Below are positions 1-64,000 of a stretch of 64,000 bases of DNA, one piece after another. Every line of letters starts with the position of its first letter. Position 1 is the first letter of the stretch. The notes beneath the pieces are model-generated. The model did not search any database. It was not told the origin of the DNA and saw only the letters and a program-made list of their open reading frames with translations. Position numbers and translations under genes: made by a program. Source of the stretch: Eubacteriales bacterium. GTDB lineage: Bacteria > Bacillota > Clostridia > Lachnospirales > Lachnospiraceae. The DNA is taken from positions 1 to 64,000 of the forward strand of contig JAUNOY010000015.1 of the NCBI GenBank assembly GCA_030536995.1, read 5' to 3'.

Positions 1-816
1 CTCGCAACCCCATTCCGGGTCGTGATGGTGCTCCGGACCGCAGTCACATACGTGGCCGGGAAGATGTTCATGTCCGCATTCACATTCGTGGTCATGATGA
101 TGCTCATGATTGTGATGATGTTCATGTCCACATTCATGGTCATGATGGTGTTCTCCGTGCCCATGCACATGTCCGCATTCCGGGCATACTTCTTCCTCCA
201 TCATCTCATCAGCAAGAGATACCGGATGCTCCATTGTCTCCAGAATCTTCTTACCCTCCAGCTTTTCAATCGGAGTCGTAATGATTGCCGCATTAGGATT
301 AATTTCACGGAGCAGTTCCATGGAAGCCATTGCTTTCTTTTCATCTACAATATCTGTACGGCTCATAATAATAGCGCCTGCATATTCTACCTGATTATTG
401 AAAAACTCACCGAAATTTCTCATATACATTTTGCATTTTTTCGCATCTACTACTGTTGTGTAACTGTTCAGAACAATATCCACTTCCTCCTGAACACCCT
501 GTACCGCCTTGATGACGTCAGATAATTTTCCTACGCCTGACGGCTCAATGAGGATTCTGTCCGGATGATATTTTTCCACAACCTCTTTCAGAGAAGCGCC
601 GAAATCACCTACAAGGGAACAGCAGATACAACCGGAGTTCATTTCACGGATTTCAATTCCTGCTTCTTTAAGAAAACCACCGTCAATTCCGATTTCGCCA
701 AATTCATTCTCGATGAGAACAACCTGTTCTCCAACGAACGCATCTTTCAGAAGTTTCTTTATCAGAGTTGTTTTTCCGGCTCCAAGGAAACCGGAGATAA
801 TATCAATTTTTGTCAT
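1..816 (-). CDS. CobW/COG0523 family metal-binding GTPase (partial, runs off window)
   Basis: The reading frame is open from an ATG at 816 to base 1, so the C-terminus lies outside the window. At least 272 codons are visible. Near the N-terminus is a Walker A loop GFLGAGKTT, followed by the family metal site GCICC, an EPSG switch segment and a TD-type base-specificity motif (SRTD). After about residue 220 the chain becomes extremely rich in His, with repeated GH, HH, EH and ECGH units plus Cys. Known: COG0523 GTPases insert or buffer metals such as Zn or Co, and His-rich stretches store metal. Inferred: a cytoplasmic metallochaperone or metal store; the metal cannot be told from sequence. The start ATG is preceded by an AGGAGAG-type ribosome site. 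Confidence 0.88.
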   Translation of the reverse strand, partial: MTKIDIISGFLGAGKTTLIKKLLKDAFVGEQVVLIENEFGEIGIDGGFLKEAGIEIREMNSGCICCSLVGDFGASLKEVVEKYHPDRILIEPSGVGKLSDVIKAVQGVQEEVDIVLNSYTTVVDAKKCKMYMRNFGEFFNNQVEYAGAIIMSRTDIVDEKKAMASMELLREINPNAAIITTPIEKLEGKKILETMEHPVSLADEMMEEEVCPECGHVHGHGEHHHDHECGHEHHHNHEHHHDHECECGHEHLPGHVCDCGPEHHHDPEWGCE

Positions 817-1019
817 GATCTTTCTCTCCTTTTCTTTTACTTATGTATAGTTTACACATCGAAGTGCTGTTTATACTTTTGGACAAACGCATTTTGACCA
901 GGAGGCACGCATACCCCCTGGTTCCATTTTAAAAACAACGTCAACAAGTCCGCTTAGAACTCCCCTATACAACAAAGGGGACATGACCCTGTCACATCCC
1001 CCCAATTGTATCTTATTTA
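817..1019. other. Intergenic region with a GC hairpin
   Basis: No gene is seen. A stem of nine pairs with one mismatch lies at 897-922 (ACCAGGAGG with CCCCCTGGT), and a short CCCCT/AGGGG pair lies near 962-980. Neither is followed by a convincing T-run, so a terminator or 5' UTR role is only possible. Confidence 0.3.
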
Positions 1020-1253
1020 TCAGCCATTAATCATAAAGTGCATTAATTTATCAATGTCTTCTTTCTCGTATGCTACGATTTCCAGTTCCGGAATTTCGCC
1101 GCCGGAGAAAATGTTCGCCAGTGATACATACTGGGATAATTTGGATTTCAGGTTCAGTCTGTCGCCTTCACCTGTTACTAACTCTACTTTACCTTCACAA
1201 CTGTCAATTACTTCAAAAAATTTCTCGATATTTTTAATATGTGATACTTTCAT
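1020..1253 (-). CDS. Small conserved protein, function unknown
   Basis: This 77-residue soluble protein has no signal peptide, membrane segment or cysteine cluster. From memory of clostridial genomes it resembles a short family that is often given an unsupported name such as 'polyA polymerase'. Its small size and alternating helix/strand pattern recall HPr-like folds, but no phospho-histidine motif is evident, so I do not assign a function. It lies alone between the CobW-type gene and glgB, both on the same strand. It has its own ribosome site (GAAAGGAGAAT) before the ATG, which makes it a real gene rather than a shadow frame. Confidence 0.7.
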   Translation of the reverse strand: MKVSHIKNIEKFFEVIDSCEGKVELVTGEGDRLNLKSKLSQYVSLANIFSGGEIPELEIVAYEKEDIDKLMHFMING

Positions 1254-1377
1254 GTCAATATTCTCCTTTCGACATTCTCTTCTTTTTATCCATTTCCTTG
1301 TTTACGTGTACATTATATCCTGTCTTCCAGAAAAATGCAATTAACAACTTGCACGAAATCACTCTTATTTTAGCCTT

Positions 1378-3261
1378 TTAATACAGGAAAATGCCTACAC
1401 CATATGCCGGCAGAGGATAAGCAAATGAGAATGGACGATTATCGCACTCGCTCTTCTCAGCCTTAAATACTTTCTGTTCGCACATTCCGTTCTCATTCAT
1501 AATCAGTTTATACTGTTTCTTTTTCGGAACTCCCACTCTGTAATCAGGTCTGTCCACAGGCGTAAAGTTTGCAACCAGAAGAATGTTATTTCTCTTTGTC
1601 GGAGATTTTCTAACAAAACTGAAAATACTTCTGTCTCCGTCATTTGGATTGATCCATTCGAAGCCTTCCGGATCGTTGTCCAGCGCATGAAGCGCCGGAT
1701 ATTTTTTATAAAGATGAAGAAGATCTTTTACAAAACTCTGAAGATTTCTGTGGGAATCCTCCCCAAGAAGGAACCAGTCAAGTTCTCTTTCCTCACTCCA
1801 CTCACGAAGCTGTCCGAACTCCTGTCCCATAAACAAAAGCTTCTTTCCCGGATGGCAGAACATAAATGCATAGGCAGCCTTTAAATTCTTAAACTTATCA
1901 TCCAGTTCTCCCGGCATCTTATTCAGCATGGAGCACTTCAGATGAACAACCTCGTCATGAGAAATTACCAGAATATATTTCTCACTGTAAGCATATGCCA
2001 TAGCAAATGTCATCTTATTGTGGTTAAATTTACGGAAATACGGATCGCACTTCATATATTCCAGGAAGTCATTCATCCATCCCATATTCCACTTCAGAGA
2101 AAATCCAAGTCCGCCTTTTTCCGCATCTCCTGTTACCATTGGCCATGCTGTAGATTCCTCTGCAATCATAACCGTTCCGTGGTTTCTGCCAAGAACAACT
2201 GTATTCAGATGCTTGAAGAACTCGATTGCCTCCAGATTCTTATTATCACCGTATTTATTGGCAACCCACTGGCCATCCTGTTTACCATAGTCGAGATAAA
2301 GCATGGATGCAACCGCATCTACACGAAGACCGTCAACGTGACATTCCTCAATCCAGTAAAGAGCATTGGCTATCAAGAAATTTTTCACCTCAGGACGTCC
2401 GTAATTATAAATCTTTGTCCCCCAGTCCGGATGCTCTCCCTGTCTGGGATCTTCATGTTCATAAACGGCAGTTCCATCGAAATTCGCAAGTCCGTGAGCA
2501 TCTTTCGGGAAATGAGCCGGAACCCAGTCAAGGATTACGCCAATCTTCTGCTGATGAAGATAGTCTACCAGGTATTTGAAATCCTGCGGCGTTCCGTAAC
2601 GGGAGGTAGGTGAATAATAACCGGTTACCTGATATCCCCAGGAACCGTCAAAAGGATGTTCCGCAATTCCCATAAGCTCTACATGAGTATACCCCATATC
2701 TTTCACGTAAGCAGCCAGAGACTGCGCGAATTCTCTGTAATTATAAAATCCTTTCTCATTCTCTTCTGAAGTCGGATGTTTTTTCCAGGAACCGGGATGT
2801 ACTTCATAAATAGACATTGCATCCTTGGCATCGTCAAAATTCTCTCTGTTCTTCATCCATGTGGAATCTTTCCACTTATAGTCTGTGATATCTGTAATTC
2901 TGGATGCAGTGCCGGGGCGTAATTCCGAAGCATTTGCATATGGATCCGCCTTATAAAGCTTCTCTCCGTGCATTCCCACTATAAAGAATTTATAAAGCTC
3001 ACCTATTTTTGCCCCCGGTACAAATATCTCCCACACACCAATATCACCTGTTTTTGTCATGGGATGAGCATCCTCCACCCAGCCGTTAAAATCACCGATT
3101 ACTGAAACCGACTGTGCATTCGGAGCCCATACCGCAAAATAAACACCTTTTTTACGGCGATATGTGGTCGGATGTGCCCCCAGTTTTTTATAGATTTCAT
3201 AATGTGTACCCTGCCCAAATAAATACTGATCTAAATCTGTAAATTTCATTACTTCACCCAT
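1378..3261 (-). CDS. glgB: 1,4-alpha-glucan branching enzyme
   Basis: This cytoplasmic enzyme forms alpha-1,6 branches in glycogen by cutting and re-attaching alpha-1,4 chains. The 627 residues match the family length. An N-terminal CBM48 module (FAVWAPNAQSVSVIGDFNGW) is followed by a GH13 barrel with the usual sites: VPAHFPKD, the nucleophile Asp in GLRVDAVASML, the acid Glu in MIAEESTAWP and the transition-state Asp in VISHDEVVH. A GGGAGGA site lies eight bases before the chosen ATG at 3261; a second Met four codons later is less well placed. Only 41 bases separate it from the GH13 gene upstream, so the two are probably co-transcribed. The window also holds glycogen phosphorylase at 56 kb, but no glgC, glgA or glgD is in view. 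Confidence 0.96.
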   Translation of the reverse strand: MGEVMKFTDLDQYLFGQGTHYEIYKKLGAHPTTYRRKKGVYFAVWAPNAQSVSVIGDFNGWVEDAHPMTKTGDIGVWEIFVPGAKIGELYKFFIVGMHGEKLYKADPYANASELRPGTASRITDITDYKWKDSTWMKNRENFDDAKDAMSIYEVHPGSWKKHPTSEENEKGFYNYREFAQSLAAYVKDMGYTHVELMGIAEHPFDGSWGYQVTGYYSPTSRYGTPQDFKYLVDYLHQQKIGVILDWVPAHFPKDAHGLANFDGTAVYEHEDPRQGEHPDWGTKIYNYGRPEVKNFLIANALYWIEECHVDGLRVDAVASMLYLDYGKQDGQWVANKYGDNKNLEAIEFFKHLNTVVLGRNHGTVMIAEESTAWPMVTGDAEKGGLGFSLKWNMGWMNDFLEYMKCDPYFRKFNHNKMTFAMAYAYSEKYILVISHDEVVHLKCSMLNKMPGELDDKFKNLKAAYAFMFCHPGKKLLFMGQEFGQLREWSEERELDWFLLGEDSHRNLQSFVKDLLHLYKKYPALHALDNDPEGFEWINPNDGDRSIFSFVRKSPTKRNNILLVANFTPVDRPDYRVGVPKKKQYKLIMNENGMCEQKVFKAEKSECDNRPFSFAYPLPAYGVGIFLY

Positions 3262-3302
3262 TTAGAGTTCCTCCCTTAAACATACATTATATGAAAAATC
3301 CC

Positions 3303-4658
3303 TTATTTCCCGACAAGGATGATACTGCTTTCATTTGGTTTCAGCCGGATATGGAGCATTCCATCAGAACCGTCTGCCTTCTCCCCGCTTACAAGATCTG
3401 TACAGTTTCTGCCGGATACCGGAATACGGATATTAAGCTCCGCATCGTTCTCATCATTGTTCACCGCAACAACAACGCACTGATCTTCAAGTATTCTGGC
3501 AAACGCATACTGTCTGTTCGTCAGAAGAAGCTCCTGATAAGAACCGTCTGCAAACATCTTATATTCTTTGTGAATCTTTCCAAGTGTCTGCACCCATTTC
3601 AACAGCTTGGGATCCGGCACATTCTTGAGGGTTTCTTTAAGATTCACTGCCGGACGCAGCGGGTCGTCATTCCCGCCTTCCTTGCGTCCCTGAATTCCCC
3701 ATTCAGATCCATAATAAACGGACGGGATTCCCGGCAGAGTAAATAATAATGTATACACCGGATAAATATGCTCCTTCACCTTGAGCTTGGATGCAATTCT
3801 GTCTACGTCATGGTTATCAACAAAACTGTAAAGCTTCATTCCCCTGTAGATTCCGCCATTCTGGTCAAATTCTCTGCGGATGGTATGTGCAATCTCAAAA
3901 TAATTATGGTCATTGTGTCCGGAATAAAGCCCTTTATGAAGTTCATAATTGGTTACGCTGTCTATCTTTGCCTCTCTGATATAACGGGCATAATCCCCAT
4001 GGATAACCTCACCCATCAGCCAGAAATCTTCTTTCAGTTCACCTGTAACACGTTTCATATCCTGCATAAAAGAGAAATCAAGACAATCCGCACAATCAAG
4101 CCGGATACCATCAATATCAAATTCCTTTATCCAGAAACGGATCACATCAAGAAGATATTCTCTGACCTTCGGCTCCCAGAAATTCAGATTTACAAGCTCA
4201 AAGCAGTTTCTCCATGCTTCATATCCAAAGCCGTCATTATACGGTGAATTCCATCCGAAATTGATTCCTTTATACCAGCTGCAATACGGAGAATTTTCAC
4301 GATTCTTCTGAATATCCTGAAAAGCAAAAAACTCACGCCCGGTATGGTTAAATACACCGTCAACCACAACCTTGATGCCTTTGTCGTGAGCCGTCTTTAC
4401 AAAATGCTTAAAATCTTCATTATCTCCAAGTCTTCTGTCCACAAGCTTATAGTCTTTGGTATCATATCCGTGTGATGTGGATTCAAATAAAGGTCCTATA
4501 TAAATTGCGGTACAACCCAGAGAATCTATATGTGGAAGCCACTCTTCCAGTTCCGGAAAACGATGTACAATCTCCTCGCTTTCATTCCTTCTCGGCGCTC
4601 CTGTCATACCAATTGGGTACATATGATAAAACACTGCTTCTTCATACCATCTGCCCAT
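3303..4658 (-). CDS. GH13 alpha-amylase family protein (maltodextrin glucosidase-like)
   Basis: This is a 451-residue (beta/alpha)8 glycosidase without a signal peptide, so it acts inside the cell on maltodextrins or glycogen fragments. GH13 landmarks are visible: VVDGVFNHTG, the nucleophile Asp in DGIRLDCAD, the acid Glu in LMGEVIHGD and the final pair in SFVDNHDVDR. A short beta-sheet domain closes the chain. The open frame extends 15 codons further upstream, but GGGAGGAGA lies just before the ATG at 4658, which I take as the start. It precedes glgB by 41 bases, fitting an operon for glycogen turnover. Exact specificity (alpha-glucosidase, neopullulanase or cyclomaltodextrinase-like) cannot be fixed from sequence. 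Confidence 0.9.
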   Translation of the reverse strand: MGRWYEEAVFYHMYPIGMTGAPRRNESEEIVHRFPELEEWLPHIDSLGCTAIYIGPLFESTSHGYDTKDYKLVDRRLGDNEDFKHFVKTAHDKGIKVVVDGVFNHTGREFFAFQDIQKNRENSPYCSWYKGINFGWNSPYNDGFGYEAWRNCFELVNLNFWEPKVREYLLDVIRFWIKEFDIDGIRLDCADCLDFSFMQDMKRVTGELKEDFWLMGEVIHGDYARYIREAKIDSVTNYELHKGLYSGHNDHNYFEIAHTIRREFDQNGGIYRGMKLYSFVDNHDVDRIASKLKVKEHIYPVYTLLFTLPGIPSVYYGSEWGIQGRKEGGNDDPLRPAVNLKETLKNVPDPKLLKWVQTLGKIHKEYKMFADGSYQELLLTNRQYAFARILEDQCVVVAVNNDENDAELNIRIPVSGRNCTDLVSGEKADGSDGMLHIRLKPNESSIILVGK

Positions 4659-4785
4659 TACGCTGTCTCCTCCCAATACCGGTTTATTTTGCTGAAAAAT
4701 CAAGTATCCGGTCGTTTTTGACTTTCAGTCATTATCTAATCTACATTATACCAATGCAGAAACTTTACGTCAATTAAAAAACAGG

Positions 4786-4826
4786 TCAAAAAAGGACGGC
4801 GCTGCGTTTTTTCACAGCTCCGTCCT
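4786..4826 (-). terminator. Intrinsic terminator of the 4847-6175 gene
   Basis: A 12-pair stem with one mismatch (4793-4804 with 4815-4826) is followed on the minus strand by a run of T. It lies just after the stop of the deacetylase gene and before the GH13 gene's leader. Confidence 0.85.
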
Positions 4827-4846
4827 CTTCTTTTTTCTTAAGTTTC

Positions 4847-6175
4847 TTAATAACTTTCGCTTCCGTCCGACATATCTCCGGAACCATCTCCGCTTCCATC
4901 TGACATATCTACGGAACCATCGTCACTTCCATCCGTCATCTCTGCAGAACCATCGTCTGTAAATTCTCCGCCGTCTTCAGAACTTTCATCCGAAGAACCG
5001 TCCCCGGAACCTTCCTCAGCAGTCTTATTCGGGTCAGGCGCGAACAACGAGGATTCTTTTCCGTTCCATCCTGTCACAAGACCATTTCTGAATGAGCTGT
5101 CCCAGAAATCCACATACTGGGCATTCTGTAAGGTCACTCCCTTAGCTTCAGCCAGTTCACTGACCGTCACAAGCTTATATCCCTTGGCAATCAGATCCGG
5201 AATCAGACGAATCGCAGCCTTTACCGAAGGCTCATGGATGTCATGCATCAGAATAATGGAACCGTCTGTTAAATCTCCATTCATAACTGCATTATAGTCT
5301 GCATCTGCATCGAGAAGATCCCAGTCCATTGTATCAAGAGACCACATAAAAAAAGGTTTTCCCACAGTATCAAAAATATCCTGATTACCATTGCCAAAAG
5401 GAGCTCTGGCAACCGTTGCCGGCTGTCCGCAAACCTTAATCAGGGCGTCGTCCACATCCTTAAACTGCTTTGCAACACTGTCCAAATCAAGATTAAACAG
5501 ATTTGGATGATCCCAGGAATGTGTTCCAAGCTCACAGCCTATCTCTACCATTTTTTTGATTTCATCCGGATACATACCTACATGCTCTCCAAGCATGAAA
5601 AAGGTTGCTTTTGCATTGTTTTCTTCCAGTACATTGAGAAGCTCCATCGTATATTCAGACGGACCGTCATCAAAGGTCAGGGCGATTCTCGGTTTTTTCT
5701 TCGTCGGATCATAAGAACCATCCTCATTGAAGAAATAATCGTTCACACCTTTTTCTACCCATCCTGTCTGCAGATAGCCGTTAGAATCAAAAGAGTAATT
5801 CACTCCGTCAATCTCCTGAAATCCATCTGCAAAATATGTACCATCTGCATTCTGATACCAGCGACCGGACTCATCCTCGTGCCATCCGGGCGTCTTTTCG
5901 GTAATTTTCCCAACATCCTGCTGCCCCTTCAGTGGCTGACGAACCGCTGCATTGGGATCTGCCTCCGCTGTCTGAGCCTGTACAGCAACTACCTTTCCAT
6001 CATCCTTACCGCCTCCTCCAATCCGGCTGGCAATCGGCATGATCACGCCTCGTATCACAAAAATCACTGCCAGAATCGTACCTATTCCATAGATACCAAC
6101 CTTCATGTATCTGCGGATTTTTTGCTGGCGTCTTTTCCTGCGCATCCTCTCGCGCAAAACTCGTTTGTCCATCAT
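4847..6175 (-). CDS. Membrane-anchored polysaccharide deacetylase with choline-binding-type repeats
   Basis: This 442-residue protein probably removes acetyl groups from peptidoglycan or another surface glycan outside the cell. Residues 1-25 are very basic and residues 26-48 form a single membrane segment. Residues about 98-156 carry cell-wall-binding-like repeats (GRWYQNADGTYFADGF, LQTGWVE). The NodB domain follows with TFDDGP (167-172), the metal His pair in THSWDH (219, 223) and RAPFG (257-261), so the catalytic set looks intact. The last 60 residues are a low-complexity Asp/Gly/Ser tail. The weak ribosome site (GCGGGG) and two adjacent Met codons leave the start uncertain by one residue. 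Its neighbour is a lipoprotein foldase, then a second deacetylase-like gene. Confidence 0.9.
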   Translation of the reverse strand: MMDKRVLRERMRRKRRQQKIRRYMKVGIYGIGTILAVIFVIRGVIMPIASRIGGGGKDDGKVVAVQAQTAEADPNAAVRQPLKGQQDVGKITEKTPGWHEDESGRWYQNADGTYFADGFQEIDGVNYSFDSNGYLQTGWVEKGVNDYFFNEDGSYDPTKKKPRIALTFDDGPSEYTMELLNVLEENNAKATFFMLGEHVGMYPDEIKKMVEIGCELGTHSWDHPNLFNLDLDSVAKQFKDVDDALIKVCGQPATVARAPFGNGNQDIFDTVGKPFFMWSLDTMDWDLLDADADYNAVMNGDLTDGSIILMHDIHEPSVKAAIRLIPDLIAKGYKLVTVSELAEAKGVTLQNAQYVDFWDSSFRNGLVTGWNGKESSLFAPDPNKTAEEGSGDGSSDESSEDGGEFTDDGSAEMTDGSDDGSVDMSDGSGDGSGDMSDGSESY

Positions 6176-6304
6176 TTATAACCCCGCTTATCCTCTAATC
6201 GTACAAAAATAGTATAGTTTTTAGTTTCTACGTTTATCATACACTATCTGTACTGGAAATACAATGACTTTTCACCTGATATTTCCTTTTTATCCAGCTA
6301 TTAT

Positions 6305-7534
6305 CTACTCCACTACAGCCGTATCATCATCGGCGTCACTGTCCTCCTCCAGCTCCGCATCAATTTCCCCTTCTGCGTCCGGTTTCTGTGTCTCTTCATT
6401 TGTTACTGCTTCCGCATTTTCCCCTGTTGTATCTCCGCCTGACGCCTTCTCATTGATTTTTGCATTCTTCAGGATAAAGTCTTCCACGCGGAGAAGACCG
6501 ATTGCTTCATCTACACCTTCCTGTCCGTATCTGTCAATCATCTCTGCAAGATCCTTTGAACCGCTGTTTTTAATAAGCTCCTCCTGAATTTCCAGACATT
6601 CCTCATCATTCAGCGAAATGTTTTCCGCATCAAGAATTGCCTGAATCACCAGATCCTGTTTTACAATAAGTTCTGCATACTGCTGCGTGCTTGCCTCAAA
6701 TTGTTCCATAGTCATATTCTGTGATTTCACAAATTCTTCCAGTTCCATTTTCGCCTGGTCTGCAAAACGCTGCGTTATCTTTCTGTACTCTTTTTTCTGT
6801 TTCTCAATATCCTCCTGCGGATATTCCAGAACCTCGGAAGAATCTACCACCCGGAGCCATGCACTGTTTTTAAGTTCTTCCTCTGCTGCCTTCTGGGCAG
6901 CTTCTTCCATCTGCGTCTTTATTGCTGCCCGGTAGGCGTCTGCCGACTTATAATCCCCCTGCTTTGCAGCCCACTCGTCCGTAAGTTCCGCTTTACGGCG
7001 CACCTTCTGGCAAGTGATTTTAAACACCACATCTTCTCCCGCAAAAGACGGCTCGTGATAATCCTCAGGGAATGTCAGGTTCAAGTCCTTTGTCTCTCCC
7101 TTCTTCATTCCTACAATACCGTCCTCAAATCCCGGAATCATACCGCCGGAACCAAGAGTCAGGTCATAATTGTTCGCAGTACCTCCGTCAAAAGCTTCTC
7201 CATCCTTCGTTCCCACGAAGTTAATTGTCACAAGATCTCCCATTTCAGCTCCGCCGGAAATCTCCTCCGCAGCTTTCATAAGATTCTCATCAATCTGAGC
7301 AGCCAGATCATCCTCGGAAATCACGCTTACTACTTTATCCAGAGTAATTCCCTTATACTCTCCAAGCTTCACATACTTCTCCAGATCCTTCACAGAAACA
7401 AGGCGGGTGTCCGCTTTCTTCTTATCTGTCTGCTCATTCTTAACATTATTTCCATCCCCGGTATTATTTCCACATGCTGTTGCAGTGAGCGCAAGCGCAA
7501 GAGTCAGCACAGCAAGATACATCTTTTTTTTCAT
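6305..7534 (-). CDS. Lipoprotein with trigger-factor/FKBP peptidyl-prolyl isomerase domain
   Basis: The N-terminus is a lipoprotein signal (about 20 residues with lipobox TATAC, mature Cys at 21), so the protein is tethered outside the membrane. Residues about 95-185 form an FKBP-type domain like that of trigger factor (DLVTINFVGTKDGEAFDGG, MIPGFEDGIVGMKKGE). A helical C-terminal half resembles the trigger-factor chaperone arm. The ribosome-binding tail of cytosolic trigger factor is absent, and the chain ends in about 50 acidic residues. Known: such lipoproteins occur in clostridia and are thought to help fold exported proteins. Inferred: foldase for secreted or wall proteins, possibly its two deacetylase neighbours. 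It starts 30 bases after the 7565-9295 gene ends, suggesting co-transcription. Confidence 0.88.
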   Translation of the reverse strand: MKKKMYLAVLTLALALTATACGNNTGDGNNVKNEQTDKKKADTRLVSVKDLEKYVKLGEYKGITLDKVVSVISEDDLAAQIDENLMKAAEEISGGAEMGDLVTINFVGTKDGEAFDGGTANNYDLTLGSGGMIPGFEDGIVGMKKGETKDLNLTFPEDYHEPSFAGEDVVFKITCQKVRRKAELTDEWAAKQGDYKSADAYRAAIKTQMEEAAQKAAEEELKNSAWLRVVDSSEVLEYPQEDIEKQKKEYRKITQRFADQAKMELEEFVKSQNMTMEQFEASTQQYAELIVKQDLVIQAILDAENISLNDEECLEIQEELIKNSGSKDLAEMIDRYGQEGVDEAIGLLRVEDFILKNAKINEKASGGDTTGENAEAVTNEETQKPDAEGEIDAELEEDSDADDDTAVVE

Positions 7535-7564
7535 TCCTCAAAAGTCCTCCTAAATTGTCTTATT

Positions 7565-9295
7565 TCATCCCATTGGCGCAACAGGAACAGGTCTTGTCGG
7601 GTCGAAGACTGCTGCTGCATCAAACAAGTCGTCCAGCATTTCCGGATTGTAGTACATTCTGTATCCGTCAAGATTTCTTCTTCCCATACGCAGATATCTG
7701 TCGCGAAGCTGAACGAAATATTTCTGGGAATCTACATTACAGAAATAATTATAGCCCTGACCCTTCAGGAATTCAAATTTTTCTCCTGAATAATCCTCAG
7801 CTTGATTTAAATCTGCCCCGAATGCAAAAATGATAATGTCTGTTCCGCCGATAACAGGGTCTACGTTTTCTTTGAATTTCTGCGTATCCCTCTGCAGTCT
7901 TTCCATGGAAATCTCTCCTACATTCAGATGTCCCCATGTATGGCTTGCGAAAAGCCATCCGTTCTTTTTCATGGCTTCCGCCACCTTCTTCGCACCTTCG
8001 CGCTCTGTTTCCAGATTGAACTCCGGGTGCGCATCCAGCCACTCTACCTTATCCCTGTCCAAGTCATCCGGTCTTGTCTCATAGCTGCTGTCTGTGCGGT
8101 AACCAAGGATTCCGTTATATCCTGTAAGAGCAATGATACCTTTGGCTCCTCTGTAGGAAAAATCAGGATGCTCTTCTACAAAACGATCGATCAGCGGTAC
8201 CATATCGTAATCGCCTACAGATACGCTTCCGTCATCATTGATATATTCGTTTCTGACCTTTCCGTCTTCATCCACCACCAGCTTTGTGGCAAAACCGTTG
8301 TTGTCCATGAAGTGATAATAACATACATCATCCTGCGAAAGGACAAACGGGATTTTACCGGGAGGAAGAAGAATCTCCCCGGGTACCATATTTCCGTTTT
8401 CATCAACACTTGCCATATCCTTGATGCTTACCATGACATAGCCTTTATCATACATAGCCTGCGTAATCTTATTGAACTCATCTATAGTTGTCATAACCTG
8501 ATTAAAGCCATCTGTCTTATAATCTCCGTCAAAAGCCTTGGACGGGTCTACGATAAGAGAATGATAAAATACATGCGTTACCTCTTCTATCGGCCATGCC
8601 ACACAGGAAGCTTTTTTCTTCTTGTACTTCTCCACATATTTATGAAGTCGTTCTGATTTTTCATAAAGCTCACTGTCTGTAAATATCTTAATTGCCCTGT
8701 CATAATCGTACTGTTTTCCATAACGGCGCGCTCGTCTGATCAGGCGGTCTTCCGCCTCTTTCTGCTCCTGATCCGCAGTCTTTTCCGGTTCCTTTGTCAC
8801 TTCTTCTTTTTTCTGCGCATCCGCTTTCGCTGAAGCCGCTTCCATCTCCGCCTTCTCTCTGCGCTCGTTAAGATTCTCAGCCAGAGTTTTCTGCATATCC
8901 TGCACCCTGTTTTTAAATTCATCCCCGAAATAAATGCCGGCAGCAAGAACAATCACTGCAGCCGCGCTTAACGACATAACAAGCATTCTTTTCCTTCGCC
9001 GCTTGAGCTTACGGATTCTATTTCTCTCCGCACGGGCTGCACGTCTGGCTTCATAGGCTTTCTCTTCCTCAATTTCTTCCTGGGTAATTTCCTCATTGTC
9101 ATCTGTCAGTTCTTCAGGCGCTTTATCTTCCCCGTCTTCGGACGGATTTTCATCCAAATCATCCTCTGTTGAATCTGCTTCCGCCTGCTCAGGCTCTATT
9201 GCATCAAGCTCTCCCAACGGCAGATCAAGCTCCCCGGAATCCCCGTCTTTTCTTTTCTTCTTAGGTTCATCAATATCAGGTTTCATTTCTCTCAT
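7565..9295 (-). CDS. Membrane-anchored polysaccharide-deacetylase-like protein
   Basis: This 576-residue protein has an acidic cytoplasmic head (about 95 residues), a basic stretch, one membrane segment near residues 105-125 (VMSLSAAAVIVLAAGIYFGD), a Lys/Glu-rich coiled stalk, and an extracellular catalytic-like domain. The latter resembles NodB deacetylases (FVLSQDDVCYY, FASHTWGHLN), but the canonical TFDDGP and RxPxG motifs are not seen. It may be a divergent enzyme or a binding protein. AAGGAGAA precedes the ATG at 9295 at good distance. It heads an apparent unit with the lipoprotein foldase and the second deacetylase. The unusually large acidic cytoplasmic head is not explained by the enzymatic fold. 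Confidence 0.8.
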   Translation of the reverse strand: MREMKPDIDEPKKKRKDGDSGELDLPLGELDAIEPEQAEADSTEDDLDENPSEDGEDKAPEELTDDNEEITQEEIEEEKAYEARRAARAERNRIRKLKRRRKRMLVMSLSAAAVIVLAAGIYFGDEFKNRVQDMQKTLAENLNERREKAEMEAASAKADAQKKEEVTKEPEKTADQEQKEAEDRLIRRARRYGKQYDYDRAIKIFTDSELYEKSERLHKYVEKYKKKKASCVAWPIEEVTHVFYHSLIVDPSKAFDGDYKTDGFNQVMTTIDEFNKITQAMYDKGYVMVSIKDMASVDENGNMVPGEILLPPGKIPFVLSQDDVCYYHFMDNNGFATKLVVDEDGKVRNEYINDDGSVSVGDYDMVPLIDRFVEEHPDFSYRGAKGIIALTGYNGILGYRTDSSYETRPDDLDRDKVEWLDAHPEFNLETEREGAKKVAEAMKKNGWLFASHTWGHLNVGEISMERLQRDTQKFKENVDPVIGGTDIIIFAFGADLNQAEDYSGEKFEFLKGQGYNYFCNVDSQKYFVQLRDRYLRMGRRNLDGYRMYYNPEMLDDLFDAAAVFDPTRPVPVAPMG

Positions 9296-9481
9296 GTTCT
9301 TCTCCTTTTAGTTCGAATAAAACAACATGGTTATCCTTCATACAACATTCTATCGCGCCTGTAAAAAATTTCAGGTACCGTTAGTATAACCATGCATATC
9401 CTTTCATATCCCCCCGAAAAATATATAATACAAGTATAACCGATTACCAAATAAATTTCCACCTTAATTCATTTTTAACAA

Positions 9482-9510
9482 TTGCCTTTTTCTGCAAATG
9501 ATGATAGAAT
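9482..9510 (+). promoter_or_regulatory. Sigma-A-type promoter of the 9580 gene
   Basis: TTGCCT and TAGAAT are separated by 17 bases, pointing toward the plus-strand gene 70 bases downstream. Confidence 0.65.
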
Positions 9511-9517
9511 GGAATCT

Positions 9518-9552
9518 GCATTATGGTTAAACCACCGAGGCATCCATAATGC
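9518..9552 (+). promoter_or_regulatory. 5' UTR stem-loop
   Basis: GCATTATGG at 9518-9526 pairs perfectly with CCATAATGC at 9544-9552 across a 17-base loop. It lies between the predicted transcription start and the ribosome site (TTAGGAGG). There is no T-run, so it is not a plain terminator. Its role is unknown. Confidence 0.5.
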
Positions 9553-9579
9553 GTTACACTTATTTAGGAGGATTCATAT

Positions 9580-10044
9580 ATGAGCACAGCAACAATAGTC
9601 CTTCTGGTCATTCTTGTTATCCTGATTTGCGTATTAGTCGGTTTATATTTCTTCGGAAAAAAGGCTCAGAAGAAACAGGAAGAACAGCAGGCACAGATCG
9701 AAGCCACCAAACAGACAGTTTCCATGCTGGTTATCGATAAAAAGCGGATGCCACTGAAAGAGTCAGGTCTTCCTCAAATGGTCATTGACCAGACACCTAA
9801 GCTTATGAGACGTTCCAAACTTCCCATTGTTAAGGCAAAAGTCGGACCGAAGATTTCTATATTAATTGCAGATGAAAAAGTTTACGATCTTATCCCTGTA
9901 AAAAAAGAAATCAAAGCGGAAGTCAGCGGCCTCTATATTGTAGGCGTAAAAGGAATCCGCGGTTCTTTAGAGAAACCTGAAAAGAAGAAAAAAGGCTTCT
10001 TTGCCCGTTTCAAAAAAGATAAAGGCGAGAAAAAAGAAAAATAA
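9580..10044 (+). CDS. Single-pass membrane-anchored protein, function unknown
   Basis: The 154 residues begin with a strong N-terminal membrane segment (residues 3-26), followed by a Gln/Glu-rich linker. A compact domain of about 80 residues with many short strands comes next (for example PKISILIADEKVYDLIPV), and the chain ends in a Lys-rich tail. The orientation with a basic C-terminus suggests the soluble part faces the cytoplasm. I recognise it only as a conserved lachnospiraceal hypothetical. Its promoter, 5' UTR hairpin, AGGAGG site and downstream terminator are all visible, so it is a monocistronic real gene. It is the only plus-strand gene in the first 19 kb. Confidence 0.8.
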   Translation: MSTATIVLLVILVILICVLVGLYFFGKKAQKKQEEQQAQIEATKQTVSMLVIDKKRMPLKESGLPQMVIDQTPKLMRRSKLPIVKAKVGPKISILIADEKVYDLIPVKKEIKAEVSGLYIVGVKGIRGSLEKPEKKKKGFFARFKKDKGEKKEK

Positions 10045-10049
10045 AATTC

Positions 10050-10088
10050 AAGGCTGCCCTTCATTTGTGATCGGGCAGCCTTATTTTT
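10050..10088. terminator. Bidirectional terminator
   Basis: AAGGCTGCCC (10050-10059) pairs perfectly with GGGCAGCCTT (10073-10082) and is followed by T-runs on the plus side and A/T-rich sequence on the other. It separates two convergent genes. Confidence 0.9.
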
Positions 10089-10534
10089 TATAATGTGAAA
10101 TTTTCGCAGTCTCTCGGCTGTACCTGAATCATCAGATAACAGTCCGCAATATGCTCTTCATTCATATCAAGGGCATAATCAACTTTCATATTCAGGCTGT
10201 CTTCACTCTCATCGAGAGCAAGATTTGTCGCCGCGATTCCCATCTGAATTGTTCCGAAAGGAGTCGTATAATAAGTCATGTTTTTCTTTCCCTGTTCAAA
10301 AACCATATGAACATTTACAAGTCCTTTTTTGCGGACTTCCATTCCTCGAGGAGCCATTTTTATGTAATTGATCGTCGGCTCCGAAAAATCTTCCATCACC
10401 TCTTCATAACGAAGATAGTGGCTTCCGTTTCTGAAATAATACTCTCCCGGAACTACAATTTCCAATGGCTCCTCTCCACTCTCCGGATCCATCAATTGCA
10501 GTCCGCGCACATGAATCAGTACATTCTTATCCAT
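10088..10534 (-). CDS. DUF1934 (YwiB-like) beta-barrel protein
   Basis: This 148-residue, all-beta, soluble protein matches the DUF1934 family. It shows the typical features: an opening strand with two acidic residues, a YYFRNGSHYLRYEE strand, FEQGKKNMTYYTTPFG in the middle and an alternating C-terminal half. Known: the family folds as a calycin-like barrel and its biochemical role is not established. It follows murI by only nine bases on the same strand, so the two are probably one transcript. Confidence 0.82.
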   Translation of the reverse strand: MDKNVLIHVRGLQLMDPESGEEPLEIVVPGEYYFRNGSHYLRYEEVMEDFSEPTINYIKMAPRGMEVRKKGLVNVHMVFEQGKKNMTYYTTPFGTIQMGIAATNLALDESEDSLNMKVDYALDMNEEHIADCYLMIQVQPRDCENFTL

Positions 10535-10543
10535 TCGTATCTC

Positions 10544-11365
10544 CTAATATTTCTCTATATCTATTTTTTTTGTCATCTCCACATCATACGGCAGAATCGA
10601 ATTTGCAAAAGCCTTAAATTTATCTGCCAGATCACTTACATAAAAACGATATGGAAATTCCTCCTGTTCCGTTCCGGTACTTAAAAGCCCGTTCTTTTTC
10701 AGCAGTTTGCCAAGCTCCAGAGCAGTTTCGTATGCCGGATTGACCAGGCGTACCTTCTCGCCCATAATTTCTCCGATTGTCGAACGAAGAAGAGGATAAT
10801 GAGTACAGCCCAGGATAAGGGTATCAATTTCTTTTTCCTGCAATTCCCTGAGATATCTGCCTGCAACCTCTGTTGTCACCGAATCGTGAAGCCATCCTTC
10901 CTCAACAAGAGGACAAAAAAGCGGACAGGCTTTTCCGAAAACCGTAATCTCCGGATCCAGACTTTTCAAAAATGCTTCATGGATTCCGCTTCCTACTGTC
11001 CCCTCTGTTCCGATAATCCCTACTCTTTTGTTCTTCGTTTCCTCTGCCGCAACTCTGGCACCCGGCTCAATCACACCGATAATCGGAAGATTGAATTCGT
11101 CACGCACAGCATCCAGCGCGAAAGCGCTGGCTGTATTACAGGCAACCACAATTGCCTTTACCTGCTGTTCCTGAAGAAATCTGATGATCTGTCGGGAATA
11201 ACGGATAACAGTTTCTTTGGATTTACTTCCATAAGGAACCCTTGCCGTATCACCGAAATATACAAGTTTTTCTGAAGGAAGATTCCGCATGATCTCACGC
11301 GCAACCGTAAGCCCTCCCACACCGGAATCAAATACACCTACCGGTGCATCTCTGTCTATTTTCAT
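10544..11365 (-). CDS. murI: Glutamate racemase
   Basis: MurI converts L- to D-glutamate in the cytoplasm for peptidoglycan precursor synthesis. The product is 273 residues, the usual length. Visible landmarks are GVFDSGVGGLTV near the N-terminus, the first catalytic Cys in VVACNTASA, and the second in ILGCTHYPLL. The open frame extends 12 codons upstream, but GGAGAG lies correctly before the ATG at 11365. It is followed closely by the DUF1934 gene; the small secreted-protein gene lies 51 bases upstream. Confidence 0.95.
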   Translation of the reverse strand: MKIDRDAPVGVFDSGVGGLTVAREIMRNLPSEKLVYFGDTARVPYGSKSKETVIRYSRQIIRFLQEQQVKAIVVACNTASAFALDAVRDEFNLPIIGVIEPGARVAAEETKNKRVGIIGTEGTVGSGIHEAFLKSLDPEITVFGKACPLFCPLVEEGWLHDSVTTEVAGRYLRELQEKEIDTLILGCTHYPLLRSTIGEIMGEKVRLVNPAYETALELGKLLKKNGLLSTGTEQEEFPYRFYVSDLADKFKAFANSILPYDVEMTKKIDIEKY

Positions 11366-11416
11366 TGATTTCTCTCCATTTTTCTGGTTGTCATATATCA
11401 TCTGGCACTGACTATA

Positions 11417-11704
11417 TTAACACCATTTAAACGCTTTCGCAAGCCAGAAGGAAATCTTTACTTTTCCCTCTTTTCTTTCACTGAAAGAAAATCCAGGGTA
11501 TAGAGTTCCCCACCATGCATACACCGGAGTAACATTCTGTTCCGCTTCTTCTCTTTCGCCAAAACAATGTTGTTCCTCCATCTCAATTCTTTTTTCAGGA
11601 GCTGTGCCCCTTGCACCTGTATTTACCAGACAACTCACTACCAGCGCTGCTGCCAGAGCCGCTGCTGCTTTATTTCTTCTTTTTCTCATCCATTTTGCAA
11701 TCAT
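11417..11704 (-). CDS. Small secreted protein, function unknown
   Basis: This gene encodes 95 residues with a basic N-terminus (MRKRRNK) and a hydrophobic stretch (AAAALAAALVVSCLV) that is a signal peptide or membrane anchor. The remaining 60 residues are polar, with several Trp and Tyr. I do not recognise a family. The start at 11704 is set by TTGGAGAT just upstream; an open extension to 11734 has no ribosome site. It lies between murI and the germination gene cluster on the same strand. A spore-related role is possible from position only. Confidence 0.6.
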   Translation of the reverse strand: MIAKWMRKRRNKAAAALAAALVVSCLVNTGARGTAPEKRIEMEEQHCFGEREEAEQNVTPVYAWWGTLYPGFSFSERKEGKVKISFWLAKAFKWC

Positions 11705-11827
11705 ACTATCTCCAATTTTATCCGGGAAAACCATATTTTGTTCTGTTCCCTGTTCTCTTATCCGGAGTATCGGCTCATAAAGGCAAACTTATTCAACAGC
11801 TTCTTTTTTCATTTCACAATATTTTTT

Positions 11828-13501
11828 TCATTCCATTTCCACAATCAGATTTTCTCCGTCTGTGACTACTTTTGGAAGCATACACAGATTTCCGCTTTTA
11901 TATTTTTCATAAAAAACCTCCCGCAGAGTCACCTTTTTCATCTTTTCCCTTCCCATTCTGTTTTCCATCATTCCTGTAAGATATTCTCCTGCTGAAGCGC
12001 TGTCCTGTCCTTTCCAACTGATTATTTCTCCTGCATCCGCCGCTTCAAAAACATACATATCTTCCCCTATGAACGGTTTTTTCTTCAAATATTCCAACGC
12101 TTCATCCCACTTGTTCTCTATTCTAAGCGCCTCTCCAAGAACCAGAGCTTCCAAATGTCCCATATCCAGAAATTTACTCTGGGACTGATTATATTTCCTC
12201 TCAATTTCATCAAAATCATATCCGGAAATTTCCAATCTTCCCTTATTCTTTTCTCCTCCTTTCTCCTGTCCTGTAGCCTTTGCAAGATCTGGCATTCCAT
12301 AACTGAACACAAACTCTCCGTCCCGGATATCAACTCCAAGCGCCAATGGATACATCCTCTTTTCCGGCTCTACAGCAGAGGCGCATCCTCCTAAAAAAAG
12401 GCCAAAAGCAAGCATAGATATCGCCGCTGCCATCCTCTTTTTCCATCGTCCTCTTCCGCTCCAGAACAAACTTATCTGCACGATAAGAAGTCCCGGAACA
12501 AAGATATATGCAAGATAATCCAGAAAAAAATCCTGCATTTTTATGTCTCCGAATCCCCATACTGAAAGGAAATATGCAACTGCCGGAATCCATATTCTTC
12601 CTGTTCCAAGATGTGTTTTCTTCACTATCAAATGCCCGTAATGAAGAAGACTTCCCACTGCAAAAAGCATACTGTAAAGAAGGAATCCCATCCACAAAAT
12701 ATCAAATCTTGCCAGCACATTTCCCGGCAAATCCGCTCCTGACAAAAGAGGAAGTACAGGATATTTTTCCGTTTGAAGTCTTCCCATTCCCAAAACAGCC
12801 GGAAGTATCAATTCTGCCCCGATTAAAATTCCGCCAAGTGTAAGAATTCCAAGAATCGCAGTTTTCCCTGCGCTTCCCTGTTTTTCTACATCTTCCAAAA
12901 GAAACGGCATCAGCCCAAGTACGGAAAATCCGCACAAAATCACATAGCCGGAGCGAAAGAAATCCTCACTCATCTTTTCTTTTTCTTTCAGAATTTCACT
13001 CAAATACTCCCCTTTTCCCTGGCTGATACATACTACCAACATAAGCAGGATCCCCCATAAAAGAATCCCTCCCGATACCTCTGCCATCCGCCCTCTTTTC
13101 TGCATCCCGCGATGAGTTCCCACACAGCATACCAGCAGTGCAATCAGAGAAATCCACTTTCCCGGAATCCCCGTAACCAGAGCTTCAGGTACAATATTTC
13201 CCAGAAGTGAAAGCAAAAAAGACATCGCCATAATCACATAAACCAGAAAAAAAACACCTGCAAAACGCCCCCAGACTCCTCCTGCTACCTTCACAGTGTC
13301 CCCGTAACAGGGCGCAAGACGTATAAGAAATATCACATAAAAAAGCAAAAGAATCAAAGCAAATACTGTCCCAAACACTCCTCCTATCCCCCATATTTTA
13401 TCCCTTCCGAACAGGCATAAAAGAAAAGGGGCAAGGAGGGTAAGAATCATCTGTCTGTATAACTGCCTGTGTGAAATCCGTCCATTTTCCGCAAATTCCA
13501 T
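11828..13501 (-). CDS. Spore germination GerAB-type permease fused to a GerAC N-terminal domain
   Basis: Residues 1 to about 350 form about ten membrane segments typical of the GerAB (amino-acid-permease-like) receptor subunit. Without a stop the chain continues into a lipoprotein-like signal (LAFGLFLGGCAS). A domain with Ger(x)C features follows: YPLALGVDIRD, then a segment ending in FLDMGHLEALVLG. The GerAC part is only about 180 residues; the usual C-terminal domains are missing. Known: GerA-type receptors need A (signal unit), B (permease) and C (lipoprotein). Inferred: B and C are expressed as one polypeptide here, with a shortened C. The ATG follows the gerA stop directly, which indicates translational coupling. 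Confidence 0.85.
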   Translation of the reverse strand: MEFAENGRISHRQLYRQMILTLLAPFLLCLFGRDKIWGIGGVFGTVFALILLLFYVIFLIRLAPCYGDTVKVAGGVWGRFAGVFFLVYVIMAMSFLLSLLGNIVPEALVTGIPGKWISLIALLVCCVGTHRGMQKRGRMAEVSGGILLWGILLMLVVCISQGKGEYLSEILKEKEKMSEDFFRSGYVILCGFSVLGLMPFLLEDVEKQGSAGKTAILGILTLGGILIGAELILPAVLGMGRLQTEKYPVLPLLSGADLPGNVLARFDILWMGFLLYSMLFAVGSLLHYGHLIVKKTHLGTGRIWIPAVAYFLSVWGFGDIKMQDFFLDYLAYIFVPGLLIVQISLFWSGRGRWKKRMAAAISMLAFGLFLGGCASAVEPEKRMYPLALGVDIRDGEFVFSYGMPDLAKATGQEKGGEKNKGRLEISGYDFDEIERKYNQSQSKFLDMGHLEALVLGEALRIENKWDEALEYLKKKPFIGEDMYVFEAADAGEIISWKGQDSASAGEYLTGMMENRMGREKMKKVTLREVFYEKYKSGNLCMLPKVVTDGENLIVEME

Positions 13502-14986
13502 TTATTTTTCCCTCCATTTCAGCCTTATACGTTCCTTTTCAGATGCATAAACCGGACGCTCTTTTCTTTTCCGCATAGGAATCCGAAAGATCCCGTTTCC
13601 CACTTGAGAAACCTTTTCTTTTTTTACAAAAGGTACGAGATACGGGATTCCAAAACTTGTCAGACCGGCAAGATGTGACACAGTCAGATATGCTCCAAGC
13701 ACGATTCCGTAAATTCCCAGATATCCTCCAAGAAACAGGAATAAATACTTTAAAAGCCGAAATGCAGAGGCAAATTCCTCCACCGGAATCGCCAATGAAC
13801 CAAGAGCTGTCAATGCAACAATAATCACTACCATTGGATTGACAAGATTTGCTTCCACTGCAGCCTGTCCGATAATCAAACCTCCAACAATGCCAATCGT
13901 ATTTCCAAGAGGTCCGGGAATTCTTACTCCTGCCTCCCGTATCATCTCAAAAGCCAATTCCAGAAATAACAATTCTGTCACACTGGAAAAAGGCACTCCT
14001 TCTCTTGCCTGTGCAAAAGAAAGAATCAGATTTACCGGAAGAATCTGTGTATGAAACCGGATGACTGCCAGATAAAGTCCCGGAAGAATTGTAGCTCCGA
14101 TCATTGCCAGATACCGAAGAATACGGAGGAAAGAAACCATCTCAAAGCGATTATTCCAGTCCTCACTACTTTCCATAAAACTATTAAAATTCCCCGGCAT
14201 AATAAGAGCTGCAGGCGAATTATCGCACAAAAGAACCACTTTTCCATTGAGGATTTCCTGCGCTGCCCTGTCCGGTCTTTCCGTTGTCTGATATTGCGGA
14301 AACGGAGAATACCAACTGTCTTCCGTAAGCTGTTCAATAATTCCGCTGTCAAGGATACCGTCAATTTCAAATTTATTCAGACGGCTTTTTATCTCTTCCA
14401 TAAGCTCTTCCTGCACCAGATCGTCCATATACAGAAGCTGTATAACTGTATGAGAACGAACGCCGACTTCCATTTGTTCTACCTTCATTCTGGTATCACG
14501 GATTCTCTTTCTTATGAGCGCAGAACTGGTCTTGACCATATCAGAAAATCCCTCTCTGGAACCTCTTAATACCTTTTCTGTCTCTGCCTGTGTAACCCCC
14601 ATATTGGGATATCCCTTGCTGGAAATCTTCATCGCCTGATTGTATCCATCTAAAAAAAATACTGCATTTCCGGCCAGAAGGGCTGTAATTACTTTCTCCA
14701 TATCCGGCAGTTTCTGTACGTCTGCAATACCCAGACTATTCTCAGAAATAAACTCCATAATACTTTCCGGAGACGATTCCCAGAAGTGATTTACCATCTT
14801 TCCGATTGCAGAATCATCCAGCATCATGTTTGAAACTGTAACCTCAATATAAACCATCAGACAGTCTGTTTTTCCTTCTTTTCCAAGCTTCATGGGACGA
14901 ATCAAAATATCCTGACAATTCTTAAGACGATTTCTCAAATATTCCTCATTGTCCTTTAAATTCGTCGAAATCTTTACACTTTCCAT
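13502..14986 (-). CDS. Spore germination protein GerAA type
   Basis: This 494-residue subunit has a hydrophilic N-terminal half (about 270 residues) and a C-terminal membrane half with about five segments, the GerAA/SpoVAF architecture. Recognisable blocks include SSALIRKRIRDTRMKVEQM, LLCDNSPAALIMPG and IRIPGPLGNTIGIVGGL-type helices. Known: GerAA acts with GerAB and GerAC in the inner spore membrane to sense nutrient germinants. I chose the ATG at 14986 because GGAGGTAAAAGGAG stands directly upstream; the open frame reaches 15034. The stop abuts the next start (TAAATG), so A and the B-C fusion form one operon. Confidence 0.92.
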   Translation of the reverse strand: MESVKISTNLKDNEEYLRNRLKNCQDILIRPMKLGKEGKTDCLMVYIEVTVSNMMLDDSAIGKMVNHFWESSPESIMEFISENSLGIADVQKLPDMEKVITALLAGNAVFFLDGYNQAMKISSKGYPNMGVTQAETEKVLRGSREGFSDMVKTSSALIRKRIRDTRMKVEQMEVGVRSHTVIQLLYMDDLVQEELMEEIKSRLNKFEIDGILDSGIIEQLTEDSWYSPFPQYQTTERPDRAAQEILNGKVVLLCDNSPAALIMPGNFNSFMESSEDWNNRFEMVSFLRILRYLAMIGATILPGLYLAVIRFHTQILPVNLILSFAQAREGVPFSSVTELLFLELAFEMIREAGVRIPGPLGNTIGIVGGLIIGQAAVEANLVNPMVVIIVALTALGSLAIPVEEFASAFRLLKYLFLFLGGYLGIYGIVLGAYLTVSHLAGLTSFGIPYLVPFVKKEKVSQVGNGIFRIPMRKRKERPVYASEKERIRLKWREK

Positions 14987-15010
14987 ACTCCTTTTACCTC
15001 CTGTGACAGC

Positions 15011-15043
15011 TAAAAAAAGAGAGATGTTCTCCACATCTCTCTT
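15011..15043 (-). terminator. Intrinsic terminator of the ispE-gntR operon
   Basis: AAGAGAGATGT (15017-15027) pairs perfectly with ACATCTCTCTT (15033-15043), with a five-base loop and a T-run on the minus strand. Confidence 0.92.
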
Positions 15044-15066
15044 AGAATACCCGAATCTTATTATTT

Positions 15067-15771
15067 TTATTTACAGCGTTTCGCCTTTTCTTTCATTTCA
15101 TTTTCTGCCTGAATAGAATGTATGATCCCCATTCTCTGGTTTTCAATGTGCTGGAAGGAAATCTTCTGAGCGCGCTCTACATCCCGTTCTCTTATTGCTC
15201 TGGTAAGCTCTTCATGCTCCCGTACAAGAACGTCTCTTGTTTCCCCATCCTTGAGATACTCCACTCGATATCTGTAAATCTGTTCACGAAGATTGTTCAG
15301 AGTCTGAATCAGTCTTTTATTATCAGACGCCTGATAGATAATCTCATGGAAAGCTACATCAGCCTCTGCAAGCTTCACCAGATTCCCCTCTCCTATCGTA
15401 TGCTCAAAGCTTTTTGCAGCAACCCAAAGGCGGCTCATATCCTCATCTGTCATGTTCTTGCAGGCTTTCTCAATCGCCACATTTTCCAGAGCGATACGCA
15501 CCTCCAGAACATCGTTTAAGTCCTTCTCCGTGATATTGGCAACCTGTGCTCCGCGGCGCGGAATCATCACCACAAGCCCCTCCAGCTCCAGCTTACGCAT
15601 AGCTTCACGGATAGGCGTTCTGCTTACGCCCAGACGCTCTGCAAGCGCAATCTCCATCAGCCTCTCACCCGGCTTGAGCTCTCCCTTGAGAATAGCCTGA
15701 CGCAGTGTATTAAACACTACATCCCTGAGGGGCAGATATTCATTCATATTTACAGAAAAGTCACTTGTCAT
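15067..15771 (-). CDS. GntR-family (FadR/FCD subfamily) transcriptional regulator
   Basis: The 234 residues comprise an N-terminal winged helix (ILKGELKPGERLMEIALAERL, SRTPIREAMRKLELEGLV) and a C-terminal all-helical FCD ligand domain. The metal-binding residues of the FCD domain look present (DVAFHEIIYQAS, EHEELTRAI, HIENQRMG). It would bind DNA as a dimer and release it on binding a small acid. GGAGGAGAG precedes the ATG. The start overlaps the ispE stop by four bases (ATGA), so the two genes are translationally coupled. A TTGTATACAA dyad overlapping the operon promoter suggests autoregulation. The ligand is unknown. Confidence 0.92.
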   Translation of the reverse strand: MTSDFSVNMNEYLPLRDVVFNTLRQAILKGELKPGERLMEIALAERLGVSRTPIREAMRKLELEGLVVMIPRRGAQVANITEKDLNDVLEVRIALENVAIEKACKNMTDEDMSRLWVAAKSFEHTIGEGNLVKLAEADVAFHEIIYQASDNKRLIQTLNNLREQIYRYRVEYLKDGETRDVLVREHEELTRAIRERDVERAQKISFQHIENQRMGIIHSIQAENEMKEKAKRCK

Positions 15772-16646
15772 TCGTATGTCTCTCCTCCGTTACGGTTATA
15801 AATTTGTGTAGCAAAAACAGTTTTGGCAAGGTCACTTTCTCTCAAAGCTGCTGCCGCTTCCTTAAGTTTCTCCTCATCGTCAAAAACACCGAAAACCGTA
15901 GGTCCGCTTCCACTCATCAGAGCTTTCAGTGCACCGTGACCCTCCATGAGATTTTTAATTTTCTGAATCACAGGATAGCGGGCAATGATTCCCGGTTCGA
16001 AAACATTTTTCATTCTGGAAACTACTCCGTAAAGATCTTCATTTTTTAATGCTTTCAGCATTCCGTCAATATCCGGATGCTCTTTAACCTCATCCAGTCT
16101 CATGCTCTCATAAGCCATTTTCGTAGAAACATTCACTCCCGGTTTCCCTATCAGAATCCAGCATTGCGGCATCTGTGGAACCCATGTAAGCTTCTCTCCG
16201 ATTCCCTCTGCAAGAGCAGTTCCCCTCATAATACAGTAAGGTACATCCGCCCCGATCTTCACTCCGCGTTCCATCAGTTCTTTTTCGCTCAGTCTGAGAT
16301 TGAACAGACGGTTCACACCAACAAGAGCAGCCGCGGCGTCTGTACTTCCTCCTGCCATTCCGGCTGACACCGGAATAAATTTATCAAGCTTCACGGAAAT
16401 CCCTTCCTCGATATGAAATTCATCCATAAGGAGCTTCGCCGCTTTATACACAAGATTCCTCTCATCGCAGGGCACAAAAGGAAAATTCGTTGTAAGGGAA
16501 ATTCCCGGCTTTTCCGACTTCCGGATTTCCAGAACATCATACATCTGAATGGTCTGCATAATCATCCGCACATCGTGATATCCGTCATCTCTTTTGCCCA
16601 AAATATCCAATCCTAAATTAATCTTCGCAAATGCACGTAACCGCAT
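15768..16646 (-). CDS. ispE: 4-diphosphocytidyl-2-C-methyl-D-erythritol kinase
   Basis: IspE phosphorylates CDP-methylerythritol in the MEP route to isoprenoid precursors, in the cytoplasm. The product is 292 residues, the normal size. GHMP-kinase signatures are visible: AFAKINLGLDILGKRDDGYH at the start, the ATP loop PVSAGMAGGSTDAAAAL, and LMSGSGPTVFGVF near the end. The open frame extends 11 codons upstream, but ATGGAGGGAATT places the ribosome before the ATG at 16646. It is the first gene of an operon with gntR. Confidence 0.95.
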   Translation of the reverse strand: MRLRAFAKINLGLDILGKRDDGYHDVRMIMQTIQMYDVLEIRKSEKPGISLTTNFPFVPCDERNLVYKAAKLLMDEFHIEEGISVKLDKFIPVSAGMAGGSTDAAAALVGVNRLFNLRLSEKELMERGVKIGADVPYCIMRGTALAEGIGEKLTWVPQMPQCWILIGKPGVNVSTKMAYESMRLDEVKEHPDIDGMLKALKNEDLYGVVSRMKNVFEPGIIARYPVIQKIKNLMEGHGALKALMSGSGPTVFGVFDDEEKLKEAAAALRESDLAKTVFATQIYNRNGGETYE

Positions 16647-16722
16647 AATTCCCTCCATCTTTTGTTTCCTTAAATACATTTCTGTTCCTATTTTCCTGAA
16701 TTCAGGATTTACTCACAACAGA

Positions 16723-16774
16723 TACAATGTTGTACTTTGTATACAATTTTAACTGATTTTATAGAGGATTTCAA
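16723..16774 (-). promoter_or_regulatory. Promoter and putative GntR operator of ispE-gntR
   Basis: On the minus strand TTGAAA (16769-16774) and TAAAAT (16746-16751) are spaced by 17 bases. Directly downstream is the perfect dyad TTGTATACAA (16737-16746), and then a second, imperfect dyad with TACAA/TTGTA arms (16723-16734). FCD-type GntR proteins typically bind GT-N-AC dyads of this kind, so repression by the operon's own regulator is a reasonable inference. Confidence 0.65.
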
Positions 16775-16801
16775 TATAAAATATTTTGTAATATCAGAAA
16801 A

Positions 16802-18358
16802 TCAACCACCCACCTTTTTTACAAGGAGCAGTGGCTGCCCGGGTTTTACTTCATCCCCCTCCAGCTCGTTAATTCTGCATATCTCATCCACAGTTGTATA
16901 AAACCGCTTCGCGATATCCCACATTGTATCGCCTTCCCCTGTCATATACACTGTAATCCCCGGCATATTCTGAATCTTATTCCTGTCAAGAGGCTGTTCC
17001 TCTACCTTCTCAATAATCATTTCTTCTCTGCTGTTTAATACCAGAACATTAATTCCTACCGTTGCTTTTACCTCAAGTTCGTTGCTGTCCACCATAGTTG
17101 TAGAAAGCTGCTCCATATCTGTTTGAAGAAAATACGTACACTCCTTCGTAATCCCTCGCGCTTCTGCCACATGGGTAAACGGTATCATTGTTTCCATGGA
17201 ATAAAACGGCATATCATCGTTTCCGATAATATAGAGCACCTTCAAAAGTACGATTCCCTCCACTAAGATTCCGTCTTCTACAATCGCAGACTTATCTATT
17301 TTTATTCTCCCCATGCTGTGACAGATCTGAAGCACCTTTCCCTGGGTCTCCTTCACCTCTACCCGGTCCGTCAGACGGCATTTGGATGAATTCCTCACAA
17401 GAAGACTGTCCAGGATCTCTTTTTTACCGTGAATCACACATTCCTTAAGCGGCGTATAAACATCCAGAACAATATCATGTTCCTCCTCTTTGTACATCTT
17501 CATATCAAGCTCCAACACAACATCTGCCTGAAAGATTCTTTCCTCCCCATCAGAATCCGGCTTTACTTCAATCCCCTGATGTATCATGGAAACTTCAATA
17601 TTGGGAATCAGCTCATCCCTGCATTCCGGGCACTCCACTTCACCCCCGAAAGGCAGACTATACTCCATCCATTGCAGCGGATTTCCCTCATCGTCCCCCG
17701 CATAGAGAACGAAAATCGCCAGTTCCCCCTTTACCTTCACCACATTATCTTCCGGTCTCAGGTCGATTCCTCTTGCCTCTATGGTATGCCATAAAAGTTC
17801 TCTGATATTCGGTCTGTTAGATACCAGTTGAATATCCTCTTTCACCCTCATAGTATCTTTTTTATGTACGTGGAGACTCATCAGACATACCTTTTTCTTC
17901 CTCACGGAAACACTCTCATCCCCTACAGATATCGGAAGCCTGATTTCCGTCGGCTCATCTACCACAGCATAAAATGTCACAATTGCCTTAATATTCAATT
18001 TTCTGGAATGAATCACATAAAGGCTTAAATCCTCGATTTCCCACTTCAGGCACATTTTGTCCCCGCCTGCAATCCCCTCCAGATTTATAATCTCTTCCAT
18101 AGGAAGCTTTGCGCTCAGACTGTAAATCTCACCTTCATCTTCCCCAACATAAAGAAGATCTACATTCAGATTTCCTCTGAGAAATGCACGACCATCGCTG
18201 AGCCGTACCTCATCCATCACCATATCTCCCTTGCTCTGGATCATCCTCCCCACATCCGGCTTGCTATCTGGAATATTGTAATCTTCATCAAAAGTCACTT
18301 GACTGGATGCTTTACTTTTCACCCGAAGCGCACGTACGCTTTTCTTTTTTATCTCCAT
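16802..18358 (-). CDS. SipL-like protein (DUF3794 repeats plus LysM)
   Basis: The 518-residue product has two to three DUF3794-type beta domains and ends in a LysM module (about residues 465-515: GEGDTMWDIAKRFYTTVDEI). Known: in Clostridioides difficile, SipL has this layout and links the SpoIVA coat layer to the forespore through its LysM domain. Inferred: spore coat morphogenesis; no signal peptide is present, fitting a mother-cell protein. The frame is open for nine more codons upstream, but AAAGGAGGGGC fixes the ATG at 18358. It is flanked by a PrcB-like lipoprotein gene on the same strand. Confidence 0.85.
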   Translation of the reverse strand: MEIKKKSVRALRVKSKASSQVTFDEDYNIPDSKPDVGRMIQSKGDMVMDEVRLSDGRAFLRGNLNVDLLYVGEDEGEIYSLSAKLPMEEIINLEGIAGGDKMCLKWEIEDLSLYVIHSRKLNIKAIVTFYAVVDEPTEIRLPISVGDESVSVRKKKVCLMSLHVHKKDTMRVKEDIQLVSNRPNIRELLWHTIEARGIDLRPEDNVVKVKGELAIFVLYAGDDEGNPLQWMEYSLPFGGEVECPECRDELIPNIEVSMIHQGIEVKPDSDGEERIFQADVVLELDMKMYKEEEHDIVLDVYTPLKECVIHGKKEILDSLLVRNSSKCRLTDRVEVKETQGKVLQICHSMGRIKIDKSAIVEDGILVEGIVLLKVLYIIGNDDMPFYSMETMIPFTHVAEARGITKECTYFLQTDMEQLSTTMVDSNELEVKATVGINVLVLNSREEMIIEKVEEQPLDRNKIQNMPGITVYMTGEGDTMWDIAKRFYTTVDEICRINELEGDEVKPGQPLLLVKKVGG

Positions 18359-18453
18359 TTTTGCCCCTCCTTTATAACAATACAAACATTATTTTTTATT
18401 TTTATATTGTTTTATTCCATTTTTTATGATTTATATTTTTACACTTTTATTAT

Positions 18454-18861
18454 TTATGCAAATTCTACAGGTTCTTTTCGAAAATCAGTTTTTATAACAA
18501 TATAGGGGTATGACGGCCCAGTACCTTCTTCAGATTTCTCAGGCCCCATCAGTTTTGTTTTGAAATATATTGACTCAGATGACAAAGACACCTCTTCCAC
18601 CTGAATGCTGCATCCCCCTGCCACCTGCTGTCCGTAACCTTTGACAAGATAAAGAAATCCCTCTATCTGATAAGTTAATTGAAATTCTTTCTCCTTTTTT
18701 TCCTCTATAAGTGCCTGCAGTTCTTTTGGTGTCATTTCCTTTTTTACAATCGTGTATTCAAGCGGTTTGCGCGGCTCTTTCTCTATTCGGATCAGGCGGC
18801 AGCCACACAGGATTATGGCCGAAAAAAATGCAATACACCCCAAAGCAGCGGTTCTTCTCAT
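18454..18861 (-). CDS. PrcB-like lipoprotein
   Basis: The gene encodes 135 residues. The N-terminus is a lipoprotein signal (AFFSAIILCGC), then a charged linker (Lys/Glu-rich). The C-terminal 70 residues match the pattern of the PrcB C-terminal domain (KGYGQQVAGGCSIQVEEV, ending in PYIVIKT). Known: PrcB-type domains occur in secreted or membrane-bound accessory proteins of proteases. I infer an extracytoplasmic protein of unknown partner. The start at 18861 follows a G-rich ribosome site; an open extension of eight codons lacks one. It is probably transcribed with the SipL-like gene 95 bases downstream or separately. Confidence 0.65.
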   Translation of the reverse strand: MRRTAALGCIAFFSAIILCGCRLIRIEKEPRKPLEYTIVKKEMTPKELQALIEEKKEKEFQLTYQIEGFLYLVKGYGQQVAGGCSIQVEEVSLSSESIYFKTKLMGPEKSEEGTGPSYPYIVIKTDFRKEPVEFA

Positions 18862-18932
18862 AAAGCCCCCCTGGCCGTTCTTCAATACATATTCTATGTC
18901 AGTCCTTCATGGCATATGAGCGAAAAATGATA

Positions 18933-18961
18933 TTGCAACCGGAAGCCACATTCCGTATAAT
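18933..18961 (+). promoter_or_regulatory. Sigma-A promoter of plsC
   Basis: TTGCAA and TATAAT are spaced by 17 bases, about 73 bases before the plsC start. Confidence 0.8.
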
Positions 18962-19033
18962 GGTAAGAAAGGCATTTACCTAAGTAAAAAAGATCGGTGT
19001 CTAAAAAAGTCACTGATCTGGAAAGGAACACTT

Positions 19034-19774
19034 ATGATTCGTTTTATTTTTGTCTGTATTACAGTCATTGGTTACCTGGTGCTTTCCATTCCGCTTCTCA
19101 TCGTTGAATGGATTATCGGTAAATTTTCACCCATGAAAAAAGATATCAGCTCTCTTCGGATTATTCAGGCTGTTTTCCGTTTCGTTCTGTGGATTACCGG
19201 AGTAAAAGTAACCGTCATAGGAGAAGAAAATGTACCGAAGGATACTCCTGTACTCTATATCGGCAACCACAGAAGCTATTTTGATATTCTCCTTACCTAC
19301 ACACGCTGCCCTATCCGCACAGGATACGTGGCAAAAAAAGAAATGGAGAAATATCCTCTTCTGTCCAACTGGATGCACTATCTGCACTGCCTGTTTCTTG
19401 ACAGAAAGGATATCAAGCAGGGTCTGAAAACTATTCTCGAGGCAATCGAAAAGATTAAATCCGGTATCTCCATCTGTATTTTCCCGGAAGGTACCAGAAA
19501 TACCAGCGAGAATGAACTTGATCTGCTTGAATTCCACGAAGGAAGCTTCAAAATTGCAACCAAATCCAAATGTCCAATTATCCCTATCGCTATGAATAAC
19601 ACAGCCGAAATGTTTGAAGCACATTTTCCACGCATCAAACCGTGCCATGTTATTCTGGAATACGGCAAACCTATCTATCCGGATAAACTGGATAAAGAAG
19701 ACCAGAAGCATCTCGGCGTTTATACCAGAAATGTAATTCTGGAAATGCTCAAAAAGAACAAGGAATCGGTCTAA
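19034..19774 (+). CDS. plsC: 1-acyl-sn-glycerol-3-phosphate acyltransferase
   Basis: PlsC adds the second acyl chain to lysophosphatidate at the inner membrane, giving phosphatidate. The product is 246 residues. An N-terminal hydrophobic segment (residues 3-25) anchors it. The catalytic HxxxxD motif is NHRSYFD (His at 79) and the glycerophosphate site is FPEGTR. AAAGGAACACTT gives the ribosome site. It has its own promoter and is isolated among minus-strand sporulation genes. Confidence 0.95.
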   Translation: MIRFIFVCITVIGYLVLSIPLLIVEWIIGKFSPMKKDISSLRIIQAVFRFVLWITGVKVTVIGEENVPKDTPVLYIGNHRSYFDILLTYTRCPIRTGYVAKKEMEKYPLLSNWMHYLHCLFLDRKDIKQGLKTILEAIEKIKSGISICIFPEGTRNTSENELDLLEFHEGSFKIATKSKCPIIPIAMNNTAEMFEAHFPRIKPCHVILEYGKPIYPDKLDKEDQKHLGVYTRNVILEMLKKNKESV

Positions 19775-19794
19775 CTTTTATAACAATATTGATT

Positions 19795-20322
19795 TTATAA
19801 GATTGCATGTACGATACACACTGCTGCCGCCGCTCCAGCCACAGAGGCAAAAAGCGCTCCGGCCAGTGTGTATCTTATTTTTTTCACCTTTACAGACGAA
19901 AAATATACACTCATACAATAAAAAACGCTCTCTGTAGATCCCAGTATAAGAGCTCCCATCAAGCCTGCTGCTGAGTCTGTCCCAGACTCTTTAAAAATAT
20001 CAAGAAGAAGCCCGGTGGCTGCACTGGAAGAAAAAAGCCGAACTACAGAAAGAGGCAGTATCTCTCCTGGAATCCCCAGAAATTCTGTTATGTTTCCAAG
20101 CAGCCGAGTAAGCAATTCAAGGAATCCCGACGCGCGCAGAATTCCTACTGCAGTCATAAGGCCGATAAGTGCAGGACAGATACCCACAGCTGTTTTCAGC
20201 CCGTCTGCTGCCCCATCCAGAAAATCTCTGTAAATATCCCTCCTGCTCAAAAGGCCGTATCCTATTATATAAAAAAGTAAAATGGGTATCATTAAATTGG
20301 AGATAAAAGTAAGAATACTCAT
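19795..20322 (-). CDS. spmB: Spore maturation protein B
   Basis: This 175-residue membrane protein has about five hydrophobic segments and nucleoside-recognition (Gate) domain features: AVGICPALIGLMTAVGILRASG and a GSTESVFYCMSVYFSS block. Known: SpmA and SpmB are needed for proper dehydration of the spore core in Bacillus and clostridia. Its start overlaps the spmA stop by four bases, so the pair is translationally coupled. It ends 20 bases from the convergent plsC. Confidence 0.93.
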   Translation of the reverse strand: MSILTFISNLMIPILLFYIIGYGLLSRRDIYRDFLDGAADGLKTAVGICPALIGLMTAVGILRASGFLELLTRLLGNITEFLGIPGEILPLSVVRLFSSSAATGLLLDIFKESGTDSAAGLMGALILGSTESVFYCMSVYFSSVKVKKIRYTLAGALFASVAGAAAAVCIVHAIL

Positions 20323-20963
20323 AGATTACCCTGTCTCCTTTTATCCATGATTTTACAGAAAAAAACTGCTGCTCCTGTGCTGACAAGGGTTGCTAAAAAA
20401 GCCGGCGCCGCGATGAATGCCGGGTTTACGCTTCCATACTGACTTCTGTATGCAATAAGATTCATCGGAAGTAACTGAAGAGAAGAAACATTGATAATGA
20501 GAAACGTACACATTTCATTGCTCGCTGCCAATCCATATACGCCTTGCCTTTTACCGGAAAGTTCTTTCCTTTCTGGCGCCCTGATCCGGTACCGCTCTTC
20601 TTCTGTTTTTTCCAGTTCTTTCATTGCTTTCAGACCTGCAGGTGTGGCTGCCCATCCAAGCCCCAGACAGTTGGATAAGAAGTTAAGAGATATGTATTTA
20701 CATGCTTTTGAATTGGGATTTAATCTTGGAAATAGAAATCGAAGGACAGGCCGCATTTTGCCGGAAAGCTGCTCTACAAGCCCTGCATTTTCTGCGATTT
20801 TCATAACACCCGTCCACATAGCCGTGACGCCGGCCATAGAAATACATAAGGTTACAGCTTCTTTGGAAGAAGAAACTGCTGCGTCTGTGACAGCCTGAAG
20901 GTTTCCGGTTAAAGTTCCGTATATCACCCCCAGAAAAATCATTCCGCCCCATAGATATGTCAT
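20319..20963 (-). CDS. spmA: Spore maturation protein A
   Basis: This 214-residue membrane protein has a nucleoside-recognition domain (SKEAVTLCISMAGVTAMWTG) and the family block NFLSNCLGLGWAATPAGLKAM. TGAGGGGGAACTT precedes the ATG at 20963. Known: it acts with SpmB in the inner forespore membrane during core dehydration. It is followed directly and with overlap by spmB. Confidence 0.93.
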   Translation of the reverse strand: MTYLWGGMIFLGVIYGTLTGNLQAVTDAAVSSSKEAVTLCISMAGVTAMWTGVMKIAENAGLVEQLSGKMRPVLRFLFPRLNPNSKACKYISLNFLSNCLGLGWAATPAGLKAMKELEKTEEERYRIRAPERKELSGKRQGVYGLAASNEMCTFLIINVSSLQLLPMNLIAYRSQYGSVNPAFIAAPAFLATLVSTGAAVFFCKIMDKRRQGNL

Positions 20964-21021
20964 AAGTTCCCCCTCAGAATAAGCTCTCTATCATTCTATT
21001 GGATAACTCAAAAAATTATAA

Positions 21022-22311
21022 CTACAGCTTCCACTCAATAGAGGCTGCACCGGGTGAAACCTTTATCACGCTGACCATTTTGTCCAGGACGAAGCGCTTC
21101 TCCTGAAATGGTGTACTTTCCCATTTTCCCATACAGTCGGCAGCCCGTTCCAATTCCTTTGCCACATGATTTTCTCTCGCTTTCTGTACCATACAGCGGA
21201 AAACATAATCCTCCACATCTTTTGTATATACTTTCCCGCAGCCGGGACAAGAACGATTATTCAGCCGCTTAGAACAGCGGAGATACTGTTTTCCGGAGGG
21301 GCTTTTAATACTCATGAGAGCATATCCGCAGATCCCGCATTTTATCTTTCCGGCAAGCCATGTATTTACAGCTGCCCTGCCTGCCTGAATTGTCATATTA
21401 GCAAGAAGTTTCCGCCTGCATTTCAGCCATTCTTCTGAGGCAACGATTCCCTCATGAGGCGCAACAACAAGAAGCTGATTCTCCAGATCCTGCAGTTTAT
21501 TCGTCGTAATATCTTTCCCCCGATACAGATAACAGCCGTGAATCCCGTCGAAATCCTGAATTCCGGCTACAATTTCCGTTCCCTGCTCCGCAAAAAAACG
21601 ATAAACCTCCATGTCAGCTCTTACATATACTGGATTTCGAAGCAGCTGCGCCAGCATGGGACGGATTAATTCTTTTTCGTAAAAAAGGACACCTTTCTCC
21701 GCATAATATCTGGTAATGTCCCCATAAGAGGTTTCCGGCTCCGCATACATATTAAAAATCTCCTGCACAATCGCTGCCTCTTCCGGTTCCGGTACCAGCT
21801 TCTTTGTGTGAATGCCATCCATAACAATCTCTTCCAGCCGGAAACCATAAGGTGGTTTTCCCCCCATCCGAAAACCTTTTTTACTTCTGGAATAATATGC
21901 ATCGCTGACTCGCTTCTGTATGGTTTCACGCTCCAGCTGTGCAAAAACAATACAAATATTCAGCATCGCCCTTCCCATTGGCGTTGACGTATCAAATTTT
22001 TCCGTTGATGAAACGAATTCCACCTGATGCTGCTGAAACATTTCCATCATATTGGAAAAATCCAGAATTGAACGGCTGATCCGGTCAAGCTTATACACAA
22101 TAACCTTATCAATCTCCCCTCTTCGGATGTCTGAAAATAACTCCTGAAGCTGAGGTCTCATCGTGTTTTTTCCGCTGTACCCTCTGTCCCGATATACCTT
22201 GAATTCAGCATCCTTAACTTCAAATCTGCAAAACTCAATTTGACTGTCAATTGAAATACTGTCAATCCTGTCCACAGACTGCCTTGCATAAATTGCATTG
22301 ATTCGCTTCAT
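21022..22311 (-). CDS. Large serine recombinase (resolvase/invertase family)
   Basis: This 429-residue site-specific recombinase has the N-terminal resolvase domain with catalytic Ser12 (IYARQSVDR) and the usual arginines (YKLDRISRS). A recombinase domain follows (KPPYGFRL), then a zinc ribbon with paired Cys (CGICGYALM, CPGCGK) and a short C-terminal coil. It is at the small end for large serine recombinases. GAGGAGG fixes the ATG at 22311; an open extension of 20 codons lacks a ribosome site. No other phage or conjugation gene is nearby. It may be a remnant of an integrated element, or it may act on the repeats of the adjoining island. Both are inferences. Confidence 0.88.
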   Translation of the reverse strand: MKRINAIYARQSVDRIDSISIDSQIEFCRFEVKDAEFKVYRDRGYSGKNTMRPQLQELFSDIRRGEIDKVIVYKLDRISRSILDFSNMMEMFQQHQVEFVSSTEKFDTSTPMGRAMLNICIVFAQLERETIQKRVSDAYYSRSKKGFRMGGKPPYGFRLEEIVMDGIHTKKLVPEPEEAAIVQEIFNMYAEPETSYGDITRYYAEKGVLFYEKELIRPMLAQLLRNPVYVRADMEVYRFFAEQGTEIVAGIQDFDGIHGCYLYRGKDITTNKLQDLENQLLVVAPHEGIVASEEWLKCRRKLLANMTIQAGRAAVNTWLAGKIKCGICGYALMSIKSPSGKQYLRCSKRLNNRSCPGCGKVYTKDVEDYVFRCMVQKARENHVAKELERAADCMGKWESTPFQEKRFVLDKMVSVIKVSPGAASIEWKL

Positions 22312-22828
22312 AAGTAAAACCTCCTCTTTTGTATAATTTGCTGCTGCCGCTTCCCGGCAGTGTCTGCACATCCCGCCGTATCCCTCCTAATCATTTTCCA
22401 CTTACACCTTCCGTGCCGCTGTCTACACAGCGCTGTTCCGGAATCCATAATCCCTCCCGCCGCAGTTACGTCTTTCTGCTTTTTACTGCTCTTCTCAGTT
22501 CAAGTCGAACGCACGTGAGACTTGGCTCGCGATTCCAGTCAGCGTTGGCTGACACATTTCTTTTTAGAATCGCTGCACATCTTCGCGGAATACCGAGCAA
22601 AATGTTCTTAAATAAGTATATACTATCTCAAGACAGGAAATCAATCACGGCCAACATGAACTTCCGTGTTCCCTCTCCGGCCATTCTTTACATCATCTTA
22701 ACACTTTCTGCATTAAACAAAAATATTTTCTCAATACAATCTCAACATTTCTCCATCTCTCATCCTCCTTTTCTCCCCTCACCAACCCCCTAAAAAGTTT
22801 GTTATACCACTCCAAGGGGAACTATAAC
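22312..22828. other. Intergenic region at island edge with two stem-loops
   Basis: No convincing gene is seen in 517 bases. Two small perfect stems stand in tandem: CAAGTC/GACTTG (22501-22524) and GTCAGC/GCTGAC (22538-22553), followed by a T-rich stretch. A short CGCTGT/ACAGCG stem lies at about 22423-22438. It contains the 5' leader of the first giant gene, including the conserved AAGGGGAACTATAAC ribosome site. No strong sigma-A promoter was found. An attachment site of the neighbouring recombinase could lie here but is not identifiable. Confidence 0.4.
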
Positions 22829-25800
22829 ATGACGAAAATTAAAAACACAAAGAAGGGCATGGCGAAGAAAACGCTGAGCATTTCTCTTGCTGTTGCAATG
22901 CTGGCTACTTCTAATGTGCCGGTATGGGCTGCTGAGTTTACTGATGGAACAGACGCAGCGTTTACATCTGAAGCAGTTGTTGAGACTCCTGTTGAAGAAG
23001 TTGTTACTGATGCAGAAGAACCTGTTGTTGAGGAAGAAGTTGCTCCTGAAGTAGAGGCTTCTAACGTAGTTGAGGCGGGCGACTTAATTCTTGATGAGTT
23101 ACATGTGGATTCCAAAGCGACCTTCCAGACAGGTAAGATTGGCGTATCCGGTAAAATTAAAATTAAACGTAATGGTGAAATTGAAGAGTTAAAAAATTAT
23201 AAATTTGGCTGGAGAGTAGAAGGTGCTAAACAGAATATTTACACTAGTCAGGTAATTCCTCAGACTGATGCTTCCGTAATGAGCTTTAAACCAACATTTG
23301 TAGAAGGGCAAAAGGGTGCATCAGCAGTTGACTGGAGCAAGTATGTAGGACAGGTTCTTGAGTTAGTTGTTTTTAATAACGAAGAAGCTGACGAGATTAA
23401 AATTGATCCTACAGTAGTTGGAAAAACAGTGATTGAAAAACGCGATTTAACAGGTGCAAAACTTCAGCTCGAAGAAAGTACTTTAGTTTATAATGGAAAA
23501 GGCTACAGATATACACCAGAGGATGATCTTGATGCGAACTCTGTTAATTTAGTACAGAAAGCACTTGTGAATGTACCAGGTGAAGAGAAGGCTTGGGATA
23601 AAGACTTTGTTTTGAAATTCTTTAATGTAGATTCCAATACTGTAGTTAATGCAGGCGAAAAATTAGTAGTAAGAGCGACTCCTAAAGCAGATTCTCCTTA
23701 TAAAGGAACTGTTTATGCAGATGCACTTACAGTACAGAAGAAATCATATGAAGAAGGAGATTTATCTGTAACATTAAATACAGGTATTTCATATCCATAT
23801 ACAGGTAAAGTGATTACAGTTAATCCATCTGATATTACAGTTAAAGAATCCGATGAGTTATCAGGAAAGACCGTATCAGGTGTAGTTAAGTCTGCTGAAA
23901 CTGTTTCTGCAGGACTTGGAAAACAGCAGGTTAGTGTTCTGTTAGATGCAAAGCTTTTAACTAACTATAAATTTGATGGTTCAGTTAAAGCAGTAGAGCT
24001 TGTAACACCAGATGCAACTGATGCAAATAAAGTAACAATTACTCAGCGTAACCTTGCTACACAGACTAATATCACAATTGACCATGATGGAAAGATTTTA
24101 GTAGGTAGAACAGTTGCTGATTTCATTAAACATGATCTTAATTTAACAGATAAAGATGGTTCTTCACTCAATTTAGTTGAAGGAAAAGATGGCGATTATA
24201 TTGTTAGTGTTTTTGATGCTGATGGTAAAGTTGTAACAGACAGCTTTAAAAACTCTGGTAAATTATATAAGATTTTTGTTACTGCTGTAGAAAAGGCTGA
24301 AAACCAAAATTGTATTGAAGGACAGGAATTAACTGTATATGTAACAGACAATATTATTTCTAAAGTAGAATCTCAGCGTTCATTCAAACCTGCTTACACC
24401 GGAGAAGAAATTAAACCTACTAAAGCTGATTTTGGTACATTAACAATCTACGGAGTTGACGGTGTTAAAGTTCCACTTCAGTCGGATCAGTGGGAGTTCA
24501 CTGGAAAATATGTAAACAACACTAATGCAACTATCTATCATGCAACCGGTCTGATTAAAGAGCAGGCTTTCGCTGAGATTAAGATTCTTGGTGATAACGG
24601 ATATAAGGGACAGACTGCTTTAGTTCCTTTTGAAATTCTTCCATTAACTGTATCTGAGTCTACTGTTACTGTTCCAGCTACTGTAACATACAACCAGGGA
24701 TATGGTGATGCTAGTGAGTATAATGTACAGTTAGTTGTAACAGCTAAAGATGAAACAGGTAAAATTGTAAAAGGTCTTACTGCTGAAGATTACTCTGTTA
24801 AGTATGAATACGTAAATGGCAAAGATTCTGATACAGCAGCTCCAACAAATGAGCTTCATGACTTTATCAAAGCCACAATTACTGTAAAAAACCCTAACTT
24901 TATGGGAATGAATGGTCTTAAGAGCATTGTCAAGATGGAAGAAAAACATACTGAAATTGTTGAGAAAGCTCTGACAAGCAGTATGATTAAATTCAATCCG
25001 GCTACATATACATATACAGGTGGTGTAATCATTCCTACTTATGCAGTAATGGATGGAGAACTTGTATTATGGGATGAAGCTGAGTATGGCAAAAAAGGCG
25101 AGTACAAGGTTGAAAGTATTGTAAATAACAAAAATGTTGGTAAAGCTACTTTAACAATTGCAGGTATTTCCGGTAAATATTATGGTAAAGCATCTGCTGA
25201 TTTCGAAATCACACCAGCAAACACAGATAGCGTTAAAATAACATTTACAGATCCAAGTGAACTTAAATATACGGGTCGTCAGGTACGTCCTCGTACATTT
25301 GAGGCAAAATTAAACGGCAATACTGTAACAGATCAGTTTGAAATCGTTGGTTATGGTAAAAATATTTCCGGTAAAGGAACTGTTGAATTGAAACCAGTTG
25401 ATGGAAATAAGAACTTTACCGGTAAAAATATCATTGCTGAATTCAACATTGTTAAAGAGTATGTTGTAGGTGATCTTCATACATACAATAAGAATGGCGA
25501 AGATGTAACATCTGGTTATACATATGAGGAAAATTCAAAACGTGTTCCAAATCATACTTTTGATTTCGATGGAACTGCAAAAGAATTTGCTTCTACATTA
25601 TTAAAGAACCTTCAGGCAGATGAGGACACAAATAAAGTAGGCGATGGTGTAGGTACTACTAAAGCAACTGCTGATGATTTTGAAGTTAAATATGTTGATA
25701 ATGTATCAGGTAAAAAAGGATTTTCAAAAGATAATGACCATTACAATGTTGGCTACGTATATGTAGTAGCAAAAGATGGTAGTGGCTATGCGGGTACCAA

Positions 25801-26944
25801 AGAATTTACAACAGCTGATGGAACAACAATTAAAGGTGTTGTAGATTACATCCCATTCTTAATCAAAAATGTAAAATTTGTCAAAGAGAATGTTTCTGTT
25901 AAAAATGGCACATATGCTGGTGGTCTCCCAGTAAAGCCAGAAGTACTTGTACAGATTAATGGAAATACTCTTGTTGAAGGCAAGGATTATACATTAAAAT
26001 TCACAGATAAAAATGGTAATGCAGTTACACCTGTAGATGTTACTGATGGAAATATCTATAAAGTTATCGTAACAGGTATCAATGGCTATGAAGGTTCTGT
26101 TGATGATACCCATACATGGGGAGTTGACAAAAAAGACCTCGCAGACTGTGATGTTAAAGTGGTTAACGGTGTTGCATATGTAATGAACGGATATATTCCA
26201 GTTCCTGTAACAGAGTACACTGTTAAAGAAAACGATGACAAGACATACACAGTAACTGCAAACAAAGATTCCAAGAACTACACAGGTTCCAAGACAGTTG
26301 TTGCAGAAGGTCAGAAACCAACTGACAAACCGGAAACTCCAATGATTCAGTCTGTAAAAGTTGTTGGAAACAAAGCAACAGTAATCCTTTCCGGTGAGAC
26401 AGAAGGTGCTGTAGGATATGATTACGTAATTTCCACAGACAAAGACTGCATCAATAACAAAGATTACGATAAAGTAAACAAAAACATCCTCAACACAACT
26501 ACAGATTTCACATATGTAGGACAGGATGTATACTACGCTTACTGCCATGCTTGGAAACGTGGCGAGGACGGCAAGAAGATCTTCAGCGATTGGTCCAATG
26601 CTTACCCATTCGTTGTATCTGCTATCACACCATCCCAGCCTGCAATCACAAGTGTGAAAGTAAAAGGCAGCACAGTAACCGTTACTTATACAAAATCTTC
26701 TAACGCAGATGGTTATGACGTTGTTCTCGGAAGCAAGGTTGCAACTGTAGCAGGCGAAAAACGTCCGGTAGAGTACGCTAATCTTGTTAAGAAGAACATC
26801 AAAGGCAATACTGTAACAGCTACCTTCAAGAACGTGAAGAAAGGAACCTACTATGCAGGTCTCCACGCATTCAACAGAACATCTGAAGATGGCAAGAAAG
26901 TATTCAGCCCATGGTCAAATGTAAAGAAAGTAACAGTTAAATAA
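22829..26944 (+). CDS. Giant secreted Ig-like repeat protein, paralogue 1 (subfamily A)
   Basis: The 1371-residue chain has a signal peptide of about 34 residues (ending VWA), then a short acidic Val/Glu/Pro stretch. Eight or more beta-sandwich repeats of about 80-100 residues follow, many opening with a YTG motif and closing with a TITP/FTI-type strand. The last 200 residues are two Fn3-like modules, each ending in W-S-N. No LPXTG, SLH or hydrophobic C-terminal anchor is present. The first about 50 codons and last about 110 codons are nearly identical to those of three paralogues in the window; the middle is diverged and closest to paralogue 3. The ATG at 22829 follows AAGGGG. The function is unknown; secreted adhesin, matrix or surface-coat protein is inferred. 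Confidence 0.85.
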   Translation: MTKIKNTKKGMAKKTLSISLAVAMLATSNVPVWAAEFTDGTDAAFTSEAVVETPVEEVVTDAEEPVVEEEVAPEVEASNVVEAGDLILDELHVDSKATFQTGKIGVSGKIKIKRNGEIEELKNYKFGWRVEGAKQNIYTSQVIPQTDASVMSFKPTFVEGQKGASAVDWSKYVGQVLELVVFNNEEADEIKIDPTVVGKTVIEKRDLTGAKLQLEESTLVYNGKGYRYTPEDDLDANSVNLVQKALVNVPGEEKAWDKDFVLKFFNVDSNTVVNAGEKLVVRATPKADSPYKGTVYADALTVQKKSYEEGDLSVTLNTGISYPYTGKVITVNPSDITVKESDELSGKTVSGVVKSAETVSAGLGKQQVSVLLDAKLLTNYKFDGSVKAVELVTPDATDANKVTITQRNLATQTNITIDHDGKILVGRTVADFIKHDLNLTDKDGSSLNLVEGKDGDYIVSVFDADGKVVTDSFKNSGKLYKIFVTAVEKAENQNCIEGQELTVYVTDNIISKVESQRSFKPAYTGEEIKPTKADFGTLTIYGVDGVKVPLQSDQWEFTGKYVNNTNATIYHATGLIKEQAFAEIKILGDNGYKGQTALVPFEILPLTVSESTVTVPATVTYNQGYGDASEYNVQLVVTAKDETGKIVKGLTAEDYSVKYEYVNGKDSDTAAPTNELHDFIKATITVKNPNFMGMNGLKSIVKMEEKHTEIVEKALTSSMIKFNPATYTYTGGVIIPTYAVMDGELVLWDEAEYGKKGEYKVESIVNNKNVGKATLTIAGISGKYYGKASADFEITPANTDSVKITFTDPSELKYTGRQVRPRTFEAKLNGNTVTDQFEIVGYGKNISGKGTVELKPVDGNKNFTGKNIIAEFNIVKEYVVGDLHTYNKNGEDVTSGYTYEENSKRVPNHTFDFDGTAKEFASTLLKNLQADEDTNKVGDGVGTTKATADDFEVKYVDNVSGKKGFSKDNDHYNVGYVYVVAKDGSGYAGTKEFTTADGTTIKGVVDYIPFLIKNVKFVKENVSVKNGTYAGGLPVKPEVLVQINGNTLVEGKDYTLKFTDKNGNAVTPVDVTDGNIYKVIVTGINGYEGSVDDTHTWGVDKKDLADCDVKVVNGVAYVMNGYIPVPVTEYTVKENDDKTYTVTANKDSKNYTGSKTVVAEGQKPTDKPETPMIQSVKVVGNKATVILSGETEGAVGYDYVISTDKDCINNKDYDKVNKNILNTTTDFTYVGQDVYYAYCHAWKRGEDGKKIFSDWSNAYPFVVSAITPSQPAITSVKVKGSTVTVTYTKSSNADGYDVVLGSKVATVAGEKRPVEYANLVKKNIKGNTVTATFKNVKKGTYYAGLHAFNRTSEDGKKVFSPWSNVKKVTVK

Positions 26945-27185
26945 TCCAAAAGATTGATTGACTCGTTAAACAATCCTGCTTGGATATGTTGAAAATGAAA
27001 TAATCCATTTTGGGTGATTTATAAGATTCCTAAAAAAGCGCTCCGGCTCCCCGCCGGGGCGCTTTTCAAAAGAGAAAAACAATCTAGTGTAAATATATGA
27101 AATAAACATAAACAAAAATCTCCCATAGAAAGCTTTCTTGTAGGATAATCTAATGCCGTTTCTTTTTGTTGTTTAGGATACATAA
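26945..27185 (+). repeat. 3' flank repeat R1 plus distal extension
   Basis: Bases 26945-27066 are the constant 3' flank shared by all four giant genes, ending in a strong GC hairpin. The hairpin and the next 120 bases (27028-27185) recur almost identically, in reverse orientation, at 48064-48221. From 27186 to 27251 I see only AT-rich sequence before the IS element. Confidence 0.85.
27032..27066 (+). terminator. Terminator of giant paralogue 1
   Basis: GCGCTCCGGC and GCCGGGGCGC form a ten-pair stem with one mismatch, with A- and T-runs on either side, so it can work in both directions. Confidence 0.85.
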
Positions 27186-27310
27186 AAAGAGAATGTGAAA
27201 CTTTTTCTGTAAATAATGTTTTAGAAGGTCTTCTATGGTAAAATATTTTATCATAAGATAGTGTCAAGATTTTTTCGCAAATTTAATTCGTGCCGTTCGG
27301 TAGATGGCAG

Positions 27311-28506
27311 TTAACCGACTATGATATCAGACAGCAGATCGTCCTCCGTTTTGGAAAGATGATCCATATTCATGTAGCGTCGGTTCCCCATTGGGTTCCA
27401 GCTACATGACGCAGTCGGGCACATACGAGCATCAAGGTACGTTGACCATCAGGAAAAGCGCCGATTGCTTTCGTGCGGCGTTTAATCTCCCGGTTTAACC
27501 GTTCGATCGTATTATTGGTCCATATTCTGGTCCAGTGCTGGGTTGGAAAGTCCAGGTAGGTTAGAGTTTCTTCTATACCATCTTGTAGCTTTTTGGCAGC
27601 AGAGCTAAGCTTCATTTCCTTTAGTTTTTCAATAACCTGTCGTGCTTTTTCGCGTGCTGCTTCCTTGCTTTCCTGGGCATGGATGGCCTTTAACATCATG
27701 GCTACAGACTTCATCTTGTTACGTGGAGTAACAGAGAAAATATTCCGGTAAAAATGAACCGTGCAGCGCTGATAACGGGCATCCGGGAATACTTCCGGTA
27801 TGGTTTCGAACATTCCGAGATTTTTATCTCCAATGATCAGCCGGACTCCAGTTAAACTTCGTTCTTTCAGCCATACAAAGAAGGAACGCCAGCTCTCCTT
27901 GCCTTCTTTCATATCTTCAGCTGCACCGATGATCTCACGGCAACCATCGTTACTGACTCCAATAGCAACAAGGATAGAAAAGTTTTGAATTTCACCACCC
28001 CAGCTATGTTTCAAATAGACACCATCAACATAGACATACGGATAGCTGCCAGCCAACGGGCGTGTACGCCAGGTTTCAATATGCTCATATGCCTTTTTGT
28101 TGAGACTGCTGATGGTTCCTGGGGATACTTTTGTTCCCCACAAAGCTTCGGTGATATCTTCAACACGCCGTACGGAAACGCCTGCCAGATACATTTCAAT
28201 CAGAGCTTCTTCAACAGAAGATTCCCTGCGGCGATAGCGTTCGATAATGGCAGTTTCAAATGAAACTCCTTTCAGCTTTGGAACTTTTAATTCTACATCA
28301 CCTGCAGTAGTCTGGAAATTTCGCTTGTAGTGGCCGGAGCGATATCCCTGACGGTCAGCAGAACGCTCATATTTCTGGGCATTTACGAGTTCATCGGTTT
28401 CTTTATCAAGCAGAGCATTTAGGGTTTCTTCGACGCTACTGCGGACAAGATTCTTTAAATTGTGCTTTATTAAATCTTCATTGAATTGTATAATGTTATC
28501 AGACAT
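27311..28506 (-). pseudogene. IS256-type (mutator) transposase with C-terminal frameshift
   Basis: The open part (27370-28506) encodes 378 residues with a helical N-terminus and a DDE core: YVYVDGVYLKHSW, LIIGDKNLG and the Glu in NNTIERLNREIKRRTKA. The usual C-terminus after GTQWG is lost. Shifting by one base at the C-run near 27387 restores RRYMNMDHLSKTEDDLLSD and a stop at 27311-27313, as in intact IS256 proteins. The loss of one base therefore removes about 20 residues. The catalytic core is complete, so reduced activity is as likely as none. GGAGGTATAGAACC precedes the start. Confidence 0.85.
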
Positions 28507-28617
28507 GGTTCTATACCTCCTATGGTGAATTTTGTGTGGTAACTTTATTCTACCAAATGGCTATAGACCATGTCTATTTTTATGAAATTGAATTTGCCAA
28601 ATTAATTATACGTTATC

Positions 28618-28654
28618 TTTGGGGTGGGATTCTTAGGAGGAATCCCACCCCAAA
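28618..28654. terminator. Subterminal 15-bp hairpin of the IS element
   Basis: TTTGGGGTGGGATTC (28618-28632) and its exact complement (28640-28654) enclose a seven-base loop just inside the right IS end. It probably shields the transposase from outside transcription or marks the IS end. Confidence 0.6.
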
Positions 28655-28680
28655 ACTTGACATAGAGCCATTTTATATTG

Positions 28681-28802
28681 AAAAGCGCTCCGGCGGGGAG
28701 CCGGAGCGCTTTTTTAGGAATCTTATAAATCACCCAAAATGGATTATTTCATTTTCAACATATCCAAGCAGGATTGTTTAACGAGTCAATCAATCTTTTG
28801 GA
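28681..28802 (-). repeat. 3' flank repeat R2 with terminator
   Basis: This is the same constant 3' flank as R1, in inverted orientation, directly after giant gene 2. The hairpin GCGCTCCGGC/GCCGGAGCGC (about 28684-28710) is perfect here and serves as terminator. Confidence 0.9.
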
Positions 28803-31800
28803 TTATTTAACTGTTACTTTCTTTACATTTGACCATGGGCTGAATACTTTCTTGCCATCTTCAGATGTTCTGTTGAATGCGTGGAGACCTGCATAGTAGG
28901 TTCCTTTCTTCACGTTCTTGAAGGTAGCTGTTACAGTATTGCCTTTGATGTTCTTCTTAACAAGATTAGCGTACTCTACCGGACGTTTTTCGCCTGCTAC
29001 AGTTGCAACCTTGCTTCCGAGAACTACATCATAGCCATCTGCGTTAGAAGATTTTGTATAAGTAACGGTTACAGTGTTGCCTTTTACTTTCACGCTTGTG
29101 ATTGCAGGCTGGGATGGTGTAATTGCGGATACAACGAATGGGTAAGCATTGGACCAGTCGCTGAATACTTTTTTACCATCTTCGCCACGTTTCCAAGCAT
29201 GGCAGTATGCATAGTATGTGCCCTGCTGTGTATAAGTAAAGTCTGCAGATGTATTCAGAACATTTACACGTTTTGCATCGTAATCTTTGTTTGTGATACA
29301 GTCTCTATCTGTGGAGATTACATAATCATATCCCGTAGCACCCTCACTATCACCAGAGAGAACAACTGTTGCTTTATTTCCAACAACATTTACTTTCTGA
29401 ATCATTGGAGCCGCTGGTTTCTCTGTCACTGCATCAATAGTTTTGGAACCAGTATAGTTCTTGCTGTCCTTTACTGCAGTTACAGTCACCTGAGTATCTT
29501 TTTTCTCTACTGTATACTCAGATGCTTCAACATCAACTCTGCCACATTTAACAATAACTTTATCATCTTTTACAGATACATCAGCGTTAGCAAGATTGAA
29601 TTTATCGATGCCCCATTTCTGATTAGATACAGTTCCTGTATAACCATTCTTTCCAACAATTTTTACATTAAGGCTCTTAGATGGTGTTACATTTGTTAAA
29701 TCTGCATTTGAATCAAATTTCAGTTCGTAATCCTGACCTTCTTTTAATACGACACCTTTTACAATAACATCAACAACTGGTTTAACCGGAAGACCTGCTG
29801 CATAGGTACCATTAGATACTGATACGTTGTTTTCGCTAATATTAAGCTGGTTTAACTTAATATATTTTACAGAAATTACATTAGAAATCTTGTTTCCTTC
29901 TGCATCTGTATAGACACCTTTTTCAAGTCCCCACTCATTTGAGAAGTTGCTTCCGTATTTACCTTTGGCAATTGCAAGAACTGCAATATGCTGACCCTGA
30001 ACGCCAGTATAATCGACATCTTTACCATAAATGTTATCTACATACTTAATTTCATAGTCAACGCCTTCAACTAATTTGTCAGCCGCAACATCCTTACCTG
30101 TATAAGTGAATTCAGATTTTGCGAACTCTTTTGCAGTTCCATCATACGTAAAGTATTTAGATAAATCATTTTCATCAACAGCAATTCCATTCTTGTCATA
30201 GAAGGCCCATGTTCCACCTCCATCTAACATATCTCCAGTAATCTGGAATGTAAATGTTCTGCTTCCTGTGAAGTTTCCGTTCTTTGGTGTAAGAGTAACG
30301 GTTCCTTCTCCAATTTCAACGTTTCTTCCATAAGAAAGTGTAAAGTTATCTTTTACATTAATTCTTTCTTTATTTAAGGTCAAATTGAAATCAGATTCTT
30401 CTAATTCGATGGAATAGCCTTTATATTCTTTGCTTGCAATTACACCTTCTAAGCTATTTACATCAGCTGGATTAATAGTGAAGGTTACACTTGCTTCTTT
30501 ATTGCTGAAGTTTGTACCATCGCCTTTTACTGTTAAGGTTGCTGTTCCAGCATTTAAGTTCGCTGTATATGACTTAGTATAATGAGCAGGATTAATAACT
30601 TTTCCATCAATTACAACATCAAACTCCGGCTCAATAGCTTTACCTGTATATGTAAAGTTTGTTTCTTTTAATTTGATGTATTCTGACTTAAGATTTTTAG
30701 CTGTAATCGTAGATAAAACGTTTGCTGTTACAGGTTTTGTATTAACAAAGTTTCCATCATCAACAAGCTTGATTGTAGCTTTTACCTGTTTTCCGATTTC
30801 ATTGTTTTCTAAATCGTCAAACTCAACTTTGTAATCTGTTCCTTCTACAAGAGTAAATTCTTTTGCAGGCTTGTTTGCATTCTTAGCTTTTACAACGATA
30901 CCCATAGCTTCTTTGTAATCTTCAGCATTCTTAGTATCAATTTTTTCAACTTTGTCATTTGTAACTTTAATTTCAGTTACAACTGCAGGATTGATATCAA
31001 AGTAAACTTTTGTGGAACTTCCTTCGAAAGAACCGAGTCCTTTAACAATTACATATCCACCATCTTTTACATTAACATTCTTTCCGTTTTCTAATTCGTA
31101 AGATGTTGCAGAAACTGGTTCGCCTTTAATTGTAAGGACACCGAGATCTTCTTTAGTGATAACAATCTGCTCGCCTGTATATTCTTTTGCAACATTTAAT
31201 TTATTATCATCGCCTACATTTGCAAATGTACCACCTGCAATATCAGCTACTACAATACGGAAATCAGCAGTAGTCTGTCCTGTTACATTCTTATTGGTAT
31301 CTTTATGCTTGATTGTAGCTGTGTAAGTACCAACTTCTTTAGCATTATCAGGAACTGTGATATCTACATCGTCGAAAAGATTTAATACATTACCAGACTC
31401 GTCTGTAAATACAATATCATCTTTATCAATTGTTACTTTCTTACCATCAGTTGTAATGGTCTGTGATTTAATGGAGACCTTCACATCAGATAAATCTCTT
31501 GTAGTAACTTTAAGAGTGTTATCTGTCTGAATAGTTCTGTGTCCGTTAGTGTTTTCAGCAGTAATCTTATAGTTGTTATGCTCACCAGTGGTTGGCTGTC
31601 CGATAACAAGGGTAAGACGTGCATTTGTGATATCTCCTGCTTTTATTGCCTGATTCTCTGAATGTGCTGTACCTGCCTCAATAGACACATATCCATTCTC
31701 ATCTGCATAAAGATACTGAGATAAATCCTCCTTAGTATCTTTATCGATAAGTGTAACATCATCTTTCTTTACACGAATCACATTTCCAGTGTAAGCAAAA

Positions 31801-32651
31801 GAAGTTGTTTTTAAGGTTGCTACCATATGGTCAGCAATTTTATTAGAACTTCCATCAAGCGTCATAGGAGCGATTTCATACGTAGTAGAAAGTTCTCCTA
31901 CATAACCATCTGCAGTTGGAACGAGAGTTATTTTTGCTTCCTTAGTTGCATTCTTATGGTCACCAGTCTGAACAACTTTAAATCCAGCTTCACTCTTATC
32001 TGCTGTTGCTTCATTATCTCCTGCCTTGAGAGTTACATCTTTTGCAGCAAGAACCTTAGTTTTGCCATCATATGTATAAGAGCCCTTTACTGAAATAGAA
32101 TCATAAATTTTGGCTACATTTTTAGCCTTGATTGAGATGCTATCTGATGTATATGTCCAAATTGTTTCATTACTGTTATTAGTATCTACAGCATAAATAT
32201 AGAGATCTAAAGTTTTTCCCGCATCTGTAGCTACTGGTGTAAATTCAGCATTATTCACTGTTCCAGTAAATTCAGTAGCAGTAGCACTCTTTCCGTTAAG
32301 TCTCCAAGCATAATAAAATTTAATATTATTTGGGATTGTGGCATTGTCCTTAGCTTTTACAGTAAAGCTTGCGCCAACTTTACTTCCCCATGTAACAGCA
32401 TTATCTTCTACTCCAGTAAATACTGGTGCAACATTAAATGAATCATTAGAAACAGTTGAAGCAACAACTTCTGCAACTTCTTCCTCTACAGGAGTCTCAA
32501 CAACTATTTCAGATGTAAACGCTGCGTCTGTTCCATCAGTAAACTCAGCAGCCCATACCGGCACATTAGAAGTAGCCAGCATTGCAACAGCAAGAGAAAT
32601 GCTCAGCGTTTTCTTCGCCATGCCCTTCTTTGTGTTTTTAATTTTCGTCAT
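28803..32651 (-). CDS. Giant secreted Ig-like repeat protein, paralogue 2 (subfamily B)
   Basis: The 1282-residue chain has the same signal peptide as paralogue 1 and a short acidic spacer, then YTG-type Ig-like repeats. Its middle differs strongly from paralogues 1 and 3 but aligns with paralogue 4, for example at EDYKEAMGIVVKAKN and GNFTGSRTFTFQITG. The C-terminal pair of Fn3-like modules is nearly the same as in the others; the first module (TQQGTYYAYCHAWKR) is slightly diverged. The open frame runs 30 codons further upstream, but AAGGGGAACTATAAC fixes the ATG at 32651. It faces paralogue 1 across the IS element, so their 3' ends form large inverted arms. Confidence 0.85.
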   Translation of the reverse strand: MTKIKNTKKGMAKKTLSISLAVAMLATSNVPVWAAEFTDGTDAAFTSEIVVETPVEEEVAEVVASTVSNDSFNVAPVFTGVEDNAVTWGSKVGASFTVKAKDNATIPNNIKFYYAWRLNGKSATATEFTGTVNNAEFTPVATDAGKTLDLYIYAVDTNNSNETIWTYTSDSISIKAKNVAKIYDSISVKGSYTYDGKTKVLAAKDVTLKAGDNEATADKSEAGFKVVQTGDHKNATKEAKITLVPTADGYVGELSTTYEIAPMTLDGSSNKIADHMVATLKTTSFAYTGNVIRVKKDDVTLIDKDTKEDLSQYLYADENGYVSIEAGTAHSENQAIKAGDITNARLTLVIGQPTTGEHNNYKITAENTNGHRTIQTDNTLKVTTRDLSDVKVSIKSQTITTDGKKVTIDKDDIVFTDESGNVLNLFDDVDITVPDNAKEVGTYTATIKHKDTNKNVTGQTTADFRIVVADIAGGTFANVGDDNKLNVAKEYTGEQIVITKEDLGVLTIKGEPVSATSYELENGKNVNVKDGGYVIVKGLGSFEGSSTKVYFDINPAVVTEIKVTNDKVEKIDTKNAEDYKEAMGIVVKAKNANKPAKEFTLVEGTDYKVEFDDLENNEIGKQVKATIKLVDDGNFVNTKPVTANVLSTITAKNLKSEYIKLKETNFTYTGKAIEPEFDVVIDGKVINPAHYTKSYTANLNAGTATLTVKGDGTNFSNKEASVTFTINPADVNSLEGVIASKEYKGYSIELEESDFNLTLNKERINVKDNFTLSYGRNVEIGEGTVTLTPKNGNFTGSRTFTFQITGDMLDGGGTWAFYDKNGIAVDENDLSKYFTYDGTAKEFAKSEFTYTGKDVAADKLVEGVDYEIKYVDNIYGKDVDYTGVQGQHIAVLAIAKGKYGSNFSNEWGLEKGVYTDAEGNKISNVISVKYIKLNQLNISENNVSVSNGTYAAGLPVKPVVDVIVKGVVLKEGQDYELKFDSNADLTNVTPSKSLNVKIVGKNGYTGTVSNQKWGIDKFNLANADVSVKDDKVIVKCGRVDVEASEYTVEKKDTQVTVTAVKDSKNYTGSKTIDAVTEKPAAPMIQKVNVVGNKATVVLSGDSEGATGYDYVISTDRDCITNKDYDAKRVNVLNTSADFTYTQQGTYYAYCHAWKRGEDGKKVFSDWSNAYPFVVSAITPSQPAITSVKVKGNTVTVTYTKSSNADGYDVVLGSKVATVAGEKRPVEYANLVKKNIKGNTVTATFKNVKKGTYYAGLHAFNRTSEDGKKVFSPWSNVKKVTVK

Positions 32652-32664
32652 GTTATAGTTCCCC

Positions 32665-32681
32665 TTGCTGTAGTATAGCAA
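32665..32681 (-). promoter_or_regulatory. Extended -10-like dyad upstream of giant gene 2
   Basis: On the minus strand TTGCTATACTACAGCAA is an imperfect dyad that contains a TGC-TATACT extended -10 motif, 14 bases before the ATG's AAGGGG site ends. The same 17 bases precede giant gene 3 but not genes 1 or 4. Promoter or operator function is inferred. Confidence 0.5.
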
Positions 32682-32913
32682 TCGGTTCTTAGGGGATTTT
32701 TTAGGGCGAATATGTGGTATTGGGTAGGGATACTTCTGCAATAATACAGATAAAAACTTTAAAACAATTTAGATTAAAATACAAGGCATCTTCTTTTGAA
32801 TAGTACATACTGACCAGATAATTCAGAAATTATTTTGAACATAGGAAGAAGAAACTAACTTATTTGAAATTTTTTGTTGTGATAACTGAGGATTACTATA
32901 TTACTTTTATACG

Positions 32914-32954
32914 AAATATCTGCTGCGTCGACAACTGAGGCGCAGCAGATATTT
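32914..32954 (-). terminator. Hairpin terminator of the Spo0A-C-like gene
   Basis: AAATATCTGCTGCG (32914-32927) pairs perfectly with CGCAGCAGATATTT (32941-32954), a 14-pair stem four bases after the stop codon. The following T-run is weak. Confidence 0.75.
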
Positions 32955-32958
32955 GTGG

Positions 32959-33348
32959 TCAGATATTCGCCAGAATATCCGGGCGTTTTTCCAGAAGTTC
33001 ATAATAAGACAGATGAAACTGGCAGTAATATGCCAGATAAAAGAGCATATCTCTTGGTGCTGAAATATCCTTGAGATTCCGTCCGATATATCGCATTTTC
33101 TGCTCTTTGTCCATGGTGTTCCAACAAAGATTTGCCAACCGTTCAATCTGCCTTGCCACAGTCCGGGGATTTCGCTGCAGCTCCAATGCAACCGGTTCAT
33201 AAACGGCGCTTGTAATCTGAACATCGTCCATGGAAACATTTTTTACAAATAATAGTTCTGCCACATGTCTCACTGCACAGGTGAAAGAGAGGATATTATT
33301 TGGGGATGGTCCCAGGATGCTTCGGATTAAAGCTTCTTCTTTTGTCAT
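32959..33348 (-). CDS. Spo0A C-terminal-domain-like DNA-binding protein
   Basis: This 129-residue protein has no receiver domain. Its central part (SAVYEPVALELQRNPRTVAR followed by QIERLANLCW) matches the helix-turn-helix region of the Spo0A effector domain, where the equivalent reads Y-P-x-I-A...R-x-I...AW. Known: that domain recognises TGTCGAA boxes. Such a box lies at 33472-33478, in the 202-base gap between this gene and the divergent AAA-ATPase gene. The start at 33348 is set by AAAGGAAATC; an open extension of 14 codons has no site. A truncated copy of its 5' end stands before the third AAA-ATPase gene (48216-48250). Inferred: a local regulator of the AAA-ATPase unit. Confidence 0.75.
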   Translation of the reverse strand: MTKEEALIRSILGPSPNNILSFTCAVRHVAELLFVKNVSMDDVQITSAVYEPVALELQRNPRTVARQIERLANLCWNTMDKEQKMRYIGRNLKDISAPRDMLFYLAYYCQFHLSYYELLEKRPDILANI

Positions 33349-33471
33349 GATATGTAGATTTCCTTTCGTATGTTTTTCTTTATCATACACCCAAATCTAC
33401 TATATCCGTAAATCGACGACACATTTGGTTGGTAATATTTGAAAAAAGATAAACAGATGATTTTGACTTCA

Positions 33472-33521
33472 TGTCGAAAAGTATTTCTGGTATTCCAACA
33501 GCCTTTCTGCTACAATATTTA
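33472..33521 (+). promoter_or_regulatory. Spo0A-type box and promoter of AAA-ATPase copy 1
   Basis: An exact TGTCGAA (33472-33478) lies 14 bases before a TTCCAA/TATTTA pair with 17-base spacing (33493-33521). The same arrangement precedes copies 2 and 3. Confidence 0.6.
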
Positions 33522-33550
33522 TATAAAATCTACAGAGAGGAGGACATACA

Positions 33551-35248
33551 ATGGAACGTAAAGCGCTTCCTATTGGATATGAGGATTTTGGCGAAATAAT
33601 CTCTAATAATTTTTATTATGTAGATAAGACTTTATTTATAAAAGAACTTCTGGATAAGAAAGGGAAAGCAAACCTGTTCACCCGTCCCCGGCGTTTCGGA
33701 AAAACCCTGAACATGAGTATGCTCCGTTACTTTTTCGAGGATACGGGAAATGCGGAAAACAATGCCCAAAATAAAAGGCTTTTTGATGGACTGGAGATTA
33801 TGTTTGCAGGAGAAAAATATCTTTCCCATATGCAGAAATATCCGGTCATTTCTTTATCTTTAAAGTCTTCAAAACAACCAACATGGGAATTGGCTTATGA
33901 AAGTCTGAAGGAAGCCATTGGAAATGAGTTTCAGCGGCATAATGGGATTTTATCTCAACTTCAAATAGATACAGACAGAGAAAAATTTAACAGACTGCAG
34001 AAGCAAAAAGGAGAACCCGGAGATTACATCACAGCCCTTGCTTTTTTGTCAAAGTGTCTTCATGAAGCTTATGGACAGACTGTCATTATCCTGATTGATG
34101 AGTACGATGTTCCATTGGAAAATGCTTACTTCAATGGTTTTTATCAGCAGATGATTGACTTTATCCGTTCCCTGTTTGAATCTGCCCTAAAGACCAATCT
34201 CCATCTGTATTTTGCTGTGATCACCGGATGTCTCAGGATCACAAAGGAATCCATCTTTACCGGGCTTAATAATTTTGATAATGTTTCGATACTTAGTAAG
34301 ATTTACGATGAATATTTTGGATTTACCAGAAAAGATGTTGATGAACTGCTTGTCAACTATGATCTGACCGATAAAAAAGAGATAATCCGGAAATGGTACG
34401 ACGGTTATCTTTTTGGTAAAACGGAAATCTATAATCCATGGAGCATCATTAACTATGTAAAGGCGTTGACAGCAGACCCGAATGAAGTTCCGCGTACTTA
34501 TTGGTCAAATACCAGTTCCAACAACATCATCCATGCCCTGATCGAACGGGCAGATCTGTCTGACCGGATGGAGATTGAAGACCTGATTGCAGGTGGAACG
34601 ATTGAAAAACCGATCCATGAGGAAATCACCTATGAAGATGTTTACCAGTCAACGGATAATCTCTGGAATTTCCTTTTCTTTACCGGATACCTGAAAAATT
34701 CCGGATTGAGAATGATTGGCAACCAGATTTATCTGACTCTTTCTATTCCCAACATAGAGGTTTGTCAGATATATAAAGATAAAATACTGGGATGGTTTTC
34801 TGATAAAGTAGAACAAAGGGATCTGTCAATCCTTTATCAGGATATCCTGAACGGAAATGCACTTGAATTTCAAGCCGGACTGACAGAACTTCTGCGGGAT
34901 ACCATCAGCTTTTATGATAATGCAGAGGCTTTTTATCACGGTTTTATGCAGGGGATTCTGGGGCATTTGCGCAATTACATCGTAAAGTCCAACCGTGAAT
35001 CCGGGGACGGCCGTTACGATATGCTGATTCGCAGTCTTGATATCACGAAACCGATTATTCTCATGGAATTTAAAACAGCAAAGAATTTCCCCTCTCTCGA
35101 AAGCCGGGCGCAGGAAGCTCTTGAACAGATTGCGGAGAAAGAATATGACCGGGAATTTAAGAATGAAGGATACCAGTGTTCCATCCGCTATGGTATTGCC
35201 TTTTATAAGAAGAACTGCTGTATAAAAAAAGAAGAAGTGACCTTATAA
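33551..35248 (+). CDS. AAA-ATPase-like / PD-(D/E)XK protein, copy 1
   Basis: The 565-residue protein matches the abundant gut-bacterial family with an N-terminal AAA-ATPase-like domain and a C-terminal PD-(D/E)XK nuclease-like domain. The nucleotide loop is RPRRFGKT (45-52), Walker B is VIILIDEYD (178-186) and the nuclease-like motif is Asp490 with E506-F-K508. Known: the family is widespread and its role is unproven. It shares about 1 kb (34138-35190) of DNA with copy 2 in which I see no differences, while residues 114-160 differ completely from copy 2 and match copy 3. GAGAGGAGGACATACA gives the ribosome site. It is divergent from the Spo0A-C-like gene. Confidence 0.88.
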   Translation: MERKALPIGYEDFGEIISNNFYYVDKTLFIKELLDKKGKANLFTRPRRFGKTLNMSMLRYFFEDTGNAENNAQNKRLFDGLEIMFAGEKYLSHMQKYPVISLSLKSSKQPTWELAYESLKEAIGNEFQRHNGILSQLQIDTDREKFNRLQKQKGEPGDYITALAFLSKCLHEAYGQTVIILIDEYDVPLENAYFNGFYQQMIDFIRSLFESALKTNLHLYFAVITGCLRITKESIFTGLNNFDNVSILSKIYDEYFGFTRKDVDELLVNYDLTDKKEIIRKWYDGYLFGKTEIYNPWSIINYVKALTADPNEVPRTYWSNTSSNNIIHALIERADLSDRMEIEDLIAGGTIEKPIHEEITYEDVYQSTDNLWNFLFFTGYLKNSGLRMIGNQIYLTLSIPNIEVCQIYKDKILGWFSDKVEQRDLSILYQDILNGNALEFQAGLTELLRDTISFYDNAEAFYHGFMQGILGHLRNYIVKSNRESGDGRYDMLIRSLDITKPIILMEFKTAKNFPSLESRAQEALEQIAEKEYDREFKNEGYQCSIRYGIAFYKKNCCIKKEEVTL

Positions 35249-35270
35249 TGTTTCACTCGTAAATAATCAC

Positions 35271-35330
35271 AAAATCTCCCAAAGAACATCAGGGGTTGAA
35301 AACCTTGATTTCTATGGAGATTTCTTATTT
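35271..35330 (+). terminator. Terminator of AAA-ATPase copy 1
   Basis: AAATCTCC pairs with GGAGATTT, with a long, slightly imperfect inner stem (ATCAGGGGTT with AACCTTGAT) and a TTTCTTATTT tail. Confidence 0.75.
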
Positions 35331-35391
35331 CAAATCCATAGCATAATGGTGAATTGACAAACCTGAAGTGATATGGAATAAATATTTATGT

Positions 35392-35721
35392 TCAGTCCGT
35401 ATCATCTTTGTCTGTATTTTGTTTTATTTTAATCAGCGCATTGTAATAAGCCATTATTCTCTGCATTTGATACGTTCGTGCTGTTTCCGAATCTTTTAGA
35501 AACTGACATGCCTGTTGATAGTGGTATTGAAGCGTAGATCTTAAAACATTGCTCCGCTGGCCTCGAATCAGGTCTGGACTTAGTTGAATATTTACGCGAT
35601 AGGGGATTCTTTGATCCTGATAAAAAATCATATGGTTCTGATCTTTCAAGTCAATCACAAGCTTTGGGGAACGACCGATTTCTATTTTGTCATCTTTAAA
35701 TTTGATTGAATATTCCTGCAT
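35392..35721 (-). CDS. Small protein downstream of HipA-like gene, function unknown
   Basis: The 109 residues form a basic, soluble protein with a beta-rich first half (EYSIKFKDDKIEIGRSPKLV) and a helical second half. I do not recognise a family. It begins 12 bases after the HipA-like gene ends and reads in the same direction, so the two are probably co-expressed. In toxin-antitoxin modules a small neighbour is often the antitoxin, but the usual HipB helix-turn-helix is not seen here, so this is only a possibility. Confidence 0.65.
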   Translation of the reverse strand: MQEYSIKFKDDKIEIGRSPKLVIDLKDQNHMIFYQDQRIPYRVNIQLSPDLIRGQRSNVLRSTLQYHYQQACQFLKDSETARTYQMQRIMAYYNALIKIKQNTDKDDTD

Positions 35722-35733
35722 ATCAATTCACCT

Positions 35734-36957
35734 CTACCAGTATTTTTGAGGCTTCCATATCTTTTTTCCATGGAGAAAAGCATCGAGAAAATCAATTTTT
35801 TCATCAATACTTCTGGTAATTGCATGGATGCGCGATTCCGGCATTTTCGTATATTCCCGCAGAAGTTCACCGGTTTCCTTACTGAAATCATTGAGTTTAT
35901 CAATGGAAATAAGCTCAGGATGTCTGACATACTGAAGCAAATCCACCTCTCTTTTTAAAAAAGAGGCTACACGAATGTCCAACAGATATTTGCCCGTCGG
36001 GATATAATCTTCTTGATAAAAAAGCGCATTTCCGGTATCAAAAATCGGCGCCATATGGACTAATTTTTTCTTTGTCGAATCATAGAGGAAGCCGAAATTA
36101 TTGTAATGGCGGTCTGTATTGGTCAGGATAAAATCTGTCATAATCGTGTATTCCAGCTGTTGTCGTACAACTGTTTTATCCAATCCCTGCGCAGCGGCCA
36201 GCTTTATCATACATTCATATTCCGACATGTCCTGAGGGACTTTAAAATCCCTGATCAGTTGATATCCGGAAACTAATTCCAGTTCCGGGGAGGTGAACAT
36301 TTCATTCAGGCTACAGGGATATTCTTTTCCCTCAAATGTTATCTTTTCAAGGGAATACGGTACGTAATTGGACCATCCAAGTCTTTTATGAAGTCTGCTG
36401 GCAATCAACTCATTTACAGCCTGCTGACCATAATTATTGATATTTACCTTCATAAGAGAGCGTTTTCCATCTTTTATCAGCCACTTTTTCTTCATCTCAC
36501 CGTTTACAGAGGATGATGGTGAAAACTGAGTAATATTTTTATCAATATCAATGGTCCCAGTGTCTGTGAGCAGTTCTCCCAAATCATCTGAAAAATCATT
36601 TTCAAAAAAATTGATATCTGACCAGTAAAGCTCCTGCTCAACAGGCTGCATCCAGTAATGATCGGTCAGACTCAATCCATAAGAGGAGAGCATCAACGCC
36701 TGACTGGTCTTTTGATTCACATAATTCAATACCTTCTGGATGCCCCGACGGGAGTCAGGAATTGCACGGTTGTTCCACCATTCAGCCAAATTTGCAGAAT
36801 TCTCTTTACAGCCAATAGGAAGTTCTTCTGAATGATACACATCAATAATAAATTCAATCTGACCGGTTATTTTATTTACCCTTACCATGGCAACATCAAT
36901 ATCTTTATGCTTCAGTACATACAAATCACTCGTCATAAACGGAATATATGAATCCAT
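35734..36957 (-). CDS. HipA-like protein kinase domain protein
   Basis: The 407-residue protein has a family-specific N-terminal half and a HipA-like kinase C-terminal half. Landmarks are a glycine/serine loop followed by KKKWLIK (157-162), the catalytic NTDRHYNNFGF (280-290) and the metal Asp in PIFDTGNAL (307). Known: HipA-type Ser/Thr kinases act as growth-arrest toxins or signalling kinases. GGAAGGAG fixes the ATG at 36957; an open extension of 12 codons lacks a site. The downstream 109-residue gene may be its partner. The usual HipB-type helix-turn-helix gene is not found next to it. Confidence 0.75.
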   Translation of the reverse strand: MDSYIPFMTSDLYVLKHKDIDVAMVRVNKITGQIEFIIDVYHSEELPIGCKENSANLAEWWNNRAIPDSRRGIQKVLNYVNQKTSQALMLSSYGLSLTDHYWMQPVEQELYWSDINFFENDFSDDLGELLTDTGTIDIDKNITQFSPSSSVNGEMKKKWLIKDGKRSLMKVNINNYGQQAVNELIASRLHKRLGWSNYVPYSLEKITFEGKEYPCSLNEMFTSPELELVSGYQLIRDFKVPQDMSEYECMIKLAAAQGLDKTVVRQQLEYTIMTDFILTNTDRHYNNFGFLYDSTKKKLVHMAPIFDTGNALFYQEDYIPTGKYLLDIRVASFLKREVDLLQYVRHPELISIDKLNDFSKETGELLREYTKMPESRIHAITRSIDEKIDFLDAFLHGKKIWKPQKYW

Positions 36958-37073
36958 ACAAAACTCCTTCCTGCCAGATTTTATAATATACATGACAAAT
37001 CGGCTATATAATTTGGGGTGATTTTATCATATCACAAAATAGACTACTGTGCTATAAATTTCGCAAAAAACAA

Positions 37074-37138
37074 TTCGACATGAACTTCTGTCGAAAAGTA
37101 TCTCTGGTATTCCAGCAGTCTTTCTGCTACAATATTTA
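37074..37138 (+). promoter_or_regulatory. Spo0A-type box dyad and promoter of AAA-ATPase copy 2
   Basis: TTCGACA (37074-37080) and TGTCGAA (37089-37095) form a perfect inverted pair eight bases apart, followed by TTCCAG/TATTTA with 17-base spacing (37110-37138). Confidence 0.6.
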
Positions 37139-37167
37139 TATAAAATCTACAGAGAGGAGGACATATA

Positions 37168-38862
37168 ATGGAACGTAAAGCGCTTCCTATTGGATATGAG
37201 GATTTTGGCGAAATAATCTCTAATAATTTTTATTATGTAGATAAGACTTTATTTATAAAAGAACTTCTGGATAAGAAGGGGAAGGCAAACCTGTTCACCC
37301 GTCCCCGTCGTTTTGGGAAAACCCTGAACATAAGTATGATCCGTTACTTTTTTGAGGATACGGGAAAGGAAGAAAGCAATGCTGAAAATAAAAGACTTTT
37401 TGACGGATTGGAGATTATGTATGCAGGAGAAAAATATCTTTCCCATATGCAGAAGTATCCCGTCATTTCCCTGTCCTTAAAGTCTGCAAAACAGCCAACA
37501 TGGGAACTGGCTTATACAATGTTGAAACGTCAGATTGCAGTAGAGTTTGTACGTCACCATCATGTATTAGATAAGCTGAGTCTCTTTGACCAGGAACGTT
37601 TTTCGCTGATAGAACAGCAGGTTGGAGATATAGGGCTTTACATAGATGCCCTTGCCTTTCTGTCAAAGTGCCTTCATGAAGCTTATGGACAGACAGTCAT
37701 TATCCTGATTGATGAGTACGATGTCCCATTGAAAAATGCTTATTTCAATGGTTTTTATCAGCAGATGATTGACTTTATCCGTTCCCTGTTTGAATCTGCC
37801 CTAAAGACCAATCTCCATCTGTATTTTGCTGTGATCACCGGATGTCTCAGGATCACAAAGGAATCCATCTTTACCGGGCTTAATAATTTTGATAATGTTT
37901 CGATACTTAGTAAGATTTACGATGAATATTTTGGATTTACCAGAAAAGATGTTGATGAACTGCTTGTCAACTATGATCTGACCGATAAAAAAGAGATAAT
38001 CCGGAAATGGTACGACGGTTATCTTTTTGGTAAAACGGAAATCTATAATCCATGGAGCATCATTAACTATGTAAAGGCGTTGACAGCAGACCCGAATGAA
38101 GTTCCGCGTACTTATTGGTCAAATACCAGTTCCAACAACATCATCCATGCCCTGATCGAACGGGCAGATCTGTCTGACCGGATGGAGATTGAAGACCTGA
38201 TTGCAGGTGGAACGATTGAAAAACCGATCCATGAGGAAATCACCTATGAAGATGTTTACCAGTCAACGGATAATCTCTGGAATTTCCTTTTCTTTACCGG
38301 ATACCTGAAAAATTCCGGATTGAGAATGATTGGCAACCAGATTTATCTGACTCTTTCTATTCCCAACATAGAGGTTTGTCAGATATATAAAGATAAAATA
38401 CTGGGATGGTTTTCTGATAAAGTAGAACAAAGGGATCTGTCAATCCTTTATCAGGATATCCTGAACGGAAATGCACTTGAATTTCAAGCCGGACTGACAG
38501 AACTTCTGCGGGATACCATCAGCTTTTATGATAATGCAGAGGCTTTTTATCACGGTTTTATGCAGGGGATTCTGGGGCATTTGCGCAATTACATCGTAAA
38601 GTCCAACCGTGAATCCGGGGACGGCCGTTACGATATGCTGATTCGCAGTCTTGATATCACGAAACCGATTATTCTCATGGAATTTAAAACAGCAAAGAAT
38701 TTCCCCTCTCTCGAAAGCCGGGCGCAGGAAGCTCTTGAACAGATTGCGGAGAAAGAATATGACCGGGAATTTAAGAATGAAGGATACCAGTGTTCCATCC
38801 GCTATGGGATTGCTTTTTATAAGAAGAACTGTTGTATAAAAAAAGAAGAAGTGACCTTATAA
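37168..38862 (+). CDS. AAA-ATPase-like / PD-(D/E)XK protein, copy 2
   Basis: At 564 residues it is nearly the same protein as copy 1: the same RPRRFGKT loop, DEYD Walker B and EFK nuclease-like motif. From about residue 196 to near the C-terminus the protein and, as far as I can see, the DNA are identical to copy 1. In contrast residues about 114-160 (YTMLKRQIAVEFVRHHHVLD and on) are of a different lineage from copies 1 and 3. This pattern indicates recent gene conversion or duplication with segment exchange. Its terminator is the insertion point of the group II intron. Confidence 0.88.
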   Translation: MERKALPIGYEDFGEIISNNFYYVDKTLFIKELLDKKGKANLFTRPRRFGKTLNISMIRYFFEDTGKEESNAENKRLFDGLEIMYAGEKYLSHMQKYPVISLSLKSAKQPTWELAYTMLKRQIAVEFVRHHHVLDKLSLFDQERFSLIEQQVGDIGLYIDALAFLSKCLHEAYGQTVIILIDEYDVPLKNAYFNGFYQQMIDFIRSLFESALKTNLHLYFAVITGCLRITKESIFTGLNNFDNVSILSKIYDEYFGFTRKDVDELLVNYDLTDKKEIIRKWYDGYLFGKTEIYNPWSIINYVKALTADPNEVPRTYWSNTSSNNIIHALIERADLSDRMEIEDLIAGGTIEKPIHEEITYEDVYQSTDNLWNFLFFTGYLKNSGLRMIGNQIYLTLSIPNIEVCQIYKDKILGWFSDKVEQRDLSILYQDILNGNALEFQAGLTELLRDTISFYDNAEAFYHGFMQGILGHLRNYIVKSNRESGDGRYDMLIRSLDITKPIILMEFKTAKNFPSLESRAQEALEQIAEKEYDREFKNEGYQCSIRYGIAFYKKNCCIKKEEVTL

Positions 38863-38885
38863 GGTTTCACTTGTAAAAAATTATA

Positions 38886-38940
38886 AAATCTCCCAAAGAA
38901 CATCAAGGTTAAAAACCTTGATTTCTATGGGAGATTTCTT
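38886..38940 (+). terminator. Terminator of AAA-ATPase copy 2
   Basis: AAATCTCCCA and TGGGAGATTT form the outer stem, with CATCAAGGTT and AACCTTGAT inside; TTTCTT follows and the group II intron begins three bases later. Confidence 0.85.
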
Positions 38941-38943
38941 GTT

Positions 38944-40859
38944 GTGCGCCTGGCGGCGCACGTTTCTAACGGGTTAAAGTCCCGAATTCGCCCGGTAGTG
39001 GGAAGGATATAGCCGAAGGCAAGGGTGTCCATCGTGAGATGGAATCTGAAGGAAGCTGGATGCGAGGAACATACTAACTCACGGGAAAATCTCTGGTCTG
39101 ACGAACAGAAACCTCATATGAGGTCATGCATGAGGGTAAGACTGCAACTCAAGTTGAAGCCCAATAACTACACGGAAACATGTATGATAGATGAGGCAGA
39201 TGGATGGAGAGGAAGAAACGTGTGGTACCCAGGGAGACCTGTGTGGAACGCTTTGAAAGAGGCAACCACTGTACAAGCAAAAGCAAGGCAGTGCTGAACG
39301 CACAGGAGTCAGCAGAAGTCATAGTAGCCGAGAGGTGAAGGACCGAATCAGTAGGAGTCTTGAGTATAACCGAGAAAGGAGGAGTGACTATTTATGACAG
39401 AAAACATTGAAAACAATGGCTGTTCGCAAAGAGATAGTGCGGAACACGAAGGGTATGCGAAAGCGTCTAGGTCATTTAATCGGATATGGAAAGAAAGAGA
39501 CAGTGCACAGCCGAAACTCTTGGAAGCGATACTGTACAAGGACAACTTTAACAGAGCGTATAAGAGAGTTAAGGCAAACAAGGGAGCGCCAGGAATTGAT
39601 GGTATGACCATTGAGGAGGCTCTTCCGTATTTGAAGGAACATCAACGAGAGTTAACTAACTACATTTATCGTGGAAAGTACACTCCGTCTCCAGTGAGAC
39701 GAGTTGAGATTCCAAAACCGAATGGTGGTATGCGAAAGCTTGGCATACCAACAGTGATAGACCGTACACTTCAACAGGCAATAACCCAACAGTTAGTGCC
39801 AATCTATGAACCACTGTTTGCAGATGGTAGCTATGGCTATCGTCCGAACAGAAGTGCCAAGGATGCTGTACTTAAGGTTAAGGAGTATGCAGAGCAAGGC
39901 TATACATTTGCTGTAGTCCTTGACTTGTCAAAGTACTTCGATACTCTTAATCACGAAATCCTCATCAATCTTCTCAGAAAGAATGTAAAAGATGAACGTG
40001 TAGTACAGTTGATAAAGCGCTACCTGAAAAGCGGTGTAATGGAAAATGGAGTGGTCATCGACACAGAGGAAGGCTCACCACAAGGTGGAAATCTATCACC
40101 ATTGCTTGCAAATGTCTATCTCAATGAATTCGATCAGGAACTCTTGAAGAGAGGTGTGCCATGTATAAGATATGCAGACGATATAGTGCTTCTTGCAAAG
40201 AGTAAGCGAGCATCTGAGAGGCTCTTGGAAAACAGTACGAAATACCTTGAGGAGAAACTGAAACTTACAGTGAATCGAGAGAAAAGCCGTACAGTCAGCG
40301 TGTTTGCAATCCGAAATTTTAAGTTTCTTGGCTTTGCATTGGGAAGGAACGGAAGTGGCATTTATGTCAGAGTTCATCCGAAGTCATGGAAGAAGTTTAA
40401 GTCGAGACTGAAAGAGTTATCTTCCCGTAGGTCATGTCAGTCAATCAAGCCGAGCCTTGAGAAAATCAAGGTGTATGTAAGAGGGTGGCTTAACTATTAC
40501 GGTATTGCGAGCATGAAGAACAACATCGATGATATCAATAGTTGGCTCTATCACAGAATACGCATGTGTATATGGAAACAGTGGAAACTTCCTAAAACCA
40601 AGAAGAGAAATCTGATTAAGATGGGAGTACACGAATACTATGCGAATATGGCAGCAAACTGTCGAAGAGGGCACTGGTACTGTGCAAATCTGACGACAGT
40701 CAAGAAAGCTATGACAAAAGAAAGACTGATAAACAGTGGCTTCTATGATTTAGCCACAGCTTATCAGTCTGTGCACGTCAACTATTGAAACCGCCGTGTA
40801 CCGAACGGTACGCACGGTGGTGTGAGAGGACGGCGGTTAGTCACCGCCTCCTACTCGAT
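38944..40859 (+). ncRNA. Class IIC group II intron
   Basis: The ribozyme starts with GTGCG (38944) and ends with CTACTCGAT (40859). Domain I blocks (AGTCCCGAA, AAGGGTGTCC, GGAATCTGAAGGAAGC) are recognisable and resemble the Eubacterium rectale IIC intron. Domain V is at 40790-40821, a stem closing on GTACCGAACGGTAC. The maturase is encoded in domain IV. It inserted directly after the terminator hairpin of AAA-ATPase copy 2, which is the known habit of IIC introns. About 1.92 kb; both ends are complete, so it is potentially active. Confidence 0.9.
39394..40788 (+). CDS. ltrA: Group II intron reverse transcriptase/maturase
   Basis: The 464-residue protein binds the intron RNA to help splicing and copies it at new sites. 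RT blocks are intact: GIDGMT (68-72), PKPNGGMRKLGIP, YGYRPNRSAKDA, the SPQGGNLSPLLAN block (228-240) and the active site YADD (260-263). The maturase X domain follows (RGWLNYYGIASM, RMCIWKQWKLP). There is no HNH endonuclease domain, as usual for class IIC. AAAGGAGGAG precedes the ATG. From memory it is close to the Eubacterium rectale maturase family. Confidence 0.95.
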   Translation: MTENIENNGCSQRDSAEHEGYAKASRSFNRIWKERDSAQPKLLEAILYKDNFNRAYKRVKANKGAPGIDGMTIEEALPYLKEHQRELTNYIYRGKYTPSPVRRVEIPKPNGGMRKLGIPTVIDRTLQQAITQQLVPIYEPLFADGSYGYRPNRSAKDAVLKVKEYAEQGYTFAVVLDLSKYFDTLNHEILINLLRKNVKDERVVQLIKRYLKSGVMENGVVIDTEEGSPQGGNLSPLLANVYLNEFDQELLKRGVPCIRYADDIVLLAKSKRASERLLENSTKYLEEKLKLTVNREKSRTVSVFAIRNFKFLGFALGRNGSGIYVRVHPKSWKKFKSRLKELSSRRSCQSIKPSLEKIKVYVRGWLNYYGIASMKNNIDDINSWLYHRIRMCIWKQWKLPKTKKRNLIKMGVHEYYANMAANCRRGHWYCANLTTVKKAMTKERLINSGFYDLATAYQSVHVNY

Positions 40860-41165
40860 TTGTTTGATAAGCAAAAATGAATTCGATATAAACACTCAGA
40901 ATTCTGAGTGTTTATAGTCAGGTAAACTGATAATGAACATTGATAAGCGAATGTTATCCCCAAAAACAACAAACATGATAAATAAGCATAACAGTTGTCA
41001 CTATATGAATACCATCTGTGGTAACTTAAAATATGATTATTTGACAGAAAAAAAGCAGATACATTCCCTTTCGTCTGTACTCCTTTCCTGATGCTCCTGT
41101 GCCAGTACTCTTTTCACAAAGGAGTTTAGTGCACTGGAATAAATGCATAGAACTATTCTTGCTTT
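40860..41165. other. Intergenic region after the intron
   Basis: Apart from the 30-base palindrome at 40887-40916 I see no gene in these 306 bases. The sequence is AT-rich and probably belongs to the 3' exon side of the intron target. Confidence 0.5.
40887..40916. repeat. Perfect 30-base palindrome
   Basis: TATAAACACTCAGAA is followed immediately by its exact complement, with no loop. It lies 27 bases after the intron's 3' end. It could be a protein-binding site or part of a terminator, but no T-run longer than three follows. Confidence 0.75.
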
Positions 41166-41495
41166 TTATACCGTTTTTGTTACAGTTAAATTCCCTGAAT
41201 ATTTATTTTCATTTCCGGCAGTGTTTTCTATAAATAGATATTTGCGCTCATAATATTCTCTTATTGTAAATATTTCTTTCAGCAACAACGCATTATCCAA
41301 CTGTTTAGCAATTTCATTCTGTGTTTGTTCAAAAAGTTTTTCTTCTGAAACTACTTTATCTAGATGGATTTTAAAGTTAATTTGTTCAGTACCAGATAAT
41401 GTCACGCTTATACCATTTTCTGATTCTGTTATTTCGTAACTATTGAATTCATATGTTTTAATCATATTTTTAAATTTAACTTTTATTATTGCCAT
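41166..41495 (-). CDS. Small protein, function unknown
   Basis: The 109 residues begin with beta strands (AIIKVKFKNMIKTYEFNSYE) and continue with a helix and a polar tail. No signal peptide, Cys pairs or known motif are seen. AAGGAGGTATTATCA is a strong ribosome site for the ATG at 41495; the open frame could start six codons earlier. It begins only 25 bases from the hairpin that ends giant gene 3 and reads in the same direction, so read-through could co-express them. Confidence 0.6.
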   Translation of the reverse strand: MAIIKVKFKNMIKTYEFNSYEITESENGISVTLSGTEQINFKIHLDKVVSEEKLFEQTQNEIAKQLDNALLLKEIFTIREYYERKYLFIENTAGNENKYSGNLTVTKTV

Positions 41496-41520
41496 TGATA
41501 ATACCTCCTTCAAATTATTT

Positions 41521-41643
41521 GAAAAGCACCCCGGCGGGGAGCCGGGGCACTTTTTTAGGAATCTTATAAATCACCCAAAATGGATTATTTCATTTTCAAC
41601 ATATCCAAGCAGGATTGTTTAACGAGTCAATCAATCTTTTGGA
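41521..41643 (-). repeat. 3' flank repeat R3 with terminator
   Basis: This is the constant 3' flank of the giant genes. The hairpin here is CACCCCGGC/GCCGGGGCA with two mismatched pairs, so it has drifted from R2. Confidence 0.85.
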
Positions 41644-44600
41644 TTATTTAACTGTTACTTTCTTTACATTTGACCATGGGCTGAATACTTTCTTGCCATC
41701 TTCAGATGTTCTGTTGAATGCGTGGAGACCTGCATAGTAGGTTCCTTTCTTCACGTTCTTGAAGGTAGCTGTTACAGTATTGCCTTTGATGTTTTTCTTA
41801 ACAAGTGTGCCATACTCTACCGGGCGTTTTTCGCCTGCTACAGTTGCAACCTTGCTTCCAAGAACTACATCGTAGCCATCTGTGTTAGAAGATTTTGTAT
41901 AAGTAACGGTTACTGTGGAGCCTTTTACTTTCACACTTGTGATTGCAGGCTGGGATGGTGTGATTGCAGATACAACGAATGGGTATGCATTTGACCAGTC
42001 GCTGAAGATCTTCTTGCCGTCCTCGCCACGTTTCCAAGCATGGCAGTAAGCGTAGTATACATCCTGTCCTACATATGTGAAATCTGTAGTTGTGTTGAGG
42101 ATGTTTCTGTTTACTTTATCGTAATTTTTGTTATTGATGCAGTCTTTGTCTGTAGAGATTACGTAGTCGTATCCTACAGCGCCTTCTGTCTCACCGGAAA
42201 GGACTACAGTTGCTTTATTACCAACAACTTTTACAGACTGAATCATTGGAGCATCCGGTTTTTCATCTTCTGCTTTACCTTCTGCATCAACAGTTACAGA
42301 ACCTGTATAGTGTTTGGAAAGTTCTTCTGCAGTGATTGTGTAAGTACCGTTGTTGTTATTCTTAACTGTATATTCTGTGGAAGCTACCGGAAGGTATCCA
42401 TTAAGAACAGTTACGACTCCGTCTTTTACAGTTACATTACAATCGCTAAGGGCTTTCTTGTTAACACCCCATGTTAATTTATCAGCATAAGAATCTTCTA
42501 CATTATTTCTATCGACTCCATATGTTGCAACAAGAGAACCTTCATATCCATTAATACCCTCAATTTTTACACCATAAATGTTACCAACAGTTGTTTCTGT
42601 AGGTGTAACATTAACAGCGTTCCAGTAATTATCCTTTAATTCTCTTAATGTTACCTTATAATCCTTACCTTCAACAAGAGTTGTTCCACCAATCTGGATA
42701 AGTATTTCTGGTTTTACTGGAAGTCCAGCTGCATAAGTTGCATTTTTGATAGATACGTTTTTGGATACAAATTTAACAGATTCAATGGAGAATGGAATCT
42801 TAGCAACAACACCGTTGATAACTGTTCCATCTGCTGTTACGATTGTATCAGCACCTGCAAAACCAGTTCCTTCTTTTGCTACTGCATAAACATAACCAAT
42901 ATTGTGTTTACCATCTGTGATTTTCTTACCAGTGATGTTATCTACATATTTAATCTCAAGGTCATCTACAGTTGCTGTTGTTGGAACACCATCCTCAGTA
43001 ACTTTTTTCACATTAGAAAGGACAGCCTTTGCAAATTTATGTTCATTACCGTTAAAGGTAAATGCAACATCAGCGTCACTCGTAACTACTGTACCGTCTT
43101 CGTTAAGTTTCGCTGCATAGAGGCTTGTTACATTAAAGCCTTTTGCGTCGTAAACATCTAATTTAGCACTAATTTTTTCTTTAACAATGTTAAACTCAAC
43201 AGTAAGATTGTCACCTGTAAAGTTCTTTGTATTTGGTTTCAGAACGACAGTTCCCTTTCCTGCCTCTACATTTGTACCATATGAAACAATATCAAACTGA
43301 TCTTTCACATCATTTCCATTTAAACTGATTGTGAACTGATCCATACGAGGTCTTACCTGACGACCTGTATAATCCTGATCTTTAACAGTAACTTTTACAT
43401 CTGTTGTTTTCGCAGCTGTAATCTTAAATGTTCCTGAAGCGGTTCCTGAATATAAATCATTTACACCTTTAACAGTAACTTTACCAGTTCCTACATTAAC
43501 TGCGTCAGTGATGCTTACTTCCTCATACTCAGCCTTGTCGTCTGCTACTTCACCTTTTTTGTAAAGTACAAGTGCACCGTCTACTACTGCATAAGTAGGA
43601 GTAATCTTACCACCAGTGTATTTGTATGTATCAGGAGTGATAACAACCATGGAATCGGTAAGCTTTTTAGCTACGATTTCTGTCTCATTTGCATCTTTTG
43701 TTACAGTTTTTCCATCTGTTGTTCCTAAGATGTAGTTTGTATTAGTGACTGTAACAGTTGATTTGATTTTGTCATGGATTTCATTCTCAGCATCATTTTC
43801 ATTATTATCTTTATCTACAAACACATATTTCACAGTGTAATCTGCATCTGTAAGAGTAACCGCTCTCTTTCCTGTAGAATCTTTAGCGATAACTGTAACA
43901 GGAACTTTGTATTCTTCTGGTTTTGTAATACCTTTATTAATGGAAATTGTTTCAGGAGCTTTCACTTCTTTTACTTCCAGAGGTTTAATAACAAATGGAA
44001 TTACACATGTAGAACCTTTGAAGTTACCTGCATTAATCTTTACAGTTACGGTTGCTTCTTTTTTAATCTGACTTCCATCATAGCTACATGCATTAATGTT
44101 CTTATTGTACCCAACGATTTCATAGTCTGTTTTCGGTACAGTCTCTGTTTTTTCAGAGCCATTAACATCTTTTCCTGTAACTGTTAAAGCTCCCATGTCG
44201 TCCTTGGAAGGTTTGATTTCTTCGCCTGTGTATTCATAGTTGAAATTGTCACCTTTTTCAGTAACTACATCAGTTAAAACTTTTTCTGCTGTTTCTACTT
44301 TGAAAGACTGTTCACCTGTACAGTTTGAAGAAGCTGCTTTCACAGTAATTGTATATGTACTTGCTTTATCTAAAGCTGTTACAGTTTTTCCAGACGCATC
44401 AACTGCAGAAATAACATAGTCAACGCCTTTTGTAAGGTTTAAGTCAACACCTTCTGCACCTTTGATATCTAAATAATTAGGAACTAACTTTTCTACCGTT
44501 GTTCCGGTTGGAATTACACCATTTGCAGTTTTAACAGAAATCTTTGTTCCAGCTGTAGAAAGATCACGGGCTTTGATTTCAACTGTTTCTTCCGCTTCAA

Positions 44601-45717
44601 TATATTTATTGCCAGTCACATCAAGGTTATCCAATTTAGTAGCGTCAAAATTAACGTATACTTTTGCATTTTTACTTACAGCAGACGGTGTCATAACTTC
44701 CACTTTAGTAATAACTTTGCTTAAATCAGCACCACTTAATTTTTTATCATCACCATTATTTGTAGATAAGGTTTCTGCGAGAGTAGCTTTTGCTTTATCA
44801 ATTTTGATTGTATTACCGGTATACTGATAAACTAAGCCCTTTTCTACATGTGCAATAAGGTTTTCCTTAATATTATCATTGGTAATCTCTCTCTTTACAA
44901 TTTCAGCAATTTTATGGTCAACACTACCTGTATATGCAGAGTTAGAATTTGCTGTAATTGTCGCAATAATTTTATCTCCTGCTTTTGTAGCAGTTGTTGT
45001 AGTCGCAATAGTGTAATCTGTTTCAGCAACAGATCCACCAAGCTCGTCTGTTACGTCAAATGTTGGAGCAACAGTTACTGTCTGAGCGAATCCATCATAT
45101 ACAGGATCTTTAACAGCATTCTCATTTGTAAAAGTAGCTGAAGTTAATAATCTTTTTTCAACGGATACAGTAATTCCTGTATTGATATCGTATAATCTCT
45201 GACCAGTTGTATCGACATCATATACATAAAGAGTCAGTTTTTTACCTGCTAAATCTTTTGTAGCAAGAAATCCCATATCATCTGCAGAATCACAATTAGG
45301 GTTGCTCACTCTTGAAATACCATCTTCATCAAGCCAACGGCACTGCCATTTATCTAAAGCAGAACCATTTTTTGTTACTGTACCATTAATTTTAAAGGTG
45401 ACTTTATCTTTGTCTGGAGTATTCTCAGTTCCCCAAAGTTTGCTTGTTTTATCTACAGATAAATCTACAGTAATATCACCCTCGTTTGTGATAACAGAAG
45501 CATCTTCAGCTTTTTCATCCTCAACAACCGGAGCATCAGTAACAACTTCTTCAACCGGAGTCTCAACAACTGCTTCAGATGTAAACGCTGCGTCTGTTCC
45601 ATCAGTAAACTCAGCAGCCCATACCGGCACATTAGAAGTAGCCAGCATTGCAACAGCAAGAGAAATGCTCAGCGTTTTCTTCGCCATGCCCTTCTTTGTG
45701 TTTTTAATTTTCGTCAT
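41644..45717 (-). CDS. Giant secreted Ig-like repeat protein, paralogue 3 (subfamily A)
   Basis: The 1357-residue chain has the shared signal peptide and, like paralogue 1, an acidic PVEEVVTDA spacer. YTG-type repeats follow: KYTGGKITPTYAVVDG, YTGRQVRPRM and the LPVKPEILIQI block. Its repeat order follows paralogue 1. It carries an extra stretch of about 18 residues (VATYGVDRNNVEDSYADKL) before the WGVNKK block, absent in paralogue 1. The last two Fn3-like modules are nearly identical to all paralogues; PVEYGTLVKKN is shared with paralogue 4, not with 1 or 2, which shows segment exchange across subfamilies. The ATG at 45717 follows AAGGGGAACTATAAC. Confidence 0.85.
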   Translation of the reverse strand: MTKIKNTKKGMAKKTLSISLAVAMLATSNVPVWAAEFTDGTDAAFTSEAVVETPVEEVVTDAPVVEDEKAEDASVITNEGDITVDLSVDKTSKLWGTENTPDKDKVTFKINGTVTKNGSALDKWQCRWLDEDGISRVSNPNCDSADDMGFLATKDLAGKKLTLYVYDVDTTGQRLYDINTGITVSVEKRLLTSATFTNENAVKDPVYDGFAQTVTVAPTFDVTDELGGSVAETDYTIATTTTATKAGDKIIATITANSNSAYTGSVDHKIAEIVKREITNDNIKENLIAHVEKGLVYQYTGNTIKIDKAKATLAETLSTNNGDDKKLSGADLSKVITKVEVMTPSAVSKNAKVYVNFDATKLDNLDVTGNKYIEAEETVEIKARDLSTAGTKISVKTANGVIPTGTTVEKLVPNYLDIKGAEGVDLNLTKGVDYVISAVDASGKTVTALDKASTYTITVKAASSNCTGEQSFKVETAEKVLTDVVTEKGDNFNYEYTGEEIKPSKDDMGALTVTGKDVNGSEKTETVPKTDYEIVGYNKNINACSYDGSQIKKEATVTVKINAGNFKGSTCVIPFVIKPLEVKEVKAPETISINKGITKPEEYKVPVTVIAKDSTGKRAVTLTDADYTVKYVFVDKDNNENDAENEIHDKIKSTVTVTNTNYILGTTDGKTVTKDANETEIVAKKLTDSMVVITPDTYKYTGGKITPTYAVVDGALVLYKKGEVADDKAEYEEVSITDAVNVGTGKVTVKGVNDLYSGTASGTFKITAAKTTDVKVTVKDQDYTGRQVRPRMDQFTISLNGNDVKDQFDIVSYGTNVEAGKGTVVLKPNTKNFTGDNLTVEFNIVKEKISAKLDVYDAKGFNVTSLYAAKLNEDGTVVTSDADVAFTFNGNEHKFAKAVLSNVKKVTEDGVPTTATVDDLEIKYVDNITGKKITDGKHNIGYVYAVAKEGTGFAGADTIVTADGTVINGVVAKIPFSIESVKFVSKNVSIKNATYAAGLPVKPEILIQIGGTTLVEGKDYKVTLRELKDNYWNAVNVTPTETTVGNIYGVKIEGINGYEGSLVATYGVDRNNVEDSYADKLTWGVNKKALSDCNVTVKDGVVTVLNGYLPVASTEYTVKNNNNGTYTITAEELSKHYTGSVTVDAEGKAEDEKPDAPMIQSVKVVGNKATVVLSGETEGAVGYDYVISTDKDCINNKNYDKVNRNILNTTTDFTYVGQDVYYAYCHAWKRGEDGKKIFSDWSNAYPFVVSAITPSQPAITSVKVKGSTVTVTYTKSSNTDGYDVVLGSKVATVAGEKRPVEYGTLVKKNIKGNTVTATFKNVKKGTYYAGLHAFNRTSEDGKKVFSPWSNVKKVTVK

Positions 45718-46067
45718 GTTATAGTTCCCCTTGCTGTAGTATAGCAATCGGTTTGGGTGAATTTTTTTACGTAAAAAAGGCACTGATTTTTAGAAAAAAT
45801 CAGCTTGAAGTAGACGTAAAATCAGAACAACAATTCCAGTACAATTTAAGAATAAAAGAAAAATCCCTGTGAGAAATTTGATATTCAGTATAATTACAGC
45901 TGAACAATTCCAAAACAATTCTGACGATATCAAAAATCTCCAGTATATTCTTGGGATGTGTGCTATTTTTAGATGATACTTTTTATTTAGGCTCAAAGGG
46001 GAGAAAAGGTATACAAATGTATTCTAATAGGATATAATTAATAAAAAAACAATTATAGGAGGGCTTT
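45718..46067. other. Divergent intergenic region (giant gene 3 / ATPase)
   Basis: It holds the gene 3 dyad (45731-45747), a CTGATTTTT/AAAAATCAG hairpin (about 45782-45803) and a TATAAT at 46033-46038 facing the ATPase gene. The -35 partner (TATACA) is poor. No other gene is seen. Confidence 0.5.
45731..45747 (-). promoter_or_regulatory. Extended -10-like dyad upstream of giant gene 3
   Basis: The same 17 bases as before giant gene 2 (TTGCTATACTACAGCAA on the minus strand), with TGC-TATACT inside and the identical AAGGGG ribosome site after it. Confidence 0.5.
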
Positions 46068-47234
46068 ATGGATCCAAGATATGCAAAAGTATTTAAACCC
46101 GGTACATATCCCGGACTTACTTATGTGACCAGGCAGCCCAGAACAATGGGCTATACCTATGAGGAACGATTACGGCAAAGTCTGTCTATCGAAGGATATC
46201 TTACGTACATCATTGGTCCATCCAAGATTGGAAAAACTGTATTATGTGAAAATGTAATAGGCGCAGATAATATGATTTGTATGTCCGGAAATGATTTTGT
46301 GAAAGAAAGGGATTTTTGGTCGGGGATTGGAAAAAAGGCCGGCATATCCATGGAAGCTGAAATCAGCGAGCGAAGTGGTGTTTTCTCAGAAAATGAGAAT
46401 AAAGCAACAACCATCACAAAGAATTATACGGGAAACAAAGACAAGATTCTCCAGTATTTCAAAGAAACCGGAAAAGTATTAGTTTTGGATGATTTTCACT
46501 ATGCTCCTGAAGAGATTCAGTATGACATTGCCTGTCAGCTCAAAGAAGTTATACGACTTGGGTTCAAAGCAGTGGTAATTTCTTTGCCTTACCGTTCCGA
46601 TGATGCAATACGTTTAAACCCTGATCTTACAGGTCGGATTTCTGTTATAGAAATGGAACCTTGGACTGATAAAGAGCTCCAGATGATCGCACAAAAAGGT
46701 TTTATGGAGTTGGGAATCTCTGTTTCATCTGGACTAATGGAACGAATGGCGATGGAAAGCATCCATTCCCCTCAAATGATGCAGGCTGTTTGCCTTAATA
46801 TCGGACTTTTGCCATTAAATTTTTCAGAAATAACAGATAAGATTATAGAAGAGAGCTGCCGCTTTACATGCGCAAATCTTCCATATGCAGATGTTGTAAG
46901 AATTTTAAAATCCGGACCGCCAACCCGTGGACAGCAGCGTTTGAAATATGATATGAAAGATGGTTCAAAACGTGATATTTACAGTGTGATCTTGAAAGTA
47001 CTTGCAGATAATCCACCATTGATCGAACTTAATCTGAACGAACTGACTGAGCGCATCCAAAACAACGTTCAAAATGCAAAAATAACAACCAGAAAACTTC
47101 GAGACTCTTTGAAAAACTGGCAAAAACTCATAGAAGAACAGGGAGCTTTATATCAGGTATTCGAATGGAAGGACGACAAACTTCACATTTCTGACAATTT
47201 ATTTCTTTTTTATATCAGGTGGAGTGAGGTGTGA
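46068..47234 (+). CDS. AAA/STAND-like ATPase of a two-gene nuclease cassette
   Basis: The 388-residue protein has a P-loop GPSKIGKT (50-57), a Walker B strand KVLVLDDFHYAP with Asp141-Asp142, a sensor-like SLPYRSDDA segment and a helical lid. A winged-helix-like C-terminal part follows. It fits ORC/STAND-type regulatory ATPases rather than motor AAA proteins. No signal or membrane segment is seen. AGGAGGG precedes the ATG. The stop lies two bases before the next gene's ATG, so they are made together. Inferred: a sensor or regulator that controls the partner nuclease; the target is unknown. Confidence 0.8.
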   Translation: MDPRYAKVFKPGTYPGLTYVTRQPRTMGYTYEERLRQSLSIEGYLTYIIGPSKIGKTVLCENVIGADNMICMSGNDFVKERDFWSGIGKKAGISMEAEISERSGVFSENENKATTITKNYTGNKDKILQYFKETGKVLVLDDFHYAPEEIQYDIACQLKEVIRLGFKAVVISLPYRSDDAIRLNPDLTGRISVIEMEPWTDKELQMIAQKGFMELGISVSSGLMERMAMESIHSPQMMQAVCLNIGLLPLNFSEITDKIIEESCRFTCANLPYADVVRILKSGPPTRGQQRLKYDMKDGSKRDIYSVILKVLADNPPLIELNLNELTERIQNNVQNAKITTRKLRDSLKNWQKLIEEQGALYQVFEWKDDKLHISDNLFLFYIRWSEV

Positions 47235-47236
47235 AT

Positions 47237-47992
47237 ATGAAAGAATCTAATTTGATAGAAGATGGATATCGTATTTTGGAAATCAGGGATATTTCCGAAA
47301 AGAAATCCCGGTTTCAGGAATGGCGTGAAAGGTTACTTTCTTTTTATAAACAAGCAGATTTATCGGTTTACAAAGAAGTAATGTTGAGAACACACTTTGT
47401 AGAAAATGAATTTTCACAGAATGACAGCTTACAGTCTATAACAAAGGCAGTGACAGAAACTCTTTCTTTTCTGGTAAACAAAGATAACTCTGGTGTACAA
47501 TGTTGGGATTCAAAGGATGCCCTGATTTTTATTCAGAGAGGATTAGATGGATTTTATCGCTATATAAAAGCGATGTATCAAGATCCTCCTCATAAACGTG
47601 GCACACTGACTTTAGAACTTTTAAATGAGTTTTCTGTTGGAAATGAATATGATATACAGAGAATGCTTTATGCCTGGCTCCGACCAGTGTTTCCTACAAT
47701 ACGTACAGAGGTAAATAGTGATAACGGGTACAGCGGTATGCGGGCAGACCTTTATCTCGAAGAATATGATCTTATCATCGAGGTAAAATGTACTCGTCCC
47801 AGTATGTCTGAAAAAACGCTTACAGAAGAACTTGGTGCTGACTGTTTCCATTATCATGCTAAAAATCTTTATATCTATGTATACGACAAAGAAAATCTGA
47901 TAAAAAATCCGGAAGCTTATAAGGCTGCATTCAGGAGAAGTACAGAAAAAGCAGGAAAAGAAATCCGGATGTTTATAAATCAAAAATACTGA
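47237..47992 (+). CDS. DpnII/MboI-like PD-(D/E)XK nuclease
   Basis: The 251-residue protein has a helical N-terminal half and a C-terminal restriction-nuclease fold. Catalytic candidates are Asp171 in MRADLYL and Glu182-Val-Lys184 in IIEVKCTRPS, the D...ExK pattern. The segment LYIYVYDKENLIKNPEAY is typical of the DpnII/MboI-like REase family. I chose the ATG at 47237, after GGAGTGAGGTG; an in-frame GTG six bases upstream overlaps the ATPase stop. With the ATPase it forms a compact cassette ended by a terminator. Anti-phage defence is a reasonable inference, not shown. Confidence 0.82.
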   Translation: MKESNLIEDGYRILEIRDISEKKSRFQEWRERLLSFYKQADLSVYKEVMLRTHFVENEFSQNDSLQSITKAVTETLSFLVNKDNSGVQCWDSKDALIFIQRGLDGFYRYIKAMYQDPPHKRGTLTLELLNEFSVGNEYDIQRMLYAWLRPVFPTIRTEVNSDNGYSGMRADLYLEEYDLIIEVKCTRPSMSEKTLTEELGADCFHYHAKNLYIYVYDKENLIKNPEAYKAAFRRSTEKAGKEIRMFINQKY

Positions 47993-48040
47993 ATCCATTA
48001 GATTTTATCGAGACAGAGGTACGGACATCTAGACTTCCAT

Positions 48041-48063
48041 AAGGCTCCTTTTGGAGCCTTTTT
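48041..48063 (+). terminator. Terminator of the ATPase-nuclease cassette
   Basis: AAGGCTCC, a four-T loop, GGAGCCTT and a T-run, 49 bases after the nuclease stop. Confidence 0.92.
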
Positions 48064-48221
48064 ATGTATCCTAAACAACAAAAAGAAAAGGCATTAGATT
48101 ATCCTACAAGAAAGCTTTCTATGGGAGATTTTTGTTTATGTTTATTTCATATATTTACACTAGATTGTTTTTCTCTTTTGAAAAGCGCCCCGGCGGGGAG
48201 CCGGAGCGCTTTTTTAGGATG
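48064..48221 (-). repeat. Orphan 3' flank repeat (no giant gene attached)
   Basis: On the minus strand this is an almost exact copy of 27028-27185: the GC hairpin and the 120 bases beyond it. The constant part on the gene side of the hairpin is absent; instead the sequence switches at AGGAT into the 5' end of a Spo0A-C-like gene. Confidence 0.88.
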
Positions 48222-48250
48222 CTCTGGATTAAAACTTCTTCCGTTGTCAT
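48216..48250 (-). pseudogene. 5' remnant of a Spo0A-C-like gene
   Basis: On the minus strand an ATG at 48250 opens MTTEEVLIQSI, matching MTKEEALIRSI of the 32959-33348 gene, then breaks into the repeat hairpin after about 11 codons. The sequence upstream of it (48251-48320) also matches the corresponding leader of that gene. Confidence 0.8.
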
Positions 48251-48373
48251 AGTATGTAGTTTTCCTTTCGTATGTTTTTCTTTATCATACACCCAAATCT
48301 ACTATATCCGTAAATCGACAATACATTCCGTGGGTAATATTTGAAAAGAGATGGAACGGGGATTTTTGCTTCA

Positions 48374-48423
48374 TGTCGAAAAGTATCTCTGGCGTTGAAG
48401 AAATCTTTCTGTTACAATATTTA
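48374..48423 (+). promoter_or_regulatory. Spo0A-type box and promoter of AAA-ATPase copy 3
   Basis: TGTCGAA (48374-48380) lies 14 bases before TTGAAG/TATTTA with 17-base spacing (48395-48423). The rest of the leader differs from copies 1 and 2 at many positions, but the box is exact. Confidence 0.6.
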
Positions 48424-48452
48424 TATAGAATATACGGGAAGGGGGAAGCACA

Positions 48453-50138
48453 ATGAATCATAAACCATTACCGATAGGAACCGATGATTTCAAAAAGCTG
48501 ATTTCAGAAGGCTATTATTATATAGATAAGACTCTTTTTATAAAAGAACTGTTAGATAAAAAAGGGGAGGCAAACCTGTTCACCCGTCCCCGGCGTTTTG
48601 GGAAAACCCTGAACATGAGTATGCTCCGTTACTTTTTCGAGGATACGGGAAATGAAGAAAGCAATGCCGAAAATAAGAGACTTTTTGATGGACTGGAGAT
48701 CATGTCTGCAGGGGAAAAATATCTTTCTCATATGCAGAAATATCCGGTCATTTCCCTGTCCTTAAAGTCTGCAAAACAGCCGACATGGGAACTGACTTAT
48801 GAAAGTCTGAAAGAATCCATTGGAAATGAGTTTCAGCGACACAATGAAATTTTATGTCAACTTCAAATAGATACAGACAGAGAAAAATTTAATAGGCTGC
48901 AGAAGCAAAAAGGAGAACCGGGAGATTACATCACAGCGATTGCTTTTCTGTCAAAATGCCTCCATGAAGCTTATGGGAAAACAGTCATTATCCTGATTGA
49001 TGAGTACGATGTTCCATTGGAAAATGCTTATTTCAATGGTTTTTATCAGCAGATGATTGACTTTATCCGTTCTCTGTTTGAGTCCGCCCTGAAAACCAAT
49101 CCCCATCTCTATTTTGCTGTGATCACCGGATGCCTCAGAATCACAAAGGAATCCATTTTTACTGGGCTTAACAATCTTGCTATAAATTCTATTATGAATA
49201 TTCCATACGGGGACTGCTTTGGGTTCACTCCAGAGGAGATAGAGAAGCTTTTGGCTGATTACGAACAAACAAACGCTTTTTCCCAGATCAAAGAATGGTA
49301 TGACGGATATTTGTTCGGGAACAGTGAGATATACAACCCGTGGAGTGTGCTAAATTTCCTCACCAATGCAGATGGTCTGCAGCGGGCTTACTGGTCAAAT
49401 ACAAGTTCTAACGACATTGTGAGGACACTGATAGAAAAAGCAGATCTGTCTGTACGGGCAGAGATTGAGGAACTGATTGCCGGAGGAACCATCGAAAAAC
49501 CGGTACATGAAGATATCACTTATCAGGACATTTACAGCTCCGATGAGAATCTTTGGAACTTCCTGTTTTTTACGGGATATCTCCGCAGTAGCGAGTGGAG
49601 GATGATAGATGATCAGATTTATGTAACTCTTTCTATTCCCAACAAAGAGGTGTGTCAGATTTACAAAATCAAAGTCCTCGGATGGTTTAAGGAAGCTGTG
49701 GGACAGAAAAACCTGTCGCCTCTTTATCGTGCTATTCTGGAGGGAAATGCTGATGGATTTCAGGAAAAACTGACCGGACTTTTACAGGATACCATCAGCT
49801 TTTATGATAATGCAGAGGCTTTTTATCACGGATTTATGGAAGGGATACTGACAAATATGAAAAGCCATATCGTAAAGTCCAACCGTGAGTCTGGGGACGG
49901 TCGGTACGACGTTCTGATCCGTAGCCTGGATGTTACAAAGCCGCTGATACTTATGGAATTTAAAACAGCAAAGAATTTTCCATCCTTGGAAGAGCGGGCG
50001 AAGGAAGCCCTTGAGCAGATTGCAGAAAAAGGATATGACCGGGAATTTAAGAACGAAGGATACCAGAATTCCATCCGTTATGGTATTGCCTTTTATAAGA
50101 AGAACTGCTGTATAAAAAAAGAAGAAGTGACCTTATAA
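48453..50138 (+). CDS. AAA-ATPase-like / PD-(D/E)XK protein, copy 3
   Basis: At 561 residues it has the RPRRFGKT loop, ILIDEYD Walker B and a C-terminal LILMEFK nuclease-like motif. Its first 25 residues (NHKPLPIGTDDFKKLISEGY) differ from copies 1 and 2. Residues about 114-160 match copy 1. The region from about residue 237 to 400 (NLAINSIMNIPYGDCFGFTP and on) is clearly a different lineage, and the C-terminal 160 residues converge again. It is therefore a mosaic relative to the other two. GGAAGGGGGAAGC precedes the ATG. Confidence 0.88.
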   Translation: MNHKPLPIGTDDFKKLISEGYYYIDKTLFIKELLDKKGEANLFTRPRRFGKTLNMSMLRYFFEDTGNEESNAENKRLFDGLEIMSAGEKYLSHMQKYPVISLSLKSAKQPTWELTYESLKESIGNEFQRHNEILCQLQIDTDREKFNRLQKQKGEPGDYITAIAFLSKCLHEAYGKTVIILIDEYDVPLENAYFNGFYQQMIDFIRSLFESALKTNPHLYFAVITGCLRITKESIFTGLNNLAINSIMNIPYGDCFGFTPEEIEKLLADYEQTNAFSQIKEWYDGYLFGNSEIYNPWSVLNFLTNADGLQRAYWSNTSSNDIVRTLIEKADLSVRAEIEELIAGGTIEKPVHEDITYQDIYSSDENLWNFLFFTGYLRSSEWRMIDDQIYVTLSIPNKEVCQIYKIKVLGWFKEAVGQKNLSPLYRAILEGNADGFQEKLTGLLQDTISFYDNAEAFYHGFMEGILTNMKSHIVKSNRESGDGRYDVLIRSLDVTKPLILMEFKTAKNFPSLEERAKEALEQIAEKGYDREFKNEGYQNSIRYGIAFYKKNCCIKKEEVTL

Positions 50139-50160
50139 TGTTTCACTCGTAAATAGTCAC

Positions 50161-50215
50161 AAAATCTCCCAAAGAACATCAGGGATTAAAAACCTTGATT
50201 TCTAGGGAGATTTTT
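50161..50215 (+). terminator. Terminator of AAA-ATPase copy 3
   Basis: Same hairpin as after copies 1 and 2 (AAATCTCCC with GGGAGATTT outside), followed by TTTTTCTCTTTT that merges into repeat R4. Confidence 0.8.
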
Positions 50216-50345
50216 CTCTTTTGAAAAGCGCCCCGGCGGGGAGCCGGAGCGCTTTTTTAGGAATCTTATAAATCACCCAAAATGGATTATTTCATTTTCA
50301 ACATATCCAAGCAGGATTGTTTAACGAGTCAATCAATCTTTTGGA
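50216..50345 (-). repeat. 3' flank repeat R4 with terminator
   Basis: Constant 3' flank of the giant genes; the GC hairpin (about 50225-50255) sits back-to-back with the terminator of AAA-ATPase copy 3. Confidence 0.88.
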
Positions 50346-53300
50346 TTATTTAACTGTTACTTTCTTTACATTTGACCATGGGCTGAATACTTTCTTGCCA
50401 TCTTCAGATGTTCTGTTGAATGCGTGGAGACCTGCATAGTAGGTTCCTTTCTTCACGTTCTTGAAGGTAGCTGTTACAGTATTGCCTTTGATGTTTTTCT
50501 TAACAAGTGTGCCGTACTCTACCGGGCGTTTTTCGCCTGCTACAGTTGCAACCTTGCTTCCGAGAACTACGTCATAACCATCTGCGTTAGAAGATTTTGT
50601 ATAAGTAACGGTTACTGTGCTGCCTTTTACTTTCACACTTGTGATTGCAGGCTGGGATGGTGTGATAGCAGATACAACGAATGGGTAAGCATTTGACCAG
50701 TCGCTGAAGATCTTCTTTCCGTCCTCGCCACGTTTCCAAGCATGGCAGTATGCGTAGTATACATCCTGTCCTACATATGTGAAATCTGTAGATGTGTTAA
50801 GGATGTTTTTGTTTACTTTATCGTAATCTTTGTTATTGATACAGTCTTTGTCTGTGGAGATTACATAGTCGTATCCTACAGCGCCTTCAGATTCTCCAGA
50901 AAGAACAACTGTTGCTTTGTTTCCAGAAACATTTACTTTTTCAATAACTGGAGTTTCCGGTTTTTCTTCCGGAGTAATAACTACTGCAGATACAGTCTTA
51001 GAACCCTTGTAGTTCTTGCTATTCTCTTTAGCAGTTACAGTTACTGTATTAGCTGCTTCATCTTTTGTAACAACATAATCACTTGTTGCAACATCAACTC
51101 TGCCACATTTAACGATAACAGTAGCACCATTATCTTTAACTGTTACATCAGCATTTGCAAGATCAAACTTGTCAACGCCCCAGTTGAACTCTAAATCCTG
51201 AACACCCTGGTTAATTTTATAACCGTTCATAGGAATAACTGTTACTTTTAAGGACTGAGTTGTAGTAACTTCTGTTGCAGTTGGATATTCAAGTTTATAA
51301 TCTACACCTTCAACAAGATCTTTTCCTTCAACATTTACTTTAACTACAGGTTTTACTGGAAGACCACCCGCATATGTACCATTAGATACAGATACATTTC
51401 TACGTGTTACACCTACCTGCTCAATATCAAATGTCTCGGCGTAGAGTACATTTTCAACCTTGTTTCCTGCAGCATCAGTATAGACACCATCTTTTACGCC
51501 TGCCCCAGTATAATTACCTGCATAGCTTCCTTTTGCAATTGCAAGAACGGCACCTTTCTGAACGCCATCTACTTTTTTACCATATACGTTATCTACATAT
51601 TTGATTTCGTAATCTGTACCTTCTTTAAGAGTTACACCTGTGACAGTAGTACCATTGGACTTAGTCAATGTTGTTCCAGCAGTTTCAAGAACTGTTTTAG
51701 CAGCTTTAAATTCTGTACCATCAAATTTATGGTTAAGAGTTACAATCTTCAGACCATTTTCGTTGTAGAATGTAAAATCCCCACCTTTGAGCATCTGACC
51801 TGTAATTTTAAATGTAATTGTCTTGGTTCCTGTGAAATTACCGTTCTTTGGAGTTAAAATAACAGTACCTTCACCAATATTAACGTTTTCACCATAAGAT
51901 AAGGTGAAGTTATCCTTTACGTTAATAACAACATCATTTAAACTAGCTTCAATATCTGCATATCCAGGCTCAATGCTGTATCCACTGTAAATCTGACTTG
52001 GAACAGTTGCTTTGAGATCAGCAGCATCAGCAGCGGTAATTGTAAAGTTTACACTGGTATCTACATCTGCACTAAATCCTTCACCCTTAACGCCTGTAAT
52101 TACCATTGTTGCAGTTCCAACATTTACATTATTAGTTAAAGATTTAACTTTATATCTATCTGGCGCAATAACTCGTCCATCTACTACAACATCAAAATCA
52201 GGTTTGATAGCAACACCAGCGTATGTATAAGATGTTTTCTTAAGCTTGATGTTTTCTGCTTTCAGAACTCTATCCGTGATTGTAGACTTAAACTCTTTAA
52301 CGCTTACCTTAAAGTTTTTGTTTTTAAGATAATTATTGACATCTGTTTTTAATGTAACAACTACCTTGTTGTCAATTTTATTTTCGTTTTCGAAAGAATA
52401 TTTCTCAACAACAAAATCAGTTCCCTCTACTAAAGTAAACTCTTTGCCATCTTTATTTTTAGCCTTAACAACAAGGTTCATAGCTTCTTTATAATCTTCT
52501 GGCTTGGTTGTATCTTTTAACTCTACAAACTTACTTACAGATACGGTATCAGCAGTTACTTCAGCTGGATTAATAGTAAATTCAATGACTTTTCTACTTC
52601 CAGCATAACTTCTGAGACCTTTGATGATAATCTGTCCTTTACCGGCATTAATGTTAGCACCAAATTCTACAGTATAGTCTTCTGGTGTAAGATTTACTCT
52701 TTTACCTGTTTCTTTATTAATGACAGTAACATTACCGAGTTTCTTAACATCTTTTAAAATTCTCTCACCAGTATATTCTTCGTCCTGTCCAGCATATTTC
52801 ATATTGCTGAATTCTGCTGTCTCAAGAGAGGATGCTACGATATATAATTTAGCAGTTGTACTGCCTTCAACATTTGTATTGTTAGTAGCAGGAGTCACTG
52901 TTACATCATGTTCTCCCTGTGTGGAAGCTGTAGAGGTAATAACAACATCTCCGGCTAATGTTAATTTTTCTTTTGTTGTTTTATCATAGTAAGTAGCGTC
53001 TGTTGATTGAACCTGTACAATGTTTCCATTTGCATATGGCTGCTCTGGAATAACGACATCTACTGTGGATAAATCACGTTTAGAAATTGCAAAAGCATTA
53101 GTTGGTGCAACTATAACACCACTACTAATTTCATAGTTTTTATATTTGCCTGTTGTAGCAGTCGCAATTGCAAATGAAACCTTTGCATCAACTTCATTTG
53201 TTGTATTAAATGTATTGCCAGCTTTTGCATATTCTACTGGAATAGTATCTACTGTTGTGGTTGTTTCTCCTGGAATGTAGTTGTTAAGTTCAACTCCAGA

Positions 53301-54275
53301 TTTTTTATCAACGAGTTTCACATCAGATTTGAATACAGGAATTGCATTTCCGGTATATGGTTTAGATGTTGTTACAAACTCTGCCTTAACCCAATCATTA
53401 ACATTATCTTTTGTTAATGTTAATGGAGCAATTTTGTAATTTACAACGATGCTTCCTGTATATCCAACTTTTTTAGAAGAAACATATACATCAACACCTT
53501 CATCAGTAACATTTACTGTGTCACCTTTTGTGCTGCCTGGTGTATATTCAAAATCACTTACTGTAAGACCGTATTTAGCAGCTTTTGATCCACCAACAAT
53601 ATTATTCAGATCAAGCTGATCAACAGTAGGAACAATAGCTTTTCCTGTATATGTGGTATTGAAATTTTTAAATCCATCAACATCACGCTTTTCATTAATG
53701 TCAACAGGTTTTACTGTAAAGGAATCGGAGGTCCAATCCCATACAATTGTATTATTATTTTCAGCATAAACATATAATTTATACTGTTTATTAGACATCT
53801 CTGGAGTTGTTTTAATACTAGCCTTTAAAGCGCCATCTTTTAAGGTTGCAATTTCACCAACCTGACCGTTAGAATCTTTCCAGACTGCTTTAAGTGTAGC
53901 ACCTTTCGTTTCTTCAGTAGCGTCTGCATTTGGTGTAACCTTGATGTCTGTTTCTATTGTTTTCTCTTTACCATTTTCATCGGCCCATACAATTTCTCCA
54001 TTTACAACTCCTGAAAATGGGGTTGCAGAAATATCAAAACCATGTCCTTCAACTACAGGAGCCTTTGCTTCAGCAGCAACTTCTTCATCAACAACCGGAG
54101 CTTCATCAACAACTTCAACTGGTGCTTCTACTTCAGATGTAAACGCTGCGTCTGTTCCATCAGTAAACTCAGCAGCCCATACCGGCACATTAGAAGTAGC
54201 CAGCATTGCAACAGCAAGAGAAATGCTCAGCGTTTTCTTCGCCATGCCCTTCTTTGTGTTTTTAATTTTCGTCAT
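50346..54275 (-). CDS. Giant secreted Ig-like repeat protein, paralogue 4 (subfamily B)
   Basis: The 1309-residue chain has the shared signal peptide and an acidic spacer of its own (VEAPVEVVDEAPVVDEEVAA). Its YTG-type repeats align with paralogue 2: PEDYKEAMNLVVKAKNKDG, YAGVAIKPDFDVVVDG, GNFTGTKTITFKITG and the LPVKPVVKVNVEG block. The Fn3-like C-terminal modules are nearly identical to the others. Unlike the rest it has a near-consensus sigma-A promoter about 80 bases upstream and no TTGCTG/TAGCAA dyad. No cell-wall anchor is seen. The ATG at 54275 follows GGAAAGGGGAACTATAAC. Confidence 0.85.
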   Translation of the reverse strand: MTKIKNTKKGMAKKTLSISLAVAMLATSNVPVWAAEFTDGTDAAFTSEVEAPVEVVDEAPVVDEEVAAEAKAPVVEGHGFDISATPFSGVVNGEIVWADENGKEKTIETDIKVTPNADATEETKGATLKAVWKDSNGQVGEIATLKDGALKASIKTTPEMSNKQYKLYVYAENNNTIVWDWTSDSFTVKPVDINEKRDVDGFKNFNTTYTGKAIVPTVDQLDLNNIVGGSKAAKYGLTVSDFEYTPGSTKGDTVNVTDEGVDVYVSSKKVGYTGSIVVNYKIAPLTLTKDNVNDWVKAEFVTTSKPYTGNAIPVFKSDVKLVDKKSGVELNNYIPGETTTTVDTIPVEYAKAGNTFNTTNEVDAKVSFAIATATTGKYKNYEISSGVIVAPTNAFAISKRDLSTVDVVIPEQPYANGNIVQVQSTDATYYDKTTKEKLTLAGDVVITSTASTQGEHDVTVTPATNNTNVEGSTTAKLYIVASSLETAEFSNMKYAGQDEEYTGERILKDVKKLGNVTVINKETGKRVNLTPEDYTVEFGANINAGKGQIIIKGLRSYAGSRKVIEFTINPAEVTADTVSVSKFVELKDTTKPEDYKEAMNLVVKAKNKDGKEFTLVEGTDFVVEKYSFENENKIDNKVVVTLKTDVNNYLKNKNFKVSVKEFKSTITDRVLKAENIKLKKTSYTYAGVAIKPDFDVVVDGRVIAPDRYKVKSLTNNVNVGTATMVITGVKGEGFSADVDTSVNFTITAADAADLKATVPSQIYSGYSIEPGYADIEASLNDVVINVKDNFTLSYGENVNIGEGTVILTPKNGNFTGTKTITFKITGQMLKGGDFTFYNENGLKIVTLNHKFDGTEFKAAKTVLETAGTTLTKSNGTTVTGVTLKEGTDYEIKYVDNVYGKKVDGVQKGAVLAIAKGSYAGNYTGAGVKDGVYTDAAGNKVENVLYAETFDIEQVGVTRRNVSVSNGTYAGGLPVKPVVKVNVEGKDLVEGVDYKLEYPTATEVTTTQSLKVTVIPMNGYKINQGVQDLEFNWGVDKFDLANADVTVKDNGATVIVKCGRVDVATSDYVVTKDEAANTVTVTAKENSKNYKGSKTVSAVVITPEEKPETPVIEKVNVSGNKATVVLSGESEGAVGYDYVISTDKDCINNKDYDKVNKNILNTSTDFTYVGQDVYYAYCHAWKRGEDGKKIFSDWSNAYPFVVSAITPSQPAITSVKVKGSTVTVTYTKSSNADGYDVVLGSKVATVAGEKRPVEYGTLVKKNIKGNTVTATFKNVKKGTYYAGLHAFNRTSEDGKKVFSPWSNVKKVTVK

Positions 54276-54659
54276 GTTATAGTTCCCCTTTCCTTAATAT
54301 AACTATTTCTTTTTTGGGTAAAGATTCCTAGACATAATCTGTCTGTTACGATTAATATAGTGCTTTCAAAGCTTTTTGTCAAGGGTAATCCTTAAATTTT
54401 TTACGAATTTTTTAAATTTCACAAACTGTAAAAGCATTTGATTTCCTTTGTTTTCTCGCGGTCAAATCAATAAATTGTAACAATTCGAGGTTGTATTAAC
54501 ATGAGACACAATATCATGTATTTATAAAGAAAATTTTATGTTTGCAACTCTGACTGTAATTACTTTTGAAGTAACCTTATAAGAAGAATTGAAGCGGACT
54601 ATTATCCTCAAAGAAAGCAGGGACTTTTTCTGTCCCCACTTTCAAGAATACTTTTCTAA
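54276..54659. other. Intergenic region upstream of giant gene 4
   Basis: It carries the promoter of giant gene 4 and an AT-rich stretch without a gene. A small GGGAC/GTCCC stem (about 54622-54639) stands just after the Rpn-like gene and may help end its transcript. Confidence 0.5.
54354..54382 (-). promoter_or_regulatory. Consensus sigma-A promoter of giant gene 4
   Basis: On the minus strand TTGACA (54377-54382) and TATATT (54354-54359) are spaced by exactly 17 bases; the 5' UTR would be about 70 bases. Confidence 0.85.
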
Positions 54660-55568
54660 CTATTTTTCTTCTCCCTGTATTTTTTCAAGTTCTTCCATAT
54701 TCAGCCCAGTCAGACAGGATATTTTCTCCAGAGAAAGTTCCCCGTCCTCCAGCATTGCCCGCGCTATTCGATAGCTTTGTTTTTCTTCTCCAAGTTCTAT
54801 TCCTTGCTGAATTAACCGTTCTGATGGTAATTCTAATACACGACCTCCCATAATTTCACCTACCCCTTTCCTTATCGTTTCTGTTTTACGAAAAATATAA
54901 TCTGCAATGCGGATAATCAGATCAATCAGATCCCGATAGATTTCCTCTCTCCCTTGGTTCAACAAACTTTCTTCCAGACACTTTTCAATCCCGCGATATT
55001 CCTCTAATAGTTTTTCCAGTTCTTCTGTGCTCTCCTCCAGTTTTTTTAACTGTTTTTCGTACCGGATTACATAAAACGGGAGCAGGAAGAGCAGATTCTT
55101 CTGAAAGATTTCATTTCGGGTATATTCTTCTGCCCGGATGACCGGTACCCGATACTCCACAATCCTTCCGTCAGGCATCAGGATTTCCATCTCCAGTTCC
55201 TCTGCTCCGCTCTTCCCACGGAGATATAATACGCAGGAATGGGGGAATATTATACGGAATCTCCCATTTTCCCTGCTTGCGTTTTCCAGTGCAATGGCAA
55301 AATCATATTCTATCATTCGTATTACCATCCGGGTATCTCCCGTACTCTGGCATTCCAGATGGTATACCCTGTTTCCAATGAACAAATGGGAATCTGTAAT
55401 TATCTCTCCACTTTTCGTCTCATGCTCGTTCTTTTTTTGGATGATCGGAGTATCTTTTGGATAATCGGTCCCAAATACCTCATTGATCAACGGTATTACT
55501 AACTCCGGCATCTTTTCCAGCATCGTCCGAAATACATCATCAAAAATAGTATTGTCACTTATGCTCAC
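54660..55568 (-). CDS. Rpn/PD-(D/E)XK-type transposase-like nuclease
   Basis: The 302-residue protein opens with SISDNTIFDDVFRTML, then carries the nuclease motif of the Rpn/PDDEXK transposase-like family: Asp59 in TDSHL and Glu72-Cys-Gln74 in HLECQ. A long Glu/Lys coiled region follows, and a C-terminal helix-turn-helix-like tail (LEDGELSLEKISCLTGLNM). Known: Rpn proteins promote RecA-independent recombination in Escherichia coli; many relatives have unknown roles. A second, decayed C-terminal end of the same family lies just upstream. Confidence 0.85.
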   Translation of the reverse strand: MSISDNTIFDDVFRTMLEKMPELVIPLINEVFGTDYPKDTPIIQKKNEHETKSGEIITDSHLFIGNRVYHLECQSTGDTRMVIRMIEYDFAIALENASRENGRFRIIFPHSCVLYLRGKSGAEELEMEILMPDGRIVEYRVPVIRAEEYTRNEIFQKNLLFLLPFYVIRYEKQLKKLEESTEELEKLLEEYRGIEKCLEESLLNQGREEIYRDLIDLIIRIADYIFRKTETIRKGVGEIMGGRVLELPSERLIQQGIELGEEKQSYRIARAMLEDGELSLEKISCLTGLNMEELEKIQGEEK

Positions 55569-56103
55569 GAGGAGTCTCCTTTCTTTTTATTCTGTATATT
55601 TCGCTTTTGTATATAAAGGATTTCCTCTTGATGTACTTTTTGTTGTTTCTTATGTAAATAAAATCTGTTGCCTTTAAAGATTTCCTTTATCCTCTGTACT
55701 TAATTGCTTAACCTTTTCCAGACTCAGCCCTGTAGCTTCGGATATTTCTTCTGCAGACAGTCTTCCATCTTCCAATAACACGTCAACTATCTTACGTGCA
55801 GTCTGTTTTGATCCACGCTGAATCCATGCCCGAATTCCTTGCTGTTTCTCTTTTGTAAGTGATCTTTGTTTTGTTCACTCACCTTCTTCTCTTTTTTATA
55901 ATTTGATTTTATCAAAAAAATTATAAAGTATCCAGAAAAATCATGCTTTATCATCAGAAATTTTTATAAGTTTTTATTCCTGCTCCCCAATAGAAAAACA
56001 AGCTTTCCCAGAGTCTTATTTCAGAAAACTAAGCTCCGGGCAGGGCGGTACCCCAAAAAAGAATTTCCTATTATATTGCGGTCATTTCAAAGAAGAATTC
56101 TTT
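55569..56103. other. Intergenic region with Rpn relic
   Basis: Apart from the gene fragment at 55674-55871 these bases show no gene. The right part (55872-56103) is AT-rich with no recognisable element. Confidence 0.5.
55674..55871 (-). pseudogene. C-terminal fragment of an Rpn/PDDEXK-type gene
   Basis: The minus strand encodes a fragment with QQGIRAWIQRGSKQTARKIV and LLEDGRLSAEEISEATGLSL, ending in TAA at 55674-55676. It matches the tail of the neighbouring 302-residue protein. An in-frame TGA lies just upstream and there is no start, so only about 65 codons survive. Confidence 0.8.
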
Positions 56104-56140
56104 AAAAAAAATCGGCTCCGTATTTTACGGAACCGATTTT
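56104..56140 (-). terminator. Terminator of glgP
   Basis: AATCGGCTCCGT and ACGGAACCGATT pair with one mismatch, with a T-run on the minus strand, 13 bases after the glgP stop. Confidence 0.9.
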
Positions 56141-56152
56141 GTCTTAAATCAT

Positions 56153-58615
56153 TTATTTCTTACGTACTGTTACTTTATCCAGATGCCAGATATCGTCCAC
56201 GTATTCCTGAATGGTTCTGTCAGAAGTGAATTTGCCGCTGCATGCTGTATTCAGGAGTGCTTTCTTAGCCCAGCCTTTTTCGTCTCTGTATGCAGCTTCT
56301 ACGCGCTTCTGAGCCTCTACATAGCTTCTGAAGTCTGCAAGGATGAAATACTGATCTGCTCTGTCACAGTTATTTGTATTAAGTAAGGAATCGTACAGAT
56401 CGCGGAACAGCTCTGTATCGTTGGAGAAAGTTCCATTGATCAGCTGCATCAGTACCTGACGGATTTCTGTATCTGTATTGTAGATTACGTTTGGATCATA
56501 GCCACCGTTGTTTTCGTAGTTAATTACCTCATCTGAACTTAAACCGAAGATAAATGCATTTTCTGCACCTACCTCTTCTACGATCTCTACGTTAGCGCCG
56601 TCCATTGTTCCCAGTGTAGGAGCACCGTTAAGCATAAACTTCATGTTACCTGTACCGGATGCTTCCTTACTTGCTGTGGAAATCTGTTCGGAAACGTCTG
56701 CTGCCGCAAAAATCATCTCAGCATTGGATACACGGTAGTTTTCGATGAATACAACCTTCAGCTTGCCGCCGATGGAAGCATCGTTGTTTACTACATCTGC
56801 TACGGAGTTGATCAGTTTGATGATTTTCTTCGCACGATGATAACCTGCAGATGCTTTCGCACCGAAAATAAATGTTCTTGGATAGAATTCCATTTCCGGA
56901 TGCATCTTAATCTGATTATACAGATAGATTACATGAAGAATATTCAGTAACTGGCGTTTGTACTCATGAAGTCTCTTAACCTGAACATCAAAAATAGAAC
57001 GTGGATTTACCTCTACTCCATTGTGCTCAAGAATATATTTTGCCAGACGTACCTTGTTCTGGTATTTAATATTCATAAATTCCTGAAGTGCCTTTTCGTC
57101 GTCTGCATATACAGCCAACTTCTTTAACTGAGACAGATCTGTAATCCAGTCAGCTCCGATATGGTCTGTAATCCAGTTCGCAAGAAGCTGATTTCCGTGA
57201 AGAAGGAATCTTCTCTGTGTGATACCGTTTGTCTTATTGTTGAATTTCTCAGGCATCATCTGGTAGAAATCTTTCAGCTCCTGGTTTTTCAGAATTTCTG
57301 TGTGAAGTCTTGCAACACCATTTACAGAGAAGCCTGCAACGATTGCAAGATGAGCCATTTTAACCTGACCATCGTAAATGATAGCCATTTTTCTGATCTT
57401 CTCGTAATCTCCAGGATATTTTGCCTGTACTTCAATGATAAAGCGGCGGTTAATCTCCTCGATAATCTGATATACACGCGGAAGAAGTCTGGAGAACAGC
57501 TCGATTGGCCATTTCTCAAGAGCCTCGGACATGATGGTGTGGTTTGTGTAAGCAACACATTTCGTTGTTATATCCCATGCCTGATCCCAGCCAAGTCCTT
57601 CCTCATCCATAAGGATTCTCATCAACTCAGCTACAGCTACAGTCGGATGAGTATCGTTCATCTGGAATACAACTTTTTCGTAAAGCTTAGTGATATCATC
57701 GTGTTTCTTTTTATATTTTTCAATAGCTGCCTGTAAGCTTGCAGAAACAAAGAAATACTGCTGTTTCAGACGAAGTTCTTTTCCTGCATAGTGATTGTCA
57801 TTCGGGTAAAGTACCTCTACAATATTACGAGCCAGATTTTCCTGCTCAACTGCTTTTTTGTAATCACCTTTGTCAAAGGAGTCAAGTGCAAAGTCTACAA
57901 TCGGCTCAGCATCCCAGATACGGAGTGTATTTACAACATCGTTGTCATATCCTACAATCGGCATATCATAAGGAATTGCTTTTACAGCCTGGTATCCTTC
58001 ATGGATGAATTTATTTTCACCTTTTTCATGATTATATTCTACTCTTACGTATCCGCCGAAATGAACTTCTTTCGCATATTCCGGACGACGTAATTCGAAT
58101 GGATATCCATCCTTGAGCCAGTTATCCGGCACTTCAAGCTGAAATCCGTCTTTGATCTCCTGTTTGAACATACCGTAACGATAACGGATTCCACAGCCGT
58201 ATGCACTGTAGTTTAATGTTGCAAGAGAATCAAGGAAGCAGGCTGCAAGTCTTCCGAGACCACCGTTTCCAAGGGCCGGATCCGGCTCCTGGTCTTCCAG
58301 ACAGTTGATATCAAGACCTAACTCTGTAAGCGCTTCTTTTACCTCGTCATATGCGCAAAGATTGATCAGGTTATTTCCCAGTGCACGTCCCATTAAGAAC
58401 TCCATGGACATATAATAAACAGTTTTTGGATCCTGCTCATCATATGCATTCTGGGTTTCCAGCCAATTGTCAATGATAACGTCTTTTACCGTATAGCTTA
58501 CTGCCTGAAAAATCTGCTCCTGTGTAGCTTCATCCAGTGTTTTGCGGTAAAGATATTTTACGTTATCTTTAACACTCTGTTTAAATGCTTCTTTCTTAAA
58601 CTGACTGCTAATCAT
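56153..58615 (-). CDS. glgP: Glycogen/starch/alpha-glucan phosphorylase
   Basis: GlgP releases glucose 1-phosphate from the ends of alpha-1,4-glucans, using pyridoxal phosphate. The 820 residues are the full family length. Visible blocks are DPALGNGGLGRLAACFLDS near the N-terminus, KRLHEYKRQLLN, and the cofactor lysine block EASGTGNMKFMLNG. Cytoplasmic, no signal. CAGGAGGAATGAC precedes the ATG. It follows ileS on the same strand after 101 bases that contain two palindromic hairpins, so it probably has its own transcript. It complements glgB at the other end of the window. Confidence 0.97.
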   Translation of the reverse strand: MISSQFKKEAFKQSVKDNVKYLYRKTLDEATQEQIFQAVSYTVKDVIIDNWLETQNAYDEQDPKTVYYMSMEFLMGRALGNNLINLCAYDEVKEALTELGLDINCLEDQEPDPALGNGGLGRLAACFLDSLATLNYSAYGCGIRYRYGMFKQEIKDGFQLEVPDNWLKDGYPFELRRPEYAKEVHFGGYVRVEYNHEKGENKFIHEGYQAVKAIPYDMPIVGYDNDVVNTLRIWDAEPIVDFALDSFDKGDYKKAVEQENLARNIVEVLYPNDNHYAGKELRLKQQYFFVSASLQAAIEKYKKKHDDITKLYEKVVFQMNDTHPTVAVAELMRILMDEEGLGWDQAWDITTKCVAYTNHTIMSEALEKWPIELFSRLLPRVYQIIEEINRRFIIEVQAKYPGDYEKIRKMAIIYDGQVKMAHLAIVAGFSVNGVARLHTEILKNQELKDFYQMMPEKFNNKTNGITQRRFLLHGNQLLANWITDHIGADWITDLSQLKKLAVYADDEKALQEFMNIKYQNKVRLAKYILEHNGVEVNPRSIFDVQVKRLHEYKRQLLNILHVIYLYNQIKMHPEMEFYPRTFIFGAKASAGYHRAKKIIKLINSVADVVNNDASIGGKLKVVFIENYRVSNAEMIFAAADVSEQISTASKEASGTGNMKFMLNGAPTLGTMDGANVEIVEEVGAENAFIFGLSSDEVINYENNGGYDPNVIYNTDTEIRQVLMQLINGTFSNDTELFRDLYDSLLNTNNCDRADQYFILADFRSYVEAQKRVEAAYRDEKGWAKKALLNTACSGKFTSDRTIQEYVDDIWHLDKVTVRKK

Positions 58616-58642
58616 GTCATTCCTCCTGTCAGCAGGATTCCA

Positions 58643-58663
58643 TCCGGGAATTAAATTCCCGGA
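58643..58663 (-). promoter_or_regulatory. 5' UTR palindrome before glgP
   Basis: TCCGGGAATT and AATTCCCGGA flank a single central base: perfect ten-base arms, 27 bases before the glgP start. It could be an operator or an RNA hairpin. Confidence 0.55.
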
Positions 58664-58684
58664 CAGAGCCCCCTCTTTGTTTTG

Positions 58685-58706
58685 TTTCCGGCTGATCCGC
58701 AGATCA
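58685..58706 (-). terminator. Hairpin after ileS
   Basis: CGGCTGATC and GATCAGCCG form a perfect nine-pair stem with a four-base loop ten bases after the ileS stop. No T-run follows, so termination would be weak. Confidence 0.5.
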
Positions 58707-58716
58707 GCCGTTTGAG

Positions 58717-61700
58717 TTACTCTATTTTAGATACCCCTAAGGTTACCTGTTCTTTATTAATGCTCCACTCTTTTGTATAGCCGTCCATTTCGCCAAGGAC
58801 AATATCCTGAGCGAGAACTTCCGCCTTGATTTCCTCTGCATGACTATTCATAAGGTTCATGATCTTTTCGTTGTCTTTAACAAAGATTCTGATCTTATCC
58901 ATCACTTCAAAGCCGGCTTCCTTACGCATAGTCTGTACTTTACTGATAATCTCGCGGACAAAACCTTCCTCAAGAAGCTCTTCTGTCAGGTTTGTATCGA
59001 GAACTACAGAAGTATCTCCATCGGACTCTGTCACATAACCTTCTGTCTGAGCAGTTTCGATAAGCAGGTCTTCCTCTGTAAGCTCTACCTTATTTCCGTC
59101 AATATCAAGCACAAGCACGCCATTTGCTCTTAAATCTGCCATCGCCTTGCTTCCGTCGATATCAGTCAATGCCTGACGGATTCCACCAAGAAGTTTTCCG
59201 TATTTCGGACCTACTGTACGAAGCTGTGGTTTAAAGCTGTAAGAAATGAAGGATTCCACATCATCTGCAAATTTCACTTCTTTTACGTTAAGCTCATCTG
59301 CAATAATGTCTGTATAGAATTTGTCCATTTTCTGCTCTGCTTTTACAAACATGGTTCCGATCGGCTGACGGTTCTTAATATTTGCAGTATTACGGCAGGC
59401 ACGTCCAAGAACTACAATTTCAAGCAGTTCCTTCATGTCTGCTTCCAGTTTCTTATCAATCCATGCTTCATTGACAGCAGGGAACTCGCAGAGATGGATA
59501 CTTTCAATGGCATCGTTATCAATGCTTCTTACAAGATTCTGGTAAATGTCTTCTGTCATAAACGGAATCATCGGAGCTGCTGCCTTGGCAACTGTTACCA
59601 GAGCTGTATAAAGAGTCATATAAGCATTGATCTTATCCTGTTCCATGCCCTTTGCCCAGAAACGTTCACGACTTCTTCTTACATACCAGTTACTCATATC
59701 ATCTACAAATTCCTGAAGTGCACGTGCAGTTTCCGGAATTTTGTAGGATGCGAGGTTTTCATCAACAGCTTTCACAAGGGAGTTAAGTCTGCTTAACAGC
59801 CACTTGTCCATTACAGAAAGCTTATCGTAATCCAGTGTATATTTCGTAGCATCGAACTGATCGATTTCTGCGTACAGTACAAAGAACGCATAGGTGTTCC
59901 AGAGAGTGCTCATAAATTTACGCTGTCCCTCAACAACAGCTTTGCCATGGAAACGGTTCGGCAGCCACGGAGCACTGTTGATATAGAAATACCAACGAAT
60001 TGCGTCTGCACCGTATTTTTCAAGAGCATCAAACGGGTCTACTGCATTTCCTTTTGATTTACTCATTTTCTGTCCGTTCTCATCCTGTACATGACCAAGA
60101 ACGATTACGTTTTTGTATGGAGCTTTATTAAACAGCAGGGTTGACTCTGCAAGGAGAGAATAGAACCATCCTCGTGTCTGGTCTACTGCCTCGGAGATGA
60201 AGTCTGCCGGGAACTGCTGCTCAAATAAATCTTTATTTTCAAATGGGTAATGATGCTGTGCAAATGGCATTGCTCCGGAATCGAACCAGCAATCGATTAC
60301 CTCCGGTACACGGTGCATGATACCACCACACTCCGGACACTTCAGTGTAATTTCATCGATGTATGGACGATGAAACTCTACGGTTTTCGCTCTCTCATCT
60401 CCACTCATCTCAAATAATTCCTGACGGCTTCCGATGGAGTGCATATGTCCGCATTCACATTCCCAGATATTCAGTGGTGTTCCCCAGTAACGATTACGGC
60501 TGATACCCCAGTCCTGAACGTTCTCCAGCCAGTCGCCGAAACGTCCTTTACCGATGCTTTCCGGAATCCAGTTGATTGTATTGTTATTGCGAATCAGATC
60601 ATCTTTCACTGCTGTCATTTTGATAAACCAGGACTCTCTTGCATAGTAGATAAGTGGTGTATCACATCTCCAACAGTGTGGATAATCATGCTCAAATTTC
60701 GGAGCATCAAAAAGCTTTCCTTCTTTGTCCAGATCCGTAAGAATAACAGGGTCTGCTTTCTTTACAAAAATTCCTGCATATGGAGTTTCTTTTGTAAGGT
60801 TACCCTGTCCGTCTACAAACTGCACAAACGGAAGCTCATATTTGCGTCCTACACGATTATCATCTTCACCAAAGGCAGGTGCGATATGAACGATACCGGT
60901 ACCGTCGCTCATTGTTACGTAGTCATCGCATACTACGAAATGACCTTTTTTGCGCTGTTTTGCAGCTGCCTCTCCGGTACATGCCCAAAGCGGCTCGTAC
61001 TCTTTATACTCAAGATCTGTTCCTTTATATGTTTCCAGAATCTCGTAAGCCTTCTGTCCTTCCTCTGCCAATTTACCAAGTACCTTGTCAAGAAGAGCTT
61101 CTGCCATATAATACGTGTATCCATCGACAGCTTTTACTTTACAGTATGTCTCCTCCGGGTTTACACAAAGTGCAACGTTAGACGGAAGTGTCCATGGTGT
61201 GGTTGTCCATGCAAGGAAATATGCATCCTCTCCCACAACCTTAAATCTTACTACTGCGGAACGCTCTTTTACAGATTTATACCCCTGAGCTACCTCCTGG
61301 GCGGAAAGCGGTGTTCCACAACGCGGACAATACGGAACGATTTTGAAGCCTTTGTAAAGAAGCTTCTTATTCCAGATTTCTTTCAGAGCCCACCACTCGG
61401 ACTCAATGTAATTGTCCTCATAAGTTACATACGGATGTTCCATATCAGCCCAGAATCCAACGGTTGAGGAAAAGTCTTCCCACATACCTTTGTACTTCCA
61501 GACACTTTCTTTACATTCCTGAATGAATGGCTCCATTCCGTATTCCTCGATCTGTTCTTTTCCGTCCAGACCAAGCTTCTTCTCTACTTCCAGCTCTACC
61601 GGAAGTCCGTGCGTATCCCATCCTGCTTTACGCGGTACCATATATCCTTTCATTGTACGGTAACGCGGAATCATATCTTTGATTACTCGGGTGAGTACGT

Positions 61701-61872
61701 GACCGATATGCGGTTTGCCGTTGGCAGTCGGAGGGCCGTCATAAAAGGTATATGTCTCTCCCTCTTTTCTGTTCTCCATACTCTTTTCGAAGATATGGTT
61801 TTCTTTCCAGAATGCTTCGACTTTTTTTTCACGGTCTACAAAATTTAAGTTGGTGTCTACTTTCTGGTACAC
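58717..61872 (-). CDS. ileS: Isoleucyl-tRNA synthetase (long, eukaryote-like type)
   Basis: This enzyme charges tRNA-Ile with isoleucine. The 1051 residues fit the longer IleS type. The signature HIGH box is PHIGHVLTR and the KMSKS box is QKMSKSKGN; the editing domain and a C-terminal anticodon-binding domain follow. Known: this subtype is generally less sensitive to mupirocin than the shorter bacterial one; I infer type from length and N-terminal sequence only. A T-box leader and sigma-A promoter lie upstream, so expression should respond to uncharged tRNA-Ile. ACAGGAGGTAAATAACTG is the ribosome site. Confidence 0.97.
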   Translation of the reverse strand: MYQKVDTNLNFVDREKKVEAFWKENHIFEKSMENRKEGETYTFYDGPPTANGKPHIGHVLTRVIKDMIPRYRTMKGYMVPRKAGWDTHGLPVELEVEKKLGLDGKEQIEEYGMEPFIQECKESVWKYKGMWEDFSSTVGFWADMEHPYVTYEDNYIESEWWALKEIWNKKLLYKGFKIVPYCPRCGTPLSAQEVAQGYKSVKERSAVVRFKVVGEDAYFLAWTTTPWTLPSNVALCVNPEETYCKVKAVDGYTYYMAEALLDKVLGKLAEEGQKAYEILETYKGTDLEYKEYEPLWACTGEAAAKQRKKGHFVVCDDYVTMSDGTGIVHIAPAFGEDDNRVGRKYELPFVQFVDGQGNLTKETPYAGIFVKKADPVILTDLDKEGKLFDAPKFEHDYPHCWRCDTPLIYYARESWFIKMTAVKDDLIRNNNTINWIPESIGKGRFGDWLENVQDWGISRNRYWGTPLNIWECECGHMHSIGSRQELFEMSGDERAKTVEFHRPYIDEITLKCPECGGIMHRVPEVIDCWFDSGAMPFAQHHYPFENKDLFEQQFPADFISEAVDQTRGWFYSLLAESTLLFNKAPYKNVIVLGHVQDENGQKMSKSKGNAVDPFDALEKYGADAIRWYFYINSAPWLPNRFHGKAVVEGQRKFMSTLWNTYAFFVLYAEIDQFDATKYTLDYDKLSVMDKWLLSRLNSLVKAVDENLASYKIPETARALQEFVDDMSNWYVRRSRERFWAKGMEQDKINAYMTLYTALVTVAKAAAPMIPFMTEDIYQNLVRSIDNDAIESIHLCEFPAVNEAWIDKKLEADMKELLEIVVLGRACRNTANIKNRQPIGTMFVKAEQKMDKFYTDIIADELNVKEVKFADDVESFISYSFKPQLRTVGPKYGKLLGGIRQALTDIDGSKAMADLRANGVLVLDIDGNKVELTEEDLLIETAQTEGYVTESDGDTSVVLDTNLTEELLEEGFVREIISKVQTMRKEAGFEVMDKIRIFVKDNEKIMNLMNSHAEEIKAEVLAQDIVLGEMDGYTKEWSINKEQVTLGVSKIE

Positions 61873-61912
61873 AGTTATTTACCTCCTGTTTTTGTTTTTT
61901 ATTTTCAGATAC

Positions 61913-62210
61913 AAAAAAATCGCCCTCTTGTAAAAGGACGAAATCTATGCATTCGCTATACCACCTGTTACACTGTACGGGCATTCTTGTACCGATACAC
62001 GTTCCTGTAACGGGGGAATCACCGTCATTTCTTACTTCCGGCTGATGTGTTTTTTTCAGTCAATTGTCTGTGCCCTGTCTTCGGAAATGAAACTCCGGAG
62101 GGATTTTCGGCTGTATCTACTTGCACCGGACTCGCACCATCTCCGGCTCGCTGAAGACTTTTAACACAGCTTACTGTCTCCATCATTGTCTTTGCTGGTT
62201 ATTTGTATGC
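61913..62210 (-). promoter_or_regulatory. T-box riboswitch of ileS
   Basis: The T-box core AGGTGGTATAGCG (61954-61966) is followed by a terminator stem (CGTCCT with AGGGCG) and seven T. Upstream is a long Stem I with GATGGTGCGAGTCC-type loop sequence. A candidate specifier codon ATC (Ile) sits at 62102-62104 on the minus strand, after GAAA. Uncharged tRNA-Ile would favour the antiterminator. Confidence 0.9.
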
Positions 62211-62216
62211 CAGTTT

Positions 62217-62245
62217 ATTATAATAGTTGATTTTTCCTTCGTCAA
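62217..62245 (-). promoter_or_regulatory. Sigma-A promoter of the ileS T-box transcript
   Basis: TTGACG (62240-62245) and TATAAT (62217-62222) on the minus strand, 17 bases apart. Confidence 0.88.
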
Positions 62246-62286
62246 GGCTTTTTTGGTTAATAACAGGTAAAACCTTTCTTAAACAG

Positions 62287-62315
62287 TAGTCTATTTTTCC
62301 AAAAGATGATATAAT
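62287..62315 (+). promoter_or_regulatory. Possible promoter of the carboxypeptidase gene
   Basis: TATAAT at 62310-62315 with a weak TAGTCT -35 at 17-base spacing, about 85 bases before the start codon. Confidence 0.45.
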
Positions 62316-62398
62316 GCTGTTTCAGGAAAGACTGAAAAGAACTTTCCCTATGCAAAAATAAGGGTATATTTTTTTACAAGAAGGGTATTTTTTATAAC

Positions 62399-63631
62399 AT
62401 GAAGAAATTTAAATCACATATTTTAAAACGTATAACTGCCGGTCTTCTGGGTCTGAGTCTGCTCACCACGCAGGCAGGTATTATTGAAGCCAGTGAAGAT
62501 CCAATCGTGACAGCTACCCCTGTACCGGAACATACAGAAAGCTATTCTCAGGCGCCGGATACAGATTCTATAAAAGACTGGCCAAAAGGACCGAAAATCG
62601 AGGCAACTTCCGCAGTCCTCATGGATGTCGTCACAGAATCTGTCCTCTATTCAAAAAATGCTGACCAGCAGCTCTATCCGGCAAGTATCACGAAAATCAT
62701 GACTGCGCTTCTTGCCTGTGAAAATCTGAATATGGAGGACAAGCTCGTCGTATCAGAAGCCGCAGCCTACGGCATTGAGAGCGGAAGCTCTTCTATTTAC
62801 GGGGATGCCGGTGAGGAATTCACAGTGGAACAGGCAATGATGGGACTTATGTTGGAATCAGCCAATGAAATGGCTCTGGCTCTGGCAGAAAAAACAAGCG
62901 GTTCTGTAAAAAAATTCGTAGAACTTATGAACTGGCGCGCCCGACACCTGAGCTGTAAAAACACACATTTCAATAACCCGCACGGACTTCATGATGAACT
63001 CCACTATACAACAGCCAATGATATGGCTAAAATAGCAAAGGCTGCCTGGTTTAATCCCGAATTCCGCAAGTTCTGTACCCAGGGAATTTATGAAATCCCT
63101 CCTACAAATAAATTTGAGGAAACCCGTTATCTCCTCAACCACCACAAAATGATGCCCACCAGAGATTATGCATACGAGGGGGTTCTCGGCGGAAAAACAG
63201 GATGGACCTCTGCTGCCGGCAGTACTCTTGTAACTTTTGCCAAAAGAGGCTCCACTGTGCTGATGGCAGTTGTGATGGGGGGAATCAACGGAAACTGGGC
63301 AGACACTGCTGCACTTCTGGATTACGGCTTTAATAATTTCGAGAAAGTAAACCTGAAACTGGACAGAACCCCGACTCCGGTAAAACTTCTCCCAAATGTG
63401 AAATATATTCTCAGAGACGGAGGAAACACTTATCCGTTCTACTATATCCGCAATGTTTATGTCACTGTTCCTACAGGCTACAATGTCAAAAAACTGAAAC
63501 GGAAACAGGCAACTCTTTTCAATGCAGCAGGTCCTTACCGGATTAAGAGCAAATATTATCTGGACGGTCATATGGTCGGCTGGGGAATGCAATACGAAAA
63601 GGAGATCCTTCCGGACCTCCTTCTCCAATAA
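62399..63631 (+). CDS. D-alanyl-D-alanine carboxypeptidase (DacF-type PBP)
   Basis: This 410-residue serine peptidase trims the terminal D-Ala from peptidoglycan stem peptides outside the membrane. It has a signal peptide (residues 1-32) and a penicillin-binding fold with all three motifs: S96-I-T-K99 (SxxK), S154-A-N156 (SxN) and GGKTGWTSAAGS (KTG). A beta-rich C-terminal domain follows. The Gly/Met-rich AAGGG ribosome site is a little far from the ATG. Known: DacF/DacA types act in vegetative or spore wall maturation; the subtype cannot be fixed here. Confidence 0.93.
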   Translation: MKKFKSHILKRITAGLLGLSLLTTQAGIIEASEDPIVTATPVPEHTESYSQAPDTDSIKDWPKGPKIEATSAVLMDVVTESVLYSKNADQQLYPASITKIMTALLACENLNMEDKLVVSEAAAYGIESGSSSIYGDAGEEFTVEQAMMGLMLESANEMALALAEKTSGSVKKFVELMNWRARHLSCKNTHFNNPHGLHDELHYTTANDMAKIAKAAWFNPEFRKFCTQGIYEIPPTNKFEETRYLLNHHKMMPTRDYAYEGVLGGKTGWTSAAGSTLVTFAKRGSTVLMAVVMGGINGNWADTAALLDYGFNNFEKVNLKLDRTPTPVKLLPNVKYILRDGGNTYPFYYIRNVYVTVPTGYNVKKLKRKQATLFNAAGPYRIKSKYYLDGHMVGWGMQYEKEILPDLLLQ

Positions 63632-63633
63632 TA

Positions 63634-63921
63634 TTATTTCTTTTCTGCTTTTTTCTTTAACTGCCTTTTACGGCGGAGGACTTCTTTTCTTTCAAGAAGC
63701 TCCTCCGCTTCTTTCATATCTGCGATCCGCAGCGTTTTTATTGCAAAATATTTTTCCTCGTCTGTCTTTCGAATACGGATTTTTCCTCTGACATATCCAT
63801 GTTTTTCACATACAGACATACTGTAATATACCTTCGGATTATTCATAAACCAGCGTATTTTTCGTTTTGCCGAAAGATGACAGATTGGACAGCGGGTACT
63901 TGTAACTTCTCTGTCCTTCAT
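63634..63921 (-). CDS. Small Zn-finger-like basic protein
   Basis: The 95-residue, strongly basic protein has CPICHLSAKRK near the N-terminus and CEKHG 30 residues later, giving a possible C2-C/H metal site. A Lys/Arg-rich helical tail follows (ELLERKEVLRRKRQLKKK). The pattern suggests nucleic-acid binding, but I know no named family. GAGGGAAAG fixes the ATG at 63921. It converges with the carboxypeptidase gene, two bases from its stop. Beyond it (63922-64000) only AT-rich sequence remains. Confidence 0.65.
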   Translation of the reverse strand: MKDREVTSTRCPICHLSAKRKIRWFMNNPKVYYSMSVCEKHGYVRGKIRIRKTDEEKYFAIKTLRIADMKEAEELLERKEVLRRKRQLKKKAEKK

Positions 63922-64000
63922 AATTCTTTCCCTCTGCGAAAACTCGCGTGAAACGTATTTATCATACAATGGATAGGAAACATGAATTTCCTCTTTTTTT

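Follow-up and report, generated by a model that had tools for sequence, protein, structure and literature searches.

The window, a stretch of 64,000 nucleotides from a gut bacterium of the genus Blautia, contains a locus that encodes a giant secreted protein in four versions (g1 to g4). The best explanation for this locus, to which we assign a probability of about 80%, is a switch composed of one expression site and silent cassettes that are exchanged through their constant ends. According to this model, g4 would now lie behind the sole recognisable promoter near glgP, and g1, g2, and g3 would represent intact promoterless stores in both orientations. A crossover between constant 5′ ends would invert the DNA from the expression site to an opposed cassette, placing a new middle and a new 3′ end behind the promoter, and homologous exchange via the constant 5′ and 3′ ends would swap middles and keep the ends alike. 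The inversion would most likely be performed or assisted by a large serine recombinase whose gene bounds the array on the opposite side.

Constant ends and diverged middles of the cassette genes

The four giant paralogues described in a previous sequence-only reading were all found as intact open reading frames, one on the plus strand and three on the minus strand (Table 1). The whole proteins, with the constant ends counted in, are 45 to 54% identical to that of g1.

Table 1. Features of the cassette locus and their positions in the window
Feature	Position	Strand	Remarks
Large serine recombinase, candidate switch enzyme, at the other array boundary	21022..22371	-	449 aa; Pfam Resolvase, Recombinase, and Zn ribbon
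5′ constant block of g1	22814..22972	+	159 bp
g1 cassette, promoterless, nearest to the recombinase, facing inward	22829..26944	+	1371 aa
3′ constant block of g1, terminator flank included	26545..27069	+	fold predicted on g4
3′ constant block of g2	28678..29202	-	
g2 cassette, promoterless	28803..32651	-	1282 aa; closest relative occupies the G062 expression site
5′ constant block of g2	32508..32666	-	
3′ constant block of g3	41519..42043	-	
g3 cassette, promoterless	41644..45717	-	1357 aa
5′ constant block of g3	45574..45732	-	
3′ constant block of g4	50221..50745	-	most of the tandem Fn3-like pair
g4 cassette, in the expression site	50346..54275	-	1309 aa; sole one of the four to carry the promoter block
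5′ constant block of g4	54132..54290	-	
Expression-site leader, conserved	54276..54353	-	ends in the shared AAAGGGGAACTATAAC ribosome-binding region; leader pattern once in the genome
Expression-site promoter TTGACA-N17-TATATT	54354..54382	-	11/12 consensus matches

Alignment of the four genes, with identity followed along their length, confirmed the layout of constant ends and a diverged middle proposed in that reading. The shared region around the start, estimated there at about 158 bp, comprises 159 bp (-15 to +144) that are identical in g1 to g4 and extend from the ribosome-binding site to beyond the end of the signal peptide. At the 3′ end of the coding region, where about 330 shared bp had been noted, we found about 400 near-constant bases with 42 to 50 identical columns per 50 in all four copies, and around the stop codon (-150 to +50) 199 of 200 columns were identical. 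The shared non-coding 3′ flank indeed measures about 125 bp; 98 of its first 100 columns were identical, and identity was lost by ~150 bp. As had been claimed, the middles (residues 60 to 1165) are strongly diverged, with pairwise protein identities of 28.7 to 41.7% and a DNA identity that in most 100-column blocks stays below 70%. In this region g1 pairs with g3 and g2 with g4 (41 to 42% identity, versus 29 to 30% for the other pairs).

A genome-wide DNA search with the 5′ block gave four matches, all at the locus, and a 20-mer of the block (up to three mismatches) matched four times in the window versus zero times in shuffles. At residues identical between the copies, the same codon was used in 192 of 192 cases within the first 36 residues, but in only 1008 of 1922 cases in the middle. 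The constancy of the 5′ end is therefore due to homogenised DNA and not to protein constraint alone.

The proteins of g1 to g4 matched no Pfam or NCBIfam family above the cut-off, and a sequence profile search of the PDB yielded weak matches only (best E value 0.0096). The model of the cassette protein is all-beta; Foldseek matches include the S-layer proteins SbsC and Sap, at TM scores of only 0.11 to 0.15, and a tandem Fn3-like pair was predicted that is mostly encoded by the 3′ constant block of g4. The sequence-only reading had proposed a surface-variation or coat locus of a gut commensal. Surface variation in a commensal is well supported by the assignment to Blautia through named relatives, by the homogenised ends, and by the differing middles at a fixed expression site, and a role as coat is plausible for the protein, which is probably located at the cell surface. 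A diversity-generating retroelement was rejected on the basis of the reverse transcriptase encoded at 39394-40788, which belongs to a group II intron: it contains the maturase domain of such introns and adjoins matches to group II intron RNA.

A single promoter block at the expression site

The promoter block, consisting of TTGACA-N17-TATATT and the leader, was present in one copy per genome, which in the window belongs to g4. Promoter regions were analysed upstream of 21 copies; two copies of genome G063 were left out because the contig ends inside the block. All five expression-site copies showed one mismatch to TTGACA-N17-TATAAT, and the 16 other copies examined showed three to four mismatches, no better than their own shuffles. 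The leader from GATTATGTCTAGG to AACTATAA was identical across five genomes except for one A. Its pattern occurred exactly once in 6 of the 64 genus genomes, and a shorter pattern, with up to three mismatches allowed, occurred once in seven of the nine array genomes and in none of three array-free genomes. In all seven genomes with a leader match, the promoter block lay within 2 kb of glgP. The two array genomes in which the pattern was not matched, G034 and G061, are fragmented and 83 to 86% complete. Within a family-wide sample of 397 genomes only the genome of the window matched the exact pattern, which would miss distant versions, and a search of IMG/VR with the leader gave no match. Judged by sequence, one promoter would serve a family of putatively silent genes.

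In principle, g1 to g4 could be four ordinary co-expressed paralogues with constrained signal peptides and anchors and occasional gene conversion, which do not switch at all. The signal peptide and the Fn3-like C-terminal end are plausibly functional and worth conserving, and gene conversion is common in tandem families. We nevertheless regard this explanation as very improbable, as each genome has a single promoter block, close to a fixed gene, with the other copies examined at shuffle level, as cassettes of different lineages are present at the expression site in different species, and as the identity at the codon level is found within genomes and not between them.

The leader sequence TAGGAATCTTTACCCAAA is, apart from a short insert, the reverse complement of TTTGGGTRA..AGATTCCTA in the cassette 3′ flank, which follows all 21 cassettes whose 3′ flank could be read, the two G025 copies that run into contig ends being excluded. 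In four genomes the calculated duplex energies ranged from -24.6 to -26.5, which is 2 to 3 standard deviations better than the shuffled means, but the shuffle minima of this test reached -30 to -32. For G000 the energy was -13.7 on a short flank, no better than shuffles, and -23.3 on chosen segments, versus a shuffle minimum of -23.7. We make no claim that the leader and the 3′ flank act in recombination or RNA pairing. A hairpin that would conceal the ribosome-binding site of silent copies was rejected, the folds being weak and overlapping (-5.5 to -10.7 versus -3.5 to -5.7).

Different cassettes occupy the expression site in related species

The array was found in 9 of the 64 genus genomes, with one genome per species compared and with cassette counts that are lower bounds, since at most nine candidates per genome were scored. 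In each of the five genomes examined, the 5′ block was identical in all full copies (four copies, 159 bp; nine copies, 121 bp; three copies, 139 bp; two copies, 142 bp; three copies, 137 bp). The same codon was used at identical residues in 99 to 100% of cases within four genomes, versus 70% between genomes. The middles pair across species, whereas the ends are homogenised within the genome. The family alignment and the trees contained 23 rows, without two G061 homologues, the truncated G062 139285 copy, and the G034 and G040 fragments. In the tree of the middles, 12 changes of genome label were counted versus a shuffled mean of 13.2, a value as low being reached in 38 of 200 shuffles. The tree of the C-terminal ends showed seven changes (minimum possible, five) versus a shuffled mean of 13.1, and none of 200 shuffles was as low. 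A single clade was rejected both for the four middles of the window (p-AU 6e-7) and for the five expression-site middles (p-AU 8e-45); four cassette lineages occupy five expression sites. At the sequence level, the data show a single promoter block, homogenised ends, cassette types common to several species, and expression sites whose occupants differ between related species. This comparison of related species suggests that the version behind the promoter is swapped, as in some coat-changing pathogens.

The genomes G025 and G062, two close relatives that served as the nearest substitute for the strain comparison proposed in the sequence-only reading, illustrate such a difference. Their flanks are 94.4% identical over 4.7 kb, the leader plus 5′ block 94.1% over 407 bp, and the 3′ block 92.0% over 641 bp, whereas the ~3.4-kb G025 middle between these constant ends does not match the expression-site cassette of G062 at the nucleotide level. 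Some observations count against the model. The C-terminal end of the G025 expression copy is nearer to G062 than to the silent copies of the same genome. In this pair dS is 1.4 for the recombinase gene versus 0.11 for glgP, and parts of the locus therefore have different histories. Two B. schinkii copies have divergent C-terminal ends, down to 62% identity, and in two of three middle segments g4 is about equally close to g2 and to its best foreign relative.

These data could also result from slow cassette replacement only, that is, from horizontal exchange at the expression site over species time in the absence of phase variation in populations. All evidence for exchange is between species, in agreement with this possibility, as are the different histories of parts of the locus and the truncation of some silent copies (one in G062; a C-terminal remnant with a stop codon in G025). 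On the other hand, long open frames are preserved in the 16 promoterless copies examined, of which two are truncated by contig ends, suggesting that these copies are recurrently expressed or used as donors. The opposed orientations of the cassettes and the retention of a recombinase are in line with frequent switching, and in the B. wexlerae assembly a 22-kb segment can be joined either way, which is a hint only. We consider slow replacement alone unlikely; the proposed expression-site switch would also operate within a strain.

The large serine recombinase

The domains PF00239, PF07508, and PF13408 of the recombinase were all above the cut-off, and its best sequence match in the PDB was the TP901-1 integrase. 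In all nine array genomes, an inward-facing cassette start lies on the 5′ side of the recombinase gene and divergent from it. The genomes with a recombinase of at least 71% identity are the same 9 of 64 that contain the cassette N terminus, with G042 set aside for its weak match (29% over residues 7 to 109, E value 2.4e-4). The recombinase is under purifying selection (pN/pS 0.08 to 0.23). Promoter and recombinase lie on one contig in G000, G015, and G062 only; for the other six array genomes the location at the other end was deduced from separate contigs. Together with the promoter at one copy and the two orientations, the conserved recombinase makes the locus look like a switch.

It is conceivable, at somewhat less than even odds, that RecA-type homologous recombination and gene conversion perform all the exchange and that the serine recombinase is just the former integrase of the island. 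A recombinase acting at a 5′ site leaves the homogenisation of the 3′ ends unexplained, because this requires homologous recombination. Moreover, the gene is located at the island edge, as integrases are. Four array-free relatives, in which the neighbouring genes are still close together, lack both the array and this recombinase. Near relatives of the enzyme (59 to 68% identity) are found in other places, with no cassette in the stretches fetched. The recombinase may be no more than the island integrase. What argues against this explanation is that nine species have retained the gene next to an inward-facing cassette and under purifying selection, which would be unusual for a spent integrase.

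As a part of the proposed switch, the recombinase would act at the locus itself, and the 5′ constant block is a candidate for its recombination site. A comparison of mobile relatives for an att site revealed no clean boundary, and no crossover site was identified, the flanks of the empty site in G014 and of G062 being compared by eye. We tentatively propose, with the opposite view being slightly favoured, that Blautia has domesticated a large serine recombinase, with its site inside the 5′ block, for the reversible shuffling of giant surface-protein cassettes, providing a common gut commensal with programmed antigenic variation, and that the expressed mRNA leader complements the cassette 3′ flank. 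Large serine recombinases are best known for one-way phage integration, and a function as switch enzyme would be an unusual, reversible use of this class.

Comparison with known switching systems

Programmed switching to one of many coats is known mainly from pathogens facing antibodies. If our model is true, the anatomy of such a switch is present in several species, including B. wexlerae, of a genus common in the human gut, and commensals may likewise use variation of a major surface protein against IgA or phages. Searches of an open-access library gave no report of such cassette switching in Blautia. The locus is best explained by a mode of operation like that of Mycoplasma vpma/vsp or Campylobacter fetus sap.

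As outlined in PMC2268961, the vpma locus of Mycoplasma agalactiae and the vsp locus of M. bovis combine a unique promoter with several silent genes for surface proteins that have their 5′ ends in common; these loci undergo inversions and also encode a site-specific recombinase. The Blautia locus likewise has, by sequence, one promoter and a gene family whose members share their 5′ ends and lie in both orientations. It differs in that Xer1 and Mbr are tyrosine recombinases, whereas the Blautia enzyme is a large serine recombinase, and in the size of its proteins (~1300 aa). Vpma proteins are lipoproteins, and the Vpma recombination sites lie in the 5′ untranslated region, whereas the constant block in Blautia begins at the ribosome-binding site and ends beyond the signal peptide, and another such block is present at the 3′ end. 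In vsa of Mycoplasma pulmonis, DNA inversion joins silent 3′ parts to the promoter, ribosome-binding site, and coding start of the expression site, as also described there (PMC2268961). The expression site supplies the silent vsa genes with their first 714 coding bases, whereas the silent Blautia cassettes have a start and a signal peptide of their own.

The S-layer locus sap of C. fetus contains a single promoter and homologous genes that have constant 5′ ends and occur in either orientation, and it undergoes inversion, reportedly also without RecA (reference in PMC5634654). The Blautia locus resembles it in the one promoter, the constant 5′ ends, and the two orientations; we know of no dedicated large serine recombinase for sap. 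Neisseria pilE/pilS and Borrelia vlsE combine one expression site with silent variable donors between constant ends. The pilS and vlsE donors are truncated, whereas most Blautia donors are complete genes, each equipped with a ribosome-binding site and a terminator.

Distribution of the cassette array

The genome carrying the window (G000; 2.83 Mb in 40 contigs) was compared with stretches from seven genus mates, to which further stretches were added. The cassette g1, one of the four giant secreted-protein cassettes (g1 to g4) of the window, had some match in 25 of the 64 genus genomes, many of these in the C-end only. The cassette N-terminus was found in nine of the 64, namely, G000, G015 (B. 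schinkii DSM 10518), G025 (Blautia sp. MSJ-9), G034, G038, G040, G061, G062, and G063 (B. wexlerae MSK.20.46), which are referred to as array genomes.

A single promoter block with different occupants

The upstream regions of the cassette starts were read, and a promoter block, TTGACA-N17-TATATT or TATTAT followed by a leader of ~78 bases, was present at one copy per genome (g4 in the window) and absent from the other copies. Block and leader together form ~140 bases conserved in five genomes, with little conservation further upstream. When 21 copies were scored for the consensus hexamers, the 5 copies with the block had 1 mismatch, and the 16 others had 3 to 4, no better than shuffled sequences. 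The leader pattern occurred once per genome in 6/64 genus genomes, and the reversed control gave zero matches. A shorter pattern added B. wexlerae, giving 7/9 array genomes, and had no match in the array genomes G034 and G061 or in three array-free genomes. In all seven genomes having the leader, it was located within 2 kb of glgP. The locus anatomy with its one promoter block is demonstrated at the level of sequence; the promoterless copies are presumably silent.

In the window, the leader element TAGGAATCTTTACCCAAA is, apart from an insert, the reverse complement of TTTGGGTRA..AGATTCCTA, which follows shortly after the stop codon in all 21 readable cassette 3′ flanks from six genomes. This complementarity could reflect pairing of the mRNA 5′ and 3′ ends or a DNA site, with energies not clearly beyond those of shuffled sequences.

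The cassette behind the promoter block differs between genomes. A single clade of expression-site middles was rejected (p-AU 8e-45), and the five expression sites need four changes on the middle tree, G025 and G038 carrying the same type. The contrast is clearest for G025 and G062, which are 94.4% identical over 4.7 kb of flank, 94.1% over 407 bp of leader and 5′ block, and 92.0% over 641 bp of 3′ block, and the ~3.4-kb middle of G025 had no nucleotide match to the G062 expression-site cassette. The g2 type, promoterless in the window, occupies the promoter position in G062. Because the leader is fixed in position and the middle travels with the cassette, the junctions place the expected crossover point between the shared AAGGGG and approximately codon 36 to 48.

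Diverged middles and concerted ends

The nearest relative of g2 was a G062 cassette (58 to 68% in three middle segments), those of g3 were cassettes of G015, G038, and G062, and those of g1 were G015 cassettes, with G038 level in the last middle segment. The case of g4 was less clear, g2 and the best foreign relatives being level in two of the three middle segments. The tree built from 23 middles required 12 changes of genome label, against a possible minimum of 5 and a mean of 13.2 in shuffles (38 of 200 shuffles as low), and the four window middles as a single clade were rejected (p-AU 6e-7).

The ends behaved differently. In five genomes, for which all available full copies were used, the 5′ block was identical among 4 copies over 159 bp (G000), 9 copies over 121 bp (B. 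schinkii), 3 copies over 139 bp (G025), 2 copies over 142 bp (G038), and 3 copies over 137 bp (G062). At identical residues within the first 36, the same codon was used in 192/192 (G000), 1137/1144 (G015), 93/93 (G062), and 93/93 (G025) cases within genomes and in 3259/4643 cases between genomes; for the middles, the within-genome rate was 46 to 55%. In the C-end tree the genome label changed 7 times (shuffled mean, 13.1; 0/200 shuffles as low). Homogenisation is not perfect, however, since G015 C-ends differ within the genome (identity down to 62%) and the C-end of the G025 expression copy is closer to that of G062 than to the G025 silent copies. Trans-species middles, differing expression-site occupants, and concerted ends are evident in the sequences; based on both trees, the codon rates, and the rejected window clade, the cassette types appear to predate the species, and the ends look as if kept alike inside each genome through exchange.

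The recombinase boundary and array-free genomes

All array genomes (9/9) carry a large serine recombinase with Resolvase, Recombinase, and zinc-ribbon domains, and on its 5′ side a cassette start faces inward, either directly or beyond at least one ORF. In G000, G015, and G062, promoter and recombinase bound the array on one contig, and the cassette on the recombinase side has the opposite orientation to the one in the expression site; in the six other array genomes they are on separate contigs. Recombinases of at least 71% identity occurred in the same 9/64 genomes as the cassette N-terminus, a coincidence weakened by linkage and common descent. pN/pS was 0.08 to 0.23 for the recombinase versus 0.03 to 0.09 for glgP. 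The recombinase is a candidate for the switch enzyme, and inversion probably takes place within strains; the cassette protein is probably surface located, with antibody or phage as the presumed selective force.

For the G025/G062 pair (loci L044, L045, and L037-L039), dS was 0.11 for glgP versus 1.4 for the recombinase, and the two locus ends therefore have different histories. Near the C-terminus, the recombinases of G000 and G034 (G034:C200:12329-13687) are missing a segment of ~50-60 residues, which the five others in the comparison contain; for the longer G034 match, the search reported one internal stop codon.

Seven array-free genomes were checked. In G014, G045, G035, and G010, glgP and plsC are 1.4-19 kb apart with neither the array nor this recombinase; the G010 interval contains two distant serine recombinases (25-26%). 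On the glgP side, G014 and G062 are 95% identical. In G009 and G017, glgP and plsC lie far from each other, and in G016 they are on different contigs. From these genomes, the array and the recombinase appear to be gained or lost jointly. Such joint presence or absence also fits an integrated island comprising both, and a recombinase serving only as the integrase of that island is therefore retained as a rival explanation.

The B. wexlerae promoter and recombinase contigs have their last 55 bases, inside the 5′ block, exactly in common, and the first 55 bases of a 22,116-bp contig with the two full cassettes found are exactly common to both ends. This exact sharing indicates that the assembler left a short repeat unresolved and that the 22,116-bp segment would be attachable in either orientation. 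The cause could be that the culture contained both orientations, or simply that the read pairs were short, and the observation is a hint rather than proof.

C. fetus, Neisseria, and Borrelia provide general background for comparison. In the open-access literature, with subscription papers and preprints mostly outside this scope, we found no report of phase or antigenic variation or of switching by inversion recombinase or gene conversion in Blautia, nor of antigenic variation with silent cassettes in Lachnospiraceae. A paper on DNA inversions in the gut names Blautia once, for abundance (PMC10939037). The comparison with vpma, vsp, and vsa was taken from parts of PMC2268961 and PMC5634654; passages of PMC12175726 had no bearing on it.

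Other elements of the locus

Further elements are listed in the table. The three AAA-ATPase/PDDEXK_9 genes are themselves mosaic, two of them having 98.9% identity over 1226 bp but 92% over the first 348 bp, and relatives occur among the cassettes in G015, G025, and G063. The weak-AAA gene and the DpnII/MboI-type gene are possibly a defence pair.

Noncassette features of the window
Feature	Position	Strand	Remark
Large serine recombinase	21022-22371	-	Far array boundary
Mutator-family transposase	27370-28506	-	Between 3′ ends of g1 and g2
AAA-ATPase/PDDEXK_9 gene	33551-35248	+	Domain match; between cassettes
AAA-ATPase/PDDEXK_9 gene	37168-38862	+	Domain match; between cassettes
Group II intron with its maturase reverse transcriptase	39028-40788	+	Between g2 and g3
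Gene with weak AAA match, then DpnII/MboI-type restriction endonuclease-like gene	46068-47992	+	AAA match below cut-off
AAA-ATPase/PDDEXK_9 gene	48453-50138	+	Domain match; between cassettes
Leader element	54313-54330	-	
Weak match to Rpn recombination-promoting nuclease family	54660-55568	-	Below cut-off; just upstream of promoter
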